A stretch of 64,000 bases of DNA from Eutreptiella sp. 'Long Island Sound 2002'. Lineage: Eukaryota > Euglenozoa > Euglenophyceae > Eutreptiales > Eutreptiaceae. A program made the translations under genes and the position numbers. The notes under the pieces are model-generated. The model saw only the letters and a program-made list of their open reading frames with translations, searched no databases and was not told the origin of the DNA. This document shows positions 1 to 64,000 of this stretch, piece after piece (the stretch's first letter is position 1; each line of letters starts with the position of its first letter). The stretch is from assembly GCA_964036045.1 (NCBI GenBank), contig OZ038382.1:4069789-4133788 (forward strand), written 5' to 3'.

Positions 1-2612
1 AGCCCCTTTGGCCACTTCTGCCCGTCATCAGGGTCGGTCACAGCCCTATACTCGGCCGCAAAGGCCTCAGACTTGGCGTAGTCGTCGGTCCAGTCGTCCT
101 GGAGGCAAGACTCCGGGAAGACGTGCTTGTCGGACTCAGCTCCATCAGGGGCGAGTACTCTGACCGCTCTGCCCATCCTCTTTCCGAGGGGGGCATCCGC
201 AGCCATGACGACGAAGCATTTTACACCCTCCTCCTCCATCAGGCGCTCCATCTCAATGATCCTCTTGGCTTCAGCGGTCTCAGCCTCATCGCCATGGGCA
301 GACACGTCTGTCATGCCCTTGCTGGCGGGATAGGCGCACCTGCTGAGACAGTCCGCCACGGTGTTATCCTTTCCAGGTATATACACAACCGTGAGGTCGA
401 ACTTGGCCAAGGTCTCATGCCATCTTGCCCGTCGGGAGGCGGGACCAGAGGGGGTGTCCACGTGCTCCTTGTGCCACGACTGCAGACTCTGATGGTCGGT
501 GCAGACGGTGACGGGATCGAGGGCTATGTACCCAGCCCATTTTCTGAGAGCCATGACGATGGCATACGCCTCCTTTTCTCGGGGCGTCCACGTCCGTCTC
601 TGGCCTTCCGCCAGGACTCGGCTCCAGAAGGCCACGGGCACATGCCTCCCATCGTCAAGCACTTGTTCCAACACAGCGCCCACGGCGTAGTCGGAAGCGT
701 CGGTGCGCAGGACGAACCCTCGGTCGGGATCCACGAGGTGCAGACCCACTGCGGATAGCAGCGCCTGCTTCATCCCCTCAAAGGCACGGTCGGAATCAGC
801 ATCCCAGACCAGAGCCTTCTTGGACCCCTTCTTGGTCTCCTCTCGGTTGCCCTTGAGCATGGTCGTCATGGGAGCTGCATACTCGGCATACATTTTGATA
901 TACCCCGAGTAGTAGTTGCAGAACCCCAGATACGCCTGTAGCTCAGAGACCGTTTTGGGCTTTTCCCAGTGCTCGATCGCAGCCACCTTGCCAGGTATGG
1001 GCTTTCGCTGCCCGTTTCCGACTACGTGGCCAGCGAAGACCACCTCGCTTACCGCAATGGTGGCCTTGTCACTGCTGCCCGTGTGTTTGTGCCGACCCAG
1101 AAGGTCCAGCACTCGAGTGACGTCCCTCTCGTGTGCCTCCAGGAGCTCCTCGTAGCTCATACTGGGGTCCCTGGACGCGATGATCACGTCGTCCACGAAG
1201 GGGTCCGCACAGTCACGCACCGGCTCAAGCAGGTTCTCCAGCATCCGCTGAAAAGCCGCATTGCCGTTGCTAACGCCCATGGGCATCACCTTCCACTGGA
1301 GAGGTCCAAGTGGTGTGCTCATGGCTGTGCAGGCACGGGACTCCTCGGCGGGAGGCATCTGATGATAACCATGTTTCAGGTCAATCACCGTGAAGATCCT
1401 CCGCCGGTGTTGTTTTTGCAGTATGTCCTCAATGAGGGGCAGCGTATAGCTGTCATGCTGCGTTCGGGCGTTCAGGCCGCGGTAGTCGACCACGAGCCGC
1501 CATTCACCGGCCACCTTCTTGGGGACGACGAAGCACGGAGAGGCCCACTCGGAGTGGCACGGCTCAAGCCAGCCTCTCTCGATGAAATCACGGAGGATCT
1601 TCTCCATGGCTTTCTCCCTCTCGCCCCTCAGGGCAAACTCCCGGTGACGATACACACGGGGGTCCTGCTTCAGTCGTATCTTGGCCTCGCCATACGGTCC
1701 ACGCACCGGTGGGGGAAACACAGGCTTTCCGCTGAAGAAGGTCTCGCCATACTTCTGCTTCAGCCTGGCCCTCAATGCCTGAATCTTGGGGCAATCGTCG
1801 GATTCCGCCTTGGCTTTTCCGGGCACCTGGACTACTGAACTTACTTGAGGGGTAGCGACCCCGCTCGGCTTCGGCTCAGGTGGTCTTCCCAGGTGGCCCA
1901 AAGGGCCATCTCTGGTCTTGCCTCGGAATAGATCGCCGTAGGTGGGTGGGTTACCGCCAGGCGGCTCGTCCTGGCTGGACATGTGATCCATCACCCTCTG
2001 TACGAAGGTATTCCCATCATAGGAACCGGAGACGATTGAGTCCACTTCCCACCAGGCTCTGTCCTGGCCCTTGCCCTCACGCTGGCTACCCCAGTCGTGA
2101 AAGGGCTGATCCATATACCCCTGAACCAGATCCAGCTCCTCTTCAGTGAGGGGGTCTTCCGATTCCGATTCTTCGATGTCAACAGGGGTAACCGCAAAGC
2201 ATTGTCGCCATGGCTCTGCTATGATGCGGTTGACACAGACGAAGTCCGTGGTGTCGGCCTGATCAAGGCCCCCATCCACGTAGTGGAATTCCGTTGGCCA
2301 TCTCTGGGGTGGCATGGGCTGTCCCTTAGCATCCTGATAGACACTCTCTCCAGCCGGTAGGACGACCTTGTTTAAGGTCATGTTGGTCAATGAGACTACC
2401 CAATGTCGGGTACTTTCCTCCTCGGTGCATCCCATAGGAACAACCAGCACTGCCTTGGAGCGGTCCTTGCGAATCTTCGCTATCGCTCTTGGAATGTCCC
2501 AACGGGGGCAATGGATCCACATCAATCCCTGATGCGGACCCCAGTGCTTCTTCCGCGCGGAGTCCTGTGCGCTCCAGTACTTCTCACAAACCCGCAGATG
2601 GGCGGAGGTTCC
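1..2612 (-). CDS. gypsy reverse transcriptase-RNase H, partial
   Basis: An open frame (the Gag frame) from the TAA at 2,613 to the window edge. RT motifs include VVDYRGLNAR (about 1,470-1,500) and catalytic FVDDV (about 1,185-1,199). RNase H has TDASD (687-707), the EKEAYAIVMALRKW helix, the CTDHQSLQSW strand and GKDNTVADCLSR (341-381), the gypsy-type order and spacing. It makes element cDNA from RNA. About 200 residues before RT hold a segment near 2,440-2,530 (WIHCPRWDIPRAIAKIRK) resembling a domain sometimes found beside algal and DIRS-type Pol proteins. The protein runs past position 1, where integrase is expected. Confidence 0.9.
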
Positions 2613-3578
2613 TTAAGAGAACGCATCCAGGGCCAGATCCGAAGCTCCCTGGTCCGCAACCACTCGGCTCGCCACTTCCGACATTACGCCGTACTCCTGG
2701 TTTGCAGGACCAGTTGGCTCAGTGTCCATCGCGGCCACTTCGAGCTGATTGCGTTCCGGCTGGATCCATTGGCATTCCACATGGTGCTCAGGTGACGATA
2801 GCCACGAGAGCTGGTCGTCCTGGTACAGGGTCATCGAGGCCTGGGCCGGGAGAACGCCGGAGTCTGTCTCCATCATGAAGTTGTACCCAACGATCATGTC
2901 CCAGTCCATCTCGGCCTCGTAGAAGCGACCGTGCAGGAGGATTTCCTTGCCGAGGGCTGGGCGGCTCAGCTCACGATGGTTCACGAACTGCAGCCCAATG
3001 GCCGCTTCCTTCGTGCCTCCCACCATGTACTGGCCGTTCGCCACCTTCAGCCTGACAGGTTTCCGACTGTCGGTCAAACACTCTGGCGGAAGTAGGCCAG
3101 CCTTGACCAAGCTGACCTGAGCGCCCGTGTCGACCAACACGTCAAAGACCTTTTCCACTTCCCCGCATAAGGCACGGATCTTAAGGTGCAACTGCCGCTC
3201 ACGCCCAACTCGGCGCACGGCGTGCAAGGTCAGGATCTCCGGCCGTTCCAGAAGCTCAACAAGCGACTGGTGTAGATCGTGGACAATGCGCTCAGGCTGC
3301 CCATCTGCAGCATCCAGCTGCGGTCCGGGTGATCCTCCGATACTCTCGGATAGATCTTGAAGTACATCAAACACATTCTTAGTCGCGAAGGACGGACGGG
3401 TGCAAGGGTTCCTGCCTTCACTTGCCCTCACCCCGCCTCCGCGACTGGGTGCCGGACTGGGCCTTCCGCCCGCGGCAGTCCCTTTGTGCTTATCGACTCC
3501 CGACTGGGATGGTTCGGCGCTTCCCACGTCACCATCCTGCGACCGCCCTAGCTGGGGCACTTGGCTGCAGGGGTTCCG
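2613..3578 (-). pseudogene. gypsy aspartic protease segment
   Basis: Continues the Gag frame between TAG (3,579) and TAA (2,613). It contains the retropepsin active-site motif VFDVLVDTGAQVSLVKAGLL (about 3,090-3,145), whose DTGA is the catalytic Asp loop. Downstream, MDWDMIVGYNFM resembles the second conserved hydrophobic-Gly element of retropepsins. The protease cleaves the Gag-Pol polyprotein during particle maturation. It is one half-domain, which would dimerise. No ATG begins the segment, so it needs readthrough or an earlier intact Gag-Pol frame. Confidence 0.8.
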
Positions 3579-3905
3579 CTAGGGGGCGTCGGTTGTGGAA
3601 GTAGGGGTGTTCTCCTCCGCATCAACCTCGTTGACGCCCTTCTTCCTTCCCCTTCTAGTCTTTTTGTCCTTGTCCTTGTTCTGGTCATTCTGGTTGTTCT
3701 CCTTGTTCTTGTTGTCCGACCTGGGGACCCAGTTCCTCTTGATCTCCTGGATCTCCTTGGCCAACTCGGTCCCCACCGACATCAGCTTGGAGAGCTCGTC
3801 CTTGTCCACCTCCACTTTGGCTTCCCGGATACCCGCAGGCGCACGCTTCTTCGACCCGTGCGCCTTCTTGTAGGCCTCCGTGTCGGCCTGGTGGATGGGG
3901 CATGT
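3579..3905 (-). pseudogene. gypsy Gag C-terminus and linker between TGA and TAG
   Basis: In the same frame as Gag, directly after the TGA. It begins T-C-P-I-H, and that Cys completes the CX2CX8HX4C knuckle started upstream. The rest is charged and Lys/Asn-rich (KNKENNQNDQNKDKDKKTRR), a typical nucleic-acid-binding nucleocapsid tail. It ends at TAG 3,579-3,581. No independent start is expected; it belongs to the Gag-Pol reading frame. Confidence 0.7.
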
Positions 3906-6900
3906 TCAGTGGTCATGGTTGAAGCCTTTCTTCCTCCCATAACACACAAAACAGCCCTGAGGGTGAGCTCGTATGAACTCCCCAAAGGACAGCGGAGGGT
4001 CGCCAATGCGGCGAGGGTCCCTCTTCTCCTTCTTCCTCCAACCCTGCTGCAGGGGCTTCCAGTTTCCCGGTTTGCTCCCCGCGCTCAGGTTGCTGACCAC
4101 GAAGGCACAAACGGCCACCTCGGCGGGCTCATCGTCGTTGTCATCGTCGACGAGAGTCTCATCGCCGTCGGCTCCCGCTGGGTCCATGGCAGCTTCCCCG
4201 CCAGGTCCCTCGCCAACGTAGTTGACGTCGCGGTCGCCGGGCCTCAACCCGCGGGTGTGGTGGAGGTTCCGGTACTCCTTGAGCACCTCCTCTCCAACCC
4301 ACTCCAGGATCTCGTCGCAGCTCATCCGCGCCGGGATGGCCTGCAGATGGATGGTCTGGCCGCTCACGTCACACTCGTCAAGGCGCCACATCGCGGTCTT
4401 CTCGCGATCGCCCGAGACGGTGATGAGGAGAGCGTTCCGCAGGGAGTGCCGTTTGACATCCCGGGCCACGTTCTTCCTCGTCCAAGCCACCACGTTCGTA
4501 TGATACTCTTTGGGGAGCATCATCTTGACAGTGTGGTTCGACTTGGCCCTTTTGGCTTCCTCCTTGGTGACCCTCTTGATCCATGCTTCCGGCAGCATGG
4601 AGAGCAGGCGAGCCTGCTCGTCACCCTCGTTCCAGTCCTCCCCGTTGCGGCAGAAGAGGGTGTATTGCGCTCGGAAGTCTCGCCAGTCCCGTAGGCGGAT
4701 CTCCCGTCCATCATGCTGAAGCTTGATGGACTTCCACCGCTTGGCAGCCACCTGCGGAGCGTCCACCCGCTCCTGCTCGTTGAGCCACTTCTTGGCTTCT
4801 TTGAGGGTCTTGATTTTCCCTTCCTTGGTCGCCACGAAGTATAGCTCTTGGAGCACTTCCGGCAGGCGGTACCTGAACCGTCTGAAGACATATTTCTCCG
4901 CATCCGCGGGAGGCATGTCTCCAGTGACGGTCACCCCCCAATCGTCCAGCTTCTCCAAGAAGCGGTCGAGGTTGAGGGGGTTGCCATCGTACATGGGGGG
5001 CTTGATGTCCTTCAAGTCTTCCCACACGGCGGCATCCGCGGCCTTAGAGACCATGAACGCCGGCCGCGAGGTCGACCGAGGTTCCCATCGGCCTCGCCCA
5101 TGTACTCCCACGGCCGCCACGTCCATCTCCTCCATGGAATCCCTGTGGCTATGCCGCGGTTGCTCCATGTACGCTGAACCTAGATGTTCACGCCGTACTC
5201 CTTCCATGTACGCCTCCTCATCACGGCGCCGGCGGCTGCGTTCAGCGGCCTCCCGTCGTACACCACGCGGCGGGCTGATGTCGAACCCCTCCAGGTCCAG
5301 GTCCAGGTCCTGACCTTCGCCGACATCCCACTCCACGTCTTCTCTGGGGACCTCATCCCTGAGTCCACCATAACGTCCGACAGCCATTGGGATTGGCTCC
5401 GGGACTGGTGCGGGGCGCCGGGGTCGTACCGGTGTCCGCGGTGGAGCACGGCGGTTGCGGTACTCCGCGCTGAGCCACTCATCACGCCAATCCTCACTGC
5501 CACTGCCGGGCGGCACGCGCTCGTTGCGGCGGCCCGCGCTGTGGTGAGAGGGGGCGGTGAGAGAGGGGGCACTGGCGCTGGGGCGACTCCTGGGGGCTCC
5601 GCCGGGGGCGTGGGGTCTGCCTGGACCTGGTCTGGGTCCCCAGCCGTCGTCCGACGAGCCAGACTCCAGGGGCGGGTGGTCGCTGCCAACGCTCCCACGG
5701 GCTTCCAGCGCGTCCAGCCTCTGCTGCAGGCCGCTGATGACCTTGTTCAGCGACCTGGTCTCGCCGGTGGCGATGTCCAGCAGCCTCTGGGTGGCGGTGG
5801 CGACGCTGGCGCTCTTGACCATCTCGATCTTGGCGATGTCCAGCTCTATCTGCGCGCGCGCGGCGACTCTGGCGATGCGAGTCATCTTGCCCATGCCCGT
5901 GTCTACCTCGCGCTCGAGGAACTGGACCCTCCTGCGGAGGTAGACAATCCACCGCCAGGTGGTATCCGGGTCGCCGTTCCCTGGTGGGTCGTCAGGGTCC
6001 CCAGGGGGTCCTCCAGGAGGGCCTCTGCCGGGTCCGCCCGGTCCAGGGGGTCCTCCCCCGCCCGGTGGTCCGCCTCCAGGGGGTCCACTTGGTGGGCGTC
6101 CTCCAGGGGGTCCTGATGGTCCTTCGCCAGGGGGTCCCGGTGGGTCTCCGCCGGGTCGCCTCGGTGGGTCCGAGGATGGGCGCTTCTTCGTGATGTCGAA
6201 GTCCATGTCGTCATCGTCGTCCATGTCGCCCCACCTGGGCGTCTCGGTCTCGGAAGAATCCGAGCTCCGGTAGGGAGGAGGGAGATCCTCATCCTCACCT
6301 TCCGGCTCCATGGGGACGTCTCCGCCTCCTCCGCCCGTCCAAGCCACCACTTGGCGATGTCGGCGGCCTCGTTCATCCCCGTCGCTGGCGGTGAAGAAGG
6401 GGTCACTGTTGTGGGGGTGTCCACCCGCTGGCCTTCGCGGCCTCTCGGGGGTCTTCCCCTTGCCCTTCCTCCGTCGATGGGCAGTGGGGCCACTGCTCCC
6501 ACTGCTGCCGGTGTCCGCCTCATCCAGCGTCATCTTGGAGGAGGCGTCCCCTTCGAAAAGCTTTCGAAGGGTCTCCACTCGTGATCCTCCCGGGGGAGTC
6601 TCGCGGCGGAGTTTGGCCTCTGCCTCCTCCATTGCGGCGGCGGTGGCTGCGGCAGCTCGCCTTTCGGCCTCCTCCCGGGCACGAGCCGCCTCGGCTTCCC
6701 GGGTCTGCTGCAGCCGCGCCTTCTCCGCTTCCAACGCCGCCAACTCCGCCTCCGTCTTGGCCCTCTCCTCAGCGACCTTCCGTCGCGCGGCCTCGATGGC
6801 GTCCTTCTTGGCGGCGTCCGCCTGGGCCTTGGCCGTCGCTTCGGCGCGGGCCCTTTCCTCCGCCTCCTTCTTTGCCCTCTCTTGGGCCAGCGCCTCTTCC

Positions 6901-7949
6901 AGCGCCTTCACCTCGGCCTCCTTGCAGGCAATGGCCTCCTGCGTCAGGCGGGCTTCCTCGCCGGCTGCCGCCCACTCACTCTTGACCTGGGCAATCGCTG
7001 CCTCATGTGCGGCTGCGGCCGTGAGTCCGGCCGCAATGGCCGCCACGCTGGTGGCGTGGATGGCCATGCCATGCGCCCACTCCGCAGCCTCCTGCTGGGC
7101 GATGCCCGCGGCGCCCTCCACGGCAGCGTTCCGCTGCGTGGCCCGTTGCCGGGCAACCCGAAGGTTGCAGGGCACCCCACAGGTGCGCTCACAGGCGCGC
7201 GCCACGTCCCTTTGGTCGGGAGCGACGCTGCTGCTAGAGCTGGCCTGGTCGGCCGGCATCCTCCCGCGGTGGGCCGACTCCACGTCGCTGCTGGGGCCAG
7301 ACTTCCTCAGGAGCAGCGGACGGGGCTTGGCCTTGGTCTGCTTGGCGACTTGGAAGTAGTCGCCAAGGGTGGTGGAGCCGGGGTGGTGACCGCAATTGGC
7401 CCGTTGGGGACTGGGGGCTGGGGTTCCGCCCTTGGCGCCTTGGGCGGCTTCGGCGGCCAGGGACTCCTGGTACTCCCGCCACTTCCGGTCCCGCTTCCTG
7501 TCCCCGGCGGACTGCTCCTCCTTCCCCGGAGACGCGCTGCTGCTGCTGCCCTGCAGCCTGCGCTCCCTCCCTGGTTCCGGGAAGTTCTTCTCGATCATGT
7601 CCCACATGGAGACGTTGATCGAGGCGCCCGACGGGTACTCGTTGGGCTTCTCGTCCTCCTCAATCCCGTCAGGGCGCAGCCCTTCGCCGGGCCTGTGCGG
7701 CCGGGTCCAGGTCCTCCAGCGCTTGTGGCGGAAGCGGTACTCATACCCTTCCGCCCGCAGCCACTCCTCCACTGCCCGCAGGCGGTCCTCGCCCATGTCC
7801 TCGCGGAGCTCGAAGCTCCCGGGCATGCCGCCTTCGCACTGGGGATTGCTGTGGCGGTACTGCTGCCCCCACAGCAGCCCACGCAGTAGGCGCGCCGCAT
7901 GGGGGTGGGGCTGCGGCCACGTCTTGCCCGCCTCGTCCCAGTTCACCAT
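3906..7949 (-). pseudogene. gypsy Gag polyprotein, ends at TGA inside the zinc knuckle
   Basis: 1,347 codons from an ATG at 7,949. Gag forms the particle that packages element RNA. Residues ~313-450 are an Ala/Glu/Lys/Arg-rich predicted coiled coil. Residues ~590-665 are a collagen-like Gly-Pro tract. Residues ~968-1,226 form a capsid-like helical region beginning near KPPMYDGNPLNLDRFLEKL, typical of retrotransposon Gag. The last 16 residues begin a zinc knuckle (CFVC, then H), and the TGA falls between the His and the final Cys. The Gag is much longer than usual gypsy Gags because of the N-terminal coiled coil and low-complexity regions. The TGA fits a CGA-to-TGA CpG transition. Confidence 0.85.
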
Positions 7950-8210
7950 CGTTGCTCTCGATGGAGTGGTCCTGGGGTGGTTGTTGAGGTGGGTGCTGTA
8001 GCACTGGTCTGGGAGTGCGGCTGGTGCTGGTCAGCCGCTGGTTGTGGAGGTGGTTGACGCGACTGGGTGTGTGGCCTTGCTGGTCGGCCGATAGGACTCG
8101 CTGATGAGGGAGTCCTGGTCTGTCCACCTCCTTCACGGTCGCTGCGCGGTCAGGGCGATGCTCTGGACGGCGCTGCGGGCTCCGTGACGAACTCGGCGCT
8201 GTCGCTGGGC

Positions 8211-8275
8211 GGCGCTGCGAGCCGCTGCGCTGCGCTGCGAGCTGCGAGCTGCGAGCTGCTGCGCCGCGCTGCTCG
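8211..8275. repeat. GCTGCGA-type short tandem repeat in the gypsy 5' leader
   Basis: Near-tandem copies of gctgcg and gctgcga upstream of the Gag ATG. It sits in the expected 5' untranslated leader of the minus-strand element. No coding role is supported. Confidence 0.5.
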
Positions 8276-8349
8276 GGGTTGGTGGCCCCGAGTGGCACGC
8301 GAGGGATGGGTAACCCCGCGGCGGTGAAACGCTTTTGACGCGTTCCCGT

Positions 8350-11035
8350 GGGGGGCCTGGCCACGGGACGCTGCGGTGACACGCACAAGCAAGCAGGCAG
8401 GCAAAGCACTGCGCTCACAGGGGCATCAATACGCTCGTGTCATGTGACAAAGCGTTTCAGGATCCTTGCCACTCTGCAACAAGGGAACGAAAGTATGTAC
8501 AGCAACACATCGGGATATGTACACATGGGGTTAAGACTGGACTGGGGTAAGGGCATCACAGGACAATAGACACTCAGTCCTAACTCGTATCCCAATCCCA
8601 GGTCCGACCCTCCTAGTGGCTGGTGGGGGCGGGGGCTCAAACACAACCCATGCCCTGCTCAGTCCGGACCCTGAAACCCTGCCAATGGGGAGGGTTGTCG
8701 CCCAGCCACAGGCGAGTTCCTCGGAACCAAGGGGCTCCAAGGCCAACTGACAGTGGCTCCCTATGCTCCCTTAATGGCAGGTCCCAACTTCCCTCTGAGA
8801 CAGAGATATGGCCCCGCCATTATCCCTTAGGAGTTGGTAGCTGAAAATGGGCTGTTTCAGCCCAAACTGATGATAGCTCCGAAAACTCCAAAATTGACCC
8901 CTTGTCCGGACCCGCCAGAGGTAGGGACCAGGCAACTGACCCTATGCCCTTCACATACGAACTCCCTGGAGCCCTCACCCAACCTGGTTCCCTCTGAGCT
9001 CCCGCCATCAGGGCACCACGGGTTCGTCAAGTGGGGTCATAATTGCCAAAATGGCAAAATCGGCCGTCTCGGGCGACCGTCCAGGGTAGGAAATCCTGGC
9101 GATATTGACGTGCCAAGCCTTGATTCAAAACCCTTGATATCCCCTTTGGTCGCATGCCCTGGGTCATCGCTTGCTGTCACGCTGGCTGCCTACTGTTCAC
9201 CGAGGGGATGACCACACGGACGGGGCACAAAGCAACATGCGGTGCAAAGGGGGGGATCGTGGATCGCACCAAAAGGTGAATAACTCCAGATGAACTGGAG
9301 GAGCAAATACGAAACTCAATGGCATTCAACCCTTGGTCATTTGCTACAATATTCCCCCTTCCTTTCTGGCTAGATCGCGTGCCCCATGGAGAAATGGTAA
9401 TTCCAATATGGCATACAATGGCACAAACAGCGAAATTTGGCCAAAATGGCCCGCACTCATGATTCCATATCTCCATGGCCACGGTGAGGATTGTTCCAAC
9501 CAAAAATGCCATAAACACATGGGACTTAGGTCCCGATATATGTGACTCGCCAACCCTCATGATCGCCTCTAGCTATTTTCCCCATTGGAGGGAAAGTGAC
9601 ACACAAATGGGGCAGAATGGCAACATACCCCAAATTGGGTGACTCGCAACTCTCCCATTGAGAGGAGAGGCCACATGGGGAAACACCCCATTCAATGCGG
9701 GTTTGTGTGCCCTCTCCGAATTGCCCTTACCCTTGGTCAAGTGGCGCACGCAACCTCGGGGGTGAAATCAGGGGGAGAAGGAGTTTGTGGCCATTTTGGG
9801 CAAAACGTCAAAATTCACCCAAAAGTGGTCCCTCCAAATATCGTATCTCCGTATCACGAGAGAAAGGAGCCTCGGGCTTTTGCATGGATGCAAACCGAAG
9901 CTTTGCTTCCCTTTTGCAACAAGGGTTGAGGTTCAAAGCACAATGAAAGCATTTTTAACACCTCAATCCTTGAAGCACACTATTTATGGGAAAAATGCAT
10001 ATATCGGCGATATTGGCATGAACATATCTTTGAGTCATTGAGGAACAAAAATATGAGCAAACACTTTTGGAGTAGGCCCATAGTAGGTGCTTTCAAATAT
10101 GCACACCATGGTTAGATTGTCTCCGCCCACTCGTGTCAATAGTGCTTGCATATGAGCGCGTGTGCAAAGAGGCAATATGGCACGCGTGCTCACAAGGCGA
10201 AATTCTATAAAATAGAAGACAAGGTTGTACAAATCAACCAAGCCGTCCACGATGTTCTTCGTGGTCTCTACTTTACATATTGCCTTGGTTCGAGGCTCAA
10301 CTTCCCATAGGCTTCGAGTACGAGCCTCCGGGGTTTGGCCATTTTGGCCTAATTTTCGACCAAAACTTGCCCTCTTTCGAAAATAGAGTTTTGGTACGCA
10401 TTGAATTGCGTGGAGCCATCGTTGAGTTGGCTCGAAAATCAAAAATGGCCTAGGGCTTTTGGTCTTGTGAGCATTGTGTTCGGTTATTAACGTTCATGCT
10501 CACAAGGCCACAAAGTTAGCGTTTCCGCACGCAAACGACTTGGGTTTGCGAGACCCATAGGCTGCCTAAAACACCGCCATTGCCCGCTTCCCTTTACAAG
10601 ATGATATGCCCGCGTGAAAGGGGCATGGATGAAAGACATAGGGGGGAGATGTAGGGTTCCGTCCGAACTCATGGTCCTTGAGAAGCATGAGTTCGCACGA
10701 TCGACGGAAAGCCTTGCGCGCTGATTTTCTCGAAAACGCAACGGCGAAAAATTCCGGTGAACACACCAGATGAAAGTACATTAAATACCCTCTAGATTCA
10801 GCCCTTAAGTTTTCTTAGAACCTCACAGGTACTCGAGAAAAGTCAATCACAAAACTCGCCACGGAGAAGCGACGAAGGCGCGCGAACAGGCGACATCAGG
10901 CGGCGATTTCACGACAATTAGAAATCGCGGTAGAAATCGGGTATTTCACCGATTTCCGACCGAAAATCGCCTAAGACAATAAAATTATGGTCATTCTACA
11001 TCGATTTAAACGTTAGAAATCGGATTCCAGATTCT
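8350..11035. other. no gene seen; probable LTR/flanking DNA
   Basis: About 2.7 kb without a supported gene. The left part should contain the gypsy 5' LTR, but its ends cannot be set from this window. From ~9,000 the DNA is lower in GC. The motif GCCAAAATGGC or close variants recur near 9,044, 9,438, 9,790 and 10,337. Composition changes sharply at ~11,040, where LINE A begins. Short ORFs here show no recognisable domain. Confidence 0.5.
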
Positions 11036-11145
11036 GCGGGTTAGAGAACAGGGATATCCCGCTGACTGCCGGTGTCGACGGCTTCCGCACGGGTGTGACG
11101 GCTCACAGGCCTCCGGGCCATGGGCCATGGTTTCTGGGTACCGCT

Positions 11146-13152
11146 TCACTTGCGCTGCAGGGAGAACTCCCCGTCCGGCTGCAGCTGGAGTCCCAGGTAG
11201 GGGACGGAGTCCGCCGCTGGTACCCAGTGCCATGGGTCTTCCAGGTGGGGACAGAGGCGCAGCTGCAGGCCCGGGACCCCCTCCGTGGTGGCCATGGCGC
11301 ACATGCGGGGGTTGAGATCCATGCCCATCATCCCCAGGTACGCGGCCACCGCCTCCACGCCCTCGACGAAGTGCTGCAGCGTGTGGGCCACTACCAGCAG
11401 GTCGTCGATGTAGGCCTGGATGAGGCCTTGCTCGGCCCCTCCCGGCGGGCGCAGGCGGGGCCCCTGCGCCCTGAGCAGGGGCTCCAGGAGGAGCGCGTAC
11501 AGCAGGGGGCTCTCGGGGTTGCCCTGCTGGACGCCGGGCAGCATGTGGACGGGCTGCGTTAGCCCGTGTGCGGTGACGATGCGCAGCCTGGCGCACGTGT
11601 GGAGGAAGAGCAGGAGGTCGATGACCTCCGGCGGCACGGAGAGGTGGCGCAGAATGAGGTGGAGGGCGCCGTGCGGGGCGGTGTCGAAGGCCTTGCGGGC
11701 GTCGAAGGAGAAAACGTACTTGGGCCTTCCCCGCTGGAGCTGCCGCTGCGCCATGAACAGTGGGGGGCCTGTGTTGGAGCCAGGGAGGGCCCCTTGCTGC
11801 CAGTCGCTGACCATTGCGTGCCGTGTGAGCACTTCCGTGATGCGCTGGGTGAGGGGGCCCGTGAGCAGCTTCATGTGCAGCTGGCCCAGGGCTATGGGCC
11901 TGTAGTCGTCAAGTCTGGCGGAGCCCGGTACCTTGGGGCGGAGCCAGATGTGCGCGTCCCTCCAGTGCATCGGCGGCGGGGCGCCGCGGAGGATGGTCCG
12001 GTAGGAGTGGACCAGGAGCCACTGGACGGGTGCCGGGGGGGCCTTGATGAAACGGGCCTCCACGTGGTTGGGACCTGGGGCCTTGCCATCGGCCCTGTCC
12101 AGGGCGGACTGCAGGTCCTGCATGGAGTACTGCTGGACCTGTGTCCAGGCCCCGTCAGGGACCCGGGGGACATGGCGGCCGAGGACTGCCTGGAAGCCTG
12201 GGAGGTCCACCGGGCGTTTGTCATACAGTTCCCGCCAGAAGGCGGGAACTGTGAACATCACGTCGTGGGCCTCCGTGAGGAGCGTTTGGGTGTTGGGGAC
12301 CCGCACGTTCCAGAGGCCTGACGGGCCCGGGGCCTCTACCTCTATGACTCCCCGCACGGTTTTCCATGGCTGGGCGATGTCGGGGGCATGGCGGCGCCAG
12401 AAGTCCTTGATGGCGCGCTTGCGGTCTGCCGCAAGGAGTGCGCGGAGTTGGCAAATGTTCTCCTCGAGGGCGGCTGCTTGCTTCTCCAGCTCCTCCTGTA
12501 GCTGGCCCTGCGTGGTCGGGCAGAACCCGGGCGACGCACCCCGCAGCTCCTCCGCGAGCCAGAGCGCCGCCCCGGACCTGATGCCATGCCGTGCCGCGTC
12601 CGCCTGGTACGCTGGCGGCGCGCACGCTGCCAGGGTGTCATAGCGGAGGACCGCCGCCTGGAGCCGCTTTCCGCTCTCCGGGGGGTCCCCCTCCGCCGGG
12701 TCCGTCCCCGCCGGGGGGGGCTGCCGGCGTCCCACCACACGCGCTAGGGCGTCATGCGCCGCGTGGAGGTGTTCAAACACCTTGTCCGGCGCGGCCGCGG
12801 GCATGGACCTGTAGGCGTGCTGCTCTGCGGGACCCAGCCAGGGCGCCAGGGAGGGTTCATCCTGCGCGGCGGTGACCGCCGCCCACAGGCAGTGTTGGAC
12901 GGGCGCGGCCTCGGCAACGTACGGGAGGAGGCAGCCCTCCGTGTGGCTGTAGGGGGTGGGCACCGCCGCGCGCCCCGCTGCGCTGAGGAGGCCCCGCAAG
13001 GCCAGGCGGACCGGGTGGTGGTCCGAGCCGATAACCTGGTGGTGTGCCATGCCGCGAGCCCAGACGCTTTCCCGCAGGGACCACGGCAGGAGGGGCTCGT
13101 TGACCAGGAAGGTGTCCACCCTGTGCCGGGACGGGTGGAGCGTGGGGGTCAT
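11146..13152 (-). CDS. LINE A reverse transcriptase (with end of the endonuclease)
   Basis: 668 codons open in one frame. It starts with the endonuclease C-terminus (SDHHPV), then a ~200-residue linker, then RT: YRPIALGQLHMKLL, motif A FSFDARKAFDTAPHGAL, GVQQGNPESPLLYALL, and motif C AYIDDLLVVA (about 11,400-11,420), followed by YLGL. Catalytic Asps are present. It copies element RNA at the nicked target. The ORF stops at TGA 11,146 soon after the palm. In the same frame ~34 more codons run to a TAA near 11,041. No RNase H or C-terminal Cys/His motif follows, so the thumb and C-terminus are short or missing compared with usual LINEs. Confidence 0.85.
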   Translation of the reverse strand: MTPTLHPSRHRVDTFLVNEPLLPWSLRESVWARGMAHHQVIGSDHHPVRLALRGLLSAAGRAAVPTPYSHTEGCLLPYVAEAAPVQHCLWAAVTAAQDEPSLAPWLGPAEQHAYRSMPAAAPDKVFEHLHAAHDALARVVGRRQPPPAGTDPAEGDPPESGKRLQAAVLRYDTLAACAPPAYQADAARHGIRSGAALWLAEELRGASPGFCPTTQGQLQEELEKQAAALEENICQLRALLAADRKRAIKDFWRRHAPDIAQPWKTVRGVIEVEAPGPSGLWNVRVPNTQTLLTEAHDVMFTVPAFWRELYDKRPVDLPGFQAVLGRHVPRVPDGAWTQVQQYSMQDLQSALDRADGKAPGPNHVEARFIKAPPAPVQWLLVHSYRTILRGAPPPMHWRDAHIWLRPKVPGSARLDDYRPIALGQLHMKLLTGPLTQRITEVLTRHAMVSDWQQGALPGSNTGPPLFMAQRQLQRGRPKYVFSFDARKAFDTAPHGALHLILRHLSVPPEVIDLLLFLHTCARLRIVTAHGLTQPVHMLPGVQQGNPESPLLYALLLEPLLRAQGPRLRPPGGAEQGLIQAYIDDLLVVAHTLQHFVEGVEAVAAYLGMMGMDLNPRMCAMATTEGVPGLQLRLCPHLEDPWHWVPAADSVPYLGLQLQPDGEFSLQRK

Positions 13153-13824
13153 GTCCTCCTCGCCGCCTGCCGTGGCCCTCCGGAAACCGCAGGCCTCTCA
13201 GCCCGCACGGAAGTGCTCCGTGGCCGGGTTGGTGGTGGCATCCATGTAGATGTTGGTGTCGCCGCCGATGACCACCGGGTGTCTCCCACCGAGGCTGCGT
13301 GCCGTGGCATACATTTGTATGTCGGCCCAGAACGCCGCCCGTCCCGCCCACGGGGAGCAGCCTGCTTGCGGCCGGTGGACGTTGATGAGGGTGAGGCCTC
13401 CCCCGTCCGTGCGGATCTCCAGGGCCACGGCCTTCCCGGGGACGATTTCCGTGAAACTGAGCACCTCCTGCTCCGCCACGTACTTGCTGCTGACTGCGGT
13501 GAGGAGGCCCCCCCCTCTCGAGGTGGAAGTGGCTCCCGTCTCCGCCAGCCGGCTGCTGAAGAAGCAGGTGTACCCCTTGTCCCGGAGCGCCGCGGCCACG
13601 TGCATCTCCTGCGCCCGGGTGGCGATCCCTGTTTCCTGGAGCATGATGGCAAAGCCCCCCTCCCAGGGTAGCATGCCGGTGATGGGGTGCTCCTTGTCGG
13701 TACAGGCCGCCGGCCCCTGGCGCCGCCGGAGCGTGTCCGAGGGGGACCTGTGTGGCGGTACAAGGCTGTTGCGCAGGTTCCACGAGAGGAGCCATAGGGC
13801 GTCGTCCGCCGTGTCTTCCTGGAG
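13153..13824 (-). pseudogene. LINE A apurinic-like endonuclease domain
   Basis: Exonuclease-endonuclease-phosphatase domain that nicks the target DNA for target-primed reverse transcription. Visible motifs are LLSWNLRN at the start, AIMLQETG (catalytic Glu), GGGLTLINVHRP and VVIGGDTNIY (Asp/Asn). The last motif, SDHHPV, lies just below in the next segment (about 13,005-13,025). A TGA at 13,198-13,200 interrupts the domain in frame, between GDTN and SDHHPV, consistent with CGA-to-TGA. All other catalytic motifs are present, so the inactivation looks recent. Confidence 0.8.
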
Positions 13825-13827
13825 TCA

Positions 13828-15160
13828 GCTATCCCACATCGGCATCGCCGCTGGGTCCGCCGGTGCAGCCAGGGCATCCGGGTGCGCCGGGGTAATGGGG
13901 TGCAAGCCAGTTCCCAGCGGGGCCCACAGGGGGGCCAGGGGGCCAGCCCCGCGGGGATGGACCCTTGTTGGGCCGTACCGCCGGTCCCCGGGGCCGGTCC
14001 GGGTGCCTCCTCATCGCCGTCTGCGTGGTCGGCCGCCTGGGGCGGGGGGCGCCGGGCGTACGGGGCGTGCCATGGGGACCTCCGTGCCCTCCCTTGCAGG
14101 ATGTTGGAGGCCGCCTCCTTGTCGTCCACCGGGGCTGCAGCGTGCACCGCGTGCCACGCCAGGTGTTCCAGCATTGCCCCGCTTGTGGAGTACGTGTCTG
14201 CACACAGGGGGCATTTCGTTGGTTCCGTGGCCCCTCCCGCCGGGGGGAGCGGCACCGACTTCCGGATGGCGCCCTCTGTCGCTGGTTCGAAGGGCAGGTT
14301 GGCCAGCGGAACCGTGTGTGGCGCCAGCGCGCCGCCCGGGGCCGCCACATCGAGGGCTGGTGTCGCGGGCGCGGGCCCGAGACTCCGGATGGCATCGCGC
14401 TGCGCGTCCGCTTGCAGCCACGTTTGCCAGTGCGTGGAGCCGATTTGGCGGTCGGGTTTGCCCCTCCATCGCAGGTCGTGGAAGGCTTGTAGCCAGTGGT
14501 ACACTGTGGTCGGGACCTCCAGCTGGAGTTCTAGGTCGGCGGGGTGCGCCGCTGCTGGCCACACCCCCGGCCTGGCCGCCCGGGCGTTGTTCTTCAGCCT
14601 GACCTGGAGCAGGAGGGCGTGGTGTTCGCCCTCCTGTAGCGCCTTGACGATCATGCGGGTACAGTCTGCCACACGGACCACGGCTTCGGGCCCCGGCAGG
14701 CGCTCGGGGTCGCAGACGACGATGTGCGCGTCCGCCGGGCTGAACATGCAGACCACCCACTGTGGGTTCTGCTGTCCCCGTTGGGCCACCGCCAGGGTAG
14801 CCGCCGGGCGGGCGTGCGTGATTGGCCCCGCGTGGAGGTCCGGGACATCCGTGGCCCTGATGGTGTCTCCCTGCCACACGGCGCGTAGATGCTCCTCCTG
14901 GTCGGGGCTCCACACCAGTGCGGGGGTTTGACCCATCCTGGTTCCTGCCTCTTGTTGGGGGCGCTGAGGGTGTGTAGCAGGGCTGCCAGCGGCCAGGGGT
15001 CCGCCGACATATAATTGGCCTGGGTGGGCCCCTGCTGCCAGTCGACGTGGGGCAGGGGCGGGAATGCCCTTTGCCTGGCGGTGCTGTGCCAGACGGTCCA
15101 GCGGCCCCCGGCCAGGATGTGCGACCGGTACCCTCCGGCGTGGCCGTGCAGGATGGCCTG
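13828..15160 (-). pseudogene. LINE A middle region with C2H2 zinc finger
   Basis: Frame evidence runs from SHILAGGRWTVWHSTARQRA (about 15,050-15,130) into a second frame near 14,940 (GQTPALVWSPDQEEHLRAVW). That frame stays sensible to about 14.0 kb. It contains CPLCADTYSTSGAMLEHLAW followed by HAVH (about 14,144-14,214), a C2H2-type zinc finger often found in LINE proteins for nucleic-acid binding. Near 14 kb the reading moves to the endonuclease frame. A TGA at 13,825-13,827 stands just before the endonuclease and fits a CGA-to-TGA change. Confidence 0.6.
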
Positions 15161-15163
15161 TTA

Positions 15164-17222
15164 GCCTGCCGTCTGCAGCACCAGTGCCTCCCCCTGCTGT
15201 GGCCCGGGAGGGGGTGTACCACGCCCGCATCCCAGATGCGGGTGCGCCCGCGGAGTGTGCTGTGCCACGGGTGGGGTGCATCGCGCTGCGGCCCTTGTAT
15301 GCTTTCCGCGATCTGCGCCGGGCCGTGGTGGTGGACGAAGCTCTCCCCGCCGTCCGCCAGCAGCGCCGCCGCGACGACGTATAGCTGCTCTGCCGTGAGG
15401 GGTGCCGTCGGCGCGTGCGTTGCGGCCGGCTGGCGGGGCTGCGTGTTGCGGCAGGGGTAGTGGGGCAGCAGTTGCGCCGGCCACGGCGCCACGGGACCCA
15501 TGGTGACGGCCGCGACCGCGGACGCCAGCACCGTGCGGTCCGCTGGTCTGTACTGCCTGAGCCCCGTGGTATCTCGGGCGAGGTGCCTGCAGGCCGCCGT
15601 CCAGGCCACCACTCCGAAGTTCGTGACGTCCGGTTCGGCACCATCCGCGCCATCGCTTCCCCTTTGTTGTACCGTGGTGGTGGTGTCGAGCGGGGGGCCC
15701 TGCTGCAGCGCCTCCGGGCCCTGCCCCGGCAAGAGGGCGGGCAGGACTGGCTGCGGGAAGCTCTGCGCGCCTCGGCGCTCCGGGTGCGTGTGGTACGGGT
15801 TTTGCCAGCGGTGCTCCGGGGCCGCCGGTGGTAGCAAGAGGAGTTGGTGTAGGTACCAGTGGCCTTGCGCGGCGGACAGGTTGCGGAGCGTTAGCTACTG
15901 TTCCACCAAGCCTCCCGGGTGCGCGGCCTCCACGCGGCGCTGCAAACCCAGGCGGCCCAGGCGGTTGGACGTGCCCGCGCGTGGGATGTGGGTCTGCGGG
16001 TAAAGCACGCGCAGCGGCTCCAGCGCCAGGTCTAGCACCTCGTCGTTGAGCTGCTCCGTGAGAGCCGACGCCCTGTGCAGGGCGTGTCGGACCCCGGCTG
16101 TGGGGACCGTGAGCTGTTCTAGCACCGGCCCCGGCGGGTACCGTGCACCCGGGTTCGTTGGCCACTCCCTGGTGTGGCTCAGTATGGCCCTCCATACATC
16201 CCTCGTAGAGGCGTGTTGGGGGGCCAAAGAGGGGACCTTCCGTAGGAGGCGGTGGCACGCCGGCGGCAATCGCATGGGCTGTGGGGCGGCCACGGTGATC
16301 CACCTGCACGCCGTGCCGGGCACGATCGCCCCCCATTCCACGGTCCTCATGCCCTCGGCGTGGAGTAGCGCCTGGCCCTGGACCAGAGGGAAATAGGGGC
16401 TCGAGCGCCCGTCTCCTTCCCTCCACCGTACCCAGGCCGCCCCCGCCTGCAGGCTGCGGAGCAGGGCCACGCCGGGGAGGAGTGGCTGCGGGAAACCCCC
16501 TTGACAGCTTGAGTGCTGTGGGCCAGGGTGCCCATGGGCAAATACCACAACGGGAGGACCCAGGGGCCCGGCAGCGGTTGCGCCTCCCCTGCGTCCCATC
16601 GCCACTCGGAGTCTGGCGGGGCGGCCGGGACCGTGCCAGTGTGCAGGAAGTGGCGTGCCCTCTTGTCGGGGTGCCGTTGGAGGGTTGCCGCGAGGCTGAG
16701 ACCCTCTGCCGCGGGTGCCACTGGGAGGCCGCCCCGGGGCCTGCGCCAGGGGTAATCCTGGTCGGCCGGCCAGGTGTGGAGGTCCCGGGCGATTTCCTCC
16801 CCGGTCCCTGTGGGGGCGTCTTCCGGTGCTAGGTGCCACATGACGGCGAGCACCGCCCACGTGGAGAAGGGCCACGCCCGTGGGGGGTTGTACACCTGGA
16901 TGGTCCACTGTGGGCGCGCCCGCCGCTCACGGGATGCGTGGAGCACCCCTTGGACCATGTCCGCCGCCAGGACGGGCACCATACCCGAGGGCTCCACAAT
17001 GATCCCCTCTGCAGGTCCGCCGTGGCGGCCCCGGTTGTGCAAGGCCACTGCCGCCTGTCCCGCGTGGGTGACTCGGTCGACGGCCTCCTGGATGTTCACG
17101 CTGCCGCGTGCGGTCTCATCCAGGATCCAGCCCTGCGCCACCTCGTAGCGTAGGGCGGCGCATGCGGCCGCGGGTCTCACCTCGGGCAGCGCTCCGTCAT
17201 CGGGGCCGGGCTGAGGGTGCTG
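15164..17222 (-). pseudogene. LINE A N-terminal region, frameshifted
   Basis: Continues the CCCH-finger ORF of 42,107-42,385 (joined sequence QHPQPGPDDGALPEVRP). The frame from 17,222 reads sensibly to the CCCCC run at 16,496-16,500. There the protein jumps to the frame holding GGFPQPLLPGVALLRSL and onward, then passes a TAG at 15,895-15,897. Near 15.2 kb the best frame changes again, and a TAA occurs at 15,161-15,163. I see no named domain. It is Trp- and Pro-rich, with an even residue mix that supports former coding. It is probably an ORF1-like or N-terminal part of a long single-ORF LINE polyprotein. Confidence 0.65.
17211..17222. repeat. left copy of the 12-bp target site duplication of LINE B
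   Basis: CTGAGGGTGCTG, identical to 42,107-42,118. On the minus strand it encodes Q-H-P-Q of the LINE A ORF. Bases outside and inside the two copies differ, so the duplication is exactly 12 bp. Confidence 0.9.
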
Positions 17223-17399
17223 CTAAGAAAACGACGCACCGCCAGCAAAGATAAAGCGAAAAATCTTTTTTCCCGACCTCAGAAACCCCCCAAAAACTTT
17301 TACGCCGCTGTTTGGCGAGGTCGCAAAATTTAGGACACTCACAAAACAAAGACGAACAATAGAGTCGCGACGGCGAAGAACCTGAGCGTTGCATGCTCC

Positions 17400-17620
17400 A
17401 AAACACCTAGCAAAGTGCGTGTCCTAGGCGCTAGGGACTTGTGCGCGCTCCACAAACAAAGAAGAAGAAAAGAGGCGAACACCAAAAACCAGCAAGCCAC
17501 GACGACGAAGACAAGAACAAAGCGAGCGCCGAGCCACCTAGCAAAGTGCGTGCCATAGGAGCTAGGCGACATGTGCGCGTCAAAAAAAAAAAAAAAGAGA
17601 GAAGGAAACGCAACAAAAAG
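17400..17620 (+). repeat. ~130-bp duplicated unit in the LINE B leader
   Basis: CACCTAGCAAAGTGCGTG occurs near 17,405 and again near 17,535, each followed by a related GCTAGG...TGTGCGCG stretch and an A-rich run. These are two diverged copies of a ~130-bp unit. Confidence 0.65.
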
Positions 17621-17685
17621 AGAAACACCAAACCACAAACAAAAAAGACGCGACCACGGACCACGGGAAAACGAGGTATGACAAC

Positions 17686-18460
17686 CAAGTATGTTACGGC
17701 CCCATGCGTCATACATATCGTATCCACCGCTACACATACGTGGATGAGAAAACCAAGTATGTTGCGAAGGAGGGCGCCCAAGGGACAACACCGCACGCAA
17801 AAAAAAAAAAAAGAACGACGAACCGCCACGCACGTCAAAAGGCACGCCCGCAAACACAAACCACAACCATATATCCCCCATATTTCTTCCTCCATAGGCC
17901 CCGATCGCCGCGAGAAAAAAAAAAAAAATCCACAAAAGCGCAAAAGGTATCGGGCAGCCACGGACAAAGGGGAAACAATGAAAAGGCGAACAAGCGAACG
18001 TTCACCAACCACGAGGAAACAACGGTATGGCGAGCAAGTATGTTAACAATAAGAGGGAGGGCGCCAAAGGGACGGACCACGCACACACGCACACACATAA
18101 ACAAGACCGCAAGGAGCGAGAAGACGGAGACAAGAGCAAGGAAAAACAAGGTATGAACCCCACACCGCCCCGCCCGCAAACACACACACGCTCTCGCTAT
18201 AGGGAATGACCACGTACCACGGGGAAACAAAGGTATGGAGGTATGACGAACAAGTATGTTAAAAATGCGAGGGAAGGCGCCAAGGGGACGAAAACACAAA
18301 CGCACACAAAGCCGCAAGATGCACGAGGACGGAGACGAGACAAAGGAAAGTCATGGTATGCAACCCCACCCCCGCCCCACCCACAAACAAACACACGCTT
18401 TCTCTATAGGGGACGGCAACAAGAAGCGGCACAAGGTACAACAAGTATGTTGAAAAAAGA
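17686..18460 (+). repeat. degenerate tandem repeat with CAAGTATGTT core
   Basis: CAAGTATGTT occurs at 17,686, 17,753, 18,035, 18,251 and 18,442. Several copies are followed by GAGGGAGGGCGCCAAAGGGAC-like sequence and preceded by CCACGGGGAAACAAAGGTATG-like sequence. Poly-A runs lie between copies. Spacing varies (67-282 bp). No credible ORF; it is part of the LINE B 5' region. Confidence 0.7.
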
Positions 18461-18959
18461 AAATAAAAACGAAACCGCCTTCCACGCTCTTTCTATAGGG
18501 GAAACGCAATGCGCAGAGGTATGTTATCGAAGACGCAGCGAGAAAGAAAAAAAAAACAAGAGGGAGGAGACACAAACCACAACACGCAAAAAAAAAAAAA
18601 AAAAAAAAGGACCTGCGCACGCTCTTTCTCAACACGGGAAGAAAACATGATGGGACGAAAGGACAGGTACGTGCTACGCATCACACATGCCACGCATCTC
18701 TGCTACGCATCTACAGGACCTCTTCTTCTGCCTTTTGAAACATGCCGACGACCGACGACGAGAACCAGCCAAGGTATGACACACCCCACCCCACCAACCA
18801 CACACCGCGAGCACACACAAGCGCACGCACGACAGCCACACCGAGCGCGACCCCCCCCCCCCCCACGCCACCCACACCAACACGAAGGGCCACACAGCGC
18901 ACACACACACACCAGCGCCAAGGGGAAGGGCACCCGGAAGACACACCCACCGCACCACC

Positions 18960-20790
18960 ACACCACACCACCACCGGCAGCGAAACCCAGCCAGGAGTGG
19001 CGGGGAGTAGCACACAGGAACCTCCGCCAGGAGTGGCGAGGGACCAACCACACCAGCCACAAACCCACCACACACGCCACCGCCGCACGCCACACGCCGC
19101 ACACCACACACCGCACACCACGCACCACCGCCGACAGCGAAACCCAGCCAGGAGTGGCGGGGAACCGCGCCCGGGACCCTCCGCCAGGAGTGGCGAGGAA
19201 CGCCCACCACCGCCGGCAGCGAAACCCAGCCAGGAGTGGCGGGGAGTAGCACACAGGAACCTCCGCCGGGAGTGGCGAGGAACCGACCACACCACACACC
19301 AGCCGCAACCCCACCAGCACACCACCACCGCACACCACACACCACACACCACACACCACACACCACACACCACACACCACACACCACCGCCGCCAGCGGA
19401 CCCCAGCCGGGAGAGGCGGGGGACCACACACCACCACCGGCACCGAAACCCAGCCAGGAGTGGCGGGGAGTAGCACGCAGGAACCTCCGCCAGGAGTGGC
19501 GAGGGACCGACCACGCCACACACCGCCGCCAACGGACCCCAGCCAGGAGTGGCGAGGACCGCCCACCACCACCAGCAGCGAAACCCAGCCAGGAGTGGCG
19601 GGGAGTAGCACACAGGAACCTCCGCCAGGAGTGGCGAGGGACCAACAACCAACACACCACCGCCACACACCACAAACCACCGCCGCCAGCGGACCCCAGC
19701 CAGGAGTGGCGGGGACCGCCCACCACCACCGGCAGCGAAACCCAGCCAGGAGTGGCGGGGAGTAGCACACAGGAACCTCCGCCAGGAGTGGCGAGGGACC
19801 AACCACACCACACACCACCCACAACCCCGCCAACACACCACCGCCGCACACCACACACCACACACCACGCACCACCACCGCCAGCAGGCCCCAGCCAGGA
19901 GTGGCGGGAAACCGCACACCACCACCGGCAGCGAAACCCAGCCAGGAGTGGCGGGGAGTAGCACACAGGAAACTCCGCCAGGGGTGGCGAGGGACAAACC
20001 ACACCACACACCAACCACAACCCCACCACACACCGCCGCCGCCAGCGAACCCCAGCCAGGAGTGGCGGGAAACCGCGCCCAGGGCCCTCAGCCAGGAGTG
20101 GCGAGGACCGCCCGTCGCCACCGGCATCGAAACCCAGCCAGGAGTGGCGGGGAGTAGAACACAGGAACCTCCGCCAGGAGTGGCGAGGGACCAACCACAG
20201 CCACAACCCCACCAACACACCACCGCCGCACACCACACACCACACACCACACACCACGCGCCACGCACCACCGCCGCCAGCAGGCCCCAGCCAGGAGTGG
20301 CGGGGAACCGCACACCACCACAGGCAGCGAAACCCAGCCAGGAGTGGCGGGGAGTAGCACACAGGAACCTCCGCCAGGAGTGGCGAGGGACCAAACACAC
20401 CACACACCAGCCACAACCCCACCACACACCACCGCCGCCCGGAGACCTCAGCCAGGAGTGGCGAGGACCGCCCACCACCACCGGCAGCGAAACCCAACCA
20501 GGAGTGGCGGGGAGTAGCACACGGGAACCTCTGCCAGGAGTGGCGAGGGACCAACCGCACCACACACCAGCCACAACCCCACCAACACACCGCCACCGCT
20601 CACCACACACCACACACCACACACCACACACCACACGCCACTGCCGGCGGCGGAACCCCAGCCAGGAGTGGCGGGGAGCCGCACAACACCACAGGCAGCG
20701 AAACCCAGCCAGGAGTGGCGGGGAGTAGCACACAGGAACCTCCGCCAGGAGTGGCGAGGGACCAACCACACCACACACCCGCCACAACCC
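18960..20790 (+). repeat. tandem array of palindromic GCCAGGAGTGGC units
   Basis: Ten or so copies of a ~64-bp composite: CAGCGAAACCCAGCCAGGAG, then TGGCGGGGAGTAGCACACAG, then CCGCCAGGAGTGGCGAGG. They are separated by CA-rich spacers of varying length. Each composite holds two short inverted repeats (GCCA-GGAG-TGGC, extended to CGCCA-GGAG-TGGCG). Copies start near 18,978, 19,136, 19,218, 19,448, 19,577, 19,733, 19,930, 20,128, 20,330, 20,484 and 20,697. Long ORFs on both strands here are products of the repeats. The array lies in the LINE B 5' untranslated region. Confidence 0.85.
19325..19384 (+). repeat. CACCACA heptamer tandem repeat
   Basis: A run of the 7-bp unit CACCACA inside a spacer of the palindrome array. 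Shorter runs recur near 19,850, 20,230 and 20,600. Confidence 0.75.
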
Positions 20791-21059
20791 CACCAACACA
20801 CCACCACCACACACCACACACCACAAACCACGCACCACACACCAACACAGACACCACGCGCGCACGCACCGCGCCACAAACACACACACCGGCGGCGAAC
20901 CACGACCAGAGGAGGGGGCGACACGCCCGCAAGCAACACAGCCAGGAACAGCGAACACCCCCCCCCCCCACCACCACCACCCCACCCCGGAGAGACGGGA
21001 CACCAACCACCGCAAACCGCACAGCGAAAAGGGGGGCGGGACGAAAAGGGCCCACGGGG

Positions 21060-21460
21060 GGCGCAGGCGAGGGACCCAACCTCAGGGGTTTGGGGGCCCC
21101 CCCGGTGACCGTATCGGCCCCACCTGAGCACACGCAATAAGGTGGGATACGCCCGGGACCGTTGGTCAGCGGCCCGCGGTGGCACCGGCCTGGGGGGGTG
21201 ACCAACGGGCCTGACCAAGAGCACTCCCCACGGCACGTACTGCGGTTCGGGCCCAGCGAGGGGCTGCGGGTAGGGCACACCGTCCATCGGGGCAGGCAAG
21301 AGACGCGCCTGTCCCGCAAGGACTCCCCAGCGACCCACAGTGTACCCGACCCCGGTGTGGGGAACGGCTGGAGTACCTGGCTACGGAACAGGTCCATGGA
21401 CGGCATCCGTACAACAGAGTTACACCCTGACGGGGAGTGCAAGCACCGGCCCCCCCACGG
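21060..21460 (+). other. more complex, structured segment of the LINE B 5' region
   Basis: About 400 bp with higher sequence complexity than the surrounding CA-rich repeats. It contains a perfect 10-bp inverted repeat, CCGTTGGTCA (21,159-21,168) and TGACCAACGG (21,199-21,208), around a GC-rich loop. No ORF with a recognisable product was found. It could be a conserved RNA structure or promoter. Confidence 0.45.
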
Positions 21461-22509
21461 GGAAACACCAGGGGAAGGGACCCGAGCCGGCGACAAGGAC
21501 CCCCCCCCACACACCACAGCCGGGAAGGCCCGGGCACGACACCGCCCCAAGCGACACGGAAAAGAGACAGAAGGAGGAGGGCACGCAAAGGGGACAGCAA
21601 GGGGACGCACCACCAACAGACCCCAGCCAAGGGGGGCGGGGAACCACACAGCCGAGACAGGGGGGGGGGCACGACACACAGCCCCCACACCAAACAGGGC
21701 CGCCAAACCACGCCCGCAAAGGCGAGGGCAGGCGCCCAAACGCACCACCAACACACCGCACACACGCCCGAGCGTGCACACAACACACACACCCACAACC
21801 GCCACCGACACGAGCCCCACAAGCGCACACCACACACCAAAGAGCAGGCGCCGCCCGCACCACACACGCAACACACACAAACCCAAACAACAGGAACCCA
21901 GCAACCCCCCCCCGCCAGGGGGGCTGCAGGGCCGCCAGAAGCCGCTAGGACGCAAAGGAGGACCCACCAAGCCCGCAGCCAGGAGTGGCGAACGGCCACA
22001 CCCAGTAACACCCGAACGGCCACGCCCAACACCAGGACCGGGCACTACGACACCCACACCAGCACCGCCACCAACGCCCAAACCGGACGCCACGACACCC
22101 TCACCAGCGGACACACCCGAAACCAGCGGAAGCACCATCGGCAACACCAGCGACCCCAGCACCCACCCAAACACTAGGACAAGGGACACCCTCACCAACA
22201 ACAAACCAACACAAAAAGCCACCCAACACTGACCAGCCGATCCGGTCCCCCACCGGCTCGCACCCAGAACCACCGCCACCGGCATCCACGCCGTCGGAAA
22301 CACCAACACCGCCAAAAATCAAGCCAGCACAACACCCTCACAACACCGTCACCGCCGGCACCAACGCCTACGACACCTACGCATGCCACCGCCGGTTCCA
22401 GCACCTACATCACCCAAGCCAACGGCATCAAGAACACCATCGCCGGCAACACCCCACCATCAGCGTCGCCACCAGCAACCTCTGCCACCGGAGGACACCG
22501 AAACCACCA

Positions 22510-24450
22510 CAGCCGGTGAGCCAACAAACCACCAAGCCCCGGCCAGGGGAAGCGAGGGCACGCGCCCGGAACCACCATGCAATCCCCGGCGACACCCACA
22601 CCACCGGCGCCGCCAACACCACCCTCACCCACGACACCACCCGGAGCAACACCTACGCCACCTACACCAACAGCAGCACCAGCAGACCACACCACCTACT
22701 GCACACCCCCCCAGACAGAGCCACAGAAACCGACCACCGCCCTGAACGCAAGCCGCTGACCACCCACACACAGACCCACGCCAACCACCACCAGCATCAG
22801 CAGCGTCCGAGACGCCGAGAACCATAGCGACGCCCACAACGACCTCACCACCGGCATCACCGACACCGACACCGGCAGTACGGCCCCAGCACCGACAAAC
22901 CAGAGCGTCAACGGCAATCGCCACGGCAACACCGCCCGGTACGACACCATCGGCATCAACAACACCAAGGGAGCCAACACACAGGCCAGCGACACCCATG
23001 GGTACCTCCACCAGGAGTGGCGAGGTCCCACCCCCGCCGTCAGAACACCACCATCCACCAGGGCAACACCCGCAGCGCCCACATCGGCCACAGCTCCACC
23101 GGCGGCGCCCTCGCCAGCACCGTCACAAACACCGCGACGGCCGGCCACGAGTGGCACGCCCGGAACCGCCGACCACCCAAACACAGGCCGCGCCCAGCAC
23201 CAACACCAACAACGCCCACGCCAACAGACCACCACAACACACGCCAACCACCAAGTAACACATAAGGCACCCTCGCCTTCGGCAACACCAACGCCACCAA
23301 CACCCACGGCACTATCCACACCACCACCAACCCCACCAACGACGGGCCGAGGTGCCGTCACCTACAACGCCCCCAACACCACGACCACGGCCCCGCCACC
23401 TAGGGCAACCCCACCAACGGCGTCACCAAGGACGCCAGCACGGCTGGCGAACGAACGCCACCGAGCCCTCAGCCAGGAGAGGCGAACGCCCACACCCAGC
23501 AACACCCGAACGGCCACGCCCAGACCCAGGGCCAGGAACTGCGACACCCACACCTGCACCGCCGCCAACACCCAAACCGAACACCACAACACCCTCACCA
23601 ACGGGGACGCCCGGAACCAACAACGGACCAACACAAGAAACCACCCAGCGGCCAAGTTACACCCAAGGCGTTCCAACCGCGCCACCCACCGGCCCGCACC
23701 CAGAACCACCACCAGCACCAGCAGCAGCCACTGACAACCCACACACAGACCCACACCAACCACCAGCAGCATCAACAACATCAGAGACACCGTGAACCAT
23801 AGCAGCGCCCGCAACGACCTCACCACCGGCACCACCGACGGCGCCACCGGCAGTGCGACCTCACCGACAGCAACCCGGAGCATCCCCCATCCCGCATCCC
23901 GGTGAGACACCATCGGCAGCAAGGACACCGAGGGGGCCAAGGCCAACCCACCAGCCAACGACGCACGTGGGAACCTCCGCCAGGAGTGGCGAGGTCCCCC
24001 CTCCGCCGTCAGAACACCGCCAGGGCAGCACCTACAACACCCTACAACGCCAACACACACAGCTCCCCTGGCAGCACCCCCACCAACGCCAACACCGACA
24101 CCACCGACAGCGGCAACACGGCGACACCACCACCCAACCGCAGCAAGGTCACCCTAAACAGCAACCGCAGCAACACCTGTCACTACGGACCCACGGACAG
24201 CCGACACCACCAGGACCACAGACCGGCCAAACACCAGCCACGAATGGCACGCCCGGAACCACCGAACACCAGCACACAGGCCACCGGACCACCGCGAGAC
24301 ACACCACCGCCAACCCCACCAACGACGAACCGAGGTACCGTCACCCACAACACCCCTAACACCACCACCACGACCCCGGCACAGAGTAACACCTAGGGCG
24401 CCCCCATCGACGACACCACCAAGGACGCCACCACGGCTGGCGAACAAACG
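22510..24450 (+). repeat. ~970-bp direct duplication of CA-rich sequence
   Basis: Matching landmarks recur ~970-1,000 bp apart. The ACCCACACACAGACCCACGCC region near 22,765 matches ~23,735; CGCCGTCAGAACACC near 23,035 matches ~24,003; GGCACGCCCGGAACC near 23,155 matches ~24,246; CCACCAACGACG near 23,333 matches ~24,317. A further copy of the 21,978-22,140 segment lies at 23,478-23,640. The copies are diverged. The sequence is dominated by ACC/CAC triplets; no gene is supported. Confidence 0.65.
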
Positions 24451-25740
24451 CCACCAGCGCCGCCAACCACGCCCCCAACCAAGGGTAGAAACAACAACGC
24501 CACACGCCATCGCACCCACCGCATCGAAATCACCCGGAGCAATGTCAACATCAACCAGGGGTCCCCACCACCCACCCAAGCAGCACAAAACACCACAGCA
24601 ACACCACCACACCCTCGCCACCAGCGACACCACCGCCAGCACCCTCCGCCGGGAATGGCGAGGAGAAGGCCCAACAGCGCGGACCCACCCAACGTCCCCG
24701 GCACCCTCACCATCGGACCGTCACCACCGGCGCCGACCCCCAACACACCACCGTCACCAACGCCACCGACCCCGGACGCAAAAATCACACAGCCCGCACA
24801 CACGGCACCAGCCAGAGCAACGCCGACACCACTCCCGGCCAACTCACACGAACACCACCGGAAGCACCACCGTCGACCGAACGCCACGGCGACCCCAGGG
24901 TACGAGTCCCCCCCACCATCTGCACGGCCAGCGACACCGTCACCGGCACCAACCGGAACACCGACAACGGCAGCCTCACCAACAACCGACACCCCCCTAC
25001 CGCTGCCACCCACCAGTCACGCCACCCGCCGTCAAAGCCACCCACCAATGCCGCACCCCGAACCACACTTACACCCGAAACCGGCACCAGCACGCCCGGC
25101 CGAACCGTCAATGGCACCACCGCCATGGCACCGCCTACGCTCACCACCGCCACCACCACCCCACGCGAGACCAGGAACCCCCGGCGTCGCCAACGGCCTC
25201 AACGAGCACCGACACCACCAACACCACCACCGCCGGACAGGGACTACCCACAAACCAGGAACATCTCCACCACCAACAACCAATACACCACCCGCGGCAC
25301 CCCACCATCGCCGACACCACCACGGCACCCATCACACCTCCACCACCGGAGGCGACGTGGGCCACACCACCCGTCAACTACAGCACCCTCGCCACCACCG
25401 CCACATCCGGCTCACAAACGTTACCGCCGACAACACCACATACGCCCATACGTCACCCACGCCATGCTCACCGACCATCACCTCGTCATCAGAGACACCA
25501 ACACCACCGGCGACGACGACAGCGACAACAGCTGACCCACCAGCTAACCACCATCAACCATAGCCCAGCACCAGCTTCATCTACTCTAACGCCCATACCA
25601 CCCTCGCCAACAGCGCCGCCACCGACACAATCATCCACTCCGGCGCCCACACCACCCTCACCACCAACATCACCAACACCACCACCCCCAAGGTCAGGGC
25701 CCGCGGGAAACAGAACGGCAGAGCGAGCACGCCACCACCC
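24450..25740 (+). other. CA-rich low-complexity DNA, no gene seen
   Basis: ACC/CAC-rich degenerate sequence continuing the LINE B 5' region. Long open frames on several strands are compositional, caused by few T and G, and hold no recognised domain. Confidence 0.5.
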
Positions 25741-25799
25741 GCACGCGTCGCCCACCCTATCGTACACCGCTCCGCAACACGCCCCCCCCCGCTTCCCCT

Positions 25800-26054
25800 G
25801 ACAGGGCGTGCGCTCCAGCCCACTGCTGGGAAGACGACTTCGACATCCTCCCGGCCATCCGACACCTACTGGCAGCCACGGCCCCGCGCCCACAAGCCCA
25901 CCAGCAACCCACGGAACCGCAAGAGCCCGACCACCCCATGCCACCACGCTCCATATCCCCCGCGTCCACCGCAGACCGGAACGCGGAACACCGGCGAGAG
26001 GAGCCCGACCCCGGCCGCGCCGCCACGCCCCCACCGCCCCCCCCCCCAAAAAAA
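25800..26054 (+). pseudogene. possible out-of-frame N-terminal extension of LINE B ORF1
   Basis: A protein-like frame (CAPAHCWEDDFDILPAIRHL, later the ATG at 25,938 opening MPPRSISPAS) runs up to a homopolymer C then A run at about 26,037-26,054. Beyond the run, the ORF1 frame reads NIYATLASTLAP directly into its ATG at 26,089. A single-base change in the run would fuse the two. This may be a real frameshift in the copy, a sequencing error, or coincidence. Confidence 0.35.
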
Positions 26055-26088
26055 CATCTACGCCACGCTGGCCAGCACCCTAGCCCCC

Positions 26089-29000
26089 ATGGACGCCGAG
26101 CAGTACTACCAGTCCATCCAACGAGACCTCCCTGACGACCACGCGACCCTCCAGGGGTGGAAGCAGGAGAAAAGGTACGACAACGAGTGGGGCACAGAGG
26201 AAGACCTTCTCTGGGACGACACCTGGAAAGGCACCGCGGACGCCTTCCTGGAAGCAGCAGCCGAAACCTACCCCCGCCCGCCCGGGGACACCAGACACGG
26301 CCTCCACGCCCTCCTAGCGTTCCACAGCTGGAAACACCGCCACACCGTCACCCTCCACCCCCTCGACCACAATCCGCACCGATGGACACCTGAAGACGAC
26401 GCCACAGCCACCATCACCGTACAGCAAAGCCCCGAGAACCCGGAGGAATACCACATCACCTGGGACGATCCGGCACCCCACCCCCCCGCCTCCCCCACCC
26501 TCCCAGATGTCTTCGCCGCCATCAGTGCAGAGCTCCAGGAGGCCAAAGCCCCCCAGCAACTGGACGAAGACATGCCCCAGGCACCATCACCATCAACCAC
26601 ACAAGACCAACCCCGCACAGAGCCCCTCACCCACCCCATCACCACAATGGAGCTCCCCCCACAACACCGCACCACCCCAAACCGAAACGGGTTTCGAGAC
26701 CTGCCGCGGGAATGGGCGGTCCACAATGGCACACTCCGATGGGACGAAATCACACCGGGCCTCCAGGCCATCCGCCTCCACTCAATCGCAGAGCCCACCA
26801 CCACCTGGGCACTACCGACGGACCGCCACCACCTCCTCCTCACCGTCCAAGGCGATGCCACGATCACACCCACGGAAGGAGACCCCGTAACAGCAGCCCC
26901 CGCCCACGCCGTCCACATACCCCCGCAAGCATCGTCGGCACCTATGACGGTGCATCCAGGCCCGACCCCTTGGCAGGCCATCGTCATCACCTACCCCGCC
27001 CCCAATGACCACACACACACCTGGCAGCAACGATGGGAGGACATCCGAGGGGACCTCCTCCAAGAACACCTAGGGCTCAAACGCACCCACCACACCCTAC
27101 AACCGATACGAGGAGTAGGCCAAGCGTCACACGGCATACACGCCCCGGGAGTATGGGCCTACGCCACACCCATAAACCCACAAGCAGCGGAGGACATCAA
27201 GACCGCCCTATCCATCCAGCAAGCCCAGACCCAAACCCCGCACCGCAACACCCAACGAGGCTACACAATTTGGTGGGCGTACCAAGACCATGACACCCTC
27301 ACCCCCCCACCGGGGGCCCCCCCTCTAGACACCAACACCACCGCCCTCCTCCAAGCCGCAACAGCGGCAGCCACACAGGTAGGGGCCCCGGAAACCTGGG
27401 GCCCACAATACCTGGTCGAAACCAAAGTGGCGCCCCACGCGAAGGGCCAAGACAAGCCCCCAACACCGAAGCCGCTCCACCCCCCGCTCAAGCTAGACCC
27501 GACGGAGCACACCCCCCAGGATGAATGGGCGACCCACTACATCATCCCCCACACCACCACCCGCAAGAACGACGCCGCCAAGATCACCGTCACCCGCCAC
27601 CTCCCCCACACCACACAGGTGTATGAGCTGACGGCCCCCAACGTCCTCGTCACCCGTCGCCGACACGACGAGCGATACACCATACAGGCGGAAGGGGCCG
27701 CCGCGACCACCCTGTACACATGGGCAACACGGGGGGACCTCCCACACCCCACCCTCCACCACGCCCCCTCCTGGCCCACCCCCTTCCACACAGCGGACCG
27801 CCCCAACAAGAAGCCCAAACACACGGGTGTGCACACCCACGCCCAGGAGGCCCAGCACCGACACGAAGCGAGGCGCAAGGCCCGCACCCTCCACGACGAC
27901 CACACCATCCCCCGCATCGGCGCCCCCCCCGCCAGGGTATCAGATACCACCCACAACCGCACGATCACAGGCATCACCACGAACTGCCTGAACCCAGCGG
28001 CGTCGCGGGCAGACGCCGTATGGATCAGCGAAGGGCGCTCCCACACACGGGCGGTGGCGCGCCTCCACAACATCCAACCCCACAAACTCCAGCGCGCCGT
28101 TGGACCCTTCGCCGTACACGTCACCCCGTACGGCATCGACCACCCCCGGTGTGAGCACCATGACCCGCCCTGCTCCACCCCATGCACCTCGCCCCTGCGC
28201 CAACCGCTGCCGGCCCCCACCATCACGGGCAACATGTACCTGGGCACCGTACCTGGAGACCCGGGCATATACATCCTGCCCAACAGGTCCAGGGAACACG
28301 CCATCCCCCTCCACTGTGTGGAATCCCTCACCCTGGGACCACCCCCACCAAAACACCAACACCAACACATCCCGGGGGACAAACGGACACAGGCCCCAGA
28401 CGGGGGAAAAAAGGCCCACCAACGCGCCCTGGCCCACATCACCCTCCACCCCGCAGCCCACCTACCAAAGGACTTCGGCACGGAGCGCCACATCGTCCTG
28501 GAGGGCCAAGCCCACCACATCATCACCGCCGCCCTGTACACCCTCGCCGCCCACGAACGCCACTGGGACCCCACAACCATCCCAGCAATGCCCCCACCGC
28601 CCCAAGGCCCCAACGATCCCGTCACCCCCTTCCACATCGATCAACTCCTAAGCCGCAAGGCCCCCCCACACCTCCACCCCTCCAGGATGCCACTAGCCAT
28701 TGCATCGTGGGACACCCTGGACACCCCCCCCCAACAACCCGCCATCCACATCCTCAAAGCGGACACCCAATGGTGGGTCCTCCACTGGGCACACGGAGTC
28801 CTCATGGCGGCCCAGGCCTATACCCCGGAAATGGACCCGGAAGACCCCCCACGGGGCCAGCAGCGACTCCTCCAAGCCACCACCCTCACAGGCCGCGAAG
28901 GCGCCCCCTGGGAAGCCCTCCACACAGCACTCTACTGGGCTCAAGGCTCCCCCAACGGCCCGGACACACCGGAACCCACAGAGGCCTGGGTCAGGCAGGC

Positions 29001-29817
29001 CAAGGCCATGAGGAACTACCACCCCTTCGACGACAGCCCCGCCGCACTGCCATGGCCAACAGATCCCCCGGAGACCGTACGCAAGCTCGCCGACATCATA
29101 CGCAGCCACGCGAAAGCGAAAATGCAAACACCGGCAGAACCCCCACTGAGGGATCCAGATCAGCAAGCAACGCACCCCTTCTTCCAACCCCATGCCCCCC
29201 CAGCCCCGCCACCTCCAGTCCCACCCAAGCGAACGAGACGACAAAAGGGCGCACCCGCCCCCAGCCAAGCCGGAAAAGCAGCAACCTCCCGACCCCCCGC
29301 ATCCCACCCGACCCACCCGACGAACCCAGACCAAGCATCCTCGTCATCCTCCCTGCCACCACTACCACCGCCCCACCCGGACCAGGCATCCTCATCATCC
29401 TCCCTCCCACCACCAGCACAGGCCCCGCCCAAAGCGTACCCAGGGTTCGAAAAAGGTGCGAAGGTCCGACAGCCCTTCCGCAACGACCACACAGGCGACT
29501 GGATCTGGTGTGAGGGCACGATCCAGTACCGCCTCAAGGGACCGGGGGACAACGGGGGGCCACAGATCCGGGTGATCTGGCACCGCCAAAAGGAGCTAGA
29601 CCAAGGCAACAGCGCCCCGGACAAACCACTGGGCGACACCCTGGAACTCACCAGCGCCCACCCCATCCGGCTCCGCACCGAAGAGAACAAGGCCCACACA
29701 GGCACCAAATACACTGGGGAGCTCCCCCCGGAGTGGAGCCAAGGCCTCCCCCCGCCGCGCCTACCCAAACGCCCACAAACCGGCAAAAAGTCCCCAACCC
29801 CCAGTCCCCCTCCCTGA
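26089..29817 (+). CDS. LINE B ORF1 protein, 1,242 aa
   Basis: Long intact ORF from ATG 26,089 to TGA 29,815. No family is recognised with certainty. Residues ~200-300 (around HHLLLTVQGDATITPTEG and HAVHIPPQASSAP) have the strand-turn pattern of a cupin-like beta barrel. Residues ~1,020-1,100 are Pro/Ser-rich, with repeated PDQASSSSS motifs. Residues ~1,120-1,200 (VRQPFRNDHTGDWIWCEGTI) look like a small SH3/Tudor-like barrel. By position it is the ORF1 product, expected to bind element RNA or chromatin. It is far larger than most LINE ORF1 proteins. The following endonuclease is in the same frame beyond the TGA. Confidence 0.75.
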   Translation: MDAEQYYQSIQRDLPDDHATLQGWKQEKRYDNEWGTEEDLLWDDTWKGTADAFLEAAAETYPRPPGDTRHGLHALLAFHSWKHRHTVTLHPLDHNPHRWTPEDDATATITVQQSPENPEEYHITWDDPAPHPPASPTLPDVFAAISAELQEAKAPQQLDEDMPQAPSPSTTQDQPRTEPLTHPITTMELPPQHRTTPNRNGFRDLPREWAVHNGTLRWDEITPGLQAIRLHSIAEPTTTWALPTDRHHLLLTVQGDATITPTEGDPVTAAPAHAVHIPPQASSAPMTVHPGPTPWQAIVITYPAPNDHTHTWQQRWEDIRGDLLQEHLGLKRTHHTLQPIRGVGQASHGIHAPGVWAYATPINPQAAEDIKTALSIQQAQTQTPHRNTQRGYTIWWAYQDHDTLTPPPGAPPLDTNTTALLQAATAAATQVGAPETWGPQYLVETKVAPHAKGQDKPPTPKPLHPPLKLDPTEHTPQDEWATHYIIPHTTTRKNDAAKITVTRHLPHTTQVYELTAPNVLVTRRRHDERYTIQAEGAAATTLYTWATRGDLPHPTLHHAPSWPTPFHTADRPNKKPKHTGVHTHAQEAQHRHEARRKARTLHDDHTIPRIGAPPARVSDTTHNRTITGITTNCLNPAASRADAVWISEGRSHTRAVARLHNIQPHKLQRAVGPFAVHVTPYGIDHPRCEHHDPPCSTPCTSPLRQPLPAPTITGNMYLGTVPGDPGIYILPNRSREHAIPLHCVESLTLGPPPPKHQHQHIPGDKRTQAPDGGKKAHQRALAHITLHPAAHLPKDFGTERHIVLEGQAHHIITAALYTLAAHERHWDPTTIPAMPPPPQGPNDPVTPFHIDQLLSRKAPPHLHPSRMPLAIASWDTLDTPPQQPAIHILKADTQWWVLHWAHGVLMAAQAYTPEMDPEDPPRGQQRLLQATTLTGREGAPWEALHTALYWAQGSPNGPDTPEPTEAWVRQAKAMRNYHPFDDSPAALPWPTDPPETVRKLADIIRSHAKAKMQTPAEPPLRDPDQQATHPFFQPHAPPAPPPPVPPKRTRRQKGAPAPSQAGKAATSRPPASHPTHPTNPDQASSSSSLPPLPPPHPDQASSSSSLPPPAQAPPKAYPGFEKGAKVRQPFRNDHTGDWIWCEGTIQYRLKGPGDNGGPQIRVIWHRQKELDQGNSAPDKPLGDTLELTSAHPIRLRTEENKAHTGTKYTGELPPEWSQGLPPPRLPKRPQTGKKSPTPSPPP

Positions 29818-29862
29818 CGGGGCAAGGGCCGAGGGCACAAGCCTCCACAGCCCCGGCCCGCC
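29815..29862 (+). promoter_or_regulatory. candidate stop-codon readthrough signal between ORF1 and endonuclease
   Basis: The ORF1 stop is UGA followed by CGG, a context known from viral readthrough sites. Just downstream, CGGGGC (from 29,818) can pair with GCCCCG (about 29,852). The next ORF is in the same frame and has no ATG near its start. This would yield an ORF1-endonuclease-RT fusion. It is inference from context only. Confidence 0.4.
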
Positions 29863-30918
29863 CCCACCGAGGCCACCGTCAACCTCCTCGACCTCAACCA
29901 CCCGGCCGTCACATACTCCAAGGACGCCACAACCGCCCTCCAAGAGCTCCCGATGGCACAGGGGCCGGGGTGGGTCCCCCACCTCCTCACCTTCCAGGAA
30001 CAAGGCCTACAGCGCGACGACCCCCCGGAAACCACCCCCATATATACCCCGGACCAGAAAGCGTACAAATGCTACTGGCACAAGGGGACCCCCCTATACG
30101 CCCAAACCGGCATCCACGTCCACCTCGTCCACCACCTCAGCGTCCCAGGGAGGCTAGGTGTCTATGAGGTCGTCGGGGACGGATGGCAACTCAACGTCAT
30201 CAACACCCACGTCCCCTTCGGCGAAGCCACGGAACCCTTCCTCCAGGCCCTGGCCGAGGCGTACCGCCAAATGGCCATGCTCGCCCCCACAGTCATCATC
30301 GGCGACATGAACGCCGCCCCCACCCCAGCGGACCGAGGAGGACAGGCCACACCCCAGGACCAAGCAGTCCGCGACACCATCGAAATGCTGGGGCTCGTGG
30401 ACCTAACAGCCAGCCTCGAAGGCCAACCATCCCACTTCCCCCACCAAACGGATGCCGCCCCATCCCGCATCGACGTATGCTATGGCGACCCCACCACCAT
30501 CATCCGAGCGGAGGCCCGATATGGACCCCTCCCGCTGGGACCCACAGGCCATAGCCCCCTGCACATCCGCCTCACCATCCCCAACCTTCCCCCCAGCCCC
30601 CCAGAAGATGCGGACCAAGGCCTACCACCCCCCCTGAAGATGCCCCCGCTGCATGACAAGCATGCCTGGTCCCGATATCACAGGGCCATAGACCGCGCCT
30701 GGCGCATCCAACCAGACCCCACCGACCTGCTCACAGCCATGCGCACGGCCGCCGTCGCCTGCGGCTTCCAGCAACACCCCCACACAGACGACGACAAACC
30801 ACCCACGGCCCTGGGGGACATGCTCCATGACCTCTGGCATGCGAAGCAACAACTGGCGACCCTCCTCCACACCGACACCCCCCAAACCCGCCGCCAGATA
30901 CACCACTGCAGGACATAG
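29818..30918 (+). CDS. LINE B AP-like endonuclease domain
   Basis: In frame with ORF1 (after its TGA) and with RT (after a TAG at 30,916-30,918). It opens with ATVNLLDLNHPAVTYS, then LLTFQEQG (catalytic Glu, ~29,992), LNVINTHVPFGE, TVIIGDMNAAP (~30,292-30,321) and APSRIDVCYG. It nicks target DNA to prime reverse transcription. The last motif reads GPTGHSPLHIRL, where the usual Ser-Asp-His is Thr-Gly-His, so the Asp is missing. The first ATG in frame is at 29,953, inside the domain, which suggests expression by readthrough from ORF1. The TAG lies in the linker to RT. Confidence 0.8.
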   Translation, partial: RGKGRGHKPPQPRPAPTEATVNLLDLNHPAVTYSKDATTALQELPMAQGPGWVPHLLTFQEQGLQRDDPPETTPIYTPDQKAYKCYWHKGTPLYAQTGIHVHLVHHLSVPGRLGVYEVVGDGWQLNVINTHVPFGEATEPFLQALAEAYRQMAMLAPTVIIGDMNAAPTPADRGGQATPQDQAVRDTIEMLGLVDLTASLEGQPSHFPHQTDAAPSRIDVCYGDPTTIIRAEARYGPLPLGPTGHSPLHIRLTIPNLPPSPPEDADQGLPPPLKMPPLHDKHAWSRYHRAIDRAWRIQPDPTDLLTAMRTAAVACGFQQHPHTDDDKPPTALGDMLHDLWHAKQQLATLLHTDTPQTRRQIHHCRT

Positions 30919-31044
30919 ATAGCCCAAATCAGGGCGGACCTGCAGCGGTGGCACATCCACAGGCAACAGCGCATCGCCCAGGAACACGAACGGTATGCGC
31001 AACACGAACTCCCCTACAAGGACATCCGCCACCTCAACGACGCC

Positions 31045-34000
31045 ATGACCGATACCGGCCACCGCACCATCACCACGGTCCGGCAGGAGGACGGCTCCCT
31101 CACCAACGACCCAGCCACAGTGCTCCAAGCCACCCAAGACAGCTTCCTCCGGCAACACACCCCCACCCAAGACACACTGGACCCGGACACCGAGGCCAAA
31201 ATCGACCGCCTCCCTCGGGTCTTCAACCACGCCCAGAGGAGGCACCTGGAAAAACGCCCCTTCACCATCCTCGAAGTCCGGAAGGCCATCCACAGTCTCC
31301 GGCAACACAAAACCCCAGGCTACGACGGCCTCCCTGCAGAGGCATACTACCACCTCCCCGCCCACCTCCTCCGCGTCCTCGTCCACCGCCTCTGGGACAT
31401 CGTCACGGGGCGGACCCCCCTGCCACCAGACTGGGCAAACGTTGTCCGCCCCCTCTACAAAAAAGGGGACTGGGCGAACCCGGACAACTGGCGCCCCATA
31501 GTCTGTGCGGTCACGGAGGTCAAAATTGTCTGGACCATCCTCCTGCGCCGCATCCGCCCCCACCTGGACCCCCACATACCAGCGAGCCTCTGGGGGGCCA
31601 TCCCAGGCCGCTCCCCACACGAGGCCATCTTCCTCCAGGACACCATCGCGGACATGGACCCGGTGGACCTCATCATCGCCTCCCTCGACGTCAAGGGAGC
31701 CTTCCCGAACACCCCCTGGCTCCTTCTAGAAGCGGTGTGGAAACGCCTAGGCCTCCCCTTCTACAACTTCACCTCCGACTACATCCGCACCCGCAAATAC
31801 ACGGTCCGCACAGGAGCAGGCCTCACCCCCTTCCTGGAGCCAGGCAGCGGGGTCCCCCAAGGGGGAGCAGAGGGCCCCTTCCTGTACCTCCTAGTGACGC
31901 TCCCCCTGGCCCTCGCAATCGAGCAGGATTACCCGGCCTACGCACCCTACCCCCTCCTCTCCCCCCTGGTCGGCTTCGCGGACGACACCAACCTCACCGT
32001 CGCGCACACCCCACACGACCCCCATGCCCCAGACCCCGGACCAACGGTCACCCAACAGGCCAACGACTTACTGGACGTGACCGTCTCCTACCTCTCCCAC
32101 AACAACCTCATCGTCCACCCCACAAAGTCAGTGGCCATGATCAAGGGGTCTGCCACACCTCCCACCCTGGGGCCACAAGGGCTCCCCATGCAAGTCGTGA
32201 CGACCACCACCCACCTGGGGGTAGTCCAGGCCGCCAACCCTGAGGACGCCACCCTCCCTCCCAAGTTGCAGTCACACCTCGCCCATCTCCCCAGATATGC
32301 GTCCCCGACCACCAAGGCCCTCTCCCTGTCCCACCAGAGCCTGGCGTACTACCTCACCGGGGTCTTGAACGCCTCCATAGGCTTCCAAGCACTCCACCTA
32401 ACACACCCCACCACCGCCCTCGAGCCGGCCACACGCGCCGTGACCAAGGCATGGGCAGCACACGGGGGCTGGCCCACCTCCATACCCACCCGCGCCATCC
32501 GAGCGGCATGGCCCCACTATGGAGACGCCATAGGGGACGAGGTGAAAGCGGCCTATACCAGACACACCGCCCTCCTCCTTCACCGCATGACCCACAACCA
32601 CTCACCGGAGGTCCGCGAGGTCACCGCCATCCGCCTCCAAGCCGCACAACGGTCCCGCAACACATGCCCGCGCTGGGTACTCCACCAGACGGGCATGCCC
32701 ACCAACATGAACACCCGCCAGTGGAACCACCTGCAGCTTCTGCTCCCATCCCCACACCACGCCATACTCACCAACCACACGTGCCCAGAGAAAGGGCCAC
32801 TAGCGGTCCTCTGCGGGGACCTCCACCACCACCCCAAGGGCACCATCCACACCATAGACCTTGTCGGGGCCTCCATCACCGTAGTATACGTCACCCTCGC
32901 CCAAATGCGGGTCCTGCACCACAGCGGGGCACACCACACCCCCTTTCTACAGCTTCCCGAATGGCCACAATACCGCCTCTTCCACCAGTACCTCACACAG
33001 ACGGCACGAACAGCGGGACACACTCTACCGGGCAGCAAAGACATGCGCACAGCCTACCGAGAATTCACAAAGCAACACCCCCGACCCATCCCAGAGACAC
33101 CGCCCTACGCACCCACCGGATCGAAACACGAACCCGTCCCCCCAGTAACGGGCCCAGTCCCACCACTAACCCTGCTACTGGCCCCGAATGAAGCCAAACC
33201 CACGCAGACCACCGTCATCCACCACGGGGCAAAATGGCGCATACCGAAACACCACATGACCGCCCGAGACCTACCAAAGGTCCCTCAAGATTCCCAGAGC
33301 ATGCCACGCACATGTTGGGCCTGTGACCCCGAGGCACCAACCGCACCATGGCCCGTGCTACACCTCATAGCACGCCACCACACCCACCCCACGACCCACC
33401 TACCACCACAGGCCTACGCATGGATAGCCCCATGGTTCCACCGCACCGACACTAACCCCACGGTAGCATGGAACCCCGACCACGCGCCCAAATGGCTCTT
33501 CACCACTACACCCACATGCCCCCGCCCCGACCCGGCAGGGGTCGCCATCCGTTACAGCATGTACGAGCCAGGCAGAACGGGCAAGCACGAGCACCCCTAC
33601 TATCCACTCCACCACTCCTGCCACACACCGGAGCACCGAACACAAACCCTCACATGCCACAACCTAAACCCCGACACAGCCTACATCCTCCACTACATCT
33701 ACTCCTACCTCACACAAGGACAGCCGGAGCAGGGACTCATAGCCCTGTCCCCCCAAGCGAAGCACATCATCTCCAAAGGAATAGGGGTGTACGCCACCCC
33801 CATCCTACAGCCCACAACCCCAGTAGCCCACCTCGCCACGGGCCTTGCCATATACGCCTACCTGCCCATGAACCCATGCCGCCTCCCACAACCATCACCG
33901 GCGGACCGGCTCTTCTTCACCGACGCCTCAGGCGAATCCGCCCTCACGCCCATCACCGGGGGGGCCACCCTGCAGCTAACCCACAGGGGGGGACACTACC

Positions 34001-35166
34001 ACATGGACCACCACACGGGCCACACCACCTATGGGGCCTCTTCCCACGGGGAGCTAGGGGCCATGGCCGACGCCATCACCGAGGTCGCGGCCCACCTACC
34101 CGCCCACTCCCCGCACATCGTTCGGGTCTGGTTCGTGGTAGACGCCACTGTCGACACGCACCTGCTCCTCCGCATAGCAAGGCAACCTCTTCACAAAGCA
34201 ACCGCGACGAGCCTCGGCACCCAGGCACTGCTACTCTGGAAAGCCCTACGCAGCCTTCCCCCCTACGTCCAACTCCACATCGTGAAACAAGAGTCCCACA
34301 GGCACCAATACAAAAAAGGTAAGGTCGACAACCAGGCAGTACACCAGCGCACAACACACCTACCAGCCCTCCAGATCCCTGACCTCGGCCGCAACCACAC
34401 ACACCTCCAACACGTGCCCCCTGTACCCGAGCCCCATCAGACCCCGGACTGGGTACCAGAGGACGCCCCCTATTCCTCCCACGACAGAGCGTACCACTAC
34501 CCCAACCCCGTCCAACATCTCGCCCGCGTGCTCGGCGACGCAGACAGCCGGGCGCACATCCAGGAGCTCCAGGACAGACTGCAAGTCCCCCTCTACCACT
34601 CAGCGCTCCGCCCAGCAAACGTCCCAGCCCACCTCCAGAAACGACGCATCCAGCTCCTCAGGGAGCAACTGCCTTTCCTCACCAGGGTCGCCAGATGGCT
34701 CGCCCGCAAGCACATCCACGTCCCCGACGAACACACCCGTTGCCCATGCGACCACACCACCCCGGAGGACTGGGAACACTTCAAGAAATGCCCCCTCCAT
34801 ACAGACAGGGACACCCTAGTGGGCTGGTCCCCGGCGGAAACCCTGCGACAACACGAAGGATGGCCAGCCCACAGCCACGCACACCAGGCCACCGAACACC
34901 TCTTCCGGGACCCCCTGATCAAAGAAGCCACCATGAGAGGGGCAGTGACACAGGCCCTGCACCGACACCTCACCAAACACACGGAAAGCCCCATGGAGGC
35001 AGCAGCACACCTCCAGCTAGAAGCGGTCCGCAGAGCAGCGGCCCAAATGGTACACCGCAAACACCTCCTGCTAACACACGCGGAACAACTCACCGACCCC
35101 ACCGCCAGGGAACACATGCAGCGTCTCATCCATTACCATGCCGTGCATGACCCAGACGTCCACTAA
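31045..35166 (+). CDS. LINE B reverse transcriptase-RNase H, 1,373 aa
   Basis: Intact ORF in the same frame as the endonuclease; sensible sequence also fills 30,919-31,044. RT motifs: DNWRPIVCAVTEVK, motif A LIIASLDVKGAFPNTPW, GVPQGGAEGPFLYLL, and motif C GFADDTNLTV (31,975-31,989). RNase H lies at residues ~955-1,100 with FTDASGESAL, SHGELGAMAD, FVVDATVD and GKVDNQAVHQ, giving the D-E-D-D set. Near the C-terminus, RCPCDHTTPEDWEHFKKCPL (residues ~1,230-1,250) is the Cys/His motif seen in many LINEs. All catalytic residues are present. The end overlaps the protease ORF by 29 bp. Confidence 0.9.
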   Translation: MTDTGHRTITTVRQEDGSLTNDPATVLQATQDSFLRQHTPTQDTLDPDTEAKIDRLPRVFNHAQRRHLEKRPFTILEVRKAIHSLRQHKTPGYDGLPAEAYYHLPAHLLRVLVHRLWDIVTGRTPLPPDWANVVRPLYKKGDWANPDNWRPIVCAVTEVKIVWTILLRRIRPHLDPHIPASLWGAIPGRSPHEAIFLQDTIADMDPVDLIIASLDVKGAFPNTPWLLLEAVWKRLGLPFYNFTSDYIRTRKYTVRTGAGLTPFLEPGSGVPQGGAEGPFLYLLVTLPLALAIEQDYPAYAPYPLLSPLVGFADDTNLTVAHTPHDPHAPDPGPTVTQQANDLLDVTVSYLSHNNLIVHPTKSVAMIKGSATPPTLGPQGLPMQVVTTTTHLGVVQAANPEDATLPPKLQSHLAHLPRYASPTTKALSLSHQSLAYYLTGVLNASIGFQALHLTHPTTALEPATRAVTKAWAAHGGWPTSIPTRAIRAAWPHYGDAIGDEVKAAYTRHTALLLHRMTHNHSPEVREVTAIRLQAAQRSRNTCPRWVLHQTGMPTNMNTRQWNHLQLLLPSPHHAILTNHTCPEKGPLAVLCGDLHHHPKGTIHTIDLVGASITVVYVTLAQMRVLHHSGAHHTPFLQLPEWPQYRLFHQYLTQTARTAGHTLPGSKDMRTAYREFTKQHPRPIPETPPYAPTGSKHEPVPPVTGPVPPLTLLLAPNEAKPTQTTVIHHGAKWRIPKHHMTARDLPKVPQDSQSMPRTCWACDPEAPTAPWPVLHLIARHHTHPTTHLPPQAYAWIAPWFHRTDTNPTVAWNPDHAPKWLFTTTPTCPRPDPAGVAIRYSMYEPGRTGKHEHPYYPLHHSCHTPEHRTQTLTCHNLNPDTAYILHYIYSYLTQGQPEQGLIALSPQAKHIISKGIGVYATPILQPTTPVAHLATGLAIYAYLPMNPCRLPQPSPADRLFFTDASGESALTPITGGATLQLTHRGGHYHMDHHTGHTTYGASSHGELGAMADAITEVAAHLPAHSPHIVRVWFVVDATVDTHLLLRIARQPLHKATATSLGTQALLLWKALRSLPPYVQLHIVKQESHRHQYKKGKVDNQAVHQRTTHLPALQIPDLGRNHTHLQHVPPVPEPHQTPDWVPEDAPYSSHDRAYHYPNPVQHLARVLGDADSRAHIQELQDRLQVPLYHSALRPANVPAHLQKRRIQLLREQLPFLTRVARWLARKHIHVPDEHTRCPCDHTTPEDWEHFKKCPLHTDRDTLVGWSPAETLRQHEGWPAHSHAHQATEHLFRDPLIKEATMRGAVTQALHRHLTKHTESPMEAAAHLQLEAVRRAAAQMVHRKHLLLTHAEQLTDPTAREHMQRLIHYHAVHDPDVH

Positions 35167-36406
35167 CCCGCTCCGCGCCCCGCACGCGCCCCCCGTCTCC
35201 ATCCACAGGTCTCCAAGGCACCACCACAGCGCCCCGAGACCCGTCTCGCACCCAAGAAGCCACCCGGCACCGCCCAGTCCGGCCGAACCCAGCGAGGGCC
35301 AACCATCCATCGACGTAGACGCGCAAGACCCCGGCAGCCCATCCAGCCCACCCCCCCCGGACCCGGGGCACCCCCCCCTCACACCGGCCACCATCCGCGA
35401 CCCCGACCTCCTCCGAGCGACCCTCCAAGACAGGGCCCCGACCACCTCCCTGGGCTGGTACCGCCTACAAGAGGACTGGACCAAGCTCACCGTCAAAGCC
35501 CTCCGGGACCTGACCACCCCAGGCAGCGGCCTCCACGAGACCATAGTAGACCTTGTGCTCTGGCGAGCCCGCAAACACACCCGGGGCCAGCCCATCTGGA
35601 TCCCCCCCATCGAGTGGGGCCAGGCCCTGACGCACCACACCGGCAGCAACGTCACGCGTCGAGGGACCGTACGCCTACGGCGGGCCCAAGCGGAGACGGA
35701 CCACCCAGCGGACCCGAACCACCCGGAGCAGTGGGAACAGGCCACCGCGCCCAACCGCGACACCGCCCTCCGCGCCGCCGGCCTCCGCACCCCGGACGAC
35801 GACCTCCCCCCCCCACCTACAGACAGTGACCACCCCCCGCCGGAGGTCTGGGTTACAGTCCTCGAGCGTGGCCACTACTACGTGTTAGCCGCTATGGCTA
35901 CGTCCCACGGCCCGCAATGGATCATCCAGGGGACAGACACCATGTTCGCCCCGGAGACCGCCCCACCAGGGGCAGTGGGGGACCCCACCACCCAGCACAG
36001 GATCCTCAGGGGTCTCCTCCAGCCAGGGGACACGCCCCCAGCCCGCGCCCTGGCCCAAATCACCTCAGGGAAGGCGGGCTACCACCTGGGATTGTCCATG
36101 CTCTGCCTAACCCACTGGATCCAGCGCAACTGGCCACCCACGGGGACCGTGCCCTGGGTTTGGGCCATCCCCACCGCCCACACACAAGTCGAAGCAGGCC
36201 CGGACACACGACCAAACCCCCCCCCCAGGCCGCAGCAGTCCCTCACCTGCGGGTACCACGCCATCCACAGGGTCCTCAACCGCGCGGGTCTTAGCCCAAA
36301 GCTAGCATGCCCCCTTCCCACCACTGACCAAGAGGTCCGCCAGATACGAACGCTCGTCTGCGAAATCCTTGCCGCAGCAGCAGAAGACGGCAAGCTTCTC
36401 CTCTGA
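35138..36406 (+). CDS. Ulp1/C48-like cysteine protease ORF, 422 aa
   Basis: Starts at ATG 35,138 inside the end of the RT ORF, shifted by one base; a second ATG is at 35,147. The first ~80 residues are Pro/Ser-rich. The rest has the layout of a papain-fold SUMO-type protease: His246 in ERGHYYVLAAM, Asp267 in IIQGTDTMF, and Cys371 in PQQSLTCGYHAIHRVLN, with Gln just before the Cys as oxyanion residue. The His-Asp gap (21) fits the family; the Asp-Cys gap (104) is longer than in yeast Ulp1. Cysteine protease domains occur in a few LINE families. It may process the polyprotein or act on host ubiquitin-like tags. The overlap suggests stop-reinitiation. Confidence 0.6.
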   Translation: MPCMTQTSTNPLRAPHAPPVSIHRSPRHHHSAPRPVSHPRSHPAPPSPAEPSEGQPSIDVDAQDPGSPSSPPPPDPGHPPLTPATIRDPDLLRATLQDRAPTTSLGWYRLQEDWTKLTVKALRDLTTPGSGLHETIVDLVLWRARKHTRGQPIWIPPIEWGQALTHHTGSNVTRRGTVRLRRAQAETDHPADPNHPEQWEQATAPNRDTALRAAGLRTPDDDLPPPPTDSDHPPPEVWVTVLERGHYYVLAAMATSHGPQWIIQGTDTMFAPETAPPGAVGDPTTQHRILRGLLQPGDTPPARALAQITSGKAGYHLGLSMLCLTHWIQRNWPPTGTVPWVWAIPTAHTQVEAGPDTRPNPPPRPQQSLTCGYHAIHRVLNRAGLSPKLACPLPTTDQEVRQIRTLVCEILAAAAEDGKLLL

Positions 36407-38218
36407 ATCGCCCGGCCTACAACTGCCCACGCAAGCGCGCAGCAAGCGGACACATACACCGGCACAGCACAACCCCCCGCAAAATCCCCGCCCATGCCCC
36501 CCCCCTCTCGCTGCTCAACCGGAGACCCACACACGCCCACTATCGCGCGCACCCCCGGGCCCCGCGACACGGGCCTCCCCCACCCGCCCGAACACTAGCA
36601 CACGCCCGCCACACACCCACCCACCGGCCACCCTTCACCGCCCCCCACACTCGACAACCCACACACACCCACCAAGGGGAGCCCCACGCCCCGCGGCACG
36701 CCCACCCCACCCAGTGGCCCGCCCACGCCCCCCACACACACCCCAGAGGACCCAGGCCCACCCCCCCCGGCCCCTGAATGCAGCCCACGCGAACTGTTCC
36801 CCCCCGCTGACACCAACCCACACGACCTCGCACATTGCAGGACCCGGGCCCAGCCGAGCCCAGAAAGAGAAGGCCGCAGCCCCGCGCCTCCCTCTCCCGC
36901 CGCAGCCGACCAGATCGGCCCGCCGGGCCGCCAGGTCACGACCGGGCCCCCCCAGCCGCCCGCCCCCAACCTACAACCCGGGGACATGCCCTCCATCCTC
37001 CCCGCCGTGGCCGCAGCAGAAGCCGCCGCCCGCAAGCCCGCCCGCATCACAGCCCAACCCGCGTCCACCACCTCCTCCTCGTCCTCAGCCTCGTTCACCT
37101 CCTCCACCTCATCCTCCGACCCCCCCCTCCCCGCCAAACTGATCCTCAAGGCCACGGCGAAAGCCAAAGCCGCGGCCGCACGCATCAACCCCCCAACCCC
37201 CACACAGGCGACTCAGGCACCCCGGCAACCCACCGGGACGACCCCCGACCCGGCATCGACGCCCTCACACCTCCGGACAGAGGTACTCCTCAACCTGGAA
37301 CCGGACCCCAACCCCAAACCCGACCCCAAACCCGAACCGGACCCCAACCCCAAACCCAACCCCAAACCCAAGCCGGCGCCCACGCGACCACACACAACAC
37401 CGCATACGCAACGACACAAAACCACCCGATACCACCCCCGCCCGGGCCCTCGCCCAAGCCAGGACCCCCCACCCACCACGACCCGCGCCCCCCTCCCGCC
37501 AGCACCCACCACCACCGCGGAGACGGCCACCCAGCACGACCCCGTCCAAACCCTCGTCAAAATCCCCGTCACCAAACGCCCTGTCATCCATCCCCCACAA
37601 ACCACCACCACCGCCGGCCAAACCGACCCAGGGACGTGGGACCCCTCAACCATCGTCACCGTCAAGCCCGGCCCCCAACCCTTCCCCGAAGCCCACCACA
37701 TAGTGCAGCCCCGGGGACTGCCAACGATGCCCAACCCCCCACCCCCACAAGGGGGACCGGAAAACCCACAAGGACTCCATGGGCCATACCCGCAACACCA
37801 ACCCCACCACTACACACACCACCACCACCAGCGGCCCCACCACCACCACTACCAACACCACCCCCACCACTACCACTGCCCACCGCCCTACCCCACCGGG
37901 CCACAACCCCCCGTACACCAACAGCACCAGCGGACGGGATGGCAGCCGCCGAACGCCCCGCCCGCATACCCACCCACCCCGTACCAGCCACCACCCCCGT
38001 ACCAGCCGTACCCCCGCGGCCACCATCCGATGGCCGAAGGGGCCCCATGGACGACGGGGGACCTCCCCCCCCAACCAGCACCGCGTGACGCCCCGTACCC
38101 CCCCGGCCACCATCCGATGGCCGAAGGGGCCCCAAGGACGACGGGGGACCTCCCCCCCATAGCGGGGCCGCGCGAGGCCCCCCAGAGGCCGCCGACGCTT
38201 CCGGATTGGCGCGACTAG
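36407..38218 (+). CDS. proline-rich ORF after the protease (ATG at 36,986)
   Basis: The protease frame continues past its TGA with another stop (TAG near 36,597), then stays open from before ATG 36,986 to TAG 38,216 (410 aa). Sequence is low complexity: an Ala/Ser segment, PNPKPDPKPEPDPNPKP repeats, a His-rich HHYTHHHHQRPHHHHY stretch, and two copies of RGHHPMAEGAPWTTGDLPP-like units (about 38,017-38,075 and 38,101-38,160). The exact repeat and sustained frame hint at real coding, but composition bias alone can keep frames open. No function can be assigned. Confidence 0.45.
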
Positions 38219-39241
38219 AGCGACGAGGGCCGGTCCCGCAAGCGGCGGCGCTCCCGCTCCCCCCCCGCACGGCACACTCGCCCACGGCGCCCAAACTCCC
38301 ACCGCGCCTCAACCACCCACTCGCGCCGCTCCCGCTCCCCCAGGTACCACCACGACCCCCAGGGACCCCGCTCCCGTCGCTCCCGCTCCCCCGGGCACCA
38401 CCACGAGCGCCACCGCCGCCCCATGTCCCCCTCCCCCTCCCCCCACCGGCCACCCAGCCCCCGCCACCACCACTCCCGCTCCCCCCGACGCAGCCAGGCA
38501 CGCCACTGCCGCCCCACGTCCACCTCCCCCTCCCCCCACTAGCCCCGCCGGGCTCCCCGTTCCCCCCGCCACCCGTACCCATCCACCACCCCCAGCCCCC
38601 GCCACCACCACTCCCGCTCCCCCGGACGCCACCGAGCGCGCCACCGCCGCCCCATGTCCACCTCCCCCTCCCGCTCCCCCCTCCGCCCGTACCCGTCCTC
38701 CACCCCCAGCCCCCGCCGCCGCCGCTCCCGCTCCCCCAGGCACCGCCACCCCCGCCACCACCGCAGGTCCACGTCTTCCCCCCGCCGCTCCAGGACCCCA
38801 GGCACGGACCCCTCCCCCCCCCGGGCCCCCGCCTACCTCGCCTGGTGGTCTCCCCCCGCTCTGCAGGAGCTCCGCCGCTGGGTGAAATGGGCCGGAGGAG
38901 CGGGAAGGCACGAAGGGGTGCACATGGTGCATACCTTCGAGGAGGTGCGCACCCGCACCCCCGCAAACCCCAACGAGGCCGCCCCGGAGGCCATCATGCC
39001 GCAAGCGGCATGGGAGGCCCTCCTCCGCGATGCGGTCCAGGGCCTCCGCCCCCCCTACACCCCCCAAGCCCTCCGCCAGTGGCTCCAGGCCACCCAGCCC
39101 CAAGCCTGGGCCACCGGCGCCCCCTCCCCACCCCGCCCCTCCCACCAACACCACACCAGGAAGGGGCAGGACAAGGGCAAGGGAAGGGCAAGGGGCACCA
39201 AGGACCACACAGGCAAGAGGGCACGGAAGGGCCCCAAGTGA
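38219..39241 (+). CDS. RS-repeat (Arg/Ser-rich) ORF continuing the proline-rich frame
   Basis: The same frame continues beyond TAG 38,216 with dense Arg-Ser dipeptides (RSRKRRRSRSP, RRSRSPGHHHERHRR), interrupted by TAG 38,540-38,542. From ATG 38,654 it is open to 39,241 (195 aa). After the RS repeats comes a non-repetitive part (LAWWSPPALQELRRWVKWAG, then ALRQWLQATQPQAWATG) and a Lys/Arg/Gly tail. RS domains mediate RNA and splicing-factor contacts. The repeats (RHHHSRSP-type units) recur at ~120-140 bp. It may be a C-terminal element protein or a gene picked up by it. Confidence 0.45.
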
Positions 39242-39763
39242 GGGCAGGCACACGCAGGGACAGGGCGCCGGAAGCGACACCACATGGGGGCAGGACACCA
39301 CCCAAGAACCAGGAAGGAGCGGGAACGGGGACCAAGACACGGAGGAAAAGGGCACCACGACAGGTACCACGACCCACACCGACGGGGAGACCAGCGCCGC
39401 CCCACCCCCACCAAACAGCCCAACACACACCACCGAAGCAAACATCGGACGCCATGCGGATCACACCAGCGCACGCCCACCGGCCACCGGAAACCACACA
39501 GAGAACGGAGGGCACACCTACACGGGGAGAACGGGCCACACCCACAGAGGAGGCAGCAGGGAACACCGCCGCACGGCACACCACCATGCCCTCACCGCCA
39601 GCCGACGACCCCGACCACCACGAAGGCCAACTCACAGGCACCGAAAGAGGACGAAAGCACGGCCGCGGCACCCACGACTACGTACCGACACCCACAGAGG
39701 ACACGGGACCAAGGCACAGGCCCCCAGGGAGGGCAACCCCACGGACCGTCACGCGACCACACC
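39242..39763 (+). other. no gene seen
   Basis: About 520 bp, purine- and CA-rich, between the RS ORF and the gene-like remnant. Frames are open by composition but show no recognisable domain. Confidence 0.4.
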
Positions 39764-40391
39764 ATGGGCTATAAGGGCCAGGCTGCGCTACCGTCGCGGT
39801 TTGACACAGAGTATTGCTACGGGGGCTTGATCTCGGCTGGTCCCACGTCCGTGAGGGCGTCCGTCACCAACCTGTTGCGTCCAGTGGAGGAATGGCACTG
39901 CGGCGGCACACCGATCCCGTCCATGATGAATATCGAGCACCGCAAGGGGAAGCGAAAGGCTGTGATCGATCGCGAAGGCTTTGGTGCTGCTGGTCGGTGC
40001 CCCCTTCAAGGCCATCTCCGAGCGCCGTGAAGACTGGAAGTGCCAAGAATACTACCGATGCCCCGGACCCCAGCAGTTCAGCACCGGAGATATGGACATC
40101 CCCCTGACCCTACAGTATGAGCTCATCCCTGCCGGCGGCACCGACCCGGACCCTGCCAGCGCAGCCGAGCTGCAGTGAAAGCCGTTCGCCACTCAAACAG
40201 CGTTCGGAAGCCACCTCCACCAACCGACTCCTGATGTCTGTTTGTCTGCCTTGGAGAAGGAACGCCTTTCCTACACCCCGAGTACACCTGCCTGTCTGCG
40301 AGGCCCGGTGAAGATTGAGTCCATGGGTGAGAGTCAGTGTGCACGCCCCAAGGACACCGTGATCATTCAGCAGAATTTCCCGAAGACCTAA
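39764..40391 (+). pseudogene. gene-like remnant, ~207 codons, one frameshift and one TGA
   Basis: From ATG 39,764 the frame reads GYKGQAALPSRFDTEYCYGG, with normal base composition unlike the CA-rich surroundings. Near 39,980 the sensible reading moves by one base into LLVGAPFKAISERREDWKCQ. It passes TGA 40,176-40,178 and continues in frame (KPFATQTAFGSHLHQPTPD) to TAA 40,389-40,391. Residue mix and sharp ends suggest a once-real protein. I do not recognise the family. It may be a host transcript captured in the LINE B 3' region, an older insertion, or a domain of LINE B. Confidence 0.5.
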
Positions 40392-41560
40392 CCGACCCAC
40401 ACAGGCCAGGCTGACCTCCACTGACCCACCGCGGCACCACGCGAGACCACGGCACACCGCACCACAGCGCGCCACAGAGCAACGCACCACAGCACGACGC
40501 GACGCGACGCGGCACAGAGCGGCACAACACGACACAACTGAACCTAACCTGAGGGACTAACCGAAGCCAGCCACCGCACACCCGAGAGGGCGCCGCGCCA
40601 CCACGCCACACACCAGCACCACAGGCCACACACGGGGCCACAGCGCGCCAGGCGACAACGGTGACGGACCACCCAGAAGATTACAACCGGCACCGCAGAG
40701 GGGTAAGGACACGAGCAACCCCAGCCCCCTAACCCAAAACCACAAGCAGCCGCCTGGCGCAGCCGCCCAGCCGGCAGAGCCAGGACCTAACCCAGCAAGA
40801 AGGGGCGCCGAGCCCACCGTGTACAGAGCCCACCCGACCCACGGGGCCGGAACATGGCCACACAGAACGCAACTGAAGACAGCAGCCCGGAAGACAACAC
40901 TGAATACAGGCCAGTGCGTGCGCCAGCCCAGGGAAGGCAGAGGGAGGAACAGGCAAGCCCCCCCCAAAAAAAACAAAAAAAAAGGAGGGGGGAAGGGGAA
41001 AAGGCACGAAAACAGCCCACAGCCGCCCAACCACCCGCCAACACCACCACAGGCGGCCAGGCCCCCCCCCCAGGAAAAAAAAAAAAAAAAAAAAAAGGGG
41101 GACCCCCGCAGAGGCACAGGGGAACCACCCACCGAAAACCGGCAACACCAAGCCAGTAACAGCGGACCACGGGGAAAAGGGACACGGAAAAAAAAAAAAA
41201 AAAGAGAGCCACCAGCCCAGCCCGAAAGAAAGGGGATGGAGGGACAGGGACCACAAAGCCCAGAAAAAAAAAAAAAAAAGAAAAGAAAAAACCAAAGCGC
41301 AAAAAAAAAAAACACACCCCGACAACCCAGCCAAGACGGACTGGGCCCAGGCGAGACCCGGGCCCAGCACACACGCCCACACCGCGCGCCGGAACCGGAA
41401 ACGGCGGGGGGCAAACGGGGCGCCCACTAAAACCACACACGTCCCAAAAGCAGACCGAAACCGAAGCCCAACCACGAACACCACAAATAGCAGACACTAG
41501 AGGGACAACACCACAAATCGAGCCCAAAAACACCCACCCAAGACCCCAGCCAGGACTGAC
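40392..41560 (+). repeat. low-complexity LINE B 3' region with long A runs
   Basis: CA- and A/G-rich DNA with A runs of roughly 11-22 bases near 41,075, 41,190, 41,265 and 41,300. Apparent Lys-rich (plus) and Phe-rich (minus) ORFs are run artefacts. No gene supported. Confidence 0.6.
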
Positions 41561-42088
41561 GGGGTTAACAAAACCCGCACCCAACCGCCAACCGCACCCA
41601 AACACAAACACCACACAACAGTAGGAAACCCAGTGCCCACAGCCCGGGCACTGAGGCAGCCCGTGCCATGCAGGTGACCCGGCCAAACGAGATCCGGAGC
41701 CCGGGGGTAAGGCTGCATCCTAATGCCTGCGCTGCTTTGGGACTCGAGGCGGAGCGTGCGACACCCAAGCGCCTCGGAACCCTACTACCAGGAACGTGCA
41801 TGCACGCCTTGGGAACGGGATACGCCAGGAAGTCCTGTGAACCCCTAGGGTTCCGCCCAAAGGAGGGGACGTGCGCAAGCACGGGGGCACACCCTCCCGG
41901 CGAGACAAGCATGTCACGCTGGCGGCGATCAGCCCTCCCGGCGTAGCCCGGGGTCGCTTTGTTGGGGGCCAACAGTCAGGTCTAGCGGGAAGTAAGCCGC
42001 CTCCCCTCTTCACGCGCGAAGCCTCTTCCTGTTCGTCACAGGGGCGACGCCAGGGGGAACCATGGGGCGCCTCTCCACGACCGAGTGC

Positions 42089-42106
42089 ACCTACCTACCT
42101 ACCTAC
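42089..42106 (+). repeat. (CTAC)n terminal tail of LINE B
   Basis: Four and a half tetranucleotide units end the element and directly abut the 12-bp duplication. Short tandem-repeat tails are usual at the 3' end of several LINE clades that lack poly-A. Confidence 0.75.
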
Positions 42107-42118
42107 CTGAGGGTGCTG
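42107..42118. repeat. right copy of the 12-bp target site duplication of LINE B
   Basis: CTGAGGGTGCTG, identical to 17,211-17,222. It directly follows the (CTAC)n tail of LINE B and precedes the CCCH-finger codons of LINE A on the minus strand. Confidence 0.9.
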
Positions 42119-42385
42119 TTTGGGGCACCAGCCTTCGCCGGTGCAGTGGCCCCGTTTCCACGCGTGGCAGAGGGTGGGCACGCTGCCCGCCGGCGGCGCA
42201 GGTTCCGCGGGCGCGCTTCCTGTGGAGGGCTCCGGTATTGCCTCCAGGTCAGAGTCCGTGCCCGCGTCCCCTTGTGGAGGGTCTCCTTCGCCGTCTCTGA
42301 GTCCCAGCGCCCTGATGACCTCGTGTGCTGCGTCCAGCGTCGGAGATCGGGGGCGTGTTTTGCGTGGGGCCGCGGGTTCCGCCAT
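42107..42385 (-). CDS. LINE A ORF start with CCCH zinc finger (interrupted by LINE B)
   Basis: ATG at 42,385 opens MAEPAAPRKTRPRSPTLDAA. After an acidic, Pro-rich stretch comes CHAWKRGHCTGEGWCPKQH, a perfect C-X7-C-X5-C-X3-H zinc finger of the RNA-binding CCCH class. The frame then runs into the LINE B end and would stop at 42,095. Removing LINE B joins it in frame to 17,210 (P-G-P-D-D-G). The sequence CAG-GTAGGT at the break mimics a splice donor, but the target duplication explains it better. The ORF start lies directly after the 210-bp monomer array, as expected for a LINE ORF under a 5' UTR promoter. Confidence 0.75.
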
Positions 42386-42469
42386 TGTTGTGTCGCTGTG
42401 CCTAAGAGCAGGGGGTGGGGTGCGGATGTCCCGTGGCTGGTGCGTTGGTGCGTTGGTGCATTGCTCGTT

Positions 42470-45400
42470 GTGGGGGTGGCGGAAGGGCGTCCCCGGGGGG
42501 GGTGCCTTCCACCATTGCGAGGGGCGTCTGGTGTCAGGCGCTGTCCCTCCCCCGGTCGCCCGTCCTCTAGAGCGGGTAGCCGGGGTTCCGCGACCCCTGT
42601 GACCCGGGTGCGGTCGGTGCGGGCGTGGGGACCCAGCACCGGCCCCACAGCGTGCGCCCTTGCGGGCCGGCGTTGCTCGCTGTGGGGGTGGGGGAAGGGC
42701 GTCCCGGGGGGGGGTGCCTTCCACCATTGTGTCGGGGGCGTCTGAGGTCAGGTGCTGTCCCTCCCCCGACTGCCCACCCATTGGGCGGGCTGGCTGTTGG
42801 GGTCCACTACCCACGTGCTGTGGGTGCGGGTGTGTGGGTGTGGGCGCCCAGCACTATCCCCTTGGCCTGCATGCCCTGTGGGGGCTGCGTGCCGCGGGGG
42901 TGGTGGGGGGCCGTCCCCGGGGGGGGTGACCTGCCACCATTGTGAGGGGCCCCTTGTGTCAGGCGCTGTCCCTCTCCCGGCCGCCCGTCCTCTGGAGCGG
43001 GCAGCCAGGGTTCCGCGACCCGTGTGTCCCGTGTGCGGTCGGTGCGGGCGTGGGGACCCAGCACCGGCCCGACAGCGTGCGCCCTTGCGGGCCGGCGTTG
43101 CTTGCTGTGGGGGTAGCGGAAGGGCGTCCCCGGGGGGGGTGCCTTCCACCATTGTGAGGGGCGTCTAAGGTCAGGCGCTGTCCCTCCCCCGACCGCCCGC
43201 TCACTGGGCGGGCTGTTGGGATCCGCCACCCACGTGCTGTGGGCGCGGGTGTGTGGGTGTGGGGGCCCAAAATTGTCCCCTTGGCTTGCATGCCCTGTGG
43301 GGGCTGCGTGCCGCGAGGGTGGTGGGGGGCCGTCCCCGGGGGGACCGGCCTGCCACCGCTGTGAGGGGCGCGTGGTGTCAGGCGCTGTCCCTCCCGCGGC
43401 CGCCCGTCCTCTGGAGAGGGCAGCCAGGGTTCCGCGACCCGTGTGTCCCGGGTGTGGTCCGTGCGGGCGTGGGGACCCAGCACCGGCCCGGCAGCGTGCG
43501 CCCTTGCGGGCCGGCGTTGCTCGCTGTGGGGGCGGCGGAAGGGCGTCCCCGGGGGGGGTGCCTTCCACCATTGTGAGGGGCGTCTGAGGTCAGGCGCCGT
43601 CCCTCCCCCGACTGCCGGCCCACTGGGCGGGCTGTTGGGGCCCGCCACCCACGTGCTGTGGGCGCGGGTGTTTGGTTGTGGGGGTCCAACACTGTCCCCC
43701 TGGCCTGCATGCCCTGTGGGATCCGCGTGCCGCGAGGGTGGTTGGGGGGCGTCCCTGAGGGGGGTGGCCTGCCACCGTTGTGAGGGGCATCTGGTGTCAG
43801 GCGCTGTCCCTCCCCCGGCCGCCCGTCCTCTGGAGCGGGCAGCCGGGGTTCCGCGACCCGTGTGTCCCGGATGCAGTCGGTGCGGGCGTGGGGACCCAGC
43901 ACCGGCCCCACAGCGTGCGCCCTTGCAGGCCTGCGTTGCTCGCTGTGGGGGTGGCGGAAGGGCGTCCCCAGGGGGGGTGCTTTCCGCGATTGTGTGAGGG
44001 GCGTCTGAGGTCAGGTGCTGTCCCTTCCCCAACTGCCCGCTCACTGGGCGGGCTGTTGGGGTCCGCCACCCACGTGCTGTGGGCGCGGGTGTCTGGGTGT
44101 GGGGGCCCAAAATTGTCCCCTTGGCTTGCATGCCCTGTGGGGGCTGCGTGCCGCGGGGGTGGTGGGGGGCCGTCCCCGGGGGGGTTGGCCTGCCACCGTT
44201 GTGAGGGGCGCCAGGTGTCAGGCGCTGTCCCTCCCCCGGCCGCCCGTCCTCTGGAGCGGGCGGCCGGGGTTCTGCGACCCGTGTGTCCCGCGTGCGGTCG
44301 GTGCGGGCGTGGGGACCCAGCACCAGCCCCACAGCGTGCGCCCTTGCGGGCCGGCTTTGCTCGCTGTGGGGGTGGCGGAAGGGCGTCCCCGGGAGGGGTG
44401 CCTGCCACCGTTGTGAGGGGCATCTGGTGTCAGGCGCTGTCCCTCCCCCGGCCGCCCGTCCTCTGGAGCGGGCAGCCAGGGTTCCGCGACCCCTGTGTCC
44501 CGGGTGCCGTCGGTGCAGGCGTGGGGACCCAGCACCGACCCGACAGCGTGCGCCCTTGCGGGCCGGCGTTGCTCGCTGTGGGGGTGGCGGAAGGGCGTCT
44601 TCGGGGGGGATGCCTTCCACCAATGTGAGGGGCGTCTGAGGTCAGGCGCTGTCCCTCTCCCGACTGCCCGCCCACTGGGCGGGCTGTTGGGGTCCGCCAC
44701 CCACGTGCTGTGGGTGCGGGTGTGTGGGTGTGGGGGCCCAACACTATCCCCTTGGCCTGCATGCCCTGTGGGGGCTGCGTGCCGCGGGGTGGGTGGGGGG
44801 CCGTCCCTGGGGGGGGTGGCCTGCCACCGTTGTGAGGGGCGCCTGGTGTCAGGCGCTGTCCCTCCCCCGGACGCCCGTCCTCTGGAGCGGGCAGCCAGGG
44901 TTCTGCGACCCCCGTGTCCCGGGTGCGGTCGGTGTGGGCGTGGGGACCCAGCACCGGTCCCACAGCGTGCGCCCTTGCAGGCCGCCGTTGCTCGCCGTGG
45001 GGGTGGTGGAAGGGCGTCCCCGGGGGGGGTGCCTTCCACCATTGTGAGGGGCGTCTGAGGTCAGGCGCTGTCCCTCTCCCGACTGCCCACCCCCTGGGCG
45101 GGCTGTTGGGGTCCGCCACCCACGTGCTGTGGGCGCGGGTGTGTGGGTGTGGGGGCCCAACACTGTCCCCTTGGCCTGCATGCCCTGTGGGGGCTGCGTG
45201 CCGCGGGGGTGGTGGGGGGCCGTCCCCGGTGGGGGTGGCCTGCCAGCATTGCGAGGGGCGTCTGAGGTCAGGCGCTGTCCCTCCCCCGACTGCCCGCCTA
45301 TTGGGCGGGCTGGCTGTTGGGGTCCACTACCCACGTGCTGTGGGCGCAGGTGTGTGGGTGTGGGGGCCCAGCACTGTCCCCTTGGCTTGAATGCCCTGTG

Positions 45401-47430
45401 GGGGCTGCGTGCCTCGGTGGTGGTGGGGGGCCGTCCCCGGGGGGGGTGGCCTGCCACCATTGTGAGGGGCGTCTGGTGTCAGGCGCTGTCCCTCTCCCGG
45501 TCGCCCGTCCTCTGGAGTGGGCAGCCAGGGTTCCGCGACCCGTGTGTCCCGGGTGCGGTCGGTGCGGGCGTGGCGACCCAGCACCGGCCCCACAGCGTGC
45601 GCCCTTGCGGGCCGGCGTTGTTCGCTGTGGGGGTGGCGGAAGGGCGTCCCGGGGGGGGGGTGCCTTCCACCGTTGTGAGTAGCGTCTGAGGTCAGTCGCT
45701 GTCCCTCCCCCGACTGCCTGCCCACTGGGCGGGCTGTTGGGGTCCGCCACCCACGTGCTGTGGGCGCGGCTGTGTGGGTGTGGGGGCCCAATACTGTCCC
45801 CTTGGCCTGCATGCCCTGTGGGGGCTGTGTGCCGCGGGGATGGTGGGGGGCCGTCCCCAGGGGGCCGGCCTGCCACCGTTGTCAGGGGCGTCTGATGTCA
45901 GGCGCTGTCCTTCCCCTGGCCGCCCGTCCTCTGGAGCGGGCGGCCAGGGTTCCGCGACTCGTGTGTCCCGTGTGCGGTCGGTGCGGGCGTGGGGACCCAG
46001 CACCGGCCCCACAGCGTGCGCCCTTGCGGGCCGGCGTTGCTCGCTGTGGGGGTGGCGGAAGGGCGTCCCCGGGGGGGGGGTGCCTTGAACCATTGTGAGG
46101 GGCGTCTGAGGTCAGGCGCCGTCCCTTCCCCGACTGCCCGCCCCCTGGGCGGGCTGTTTGGGTCCGCCACCCACGTGCTGTGGGCGCGGGTGTGTGGGTG
46201 TGGGGGCCCAGCACTGTCCTCTTGGCCTGCATGCCCTGTGGGGGCTGCATGCCGCGGGGGTGGCCGGGGGCCGTCCCCGGGGGGGGTGGCCTGCGACCGT
46301 TGTGAGGGGCGTCTGGTGTCAGGCGCTGTCCCTCCCCCGGCCGCCTGTCCTCTGGAGCGGGCAGCCAGGGTTCCGCGACCCGTGTGTTCCGGGTGCGGTC
46401 TGTGCGGGCGTGGGGACCCAGCACCGGCCCCACAGCGTGCGCCCTTGCGGACCGGCGTTGCTCGCTGTGGCGGTGGCCGAAGGGCGGCCCCGGGGGGGGT
46501 GCCTTCCACCATTGTGAGGGGCGTCTGAGGTCCGGCGCTGTCCCTCCCCCGACTGCCTGTGGGCTGTTGGGGTCCGCCACCCACGTGCTGTGGGCGCGGG
46601 TTTGTGGGTGTGGGGGCCCAACACTGTCCCCTTGGCCTGCATGCCCTGTGGGGGCTGCGTGCCGCGGGGGTGGTGGGGGGCCGTCCCCGGGGGGGGTGGC
46701 CTGCCACCGTTGTGAGGGGCCCCTTGTGTCAGGCGCTGTCCCTCCCCCGGCCGCCCGTCCTCTGGAGTTGGCAGCCAGGGTTCCGTGACCCGTGTGTCTC
46801 AGGTGCGGTCGGTGCGGGCGTGGGGACCCAGCACCGGCCCCACAGCGTGCGCCCTTGCGGGCCGGCGTTGCTCGCTGTGGGGGTGGCGGAAGGGTGTCCC
46901 CGGGAGGGGTGCCTTCCACCATTGTGAGGGGCAACTGAGGTCAGGCGCTGTCCCTCCCCCAACTGCCCGCCCACTGGGCGGGCTGTTGGGGTCCGCCACC
47001 CACGTGCTGTGGGTGCGGGTGTGTGGGTGTGGGGGCCCAACACTGTCCCCTTGGCCTGCATGCCCTGTGGGGGCTGCGTGCCGCGGGGGTGGTGGGGGGC
47101 CGTCCCCGGGGGGGGTGGCCTGCCACCATTGTGAGGGGCGTCTGGTGTCAGGCGCTGTCCCTCCCCCGGCCGCCCGTCCTCTGGAGCGGGCAGCCAGGGT
47201 TCCGCGACCCCCGTGTCTCGGGTGCGGTCGGTGCGGGCGTGGGGACCCTGCACCGGCCCCACGGCGCGCGCCCTTGCGGGCCGGCGTTGCGCGCCGTGGG
47301 GGTGGCGGTAGGGCGTCCCCGGGGGGGTTGCCGTCTGCCGTTGTGAGGGGCGTCTGTGGTCAGACGCTCCCCCTCCCCCGCCTGCCCGCCCTCTGGGCGG
47401 GCTGCCGGGGCTTGCTGACCACGTGCTGTG
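42470..47430 (-). repeat. array of ~24 monomers of ~210 bp (types A and B), LINE A 5' UTR
   Basis: Monomers share GTGAGGGGCGTCTG then GTCAGGCGCTGTCCCTCCCC. Type A contains GCCCGCCCACTGGGCGGGC, a 9-bp palindrome around one base; type B contains CCGCCCGTCCTCTGGAGCGG. Monomer starts lie near 42,534 (B), 42,749 (A), 42,956, 43,168, 43,376, 43,586, 43,795, 44,009, 44,216, 44,427, 44,638, 44,847, 45,058, 45,265, 45,476, 45,690, 45,895, 46,110, 46,316, 46,529, 46,735, 46,937, 47,147 and 47,361. A and B alternate except BB at 44,216/44,427 and AA at 45,058/45,265. It lies just upstream of the LINE A ATG, resembling the promoter monomers of mouse L1. ORFs inside are repeat artefacts. Confidence 0.85.
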
Positions 47431-48145
47431 GGCGCGGCCGTGGGTGTTTGCGCTGTGTGTGGTGTCTGTGCGGTGCGTGTCGTGGCGCGCGGTGCCGCTT
47501 TTCTCTTGTCCCTCTGGTGCTCCCCTCTCCGGTGCTTCGGTGCGGTGTTGTGCTCGCCCTGTGCCTGCCATGCCCCCTTCCCTGCCCGCGTCCCTCGCTC
47601 GGCTGCTGGCTACCCCCTGTTTCTTTGGTGGCTCCGTTGCTCTTTACCCTTTCCTCTACCCTTCTCCCTAGCATGCACTTTTTCCCTGCCTTCGCTCTGG
47701 TGAGTGTCTCGGTCTTTTTCCTTGCCGGCTCGTCGTTCTCTCTCGTTGGGCCTTCTCCTTTTGACCTGTGAAGAGAAAGGATGCAAACGGGCGTGCGGCG
47801 GCGGGGGTTTTGTCGTGCCATGGCACCTTGTCATTGCCATCCTGGGTTGGTCTCTTACTCTTGCGGTGGTGTGGTATGTTACCTACATATGCCTCGTACG
47901 TGTTCTCCTCTCTCCTATTCTTTACCGTGTTGTGCTTGTTACGGCCTATTTTAGCGTGCGTTGTTTGGCGTAGGTTTATATCCTACTTGCACTCGACACG
48001 GCTCCACACACCTCATTGGCCACCTTTGTTCGTTGTCCGTCCCGCGTGCGCGGCGTGACATGCAGCATACTTGCGAGGGAGACAAACTTTGATCAATCCT
48101 GCTTTTTCCTCCTAATCTTAGAGTCCTAATCCTCTTAATCTTAGA
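47431..48145. other. no gene seen; T/G-rich then AT-richer DNA
   Basis: The last diverged monomer ends near 47,430. The following ~600 bp are T- and G-rich (A/C-rich on the minus strand), then GC falls near 48,060. LINE A's true 5' end probably lies in this stretch. No duplication matching the 11,04x flank was found. Confidence 0.4.
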
Positions 48146-48305
48146 GTGAAGCAAGGTGTGGGAAGAAGCGAAGCACAAGCGAGACACGACGCTATGCATA
48201 AGTGTGTATGTTCTAATCAGCGCTACAAAAAGGGTGGTTGTGCTGTAAGAGAGAGTTGTCACGGTTGCCCCGCATTGCACCGCAGGGCAGAACTGTTAGC
48301 CCCCC

Positions 48306-49115
48306 GTGACAACCACTCCCTGGCCGAGGGCAGATGGACGGCAGATGGTAGACCATCTGGTGTTTGCGCGAGCAGAATGGGATAGGCTCCCGGAACAGGC
48401 CATGGTGGCTATCAACCTTCAAAAAGCATACGACTCCGTATCGTTTGCGTTAATGGAGTGTACGCTTCTCTTCCTGTGGTTGGGGTTGGAATACCTGTCG
48501 CTGGTCCTCTCCATCATGTCTGCATCAATTTTGCTCTGTGTGGGGCGATCGTTTGAACCAACAGTGGTGTTGCATCCGCGGTTGGAAATACGCCAGGGCG
48601 ACCCTTTGTCCCCCCTGCTGTTTGATGTAATAACAGTGTTATTCATTTATGGCATCAAGTCCCGCAAGATCGAACTGGTGCTGCTGCTATATGCAAATGA
48701 TATTTTGTTCTGTGTTCCTGGGCCGGGGTCCAAACAGGATAAAGATTTGAGGGCGCCTCTCTGTCGTTTGGGGATCTTTGGTTATTTCTCCGGACTGAAG
48801 GTGAACGCATCAAAAACATATGCTGTAGTTGAAGTGGGGGAGGGCAAAATGGCGCCAGAAACGCTGGCCGGGGTTGTCGTGAAGCCCCATGTGAAATATC
48901 TCGGATCGCTGGTGGGAAATGTGACAGAGGAAACAGCGTACGCACCAGCGATCGCCAAAATGATGGCCCGGGCGCGAGCAATTGCGGCCCTGCCGTTGGG
49001 TTTGATGGAGAAGTCATTTTTTTTTTGCCTCTTTGGTGGCACCGGTTTGCTATCTTACAGCAAGAGCCTGCCGTCCCACCGAACATGTTTCTTCACAACT
49101 GACTTCGGTGCATAG
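48306..49115 (+). pseudogene. LINE C reverse transcriptase, both catalytic Asps changed to Asn
   Basis: Begins at GRQMVDHLVFARAEWDRLPE, so the fingers are truncated. Motif A reads MVAINLQKAYDSV, with Asn (codon 48,414-48,416) where the catalytic Asp is expected. EIRQGDPLSPLLFDVI is normal. Motif C reads LLYANDILFCV, with Asn (48,696-48,698) in place of the first Asp of the usual Ala-Asp-Asp. VKYLGSLVG follows. Both changes are G-to-A on this strand, and the first also fits CpG decay. After ~49,030 the true frame is another one, so the listed end is an artefact. Confidence 0.8.
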
Positions 49116-50082
49116 GACGGCGCTGGGGCTGACCAAGTGGAATCTCACCATGCCAATATTGATGTTGCCTCCATCGGAGGGGGGGTTGCGCAGGCTAGGT
49201 TGTCGGCTTATGCACAATGGGCCCATAGTCATGCTTTTGTTACATATGTTCTGCGGCCGGACCGGTTTGCAGAACGGCACTTGGGGCCTTTTCGGCGATG
49301 GGCAGAAGCACAGGGGCTGTTAACGGAAGAGGAATTTCCTCGCTATTTGCAGTTAGGCCTGCTGCCCTTATCCAGACCGTCTTTTTTGCAAGGCTGCCTG
49401 AAAGCATACTCGGTCACGCGACGGTGGAGGGGTGGGCGCGTCGCCACCCCCGGAGCATCAGCTGGGGCATATGCCGGTCCCGCACAATGCTCTGTTGCGC
49501 CATCACATTTGGCTAACCTACCACAGTCCATTGTTGGTTAAGCGGGGTGTCTATCGATGGTATGACTTGGTGGAGGGAGGAGGCATTCCAGTGAAGTTTG
49601 TGGACATGTTGGCGCCCACGTGGCAGTCGGTGTACCTACAGCGGGTATCGGAAGTCATTGAGTCCTACGAACGACCAGTCACGTATACGGGTCCAGAGGT
49701 GGGGCGGTGGGCTTATACGTGGACCTCCAGGAAAATGCTGCTGCTTATGCAGCACCAGCGCCGGCATGCGGCCTGGCAGCCACCAGAAGTGTGGCGGGCA
49801 TTTGAACGGTTGTACCTCCCGAGGTGGGACAAAGATTTTATTGGACGATGCTTGTGGAAAAAACTTCCACTGGGCACCAGAATAGAAAGGCTGGGGGTGA
49901 CATTGTGCCCTCAGGACAATAAAGTCAAGGACCATGAACATGGTTTTAGGCACTGCTTCTTCTGCAACTTTATGTTTCACACCGTCCGCCGAGCGTTTGC
50001 GTTGGTGGAGAGCGAACATGGGAGGGTGGAACCTAGTCGCCTGTTAAGGAACCATCCCCTGCTGTCTCTGACCTCTACCTAG
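49030..50082 (+). pseudogene. LINE C RT C-terminal region, frameshifted
   Basis: Coding passes through three frames: ALGLTKWNLTMPILMLPPSE to ~49,190, then SAYAQWAHSHAFVTYVLRPD through RPSFLQGCLKAYSV to ~49,420, then HHIWLTYHSPLLVKRGVYRW to TAG 50,080-50,082. Near its end, TLCPQDNKVKDHEHGFRHC is a Cys/His zinc-like motif of LINE C-termini. Single-base indels explain the changes. Confidence 0.7.
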
Positions 50083-50997
50083 GGGTTAATCTTGTGGGCG
50101 GGTTCCAAGGTGCACTGGGGCCTGCGGTGCCGGGCAAAGTACCAACTGATGGCGCCAGTGCTGGACGAGTTCATTGCGGGCTGCGCGGGACTGTTGCGGA
50201 CGTGGAGGGCAGAAAAGGACATGTCCTACTCCAGGCGCAACCTGTGCAGGTTTGTAGAAGCTTTGGACGATTGGTTTGAAAATCCACAAATGCCACGCAT
50301 TTTTCCAGAACAGCCACAGCAACCCACGAATGCCAAGCCAGTGAAGCAGCGGGATAAGCTAAAGGAGAAGAAAGAGAAGTCGGGCAAGTACAGAGATGCC
50401 GAGGTCCAGCGGCTACAAGCACTGGCGGCAGAAGGATGGACCGTGGCGTATTCAGATGGCTGGGCGAAAACGGTGAGGGGGTGGGCACAGGTGGGGTATG
50501 GAGTGTGGTACGCACGGGGGTCCTCCCGTAATTGCGCGGCTCACGTGCCAGTGGGGGAACAACAGAGTGTCCGCAGGGGGGAGCTTCGGAGGGTCGTACA
50601 TGCACTGTTGCACAGGTCACGAGGTGAACGGTTAGTAGTCGTCTTAGACTCACAGTACGTGTACAGGGGGATCGTGGAGTGGTCGGTGAAATGGCGCCAA
50701 CATTGGTGGCGCACGACCAGCGGAGAAGTCGGCCACGGGGACTTGTGGGAAACAATCCTGTGGGAGCGGGAGAGGGCGGGGGAGCAAGTGCAACTCCGTT
50801 GGATACCATCCCACCTGGGGATAAAAGGCAATGAGGAAGCAGATGCACTGGCGAAGGCAGGCAGGTGCCTACATCCGCATAATGAGGAGTTGTCTCCGGA
50901 GAGACCGAGAGTAGAGCCACAGTGGGAGGCATTGGGGCTGGAGGAGATGGCGTCCGGGGGAGGGGCCACAGACAGTGAAATGGTGAGCTCAGATTAG
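50083..50997 (+). CDS. LINE C RNase H domain
   Basis: Same frame as the preceding segment, past TAG 50,080; the first ATG is at 50,092. RNase H, which removes RNA from the RNA-DNA hybrid, shows all four acidic residues: AYSDGWAK, RRGELRRVVH, VVLDSQYVYRG and WIPSHLGIKGNEEADALAKA (about 50,797-50,862). The frame closes at TAG 50,995 but continues in phase into an acidic Ser-rich tail. The domain itself looks intact although the adjoining RT is dead. Confidence 0.8.
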   Translation, partial: GLILWAGSKVHWGLRCRAKYQLMAPVLDEFIAGCAGLLRTWRAEKDMSYSRRNLCRFVEALDDWFENPQMPRIFPEQPQQPTNAKPVKQRDKLKEKKEKSGKYRDAEVQRLQALAAEGWTVAYSDGWAKTVRGWAQVGYGVWYARGSSRNCAAHVPVGEQQSVRRGELRRVVHALLHRSRGERLVVVLDSQYVYRGIVEWSVKWRQHWWRTTSGEVGHGDLWETILWERERAGEQVQLRWIPSHLGIKGNEEADALAKAGRCLHPHNEELSPERPRVEPQWEALGLEEMASGGGATDSEMVSSD

Positions 50998-51228
50998 TCA
51001 AGCGGGTCATTGTCCTCGGGAACTGGAGGGGAGTCGCTGAGCGACTTGGAGAGTGATGAATGTTCAACAGACGTGAGTGACAGGGCGCGGGACAGGGCCC
51101 GGGGGGCGCAATCCGAGGCGGACAGTGAGTCGGTGGACAGCCTGGAAGCGGGGAGTGGGGGTTCGGAGTTTAGTACGGATGTGCGTGAAAGGCGGAAGAG
51201 ACGGAGGTTACAGTCTGTGCATACCTGA
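50998..51228 (+). pseudogene. LINE C acidic C-terminal tail after TAG
   Basis: In phase with the RNase H ORF: ESLSDLESDECSTDVSDRAR, later RERRKRRRLQSVHT, ending at TGA 51,226-51,228. An acidic Ser-rich tail with a basic end is plausible as the original C-terminus, cut off by a nonsense TAG. Confidence 0.5.
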
Positions 51229-51469
51229 CCTTGAGGGAGGGGCAGGGCAGGGCAAGCACACTGAAATGCAGGACATTGCAGGACGATCTGTGGCGGCGCC
51301 TCCGGTGCCGTATGCATGAACAATTTGTGACGGCGGCTCCCCCGCCGTATCTGTGACAATGCACTGAGAGTTCTACCGGAGTGATTCCGGAGGGTGACAA
51401 CCATCGTCGTTGTATGGCCAAGCAACGCCTATGTCCAAGCAACACTAGGCATTGGTTCCGTTAATTTTT

Positions 51470-51491
51470 GCACCGCTGACTTTGGCGGTGC
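51470..51491 (+). other. 7-bp hairpin followed by T run
   Basis: GCACCGC (51,470-51,476) and GCGGTGC (51,485-51,491) form a perfect stem with an 8-base loop, followed by GTTTTT. It looks like a bacterial terminator but stands in eukaryotic-type DNA. Its role is unknown. Confidence 0.4.
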
Positions 51492-51641
51492 GTTTTTAAT
51501 TGGTGCTATTGTGTGCCATGTGTGTTTCCTGATACATTGCTTTTGACATGCATGATGTTCATATATTGTGCCAAGGAAGCTTTGATGTCCAAGAGGGCAT
51601 TTGTAGTATGTTTTGCCTCTTGGTTTGTAGAATAGTACACC

Positions 51642-51941
51642 ATGTCAAAGCGCACCGGCAACCGTTGTGGACATAGTGTGGGCAAAGGCTGGGAGAACAT
51701 TTGGGGCCTAGGTCATGTTTTCCATGGCAAGCTATATCTGACGAGAGAGTGGGTAGACGATGCGTGCATCCCTGCACACTTTGCTGTCCCAAAGCCAGCC
51801 CCAGAACAAGCCCCAAAACCTGCACCTAAACCTCCGGCAAAGGGGGATGCAAAGGCCAAGAAGAAGAAGCATGTCCAACAGTTCACGATGTGTTACCCCT
51901 TGACCAAGAAGGGCTTCATCTCTGAGCCTGTGAACCAGTAA
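51642..51941 (+). CDS. small hypothetical protein, 99 aa
   Basis: ATG 51,642 to TAA 51,939. The N-terminal half is ordinary globular-looking sequence (GKGWENIWGLGHVFHGKLYL). It is followed by a Pro/Ala/Lys-rich hinge (PKPAPEQAPKPAPKPPAKGD, then KAKKKK) and an ending of mixed residues (TMCYPLTKKGFISEPVNQ). No family is recognised. It could be a small basic protein of the host or of an element bounded by the 31-bp repeats. Confidence 0.35.
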   Translation: MSKRTGNRCGHSVGKGWENIWGLGHVFHGKLYLTREWVDDACIPAHFAVPKPAPEQAPKPAPKPPAKGDAKAKKKKHVQQFTMCYPLTKKGFISEPVNQ

Positions 51942-52402
51942 AGTTCACAATTTTCAAACTGTATGTGCCAGTTTCCAGTCCCGAATGATCACTGTCAATG
52001 AGTGTTTTGTTGCATATTTCACCCCTTTGCTTGCGTGCCACCGCTTGTGCTTCATACCCTCTGAGAACGGTTTACCCGTGTGTCATGCAAATTGCGGCGC
52101 AAAAGCAACACCCTTTTCTAAGCAACACTAGGCGTTGGTTCTGTCAATTTCTGGTCATTTACTGTTGCTTGGACACGGGGGGAGGGTACACAATTGTTGT
52201 AAGACGCAGCGTGTTGGAAACTCTAAGAAGCATTTTGGATTTTCAGCCACACATATTAAAAACGAGCGTTACATGAGTGACCGAGATGAGCGTGTCAGGT
52301 CCTAAGGGCCGCTTTCATCGATCTTGTTTTTTCTACTAAAGGCACGTCTCAGAAAGTTCGAGACGAGTTTCAATCTGACGTGTTGCGTCTGACAATAATG
52401 CT

Positions 52403-52660
52403 TTAGCTGCTGAGGCACTGTTTACACTGCTTCATCCCTTCGTCAGGCATGTAGCCAAATATGCAGATGATCGGGTTTGTTGGGCATCTGTGCCACCCCG
52501 CCTCTGTGATGAAGATGAGGAGGTGGCGTCCCTCTTCATCCCATGTGCCTCTGACCCGGCGGGCCGGGGCGGGGGGGGGGATCCTGAAGTTGCCCTTGGT
52601 TTTGCGGTCACATTTGCCGCAGCGCCAAAGAGTACGTAGAGAACGTTCGGCAGCTCGCAT
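52403..52660 (-). CDS. possible Cys-rich exon or fragment, 85 aa
   Basis: A minus-strand frame with paired cysteines: LWRCGKCDRKTKGNF near the start and MKQCKQCLSS at the end, which could bind zinc. There is no start context or neighbour to support it. It may be a fragment of an older element. Confidence 0.2.
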   Translation of the reverse strand: MRAAERSLRTLWRCGKCDRKTKGNFRIPPPAPARRVRGTWDEEGRHLLIFITEAGWHRCPTNPIICIFGYMPDEGMKQCKQCLSS

Positions 52661-55600
52661 CCGAAAACAACATCACTTGAAAGCTGACGATTTTTCTGAC
52701 CACGGAGCATCCCTCGGCGCTCGCGCGCTTCCGTAAGGCAGCGACGGGGAGCTGGACCGTGCTGCACTAAACGCCCGCGATAATGCCGGGGACAGCAACC
52801 GGGACGACGGGTTGCGGTGGGCCGCCAGCCCAATGCAGGAGGCGGTGCGGTCCGGAGGGGAGGCAGGGCTGCACTCCCTGATTGCGCTACTGCTGGCGCT
52901 GGAGAGCCGCCTGTTCGTGCTCACCGTCGGCCGCAACTAGGGCCGCTTGCTTGACGAGCTGCGGATGGGGAAGCTGGACTGGGAATGCGGCAACTGCACT
53001 CGGGCCATCAAACTGGATCCGCACCGGTGACGGGCTGCGCCGGACGGTTGCACGTACCACAAGTGTCATCCCGCCGGGTCTCATCAGGGATCGCTCCCCC
53101 GGCGGTACGGGGTACATGCTCATCTTCCCCGGAGACCGATGTTGCACCGCGCGCGCGGCGTGCACGGCGGTTCCAGATGGCAGACCTCGATGGTTGAGAA
53201 AATCTTGGCGAGCCTTGGCGATCGGCGTTGCTTTGGCATTGGCGAGTAAGTGGCCTGGTTTCCGATGCACATTAAGGTGCATGGCGCGTTCCAAAGCGAC
53301 AGGAGAGACGTGAGTGGCAGGTGAGGCCTGTCGGGGCACCTGACAATACAGCCCAGGGTACCATGACACCATCAGCTGCAGGTTAAGGGTGTCAGGGCAC
53401 TTGAAAGCACGGATCGAGGGGTCCTCGCACGGCCAAACGCCTGACACCCTCCTTCCGTTTGAGGGTGCCATGGCACTCCTGCAGGACTACCGATCTCTGA
53501 CATGCAGAACGCCTCGCGCTCAGGCTGGTCTACGGGGCGGACTCTGGCATCCCCGCTGCAAAAAGTGCAGCTGGGGAGTAAAGGCGTGGAGGCTGGAGCG
53601 GTGAGCCTGCGGGCCTGTGACGTGCGTTGGTACGCTGTGCACCATCAATCCGTTTGGACCCCCTGAGTTTGCGTGGCTGTGCGCGAGGGTCATCGCCTCA
53701 GTGCGCGTGGGCAGCTTTCAGGCCAGGGCAGGGCTTGAGAGGACCTGCACGAGTTGCACTTGGGGTGGTTCTCATCCCGTACCATGCTCCTCAGAGTGGG
53801 GGGAGGGCCATGCTATGGAGGTGGGGCTCAGAGGATCGGAGAGCCCCTTCCGTGGTACCCCTCTACCCCCCTTTGGTGCCTTGTGTGGGGTAGGCTTTCG
53901 CTTGCCAGAACGAAACGAAAAGTGAAATGCAGAGGAAAGTGCAAAATGGTTGTCGAGGGCGGTGGCAGGGCAATGCTTTGCAGAGGCCCATCTGCGGAAT
54001 CCGCACACATCCGTTTGCGGTTAGCCACTCTGTCCTGCTCTGCGCGCTCCTCCCGGACCCGACACTGCCGGGCCCCGCCGCTCCCGTTTGCGCACGCGGC
54101 CTTCACACACAACCGAGGACACTTCGTGAATGTTTGGAGCGGTGTACGGGGCTGTTGTGCCTGCCCTCGCGAGCAAGAGCAAGCGTAAGCAGGAGCAGCA
54201 CCGGCGATCGCGCGCGCCTGTTGGTGTCGACCGCGATGAGCACCACATCTGCACGTGCACTTACAGCAGGCAGCCCCTTCCTTTGCGCATGGGGGGAGCA
54301 CCTGAAGCAGTGCGCGCACGGCGCGGCTATTTGGCCACATTTATGTGAAAGGTGTTGTGTTGCCGTTTCGATTGGTCTTCTCGCACCGGGCCCCTCTGCA
54401 GACGTACTCATTTGAAACCCCGAAGGGCCACGACGGGCCAAGGGCCATTTCAGAGATTATGAAGTGGGTGCCAATTGTATTGTGCTTCTGTGCTATGTTT
54501 GTGGGACGGAGGGGGCGTTTATACGATGTTTGTGGCCAAAGTGTTTGCTCCCCTGAGGGGCCATTTTGGGAGGCAGCAAAGACAAGGACGCCCCCGGTGT
54601 ACTCTCCGCAAAAGTAGCGGCGCGACCGCGGCGCAAGTACTCCCCCAAGGCACATGTGCTGCGGCCATTGCACAGTGTATTAATCTGCGGAGGAGCATCT
54701 GCGGCGCCCGTGACGCAAGCTCACCTCTGAGTACCCGGGGCAAGGGGCACTGCCGGTAATGCCCAGCCCCGCGGCAGCTTTCGTGTAATTGCCCACCCGA
54801 TCCCCGCCGGCCTCCGCGACTTCCAGCACGTTGCTACAGTTGCCCGGTCCCAGACTGACGGCCGACATCGACTCCCGCCCCCGCCTGTGTACTCCCTTTT
54901 TCTTGCTCATTTCGCCCATTTTGCCCAGTGTCGTCATCTGAGGGATGCAGGCGTTTCCAAAATGACTGGGCAGTATCCAGAGCCTTAGGTGCCGAGCTGT
55001 CCGGAGACTCTGCCGGTCGTCATTGCGGGCATCGGGATAGGGAGACCAAAGTCCTGGCTGCATCCCTTAATAATACAGTGGTACGAGGCGTTGATCGCTG
55101 CATTGGGGTATGGTACGCGAATACCCTCCAAAGGGGGGCTATATGGCGCTCATGCCTGTGATTGATCTGGCAACCCTCTTCGAGGTGATGGCTCGTTGTG
55201 GCGGTGTGTGGACGGCCATGGAGCCACGGAACAAACTATTTTACGGAATGTACATGGCGCAACTGCTTTGACATACTACTGGTGGCTTGCGTGCAATTTT
55301 TGCAAGACAGCCACCAAATCAAAGCAAGGTGCCAACCATTGATGAAGACATGCACAAACAGTCAAATCATCTGCTCTTTCAACCCCCACAACAAAAATCT
55401 TCTCTGCAATGCATCAAATTGGTTGTTTGTGTGATGGCATTGGATCGAGCGCCACATCTGTAGCACAGTATTCAGCATTGCTGCTAATAAAGCACGCAGC
55501 AATGAATCAGGTGCAGCGAATCAGGTCCAGCGTTATTACTGATGCTGTGGCCAGACTCTGCAGCACAAACACAGTCTTGCTCAGGACCTGAAGGGTGATC

Positions 55601-56560
55601 AAGAATTAAGAAGCTTACCATTTGATACGACGAGAGCGAGCCTCGTGTTTCAAAACTGCCGTGACCAGGCTCTCCCTTTCATGGGCTGACCAACTTTTAA
55701 GGTCGACCAGGAGTAAGAGTTTACACACCGAATAGGCACGGGTTCATCTCCATGAGGCACAGGGTTTGCATCTTCTCGAATCCAGCACCATGTCTAACCA
55801 GCTTCTCCCCCTCGCACAAATACCCCTGTGCTCGTGCTTAGACGAGGCCGTGCTTCTGCATACCACAGGCAAGCGTTTGATTGGAGGTTTGGGCCCCATT
55901 ACAGCAACGCTCCCTGAACTCTAGGCTGATCTTGCAGAATTGTGTCATGTCCTACAACTCAGGACTGGGTCATGAGGCAGGGTAACAAGGGGTCAAGAGG
56001 GGAACAAGAGATGGTTTCCCGAGAAGGGGTCAACAATTTGGGTGGCGAGTTGGGTTCAAGAGGTGTGTTCAAGAGGTGTGTTCAAGTATCTGGGATCAAA
56101 GTGTCCTCAATCATTTCATCACTCAGTCACTGGGAGCACTGCTTGGAGAACACAGTGTTGCAGCAATCCAATCACATGTTTGAATCTGCTCTTCTTCGTT
56201 GAGCCCTGCTAACAAGTGTTGCTTTCACGTACCCTGCGGGCAGGTTGTACCCCGGGCTGCAGATCTGACACCACTTCAAGAGCTTTGGTGGTGCCGGCCC
56301 ATTCTTTTGCACTGCAGCAACGCCTGTGGTTGCAGGACATCAGGCAGTACACTCACCAGGTCAACTCCATGGTTCCACACCGCGAAGTGGGCCAGATGCA
56401 GAGGAGCTTGGTACCCAGGCATTGAGGAAACAAAAACCCAGCAGCATTGACACACGCATCTCAGGATGATCATTGGGGGAGTCACCACACTGCCATGCTC
56501 TGCAAGGTTGGGGACTGTCAGCAACTTTGGGTTCTGCACCCACACAAATCGAAGGCACTT
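52661..56560. other. no supported gene
   Basis: About 3.9 kb without convincing coding sequence. GC falls from left to right. An inverted repeat, GGGTGTCAGG (53,387-53,396) and CCTGACACCC (53,440-53,449), is present. Short ORFs near 53.0, 53.7, 54.0 and 56.2 kb have no recognisable domain. Confidence 0.45.
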
Positions 56561-56561
56561 T

Positions 56562-57045
56562 GACGTTGGTTTGGTGTGAAAGTGACTTTTGCCTTGGGAA
56601 TCTAAAATGGTGACCCTAATTGGGGCTGTGATGATGGATGATGATGACTGAGGATCCGAATAGTAGATGCTGAATCCGGAGCGATTCGAAAAACTGCGTA
56701 TTCTGTTCACCTACTCTGACGTTGGTTTGGTGTGAAAGTAAGTTTTGCTTTGAGAATCCGAAATCATGACCCTGATTGGGCATTGGATGATGCCCCAAAC
56801 TGATGATGGATGAACGCGAAATTGGAGATGCTGATTCTCCAGTTTGAAAAGATATTTACACTAGACTATCTGCAAGATTAAAAAATGGAGCTGTTTCGAC
56901 GTTGGTTCGGTGTGCAAGTGGGTGTTGCGTTGCGAATCTAAAATGGGGAAGAGCGTACCAAAGATCGGGTATGTCTTTGGTGGGTATTGAATCTAAAATG
57001 GAGAAGAGCGTACCAAAGGTTGGGTACGTCTTTTACCATGGGTTT
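56562..57045 (+). repeat. tandem repeats: three ~156-180-bp units, then a 55-bp duplication
   Basis: GACGTTGGTTTGGTGTGAAA or a close variant begins units at 56,562, 56,718 and 56,898, each followed by GAATCTAAAATGG-like sequence. Then GAATCTAAAATGGGGAAGAG (56,934) is repeated at 56,989 with few changes. Confidence 0.75.
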
Positions 57046-57099
57046 CGGTCACCATGCTTTCTCAAAAGAATTACTCCACAGATTTTACGCCACAGGCCC

Positions 57100-60000
57100 G
57101 TGTAAGCAAACGGGAATGGTGCACCAATATATAGTCACCAACTTTAAAGCTGGTAAATTGCCTAAAACGGTTTTTTCGTGACTCTCACACATTTCAAACA
57201 TTGCATGGCACAATCGGCAAGAGCATGTTTGTGCTCAAACCAATCGCCCACTGGAATCTTGAATTTTGGGAAAAGATATGCTAAAAAGCCATTGCAACAA
57301 GTTCCAGGAGTCCTGATTCCGTTTTTATCGATTTTTTAAGAGTGATGGGACCCACATTTACATGAGGTGCGGTCCACGATTTGGTGGGCAGCAGCTATAT
57401 GGCGTAAAAATATTGAACCAGTTGATGGTGTGCAGATGCGGCAGCAGAATGCGATTGGTATTTAAAGTTTAAAATTTGTACATTCGGCGTTAAAAACATG
57501 AAAGTTTGATTTTATTTTCTCACAATTTCAGAATCTCAAATGCCGCAGCCAAATCATTTATGAAACCACGCACCACATGCATCGGGGAATCCGCCGTAGA
57601 CCCTTTACTGACCCATCCGTGTATGAGAAAAAAGTTTTCGAAAAGTGTATGAAATTCAATAATTTCATGATGGAATGATAATGATAATTATAATAATAAT
57701 AATGATAATAATGACAATTCACTATTTTTATCAGCATGCGAGTATTGAACAGAAGTGCAAGTTTCGGTTGACGGGGGTTTGGAGTTCTGCCAAGCATGAT
57801 AAAAAGAGCCGCAAGCAGTCCGGGACGACAACAAGAGCTCTCTCCTACCCGTTGTATGCATTTTTTCTGCCAAAAAAAGGCGACAGATTTTGAAAATGTT
57901 ATTTTGGACATGCTGTCCAAGCACATGACACAATGCGGAAAATCGGGAGGACAGGGAGCAAACAACATCACTTTTGGATCGCCATCGATGTTTGTATGTA
58001 TGTTTGCGCTTCGTGCAGGTGGCATTCGTAAATTTTTTCCTCGATTGTTAGGCATGCGATCTGTTGTCGCTGAAACGACTAACGAGCCACTGCAAAGCGC
58101 TCACAACGATGCGCGGTGCACGGCAGTTCGCCGCTGTTTATTTTTCTTTAGCCGCGGTGAACTTTTCAATATCAAAAGAGGAGTGAGGCTAGCGTTCAAT
58201 GAAAAAGCTCTAATGAAATGTGTCAATGAGCAAGCAGACAAAGCAATGACAACAACCACCAGCGAGGGATTGGTGAGGGTGAAGGGGATAAAAGTGGGTA
58301 TTTCACCAACTTTTTGGTGAAAACGGAGAAACTACGGGCACGTAGAGGTTTCAAGACGGCACCGGTTCGAGAAAACACACATCACCGCATCACCTTGCGT
58401 GTGCTTACATATTGAAAAACAATCACTTCAGCTTGCATTTGGACAGATCAAACTATTCCGGCTCGCCTATTTTGTACGATGTCACGCATTTGTGCTGCAA
58501 GTTATGTAAGTGGTGACAGTGCCACTGTCTCATTTTCTTCCCAAACCTCTACACCTAGCAGCACCTGTAGCACCTAGGTAGATGCGGTAGTGTAATGTTC
58601 TTCAAAAGATATCAATCATGCAACCAGAAATGATCATTAATTTCGGAGGCTTTGTGACTTTGCATAGCTTCATTGATGCAGCCAAAGTATATGCACAATC
58701 AAACGAACCCAAGCCCAAAGCAAAAGATTCGGCCAAAGTAAAGCTAGGCCTCCGGAGTAATAGGAATACATGGCCGAGACGCTTTAGCACTTTGAAAGGC
58801 AAACCGGCTGCCAAAAGGCGACTGGTGGCCTCCAATGCTTTTTTTCTCTTTCCATCCGTACTTCAAGACTTTCTACGGATACAAATTTCGGGCCAATCTG
58901 CAATTTGAATCTGAAAACCGATAGTCAGACCACCTGGAACTAAATTGATTGATCGACGTCGATCAAAAAAGATGTCCTTCGAAAGGTTGTGCGGAGCACT
59001 TTTTCAAAGCCATGTGAAATTTGCCCTGTTTTCCTCTTTTTTTGCAGACCAAAAAAGGCAATCATTAATGTGTAGTGACAGTTCATCCAGTGACAAAGCT
59101 GTTCATTCTACACCCTCGACAAATCTTGACAGATCTCCTTTCCTCTTGTGCTGGCAGACTCACGGTTGCCAGCGGGCCACTGACGAGCACATCAGCACCC
59201 CCAAGACTTTATCCAAACACCTGCTCACGATTGCGCCGATGACAAGTAAAATTCTAATTTGTGTGTACACAATAGTGCTTTTTGAACCCTTGTGTTGTCG
59301 AACACAAAGACTCGGGTGCTAAGTTGTTTCACGAATCGTTGCTTCAAGTGCTTGTATTTGTACTTTTGGAACCTTCTATTCGTGTGGTACTTCCCGTTTT
59401 CTGAAAATCTGACAATGGACATACAAATTGAGAAAAAAATGTGCAGGTTTTCAAATTTTAAGACAAATGATTTGTTTTCACAAACAAGCATGATTTGTGC
59501 AATAAAAGAGAGGTTATTTTGCACAGCATGAACAAGCAAAAAAAGGAATGGAAATGCATGAAAGAGACTATTAAAAGTAGACAATACCAGTGATGCATGG
59601 TATTCATTCGTCACAAAAGTTGCACAATTTGTGTATGTGTATGTGTATTTGTGGATGCACAGCAAAAAGTACCAATACAATCTTTATACCTAAAGACAAA
59701 AGTGTTTTTCCAAATTTCACATGCAAAACATTTTTCAAAGTAACCACTACCAACTGCTGCACGCATAGAGTATTTTTTTTTTTACGTAGACTAGTTCGAA
59801 CAAAGTTCTGGGCCGGGGCACCACCCCATGCTAAGTACATTGGTTGGGGGTATAACATACAAGAGGGGAGGTAAGGTCGCGGGTGATGGGTCATGCATGG
59901 CTGTTGTGTGTAAGGTATTACCCTCCCATGCACACAGTTAAGTAGAATTTGCATGAAAGACTTCCAAAGCTTGAATTTCCCGTCTTTATGGTGCAGTGCC

Positions 60001-60260
60001 CTCTTTACGTCCTTTTTACACACAACCAATTGACCCTACCTCACAACTAAAGTGGTATAGAAACTTGTGCTAATACTGCTAAGTAATTCAAATTGCATGC
60101 AACCTTCAGCTAATACCGAATGGCACTTATAGCCTCTAAAACAAGCAGAATACACAACACACAACACACTCACATGGAGAGCTAAGCTTGATCCCACACA
60201 ATGCTTGTAGCAGCGCGCAGAGTTGCAAAGCAAGAGTGCGTGAGCGCCGTAAACCACACG
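57100..60260. other. no confidently supported gene; weak ORFs at 57,796 and 58,618
   Basis: AT-richer DNA. Two plus-strand frames deserve mention: 57,796-58,320 (174 aa) and 58,618-58,908 (96 aa, containing YAQSNEPKPKAKDSAKVKLG, a linker-like stretch). Neither has a recognisable domain, and splice sites were not resolved. The second could be an exon of an unidentified gene. Confidence 0.35.
57676..57715 (+). repeat. GATAAT/TAA-type microsatellite
   Basis: Imperfect run of gataat and taataa units in AT-rich DNA. Confidence 0.7.
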
Positions 60261-60263
60261 ACC

Positions 60264-61345
60264 TTAAGCAGTGTTTTCGAGCGCCTCAACGCCGAAAGTA
60301 TTCAATGCGCTTTCAGCAGTCCACTGCTTGCGAAACCAAAAGCGCTCCAAGTGCTCCACCATGCTGGGCATCGCCTTCAGCCGCTGGAACTTCACTTGTT
60401 TGGCGGCTCTTCGTCTTCTGCTTCGCTCATTTGATCTTTCGCTTGTCTGTTCACTTGATCTTCTGCTAATCCCTTCTATTGACTTTTCGTTGTCTGTGAC
60501 ACCGCGCGAAAGTAAGTAGTGGGAGGACTGCAGAGTCGAAGGTTTCCTCCATATTTCGTGCCAAATTTGGCGGGCTCTATTGGCAAGCACGACCATCTCG
60601 TTGATGTATTGTTCTAATTAGTTGCGACAAGGACATTGCAAAACAACATACCAACTCCTTGGTCTGTTCAAGTCTTTTCCATACTCTTGCCGTGATCACC
60701 TTCAGCATCCGCTCCTTGCCTTCGGCTTCGGCGTTCCCAAATCTGGCTTCATTGTACGAATGCCTCAGCTGTTGTTCCTCTGCTCGTTGTCGTGGTAATA
60801 TTGGTCCCAGCTCTGCAATGAACAGCATGGAGAGGTCTAACAGAGCCATCGTCATCTCAACGTATATGCAAAGGCGTCCTTCGCGGTGATTTTTGACGAT
60901 TCATTGCGTGGCGAACAACAGTACTTGATCCGCAAGCTTCCCACTCAGTTCTTCACCTCTGTCTTCAATGTTCCCTTCCGCGCTGATTCTGGGTTCGGCA
61001 CTATCTTCGGTGCTGTCTCTCTCTTGGTCCACGGGTAACGGCGTTGATTCGACTCCACACAACCGTACGGATCTGTGAATGCACTCCTCAGCAACGTCGT
61101 TGGTCTTTTTGGTATGTGTTGAATTTGACAAACCCTTGGTTTGGCGAAAACCGACTCTTCCCTGGAGCTCGGGGGCGGTGTAATCAACAAATTGATCCCT
61201 TTCGCCCATTTTTTTGTGCTCGGGGCTGTTCTCAAACTCCATTTTAAAATCGTTCTCGGCAAACAAAACCTACAGAAGTAGTGAGCACGACTCTGAATCG
61301 CTCCTGATCCATGTAGTTGTATGAGTGATTCAACAGATAGTCCAT
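60264..61345 (-). CDS. candidate multi-exon gene, unknown product
   Basis: Three open blocks on the minus strand can be joined in phase 0. They are 60,925-61,269 (115 codons, hydrophilic, e.g. GFRQTKGLSNSTHTKKTNDV), 60,652-60,855 (68 codons, AEEQQLRHSYNEARFGNAEA) and 60,264-60,596 (110 codons plus stop, with SSEQTSERSNERSRRRRAAK). Introns would be GT..AG of 69 bp (60,856-60,924) and 55 bp (60,597-60,651, with CTAAT before its end). An ATG at 61,345 opens 19 further codons, but reaching the first block would need a 19-nt GT..AG gap, so the true first exon may lie elsewhere. Codon use is unlike the retroelements. The function is unknown. Confidence 0.35.
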
Positions 61346-61865
61346 TTTGTGGGCCTAAAGATCAGACGATCCCAAACACACAACAAATTTACACACACTA
61401 ACACGCCGTAACATCAAGCAATCACACATGTACTGCATCCTACAAAAATCAGTTTATAATAAAAACACAGCTTTTCAGAAGCTAATCAATGCACAATTCT
61501 GTGCTCGCGCGTGCTCTGCAGTGCCCAAGAAACCGGCATCTGCGCGGCAAAGCAAACAAGCAATTATATGTGGTTATGTAACAAACTAATACATATTAGT
61601 ACAGCCAAATATTGAACATAGGAAGAGAGTATTGACAACTGTAGTCCTAGAAAACAGAAATGAAGAAAATAGCAATGAACAGACTTGTCCTACCTTTTAC
61701 AATGACCTTGTCATTGCTTTGCGTTTATTACCTTCCCATTGAGTTTGGTCCCATGTGGTGTTGCAGTAAATAATTCACATCCTACCACATTTTCAGATTT
61801 CATTTCGAAATGAAACATATGAACCATGGTTTGACTCATATCAAAGTGCATTTATAGTGTAGTTT

Positions 61866-61884
61866 GGGTTAGGGTTAGGGTTAG
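61866..61884 (+). repeat. interstitial telomere-type repeat (GGGTTA)3
   Basis: Three perfect GGGTTA units plus G within unique AT-rich sequence. Too short to be a functional telomere. It may mark a repaired break or simply be chance. Confidence 0.8.
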
Positions 61885-62081
61885 TTGGTAGTCTTTGCAA
61901 AAACTTGGCTAATTGGTTGATGATTTTGTGTTATCTAGATATCTTGCTTTTTGTGCACAACCTTCCGGTTTGTCTTTTCATTCTCTTGATTTCAATTGCA
62001 AATAACGAAAAATGATGGAAATAGATGATGCATACATTCTACGAATAGTAATGGCAAAAAACGTGTTTCCTTCGGATCGTC

Positions 62082-62111
62082 ACTACTACTACTACTACTA
62101 CTACCACTACT
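62082..62111 (+). repeat. (ACT)n microsatellite
   Basis: About seven perfect ACT units followed by ACCACTACT. Confidence 0.85.
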
Positions 62112-62439
62112 CACCTTTTGAAAATTGCCCCTCCATGCGGTAGCACCGGCCATCCAGATTCACAATTACCTAATACAGAGGCTTACCAAAGCACAACTCT
62201 CAGGCTCTTCAATTGAACGTTGTCTCTACCACAATGGTTGCGAACGTTTGCGGATTTTATGTCGCTAATTCTCCACTTTGAGAAAAAGGAGCTGGTGATT
62301 GGTGGTTCCATATCGCCATCTTGTAGTGTTGTGGTAATGCTTGGAAAGAAGAGGTATCCACATGGGCTACAGCTTTCATGAGATGCCACATTACTCATAT
62401 GTGTGAGTAGCGGTAGTGGAGTCCCGCGAAGCACACAGA

Positions 62440-62788
62440 CCTTGGGACTGTGTATTTTTTTTTTTGACTCAGACTCACCGGTTCACCGTAAGTGCTCGGC
62501 GAGACGGGCCGGATCAGTAATGACAGTGTAAGTTCAACAAATGTAATCCCGTGCGATTGCTGGATCGCATACCACCATTGGTGGTGGGACGTATATTTGA
62601 GACTCATCTGGTACCTGTCACTCACTCATGCAGTATCCGAGACTGCCACGCCACTGAGGCACCGAAAAGAGAAAATACAAAAGAGGGGTGACATGTGAGA
62701 CATGACTGCTGTGTGAAAAGGGGGTGGAGGGGGTCCAGTTCAGTGGCCTTCTGCACGTGGGCGTTTTATTGCCTTGGGACTGTGTATT
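62440..62788 (-). mobile_element. SINE-like retroposon with 17-bp target duplications
   Basis: CCTTGGGACTGTGTATT occurs exactly at 62,440-62,456 and 62,772-62,788. On the minus strand the order is duplication, ~306-bp body, a run of 11 A (62,455-62,465), then the second duplication: the hallmark of a retroposed sequence. Inside, TGCCTCAGTGGC (62,650-62,661) resembles a tRNA A box, and GATGAGTC (62,602-62,609) resembles a degenerate B box ~45 bp downstream, so a pol III promoter is plausible. About 100 bp precede the A box, so it might be a composite or a processed RNA copy. Confidence 0.6.
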
Positions 62789-64000
62789 ATAATACAAAAT
62801 ATGCCTGATTGGGCATTGTGGTCCCGACTAGTCACTCAGGCACGGAAGATGGCATGCTGTACTGAAGGAGGAAGGGGTGGTGCATAGGAGGTATGGTATA
62901 ATGGATGGCATCACTTCCCTCGACACCCCACATTTCTGGGTTTAAAGCTCAAGACAATTCCAAAAAACTGGTTGCATTGCATCTGATACACCACTTCTCC
63001 AAAGCTAACTTCACGGCCTCCTCGGGATGCACCAACAAATATACAATTCGTGCTCCTATCGCGCCCTGAGTCCAGTGGCCAGCACCCTGTGCACCCTGTG
63101 TGGGTGCCAACCTGATGATTGGGCCCAGTTTCAAGTGCCCCCAGTGCACTGACACTTGAAACAACAACACCCTCGGCTGTGTCTCCACTGGACCTTACTT
63201 ACTTCAAGGGGTACCAATGCGAAAAGAAATACATTTTGCACAACAGGACACAACGTTGGAATCACTCTTGATCGAGCACAGGCACTACGTCCCGTTATTC
63301 CGCCCTAAAACCCATGGCACAGCCTTGTAAAAACCCCTTTAGGATTCCAAAGGTGATGGTTCTGGAAATTAAGGTTTCCTGACATAGTGGTGCCTGTGCA
63401 AGCCTGTGCTTGCGCAAGACGGAAAAGGGGAGTGGGTGTATTCGTGCGTGCTGGGGTGTTGCTGTTGGGTGTTGGTCTTAAATGAGGCATCTGTTTGTCT
63501 TGGGAAGATTCGTTCCGTTCCCCAATGAGCCTGAGGCTACACTCAGATGAGGTTGAGCTCTCCCCGTCTCACAGAAGATGGCCCTGGGAGTGCTGCAATG
63601 AATACAGTCTGTGCGAGGTGGGCTGGGTGCCTGCAATTGGACCCCTTGGGCGCCAAAAGCCACCATAAAGGCAGTCATGCTGCACAAATTGGACGGACTC
63701 CAATTGAGATATCGCAACCAAAGGGCTTATCATGTAAAATCACATCTGTGCCAAGGAAATTTAGGTGTACTGTTCAATTCCATGGCAGTGAAAGCAATTC
63801 AAAATGTTCTGCCATAATATGTGCAGTGGGCAGGCAACAAAAACAGTGGCACTACACGGGTCGGTCAGCCAAGGGGGCCGGGCAGCCAGAGGCACAGGAA
63901 TATCCCGCCCAATCACATGAAATGATCAAACATTCTCCAGGATCCACGTCACCACACAGTCCATAGAGGTTGGCAGAACCTTGTGGTGTAATTGGGTTGG
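62789..64000. other. no gene seen
   Basis: About 1.2 kb of mixed composition. Frames such as 63,547-63,966 (plus) lack any recognisable domain or start context. Confidence 0.4.

Follow-up and report, generated by a model that had tools for sequence, protein, structure and literature searches.

A 24.9-kb segment interrupting the ORF1 of a LINE is very probably a single copy of a second LINE, with a candidate readthrough junction

Results

Structure of the locus

The window, the whole 64,000-nucleotide stretch of Eutreptiella DNA analysed here, holds the coding regions of two LINEs on opposite strands: LINE A, whose ORF1 lies in two separate parts, and LINE B, whose features fill the segment between them. 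The interrupted target and the edges of the segment are as follows:

11182–13650, minus strand: LINE A endonuclease (13018–13650) and reverse transcriptase (RT; 11182–11913)
16350–17222, minus strand: LINE A ORF1, downstream part
17211–17222, no strand assigned: left copy of the 12-bp target site duplication, from an exact-string search
42091–42106, plus strand: (CTAC)4, the 3' tail of LINE B
42107–42118, no strand assigned: right copy of the 12-bp target site duplication, from an exact-string search
42119–42853, minus strand: LINE A ORF1, upstream part
42472–47437, minus strand: 5' tandem array of LINE A, with 212/419-bp units

The original prediction had described an exact 12-bp duplication flanking 17,223–42,106 and a (CTAC)n end, and both were recovered. 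The repeat CTGAGGGTGCTG has two copies only on both strands of the window, positioned at the edges of 17223–42106, and the right copy directly adjoins (CTAC)4, which is the sole run with at least three CTAC units on either strand. Random pairs of 60-bp windows (left from 8.1–17.0 kb, right from 42.3–47.0 kb) shared an exact 12-mer in 299 of 200,000 trials, a figure that applies before the repeat is required to adjoin a LINE tail. Base composition changes at both edges as well. AT skew moves from –0.11 to +0.40 at the left edge (bins 17001 and 17251) and from +0.22 through –0.22 to –0.53 in the bins from 41751 onward at the right edge, with a less clean shift in GC skew in these small bins, and A exceeds T and C exceeds G in all 2-kb bins wholly within LINE B. 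No long terminal repeats were found, since none of the 11 rows of a self-comparison that excluded rows inside either tandem array connects both ends of 17223–42106.

The interrupted frame of LINE A bears on the same edges. By our reading, the 12 bp encode QHPQ, which ends a CCCH-like motif of LINE A ORF1. When 17223–42118, that is, the segment and one copy of the repeat, is omitted, an open LINE A frame of 536 aa runs through WCPK-QHPQ-PGPDD, as had been proposed, and the same frame is unbroken in other copies: the join is spanned by 119 of the 120 listed protein matches (of 234), in 116 of them free of gaps. QHPQ occurs once in 74, is missing from 46 and occurs twice in none of the best 120 of the 234 matched proteins; a doubled repeat in LINE A copies, named beforehand as counter-evidence, is thus absent from these proteins.

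The window yielded no tRNA and no Rfam match at gathering score, and the six frames of 54.0–63.9 kb gave no Pfam domain at E 0.01. Searches of the viral_contigs and genome_contigs collections confirmed no copies.

Coding capacity of LINE B

The features within LINE B are all on the plus strand:

17223–26088, plus strand: leader of 8.9 kb with tandem repeats
18964–20859, plus strand: leader tandem array with CCAGGAGTGGCG
26089–29817, plus strand: ORF1, 1,242 aa
29815–29820, plus strand: TGACGG, in-frame UGA-CGG at the ORF1/ORF2 boundary, the proposed readthrough site
29818–35166, plus strand: ORF2, with endonuclease, RT, probable RNase H and C-terminal CCHC
29819–29864, plus strand: RNA stem-loop of 15 bp, predicted immediately downstream of the UGA
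29881–30561, plus strand: APE-type endonuclease domain (Pfam Exo_endo_phos over 30079–30510; motifs from 29881)
31462–32142, plus strand: RT domain (Pfam RVT_1), FADD present
33820–34392, plus strand: probable RNase H domain, with D-E-D motifs and a fold predicted to be RNase H-like
34741–34797, plus strand: C-terminal motif that we take to be of the CCHC type
35138–36406, plus strand: ORF3, in a different frame from ORF2 and overlapping its end, with an in-frame ATG at 35138 or 35147
36407–42090, plus strand: 3' region of 5.7 kb

ORF1 matches no Pfam family above the cut-off. Its nearest relatives, P0076–P0079, are 91–94% identical, and one of them represents a cluster of 509 members, next to ORF1 clusters of 46 and 35; the nearest cluster to the RT comprises 758 members at 98%. 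ORF1 and ORF2 are therefore high-copy. A likely 5'-truncated copy was seen only in a sister family (P0048). Parts of LINE B are linked in other copies too: P0054 joins ORF1 to the endonuclease (see below), and P0050 extends beyond the ORF2 stop to 35.72 kb. P0023 likewise aligns beyond that stop but was set aside as evidence because its tail aligns to many low-complexity places.

The endonuclease and RT of ORF2 lie on the plus strand, in the orientation originally proposed. Exo_endo_phos is matched upstream of the RT with an E-value of 8.5e-6 (26.1 bits; cut-off 24.5), and RVT_1 with an E-value of 1.8e-15. All endonuclease and RT motifs sought were found, those of the endonuclease from 29881. 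The best PDB sequence matches of the RT relative P0013 are LINE-1 ORF2 proteins (E 3e-4). The RNase H that had also been claimed is probable, as judged from conserved D-E-D motifs located after the RT and from an RNase H-like predicted fold, but the region has no Pfam match and no PDB match from a sequence profile, and Foldseek returned 559 matches to the model at E ≤ 10 and none at E ≤ 0.001. An internal TAG interrupts ORF2 at 30916–30918, so this copy of LINE B is probably defective.

The "unusual extra ORFs" of the original prediction stand in part. ORF3 (35.1–36.4 kb) is supported as coding by its length, which was reached in 1 of 500 shuffles, in a test made after ORF3 had been singled out from the 3' region. 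By eye it bears a possible resemblance to a cysteine protease (Ulp1/OTU-like); it has no Pfam or PDB sequence match, and a structure model made without an alignment was unusable (pLDDT 36). By contrast, the ORFs at 22.7–25.8 and 36.6–39.8 kb are not supported as genes, being no longer than those in composition-matched shuffles of this T-poor strand: the longest plus-strand ORF of 17223–25566 (469 codons) was equalled or exceeded in 155 of 300 block shuffles, and that of 35167–42106 (561 codons) in 63 of 300. Codon periodicity is absent at 17.2–21.7 kb of the leader and in the 3' region from ~39.4 kb. Codon-like periodicity is present at 21.7–25.6 kb (G 2–27) and in parts of 36.7–39 kb, which may be coding; the maximum of the element, G up to 120 at 38.2 kb, could stem from the 87- and 114-bp tandem repeats around it, whose unit lengths are both multiples of three. 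Among the proteins retrieved with other parts as queries, none has a match lying wholly inside 17223–25700 or 35600–42106 (50% identity, 30 columns).

The ORF1–ORF2 junction

ORF2 shares the frame of ORF1 and is separated from it by UGA-CGG. Among 11 ORF1 matches, the C-terminus falls exactly at the UGA in five and earlier in five, matches that show the position of the ORF1 stop and not its codon letters. The eleventh, P0054, has a serine at this position followed by the same RG, and continues as a single frame spanning ORF1 and the endonuclease to ~31.3 kb; database proteins are open frames, in which an in-frame stop cannot appear. No in-frame ATG occurs between 29122 and 29953, whereas endonuclease motif I sits at 29881. 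Folding of the single sequence 29815–29900 gave a hairpin with a z-score of –3.5, the best of four cuts (–1.6 to –2.0 in the other three), and 4 of 1,362 windows over ORF1–ORF2 fold as well, one being the junction hairpin and three falling at one other place. According to two reports, type II readthrough sites have CGG or CUA directly after the UGA and, in most cases, a stem-loop on the 3' side (PMC3542737; PMC11166343). The lower stem of the LINE B hairpin starts 1 nucleotide past the UGA, compared with the usual 6–12, and its upper part starts at 29826.

Because the in-frame UGA-CGG, the strong predicted hairpin and the lack of an AUG before endonuclease motif I together match the published type II signature, we lean towards ORF1–ORF2 being expressed as a readthrough polyprotein. 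Promoter activity would reside in the repeat-rich leader. Ribosomes would translate ORF1, and a fraction of them, assisted by the hairpin, would pass UGA-CGG to yield a polyprotein of ~3,025 codons (1,242 + stop + 1,782) with endonuclease, RT and RNase H. ORF3 would be translated separately, and the RT would start on the (CTAC)n tail.

The UGA could instead be the final end of ORF1, with ORF2 translated through reinitiation or from a non-AUG start codon. Stop-start coupling of this kind has been described in SART1 and put forward for L1 (PMC5972666), which lends the alternative some plausibility. We nevertheless regard it as rather unlikely for LINE B, in which ORF2 keeps the frame of ORF1, the first AUG, at 29953, comes only after endonuclease motif I, and in which the stop context and predicted hairpin fit type II readthrough.

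Origin of the 24.9-kb segment

The exact duplication with its adjoining tail, the flip in AT skew and the unbroken LINE A copies lead us to conclude that 17223–42106 (24,884 bp) is very probably a single, very long APE-type LINE copy, placed in the ORF1 of another LINE by target-primed insertion. The earlier reading of one insertion is thus upheld as the best explanation. The figure of 24.9 kb describes this one inserted copy and does not in itself prove the length of the family.

An ordinary-sized LINE might have inserted here and grown later, through nested insertions or tandem duplication in the leader and 3' region, so that a single 24.9-kb transcript never existed; such a history is compatible with LINE insertion across both edges. 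Internal duplicates are indeed present (22751–23462 and 23726–24455, 72%; 21964–22125 and 23458–23619, 86%; 38006–38717 and 38093–38833, 65%), as are tandem arrays with some units up to 95% alike. However, the large duplicates are 65–86% alike in DNA while the RT matches its nearest cluster at 98% in protein, and the duplications therefore seem to predate this copy of LINE B. Furthermore, the 2-kb bins show A + C richness continuing throughout the segment, LINE B contains no second (CTAC)n tail, and CCAGGAGTGGCG, with 31 occurrences in the window, all on the plus strand, links the array (28 occurrences) with three sites further down the leader (21979, 23011 and 23980). Later growth is accordingly improbable. 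That the join is chimeric, or that the repeat arose by chance between two unrelated segments, is scarcely credible: the analysis covers a single assembly, yet both the LINE A copies unbroken at the exact join and the LINE tail placed precisely at the right edge would have to be coincidental. A chimera here would be an artefact of assembly.

Discussion

Our analysis tentatively suggests, at somewhat less than even confidence, a LINE family whose organisation and expression resemble those of a readthrough RNA virus or a retrovirus: a full-length unit of ~25 kb that includes a repeat leader of 9 kb, an endonuclease-RT produced by UGA-CGG and hairpin readthrough of ORF1, and a third gene downstream. 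A target-primed insertion of 25 kb would far exceed in length the LINEs known to us and, if true, raises the question of how the RT copies such a long RNA without truncation. The readthrough junction, if true, would bring the dosage trick of retroviral Gag to Gag-Pol into LINEs, and the hundreds of database copies, if all of such length, would amount to many megabases of the host genome.

The domain order and the CCHC motif of ORF2 are traits of RNase H-bearing LINEs. These elements share with LINE B the endonuclease, the RT, the probable RNase H, the C-terminal CCHC, a target duplication and the lack of LTRs; LINE B differs in being several times longer and in its in-frame ORF1-UGA-ORF2 and extra ORF3. 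In one survey, RNase H-bearing LINEs comprise the I group (Ingi, I, Nimb, Loa, R1, Tad1, Loner and Outcast) and also plant L1, Proto1 and Dualen/RandI (PMC4640811). The NeSL and Utopia elements covered there carry an Ulp1-like protease (PMC4640811), and a cysteine-protease domain is possible in LINE B too; in the former the protease is N-terminal and the Utopia endonuclease restriction-like, whereas ORF3 of LINE B is separate and a candidate protease only.

Word searches of the open-licence PMC literature for giant or long LINEs, LINE readthrough and extra LINE domains listed no such element. Ogre, Burro and Terminons share unusual length with LINE B as "giant" retroelements (PMC6431247), but Ogre and Burro are LTR elements, Terminons are Penelope-related, and none of the three is a LINE.

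With regard to expression, LINE B resembles SART1 and other coupled-ORF LINEs in that a junction signal ties ORF2 to ORF1, in SART1 with a downstream RNA structure; SART1 uses an overlapping stop-restart site, whereas LINE B has both ORFs in the same frame and no start codon at the junction (PMC5972666). The type II readthrough signals of RNA viruses, as described in PMC3542737, share with LINE B the UGA-CGG and an extended 3' stem-loop, with the polymerase often forming the extension; in the LINE the signal is a predicted one, and its lower stem lies nearer the stop.

LINE B is very likely a single insertion into LINE A

The 24,884-bp segment at 17223–42106 on the plus strand (LINE B), which interrupts ORF1 of the minus-strand element LINE A, is very likely one insertion, and the native length of its family is likely about 25 kb. 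An exact search of the 64-kb window finds the 12-bp sequence CTGAGGGTGCTG twice, at 17211–17222 and 42107–42118, which confirms the original prediction of an exact 12-bp target duplication at both edges of LINE B. The predicted (CTAC)n terminus is likewise present as a (CTAC)4 run at 42091–42106, directly before the right copy of CTGAGGGTGCTG; on both strands of the window, this is the only run of at least three CTAC units. When left and right windows were placed at random around the insert, they shared an exact 12-mer in 299 of 200,000 trials.

Base composition also changes at the two edges. At the left edge, AT skew measured in 250-bp bins rises from –0.11 to +0.40 and then +0.62; at the right edge it falls from +0.22 to –0.22 and then –0.53. 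The change in GC skew at the edges is less clean. All 2-kb bins wholly within LINE B have A > T and C > G, and LINE A on both flanks has T > A and G > C.

With 17223–42118 left out, the minus strand carries a 536-aa frame spanning the join. A database search with residues 150–450 of this frame returned 234 proteins; the comparison here covers the 120 listed. Among these 120, 119 extend from 10 residues before the join to 18 residues after it, P0203 being the sole exception, and 116 are gap-free over the join. P0151 has a one-residue gap 13 residues beyond the join, P0179 is out of frame from the join onward, and P0194 lacks 8 residues just past QHPQP. The 12 bp of CTGAGGGTGCTG encode QHPQ, a motif found once in 74 of the 120 listed proteins (of 234), absent from 46 and doubled in none. 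The 12 bp therefore belong to the target, and the doubled repeat that would have argued against an insertion was not seen in these LINE A relatives. As read by eye, a CCCH-like motif (C-x7-C-x5-C-x3-H) of LINE A appears to end in the residues that the 12 bp encode.

LINE A and other elements in the window

LINE A, too, is a LINE and carries endonuclease and RT. Three further features lie outside LINE B:

42472–47437, upstream of LINE A ORF1: LINE A 5-kb array of 212/419-bp units
3–3578, minus strand: LTR element pol with RVT_1 and RT_RNaseH
48381–50862, plus strand: third, degenerate RT element, with RVT_1 at about 48381–48905, below cut-off

Given the position of the array upstream of LINE A ORF1, repeat leaders are present in both LINEs of the window. 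At its other end, LINE A stops just past the RT domain at about 11050, where GC drops from about 0.7 to 0.45; the 3’ end of LINE A is missing or cut. The LTR element, which we take to be Ty3-like, also has a weak, below-cut-off match to an aspartic protease. The third RT element contains a clear Pfam RNase_H at about 50443–50862, in a frame that differs from that of its RVT_1.

Relatives of LINE B and linkage of its parts

The RT of LINE B retrieved 72 matches, the last 17 of which are distant (24–28%); the best match, at 98%, is a cluster of 758 members. The search with ORF1 gave 11 matches, in clusters of 509, 46, 35 and 6 members and seven of 1, all member counts being those given by the database. 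Several of the database proteins link parts of the element: a single frame of P0054 holds the end of ORF1, the endonuclease (EN) and the stretch to about 31.3 kb, P0050 runs beyond the ORF2 stop as far as 35.72 kb, and P0085 extends back to 24.83 kb at 55%, in part through low-complexity sequence. Among proteins retrieved with queries from other parts of LINE B, no match at 50% identity over 30 columns lies wholly in 17223–25700 or 35600–42106. The leader and the 3’ region are assigned to LINE B because of their composition, the single edge-to-edge duplication and, for the leader, the copies of CCAGGAGTGGCG, all 31 of which lie there.

Three other database proteins hold related sequences. In P0048, a LINE A frame passes the join into what seems to be a 5’-truncated element from a family that is sister to LINE B (48% identity). 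In P0009, the RT of LINE B is followed by antisense leader repeats of LINE A, indicating that the two families meet elsewhere too. P0018, a relative at 51%, lies on a 3.3-kb JGI contig, so related LINEs are present in other sequenced material.

Probable readthrough at the ORF1–ORF2 junction

ORF1 of LINE B ends in CCC-UGA-CGG-GGC and is followed, without a change of frame, by ORF2. The C-terminal part of ORF1, at about 29455–29590, resembles by eye a Tudor/SH3-like module, with no Pfam match to support this. Five of the 11 ORF1 matches (P0076–P0079 and P0084) have their C-terminus exactly at the UGA and five stop short of its position, while P0054 reads S-R-G where LINE B has stop-R-G. The RT matches P0027 and P0041, from a sister family, span the place of the UGA in a poor and uninformative alignment. 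In-frame ATGs occur at 29122 and 29953, with none in between, and NLLDLN, which we take to be EN motif I, is located at 29881, before the second ATG.

From the stop onward, an 86-nt stretch of the RNA is predicted to fold at –36.9 kcal/mol (z = –3.46), and 1 of 200 shuffles does as well; three other cuts of the junction RNA gave z-scores of –1.90, –2.03 and –1.61. Over ORF1–ORF2, 4 of 1,362 70-nt windows fold as well as the stop window or better, one being the stop hairpin and the remaining three all falling at a single further site near 27.35 kb. For LINE B as a whole, the figure is 14 of 3,545 such windows.

Among the papers that our literature searches listed, there is no case of type II readthrough in a LINE, which is weak evidence. 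According to PMC3542737 and PMC11166343, type II readthrough involves UGA followed by CGG or CUA, in many cases with a stem-loop about 6–12 nt on. On balance, the ORF1–ORF2 junction of LINE B is probably a site of readthrough.
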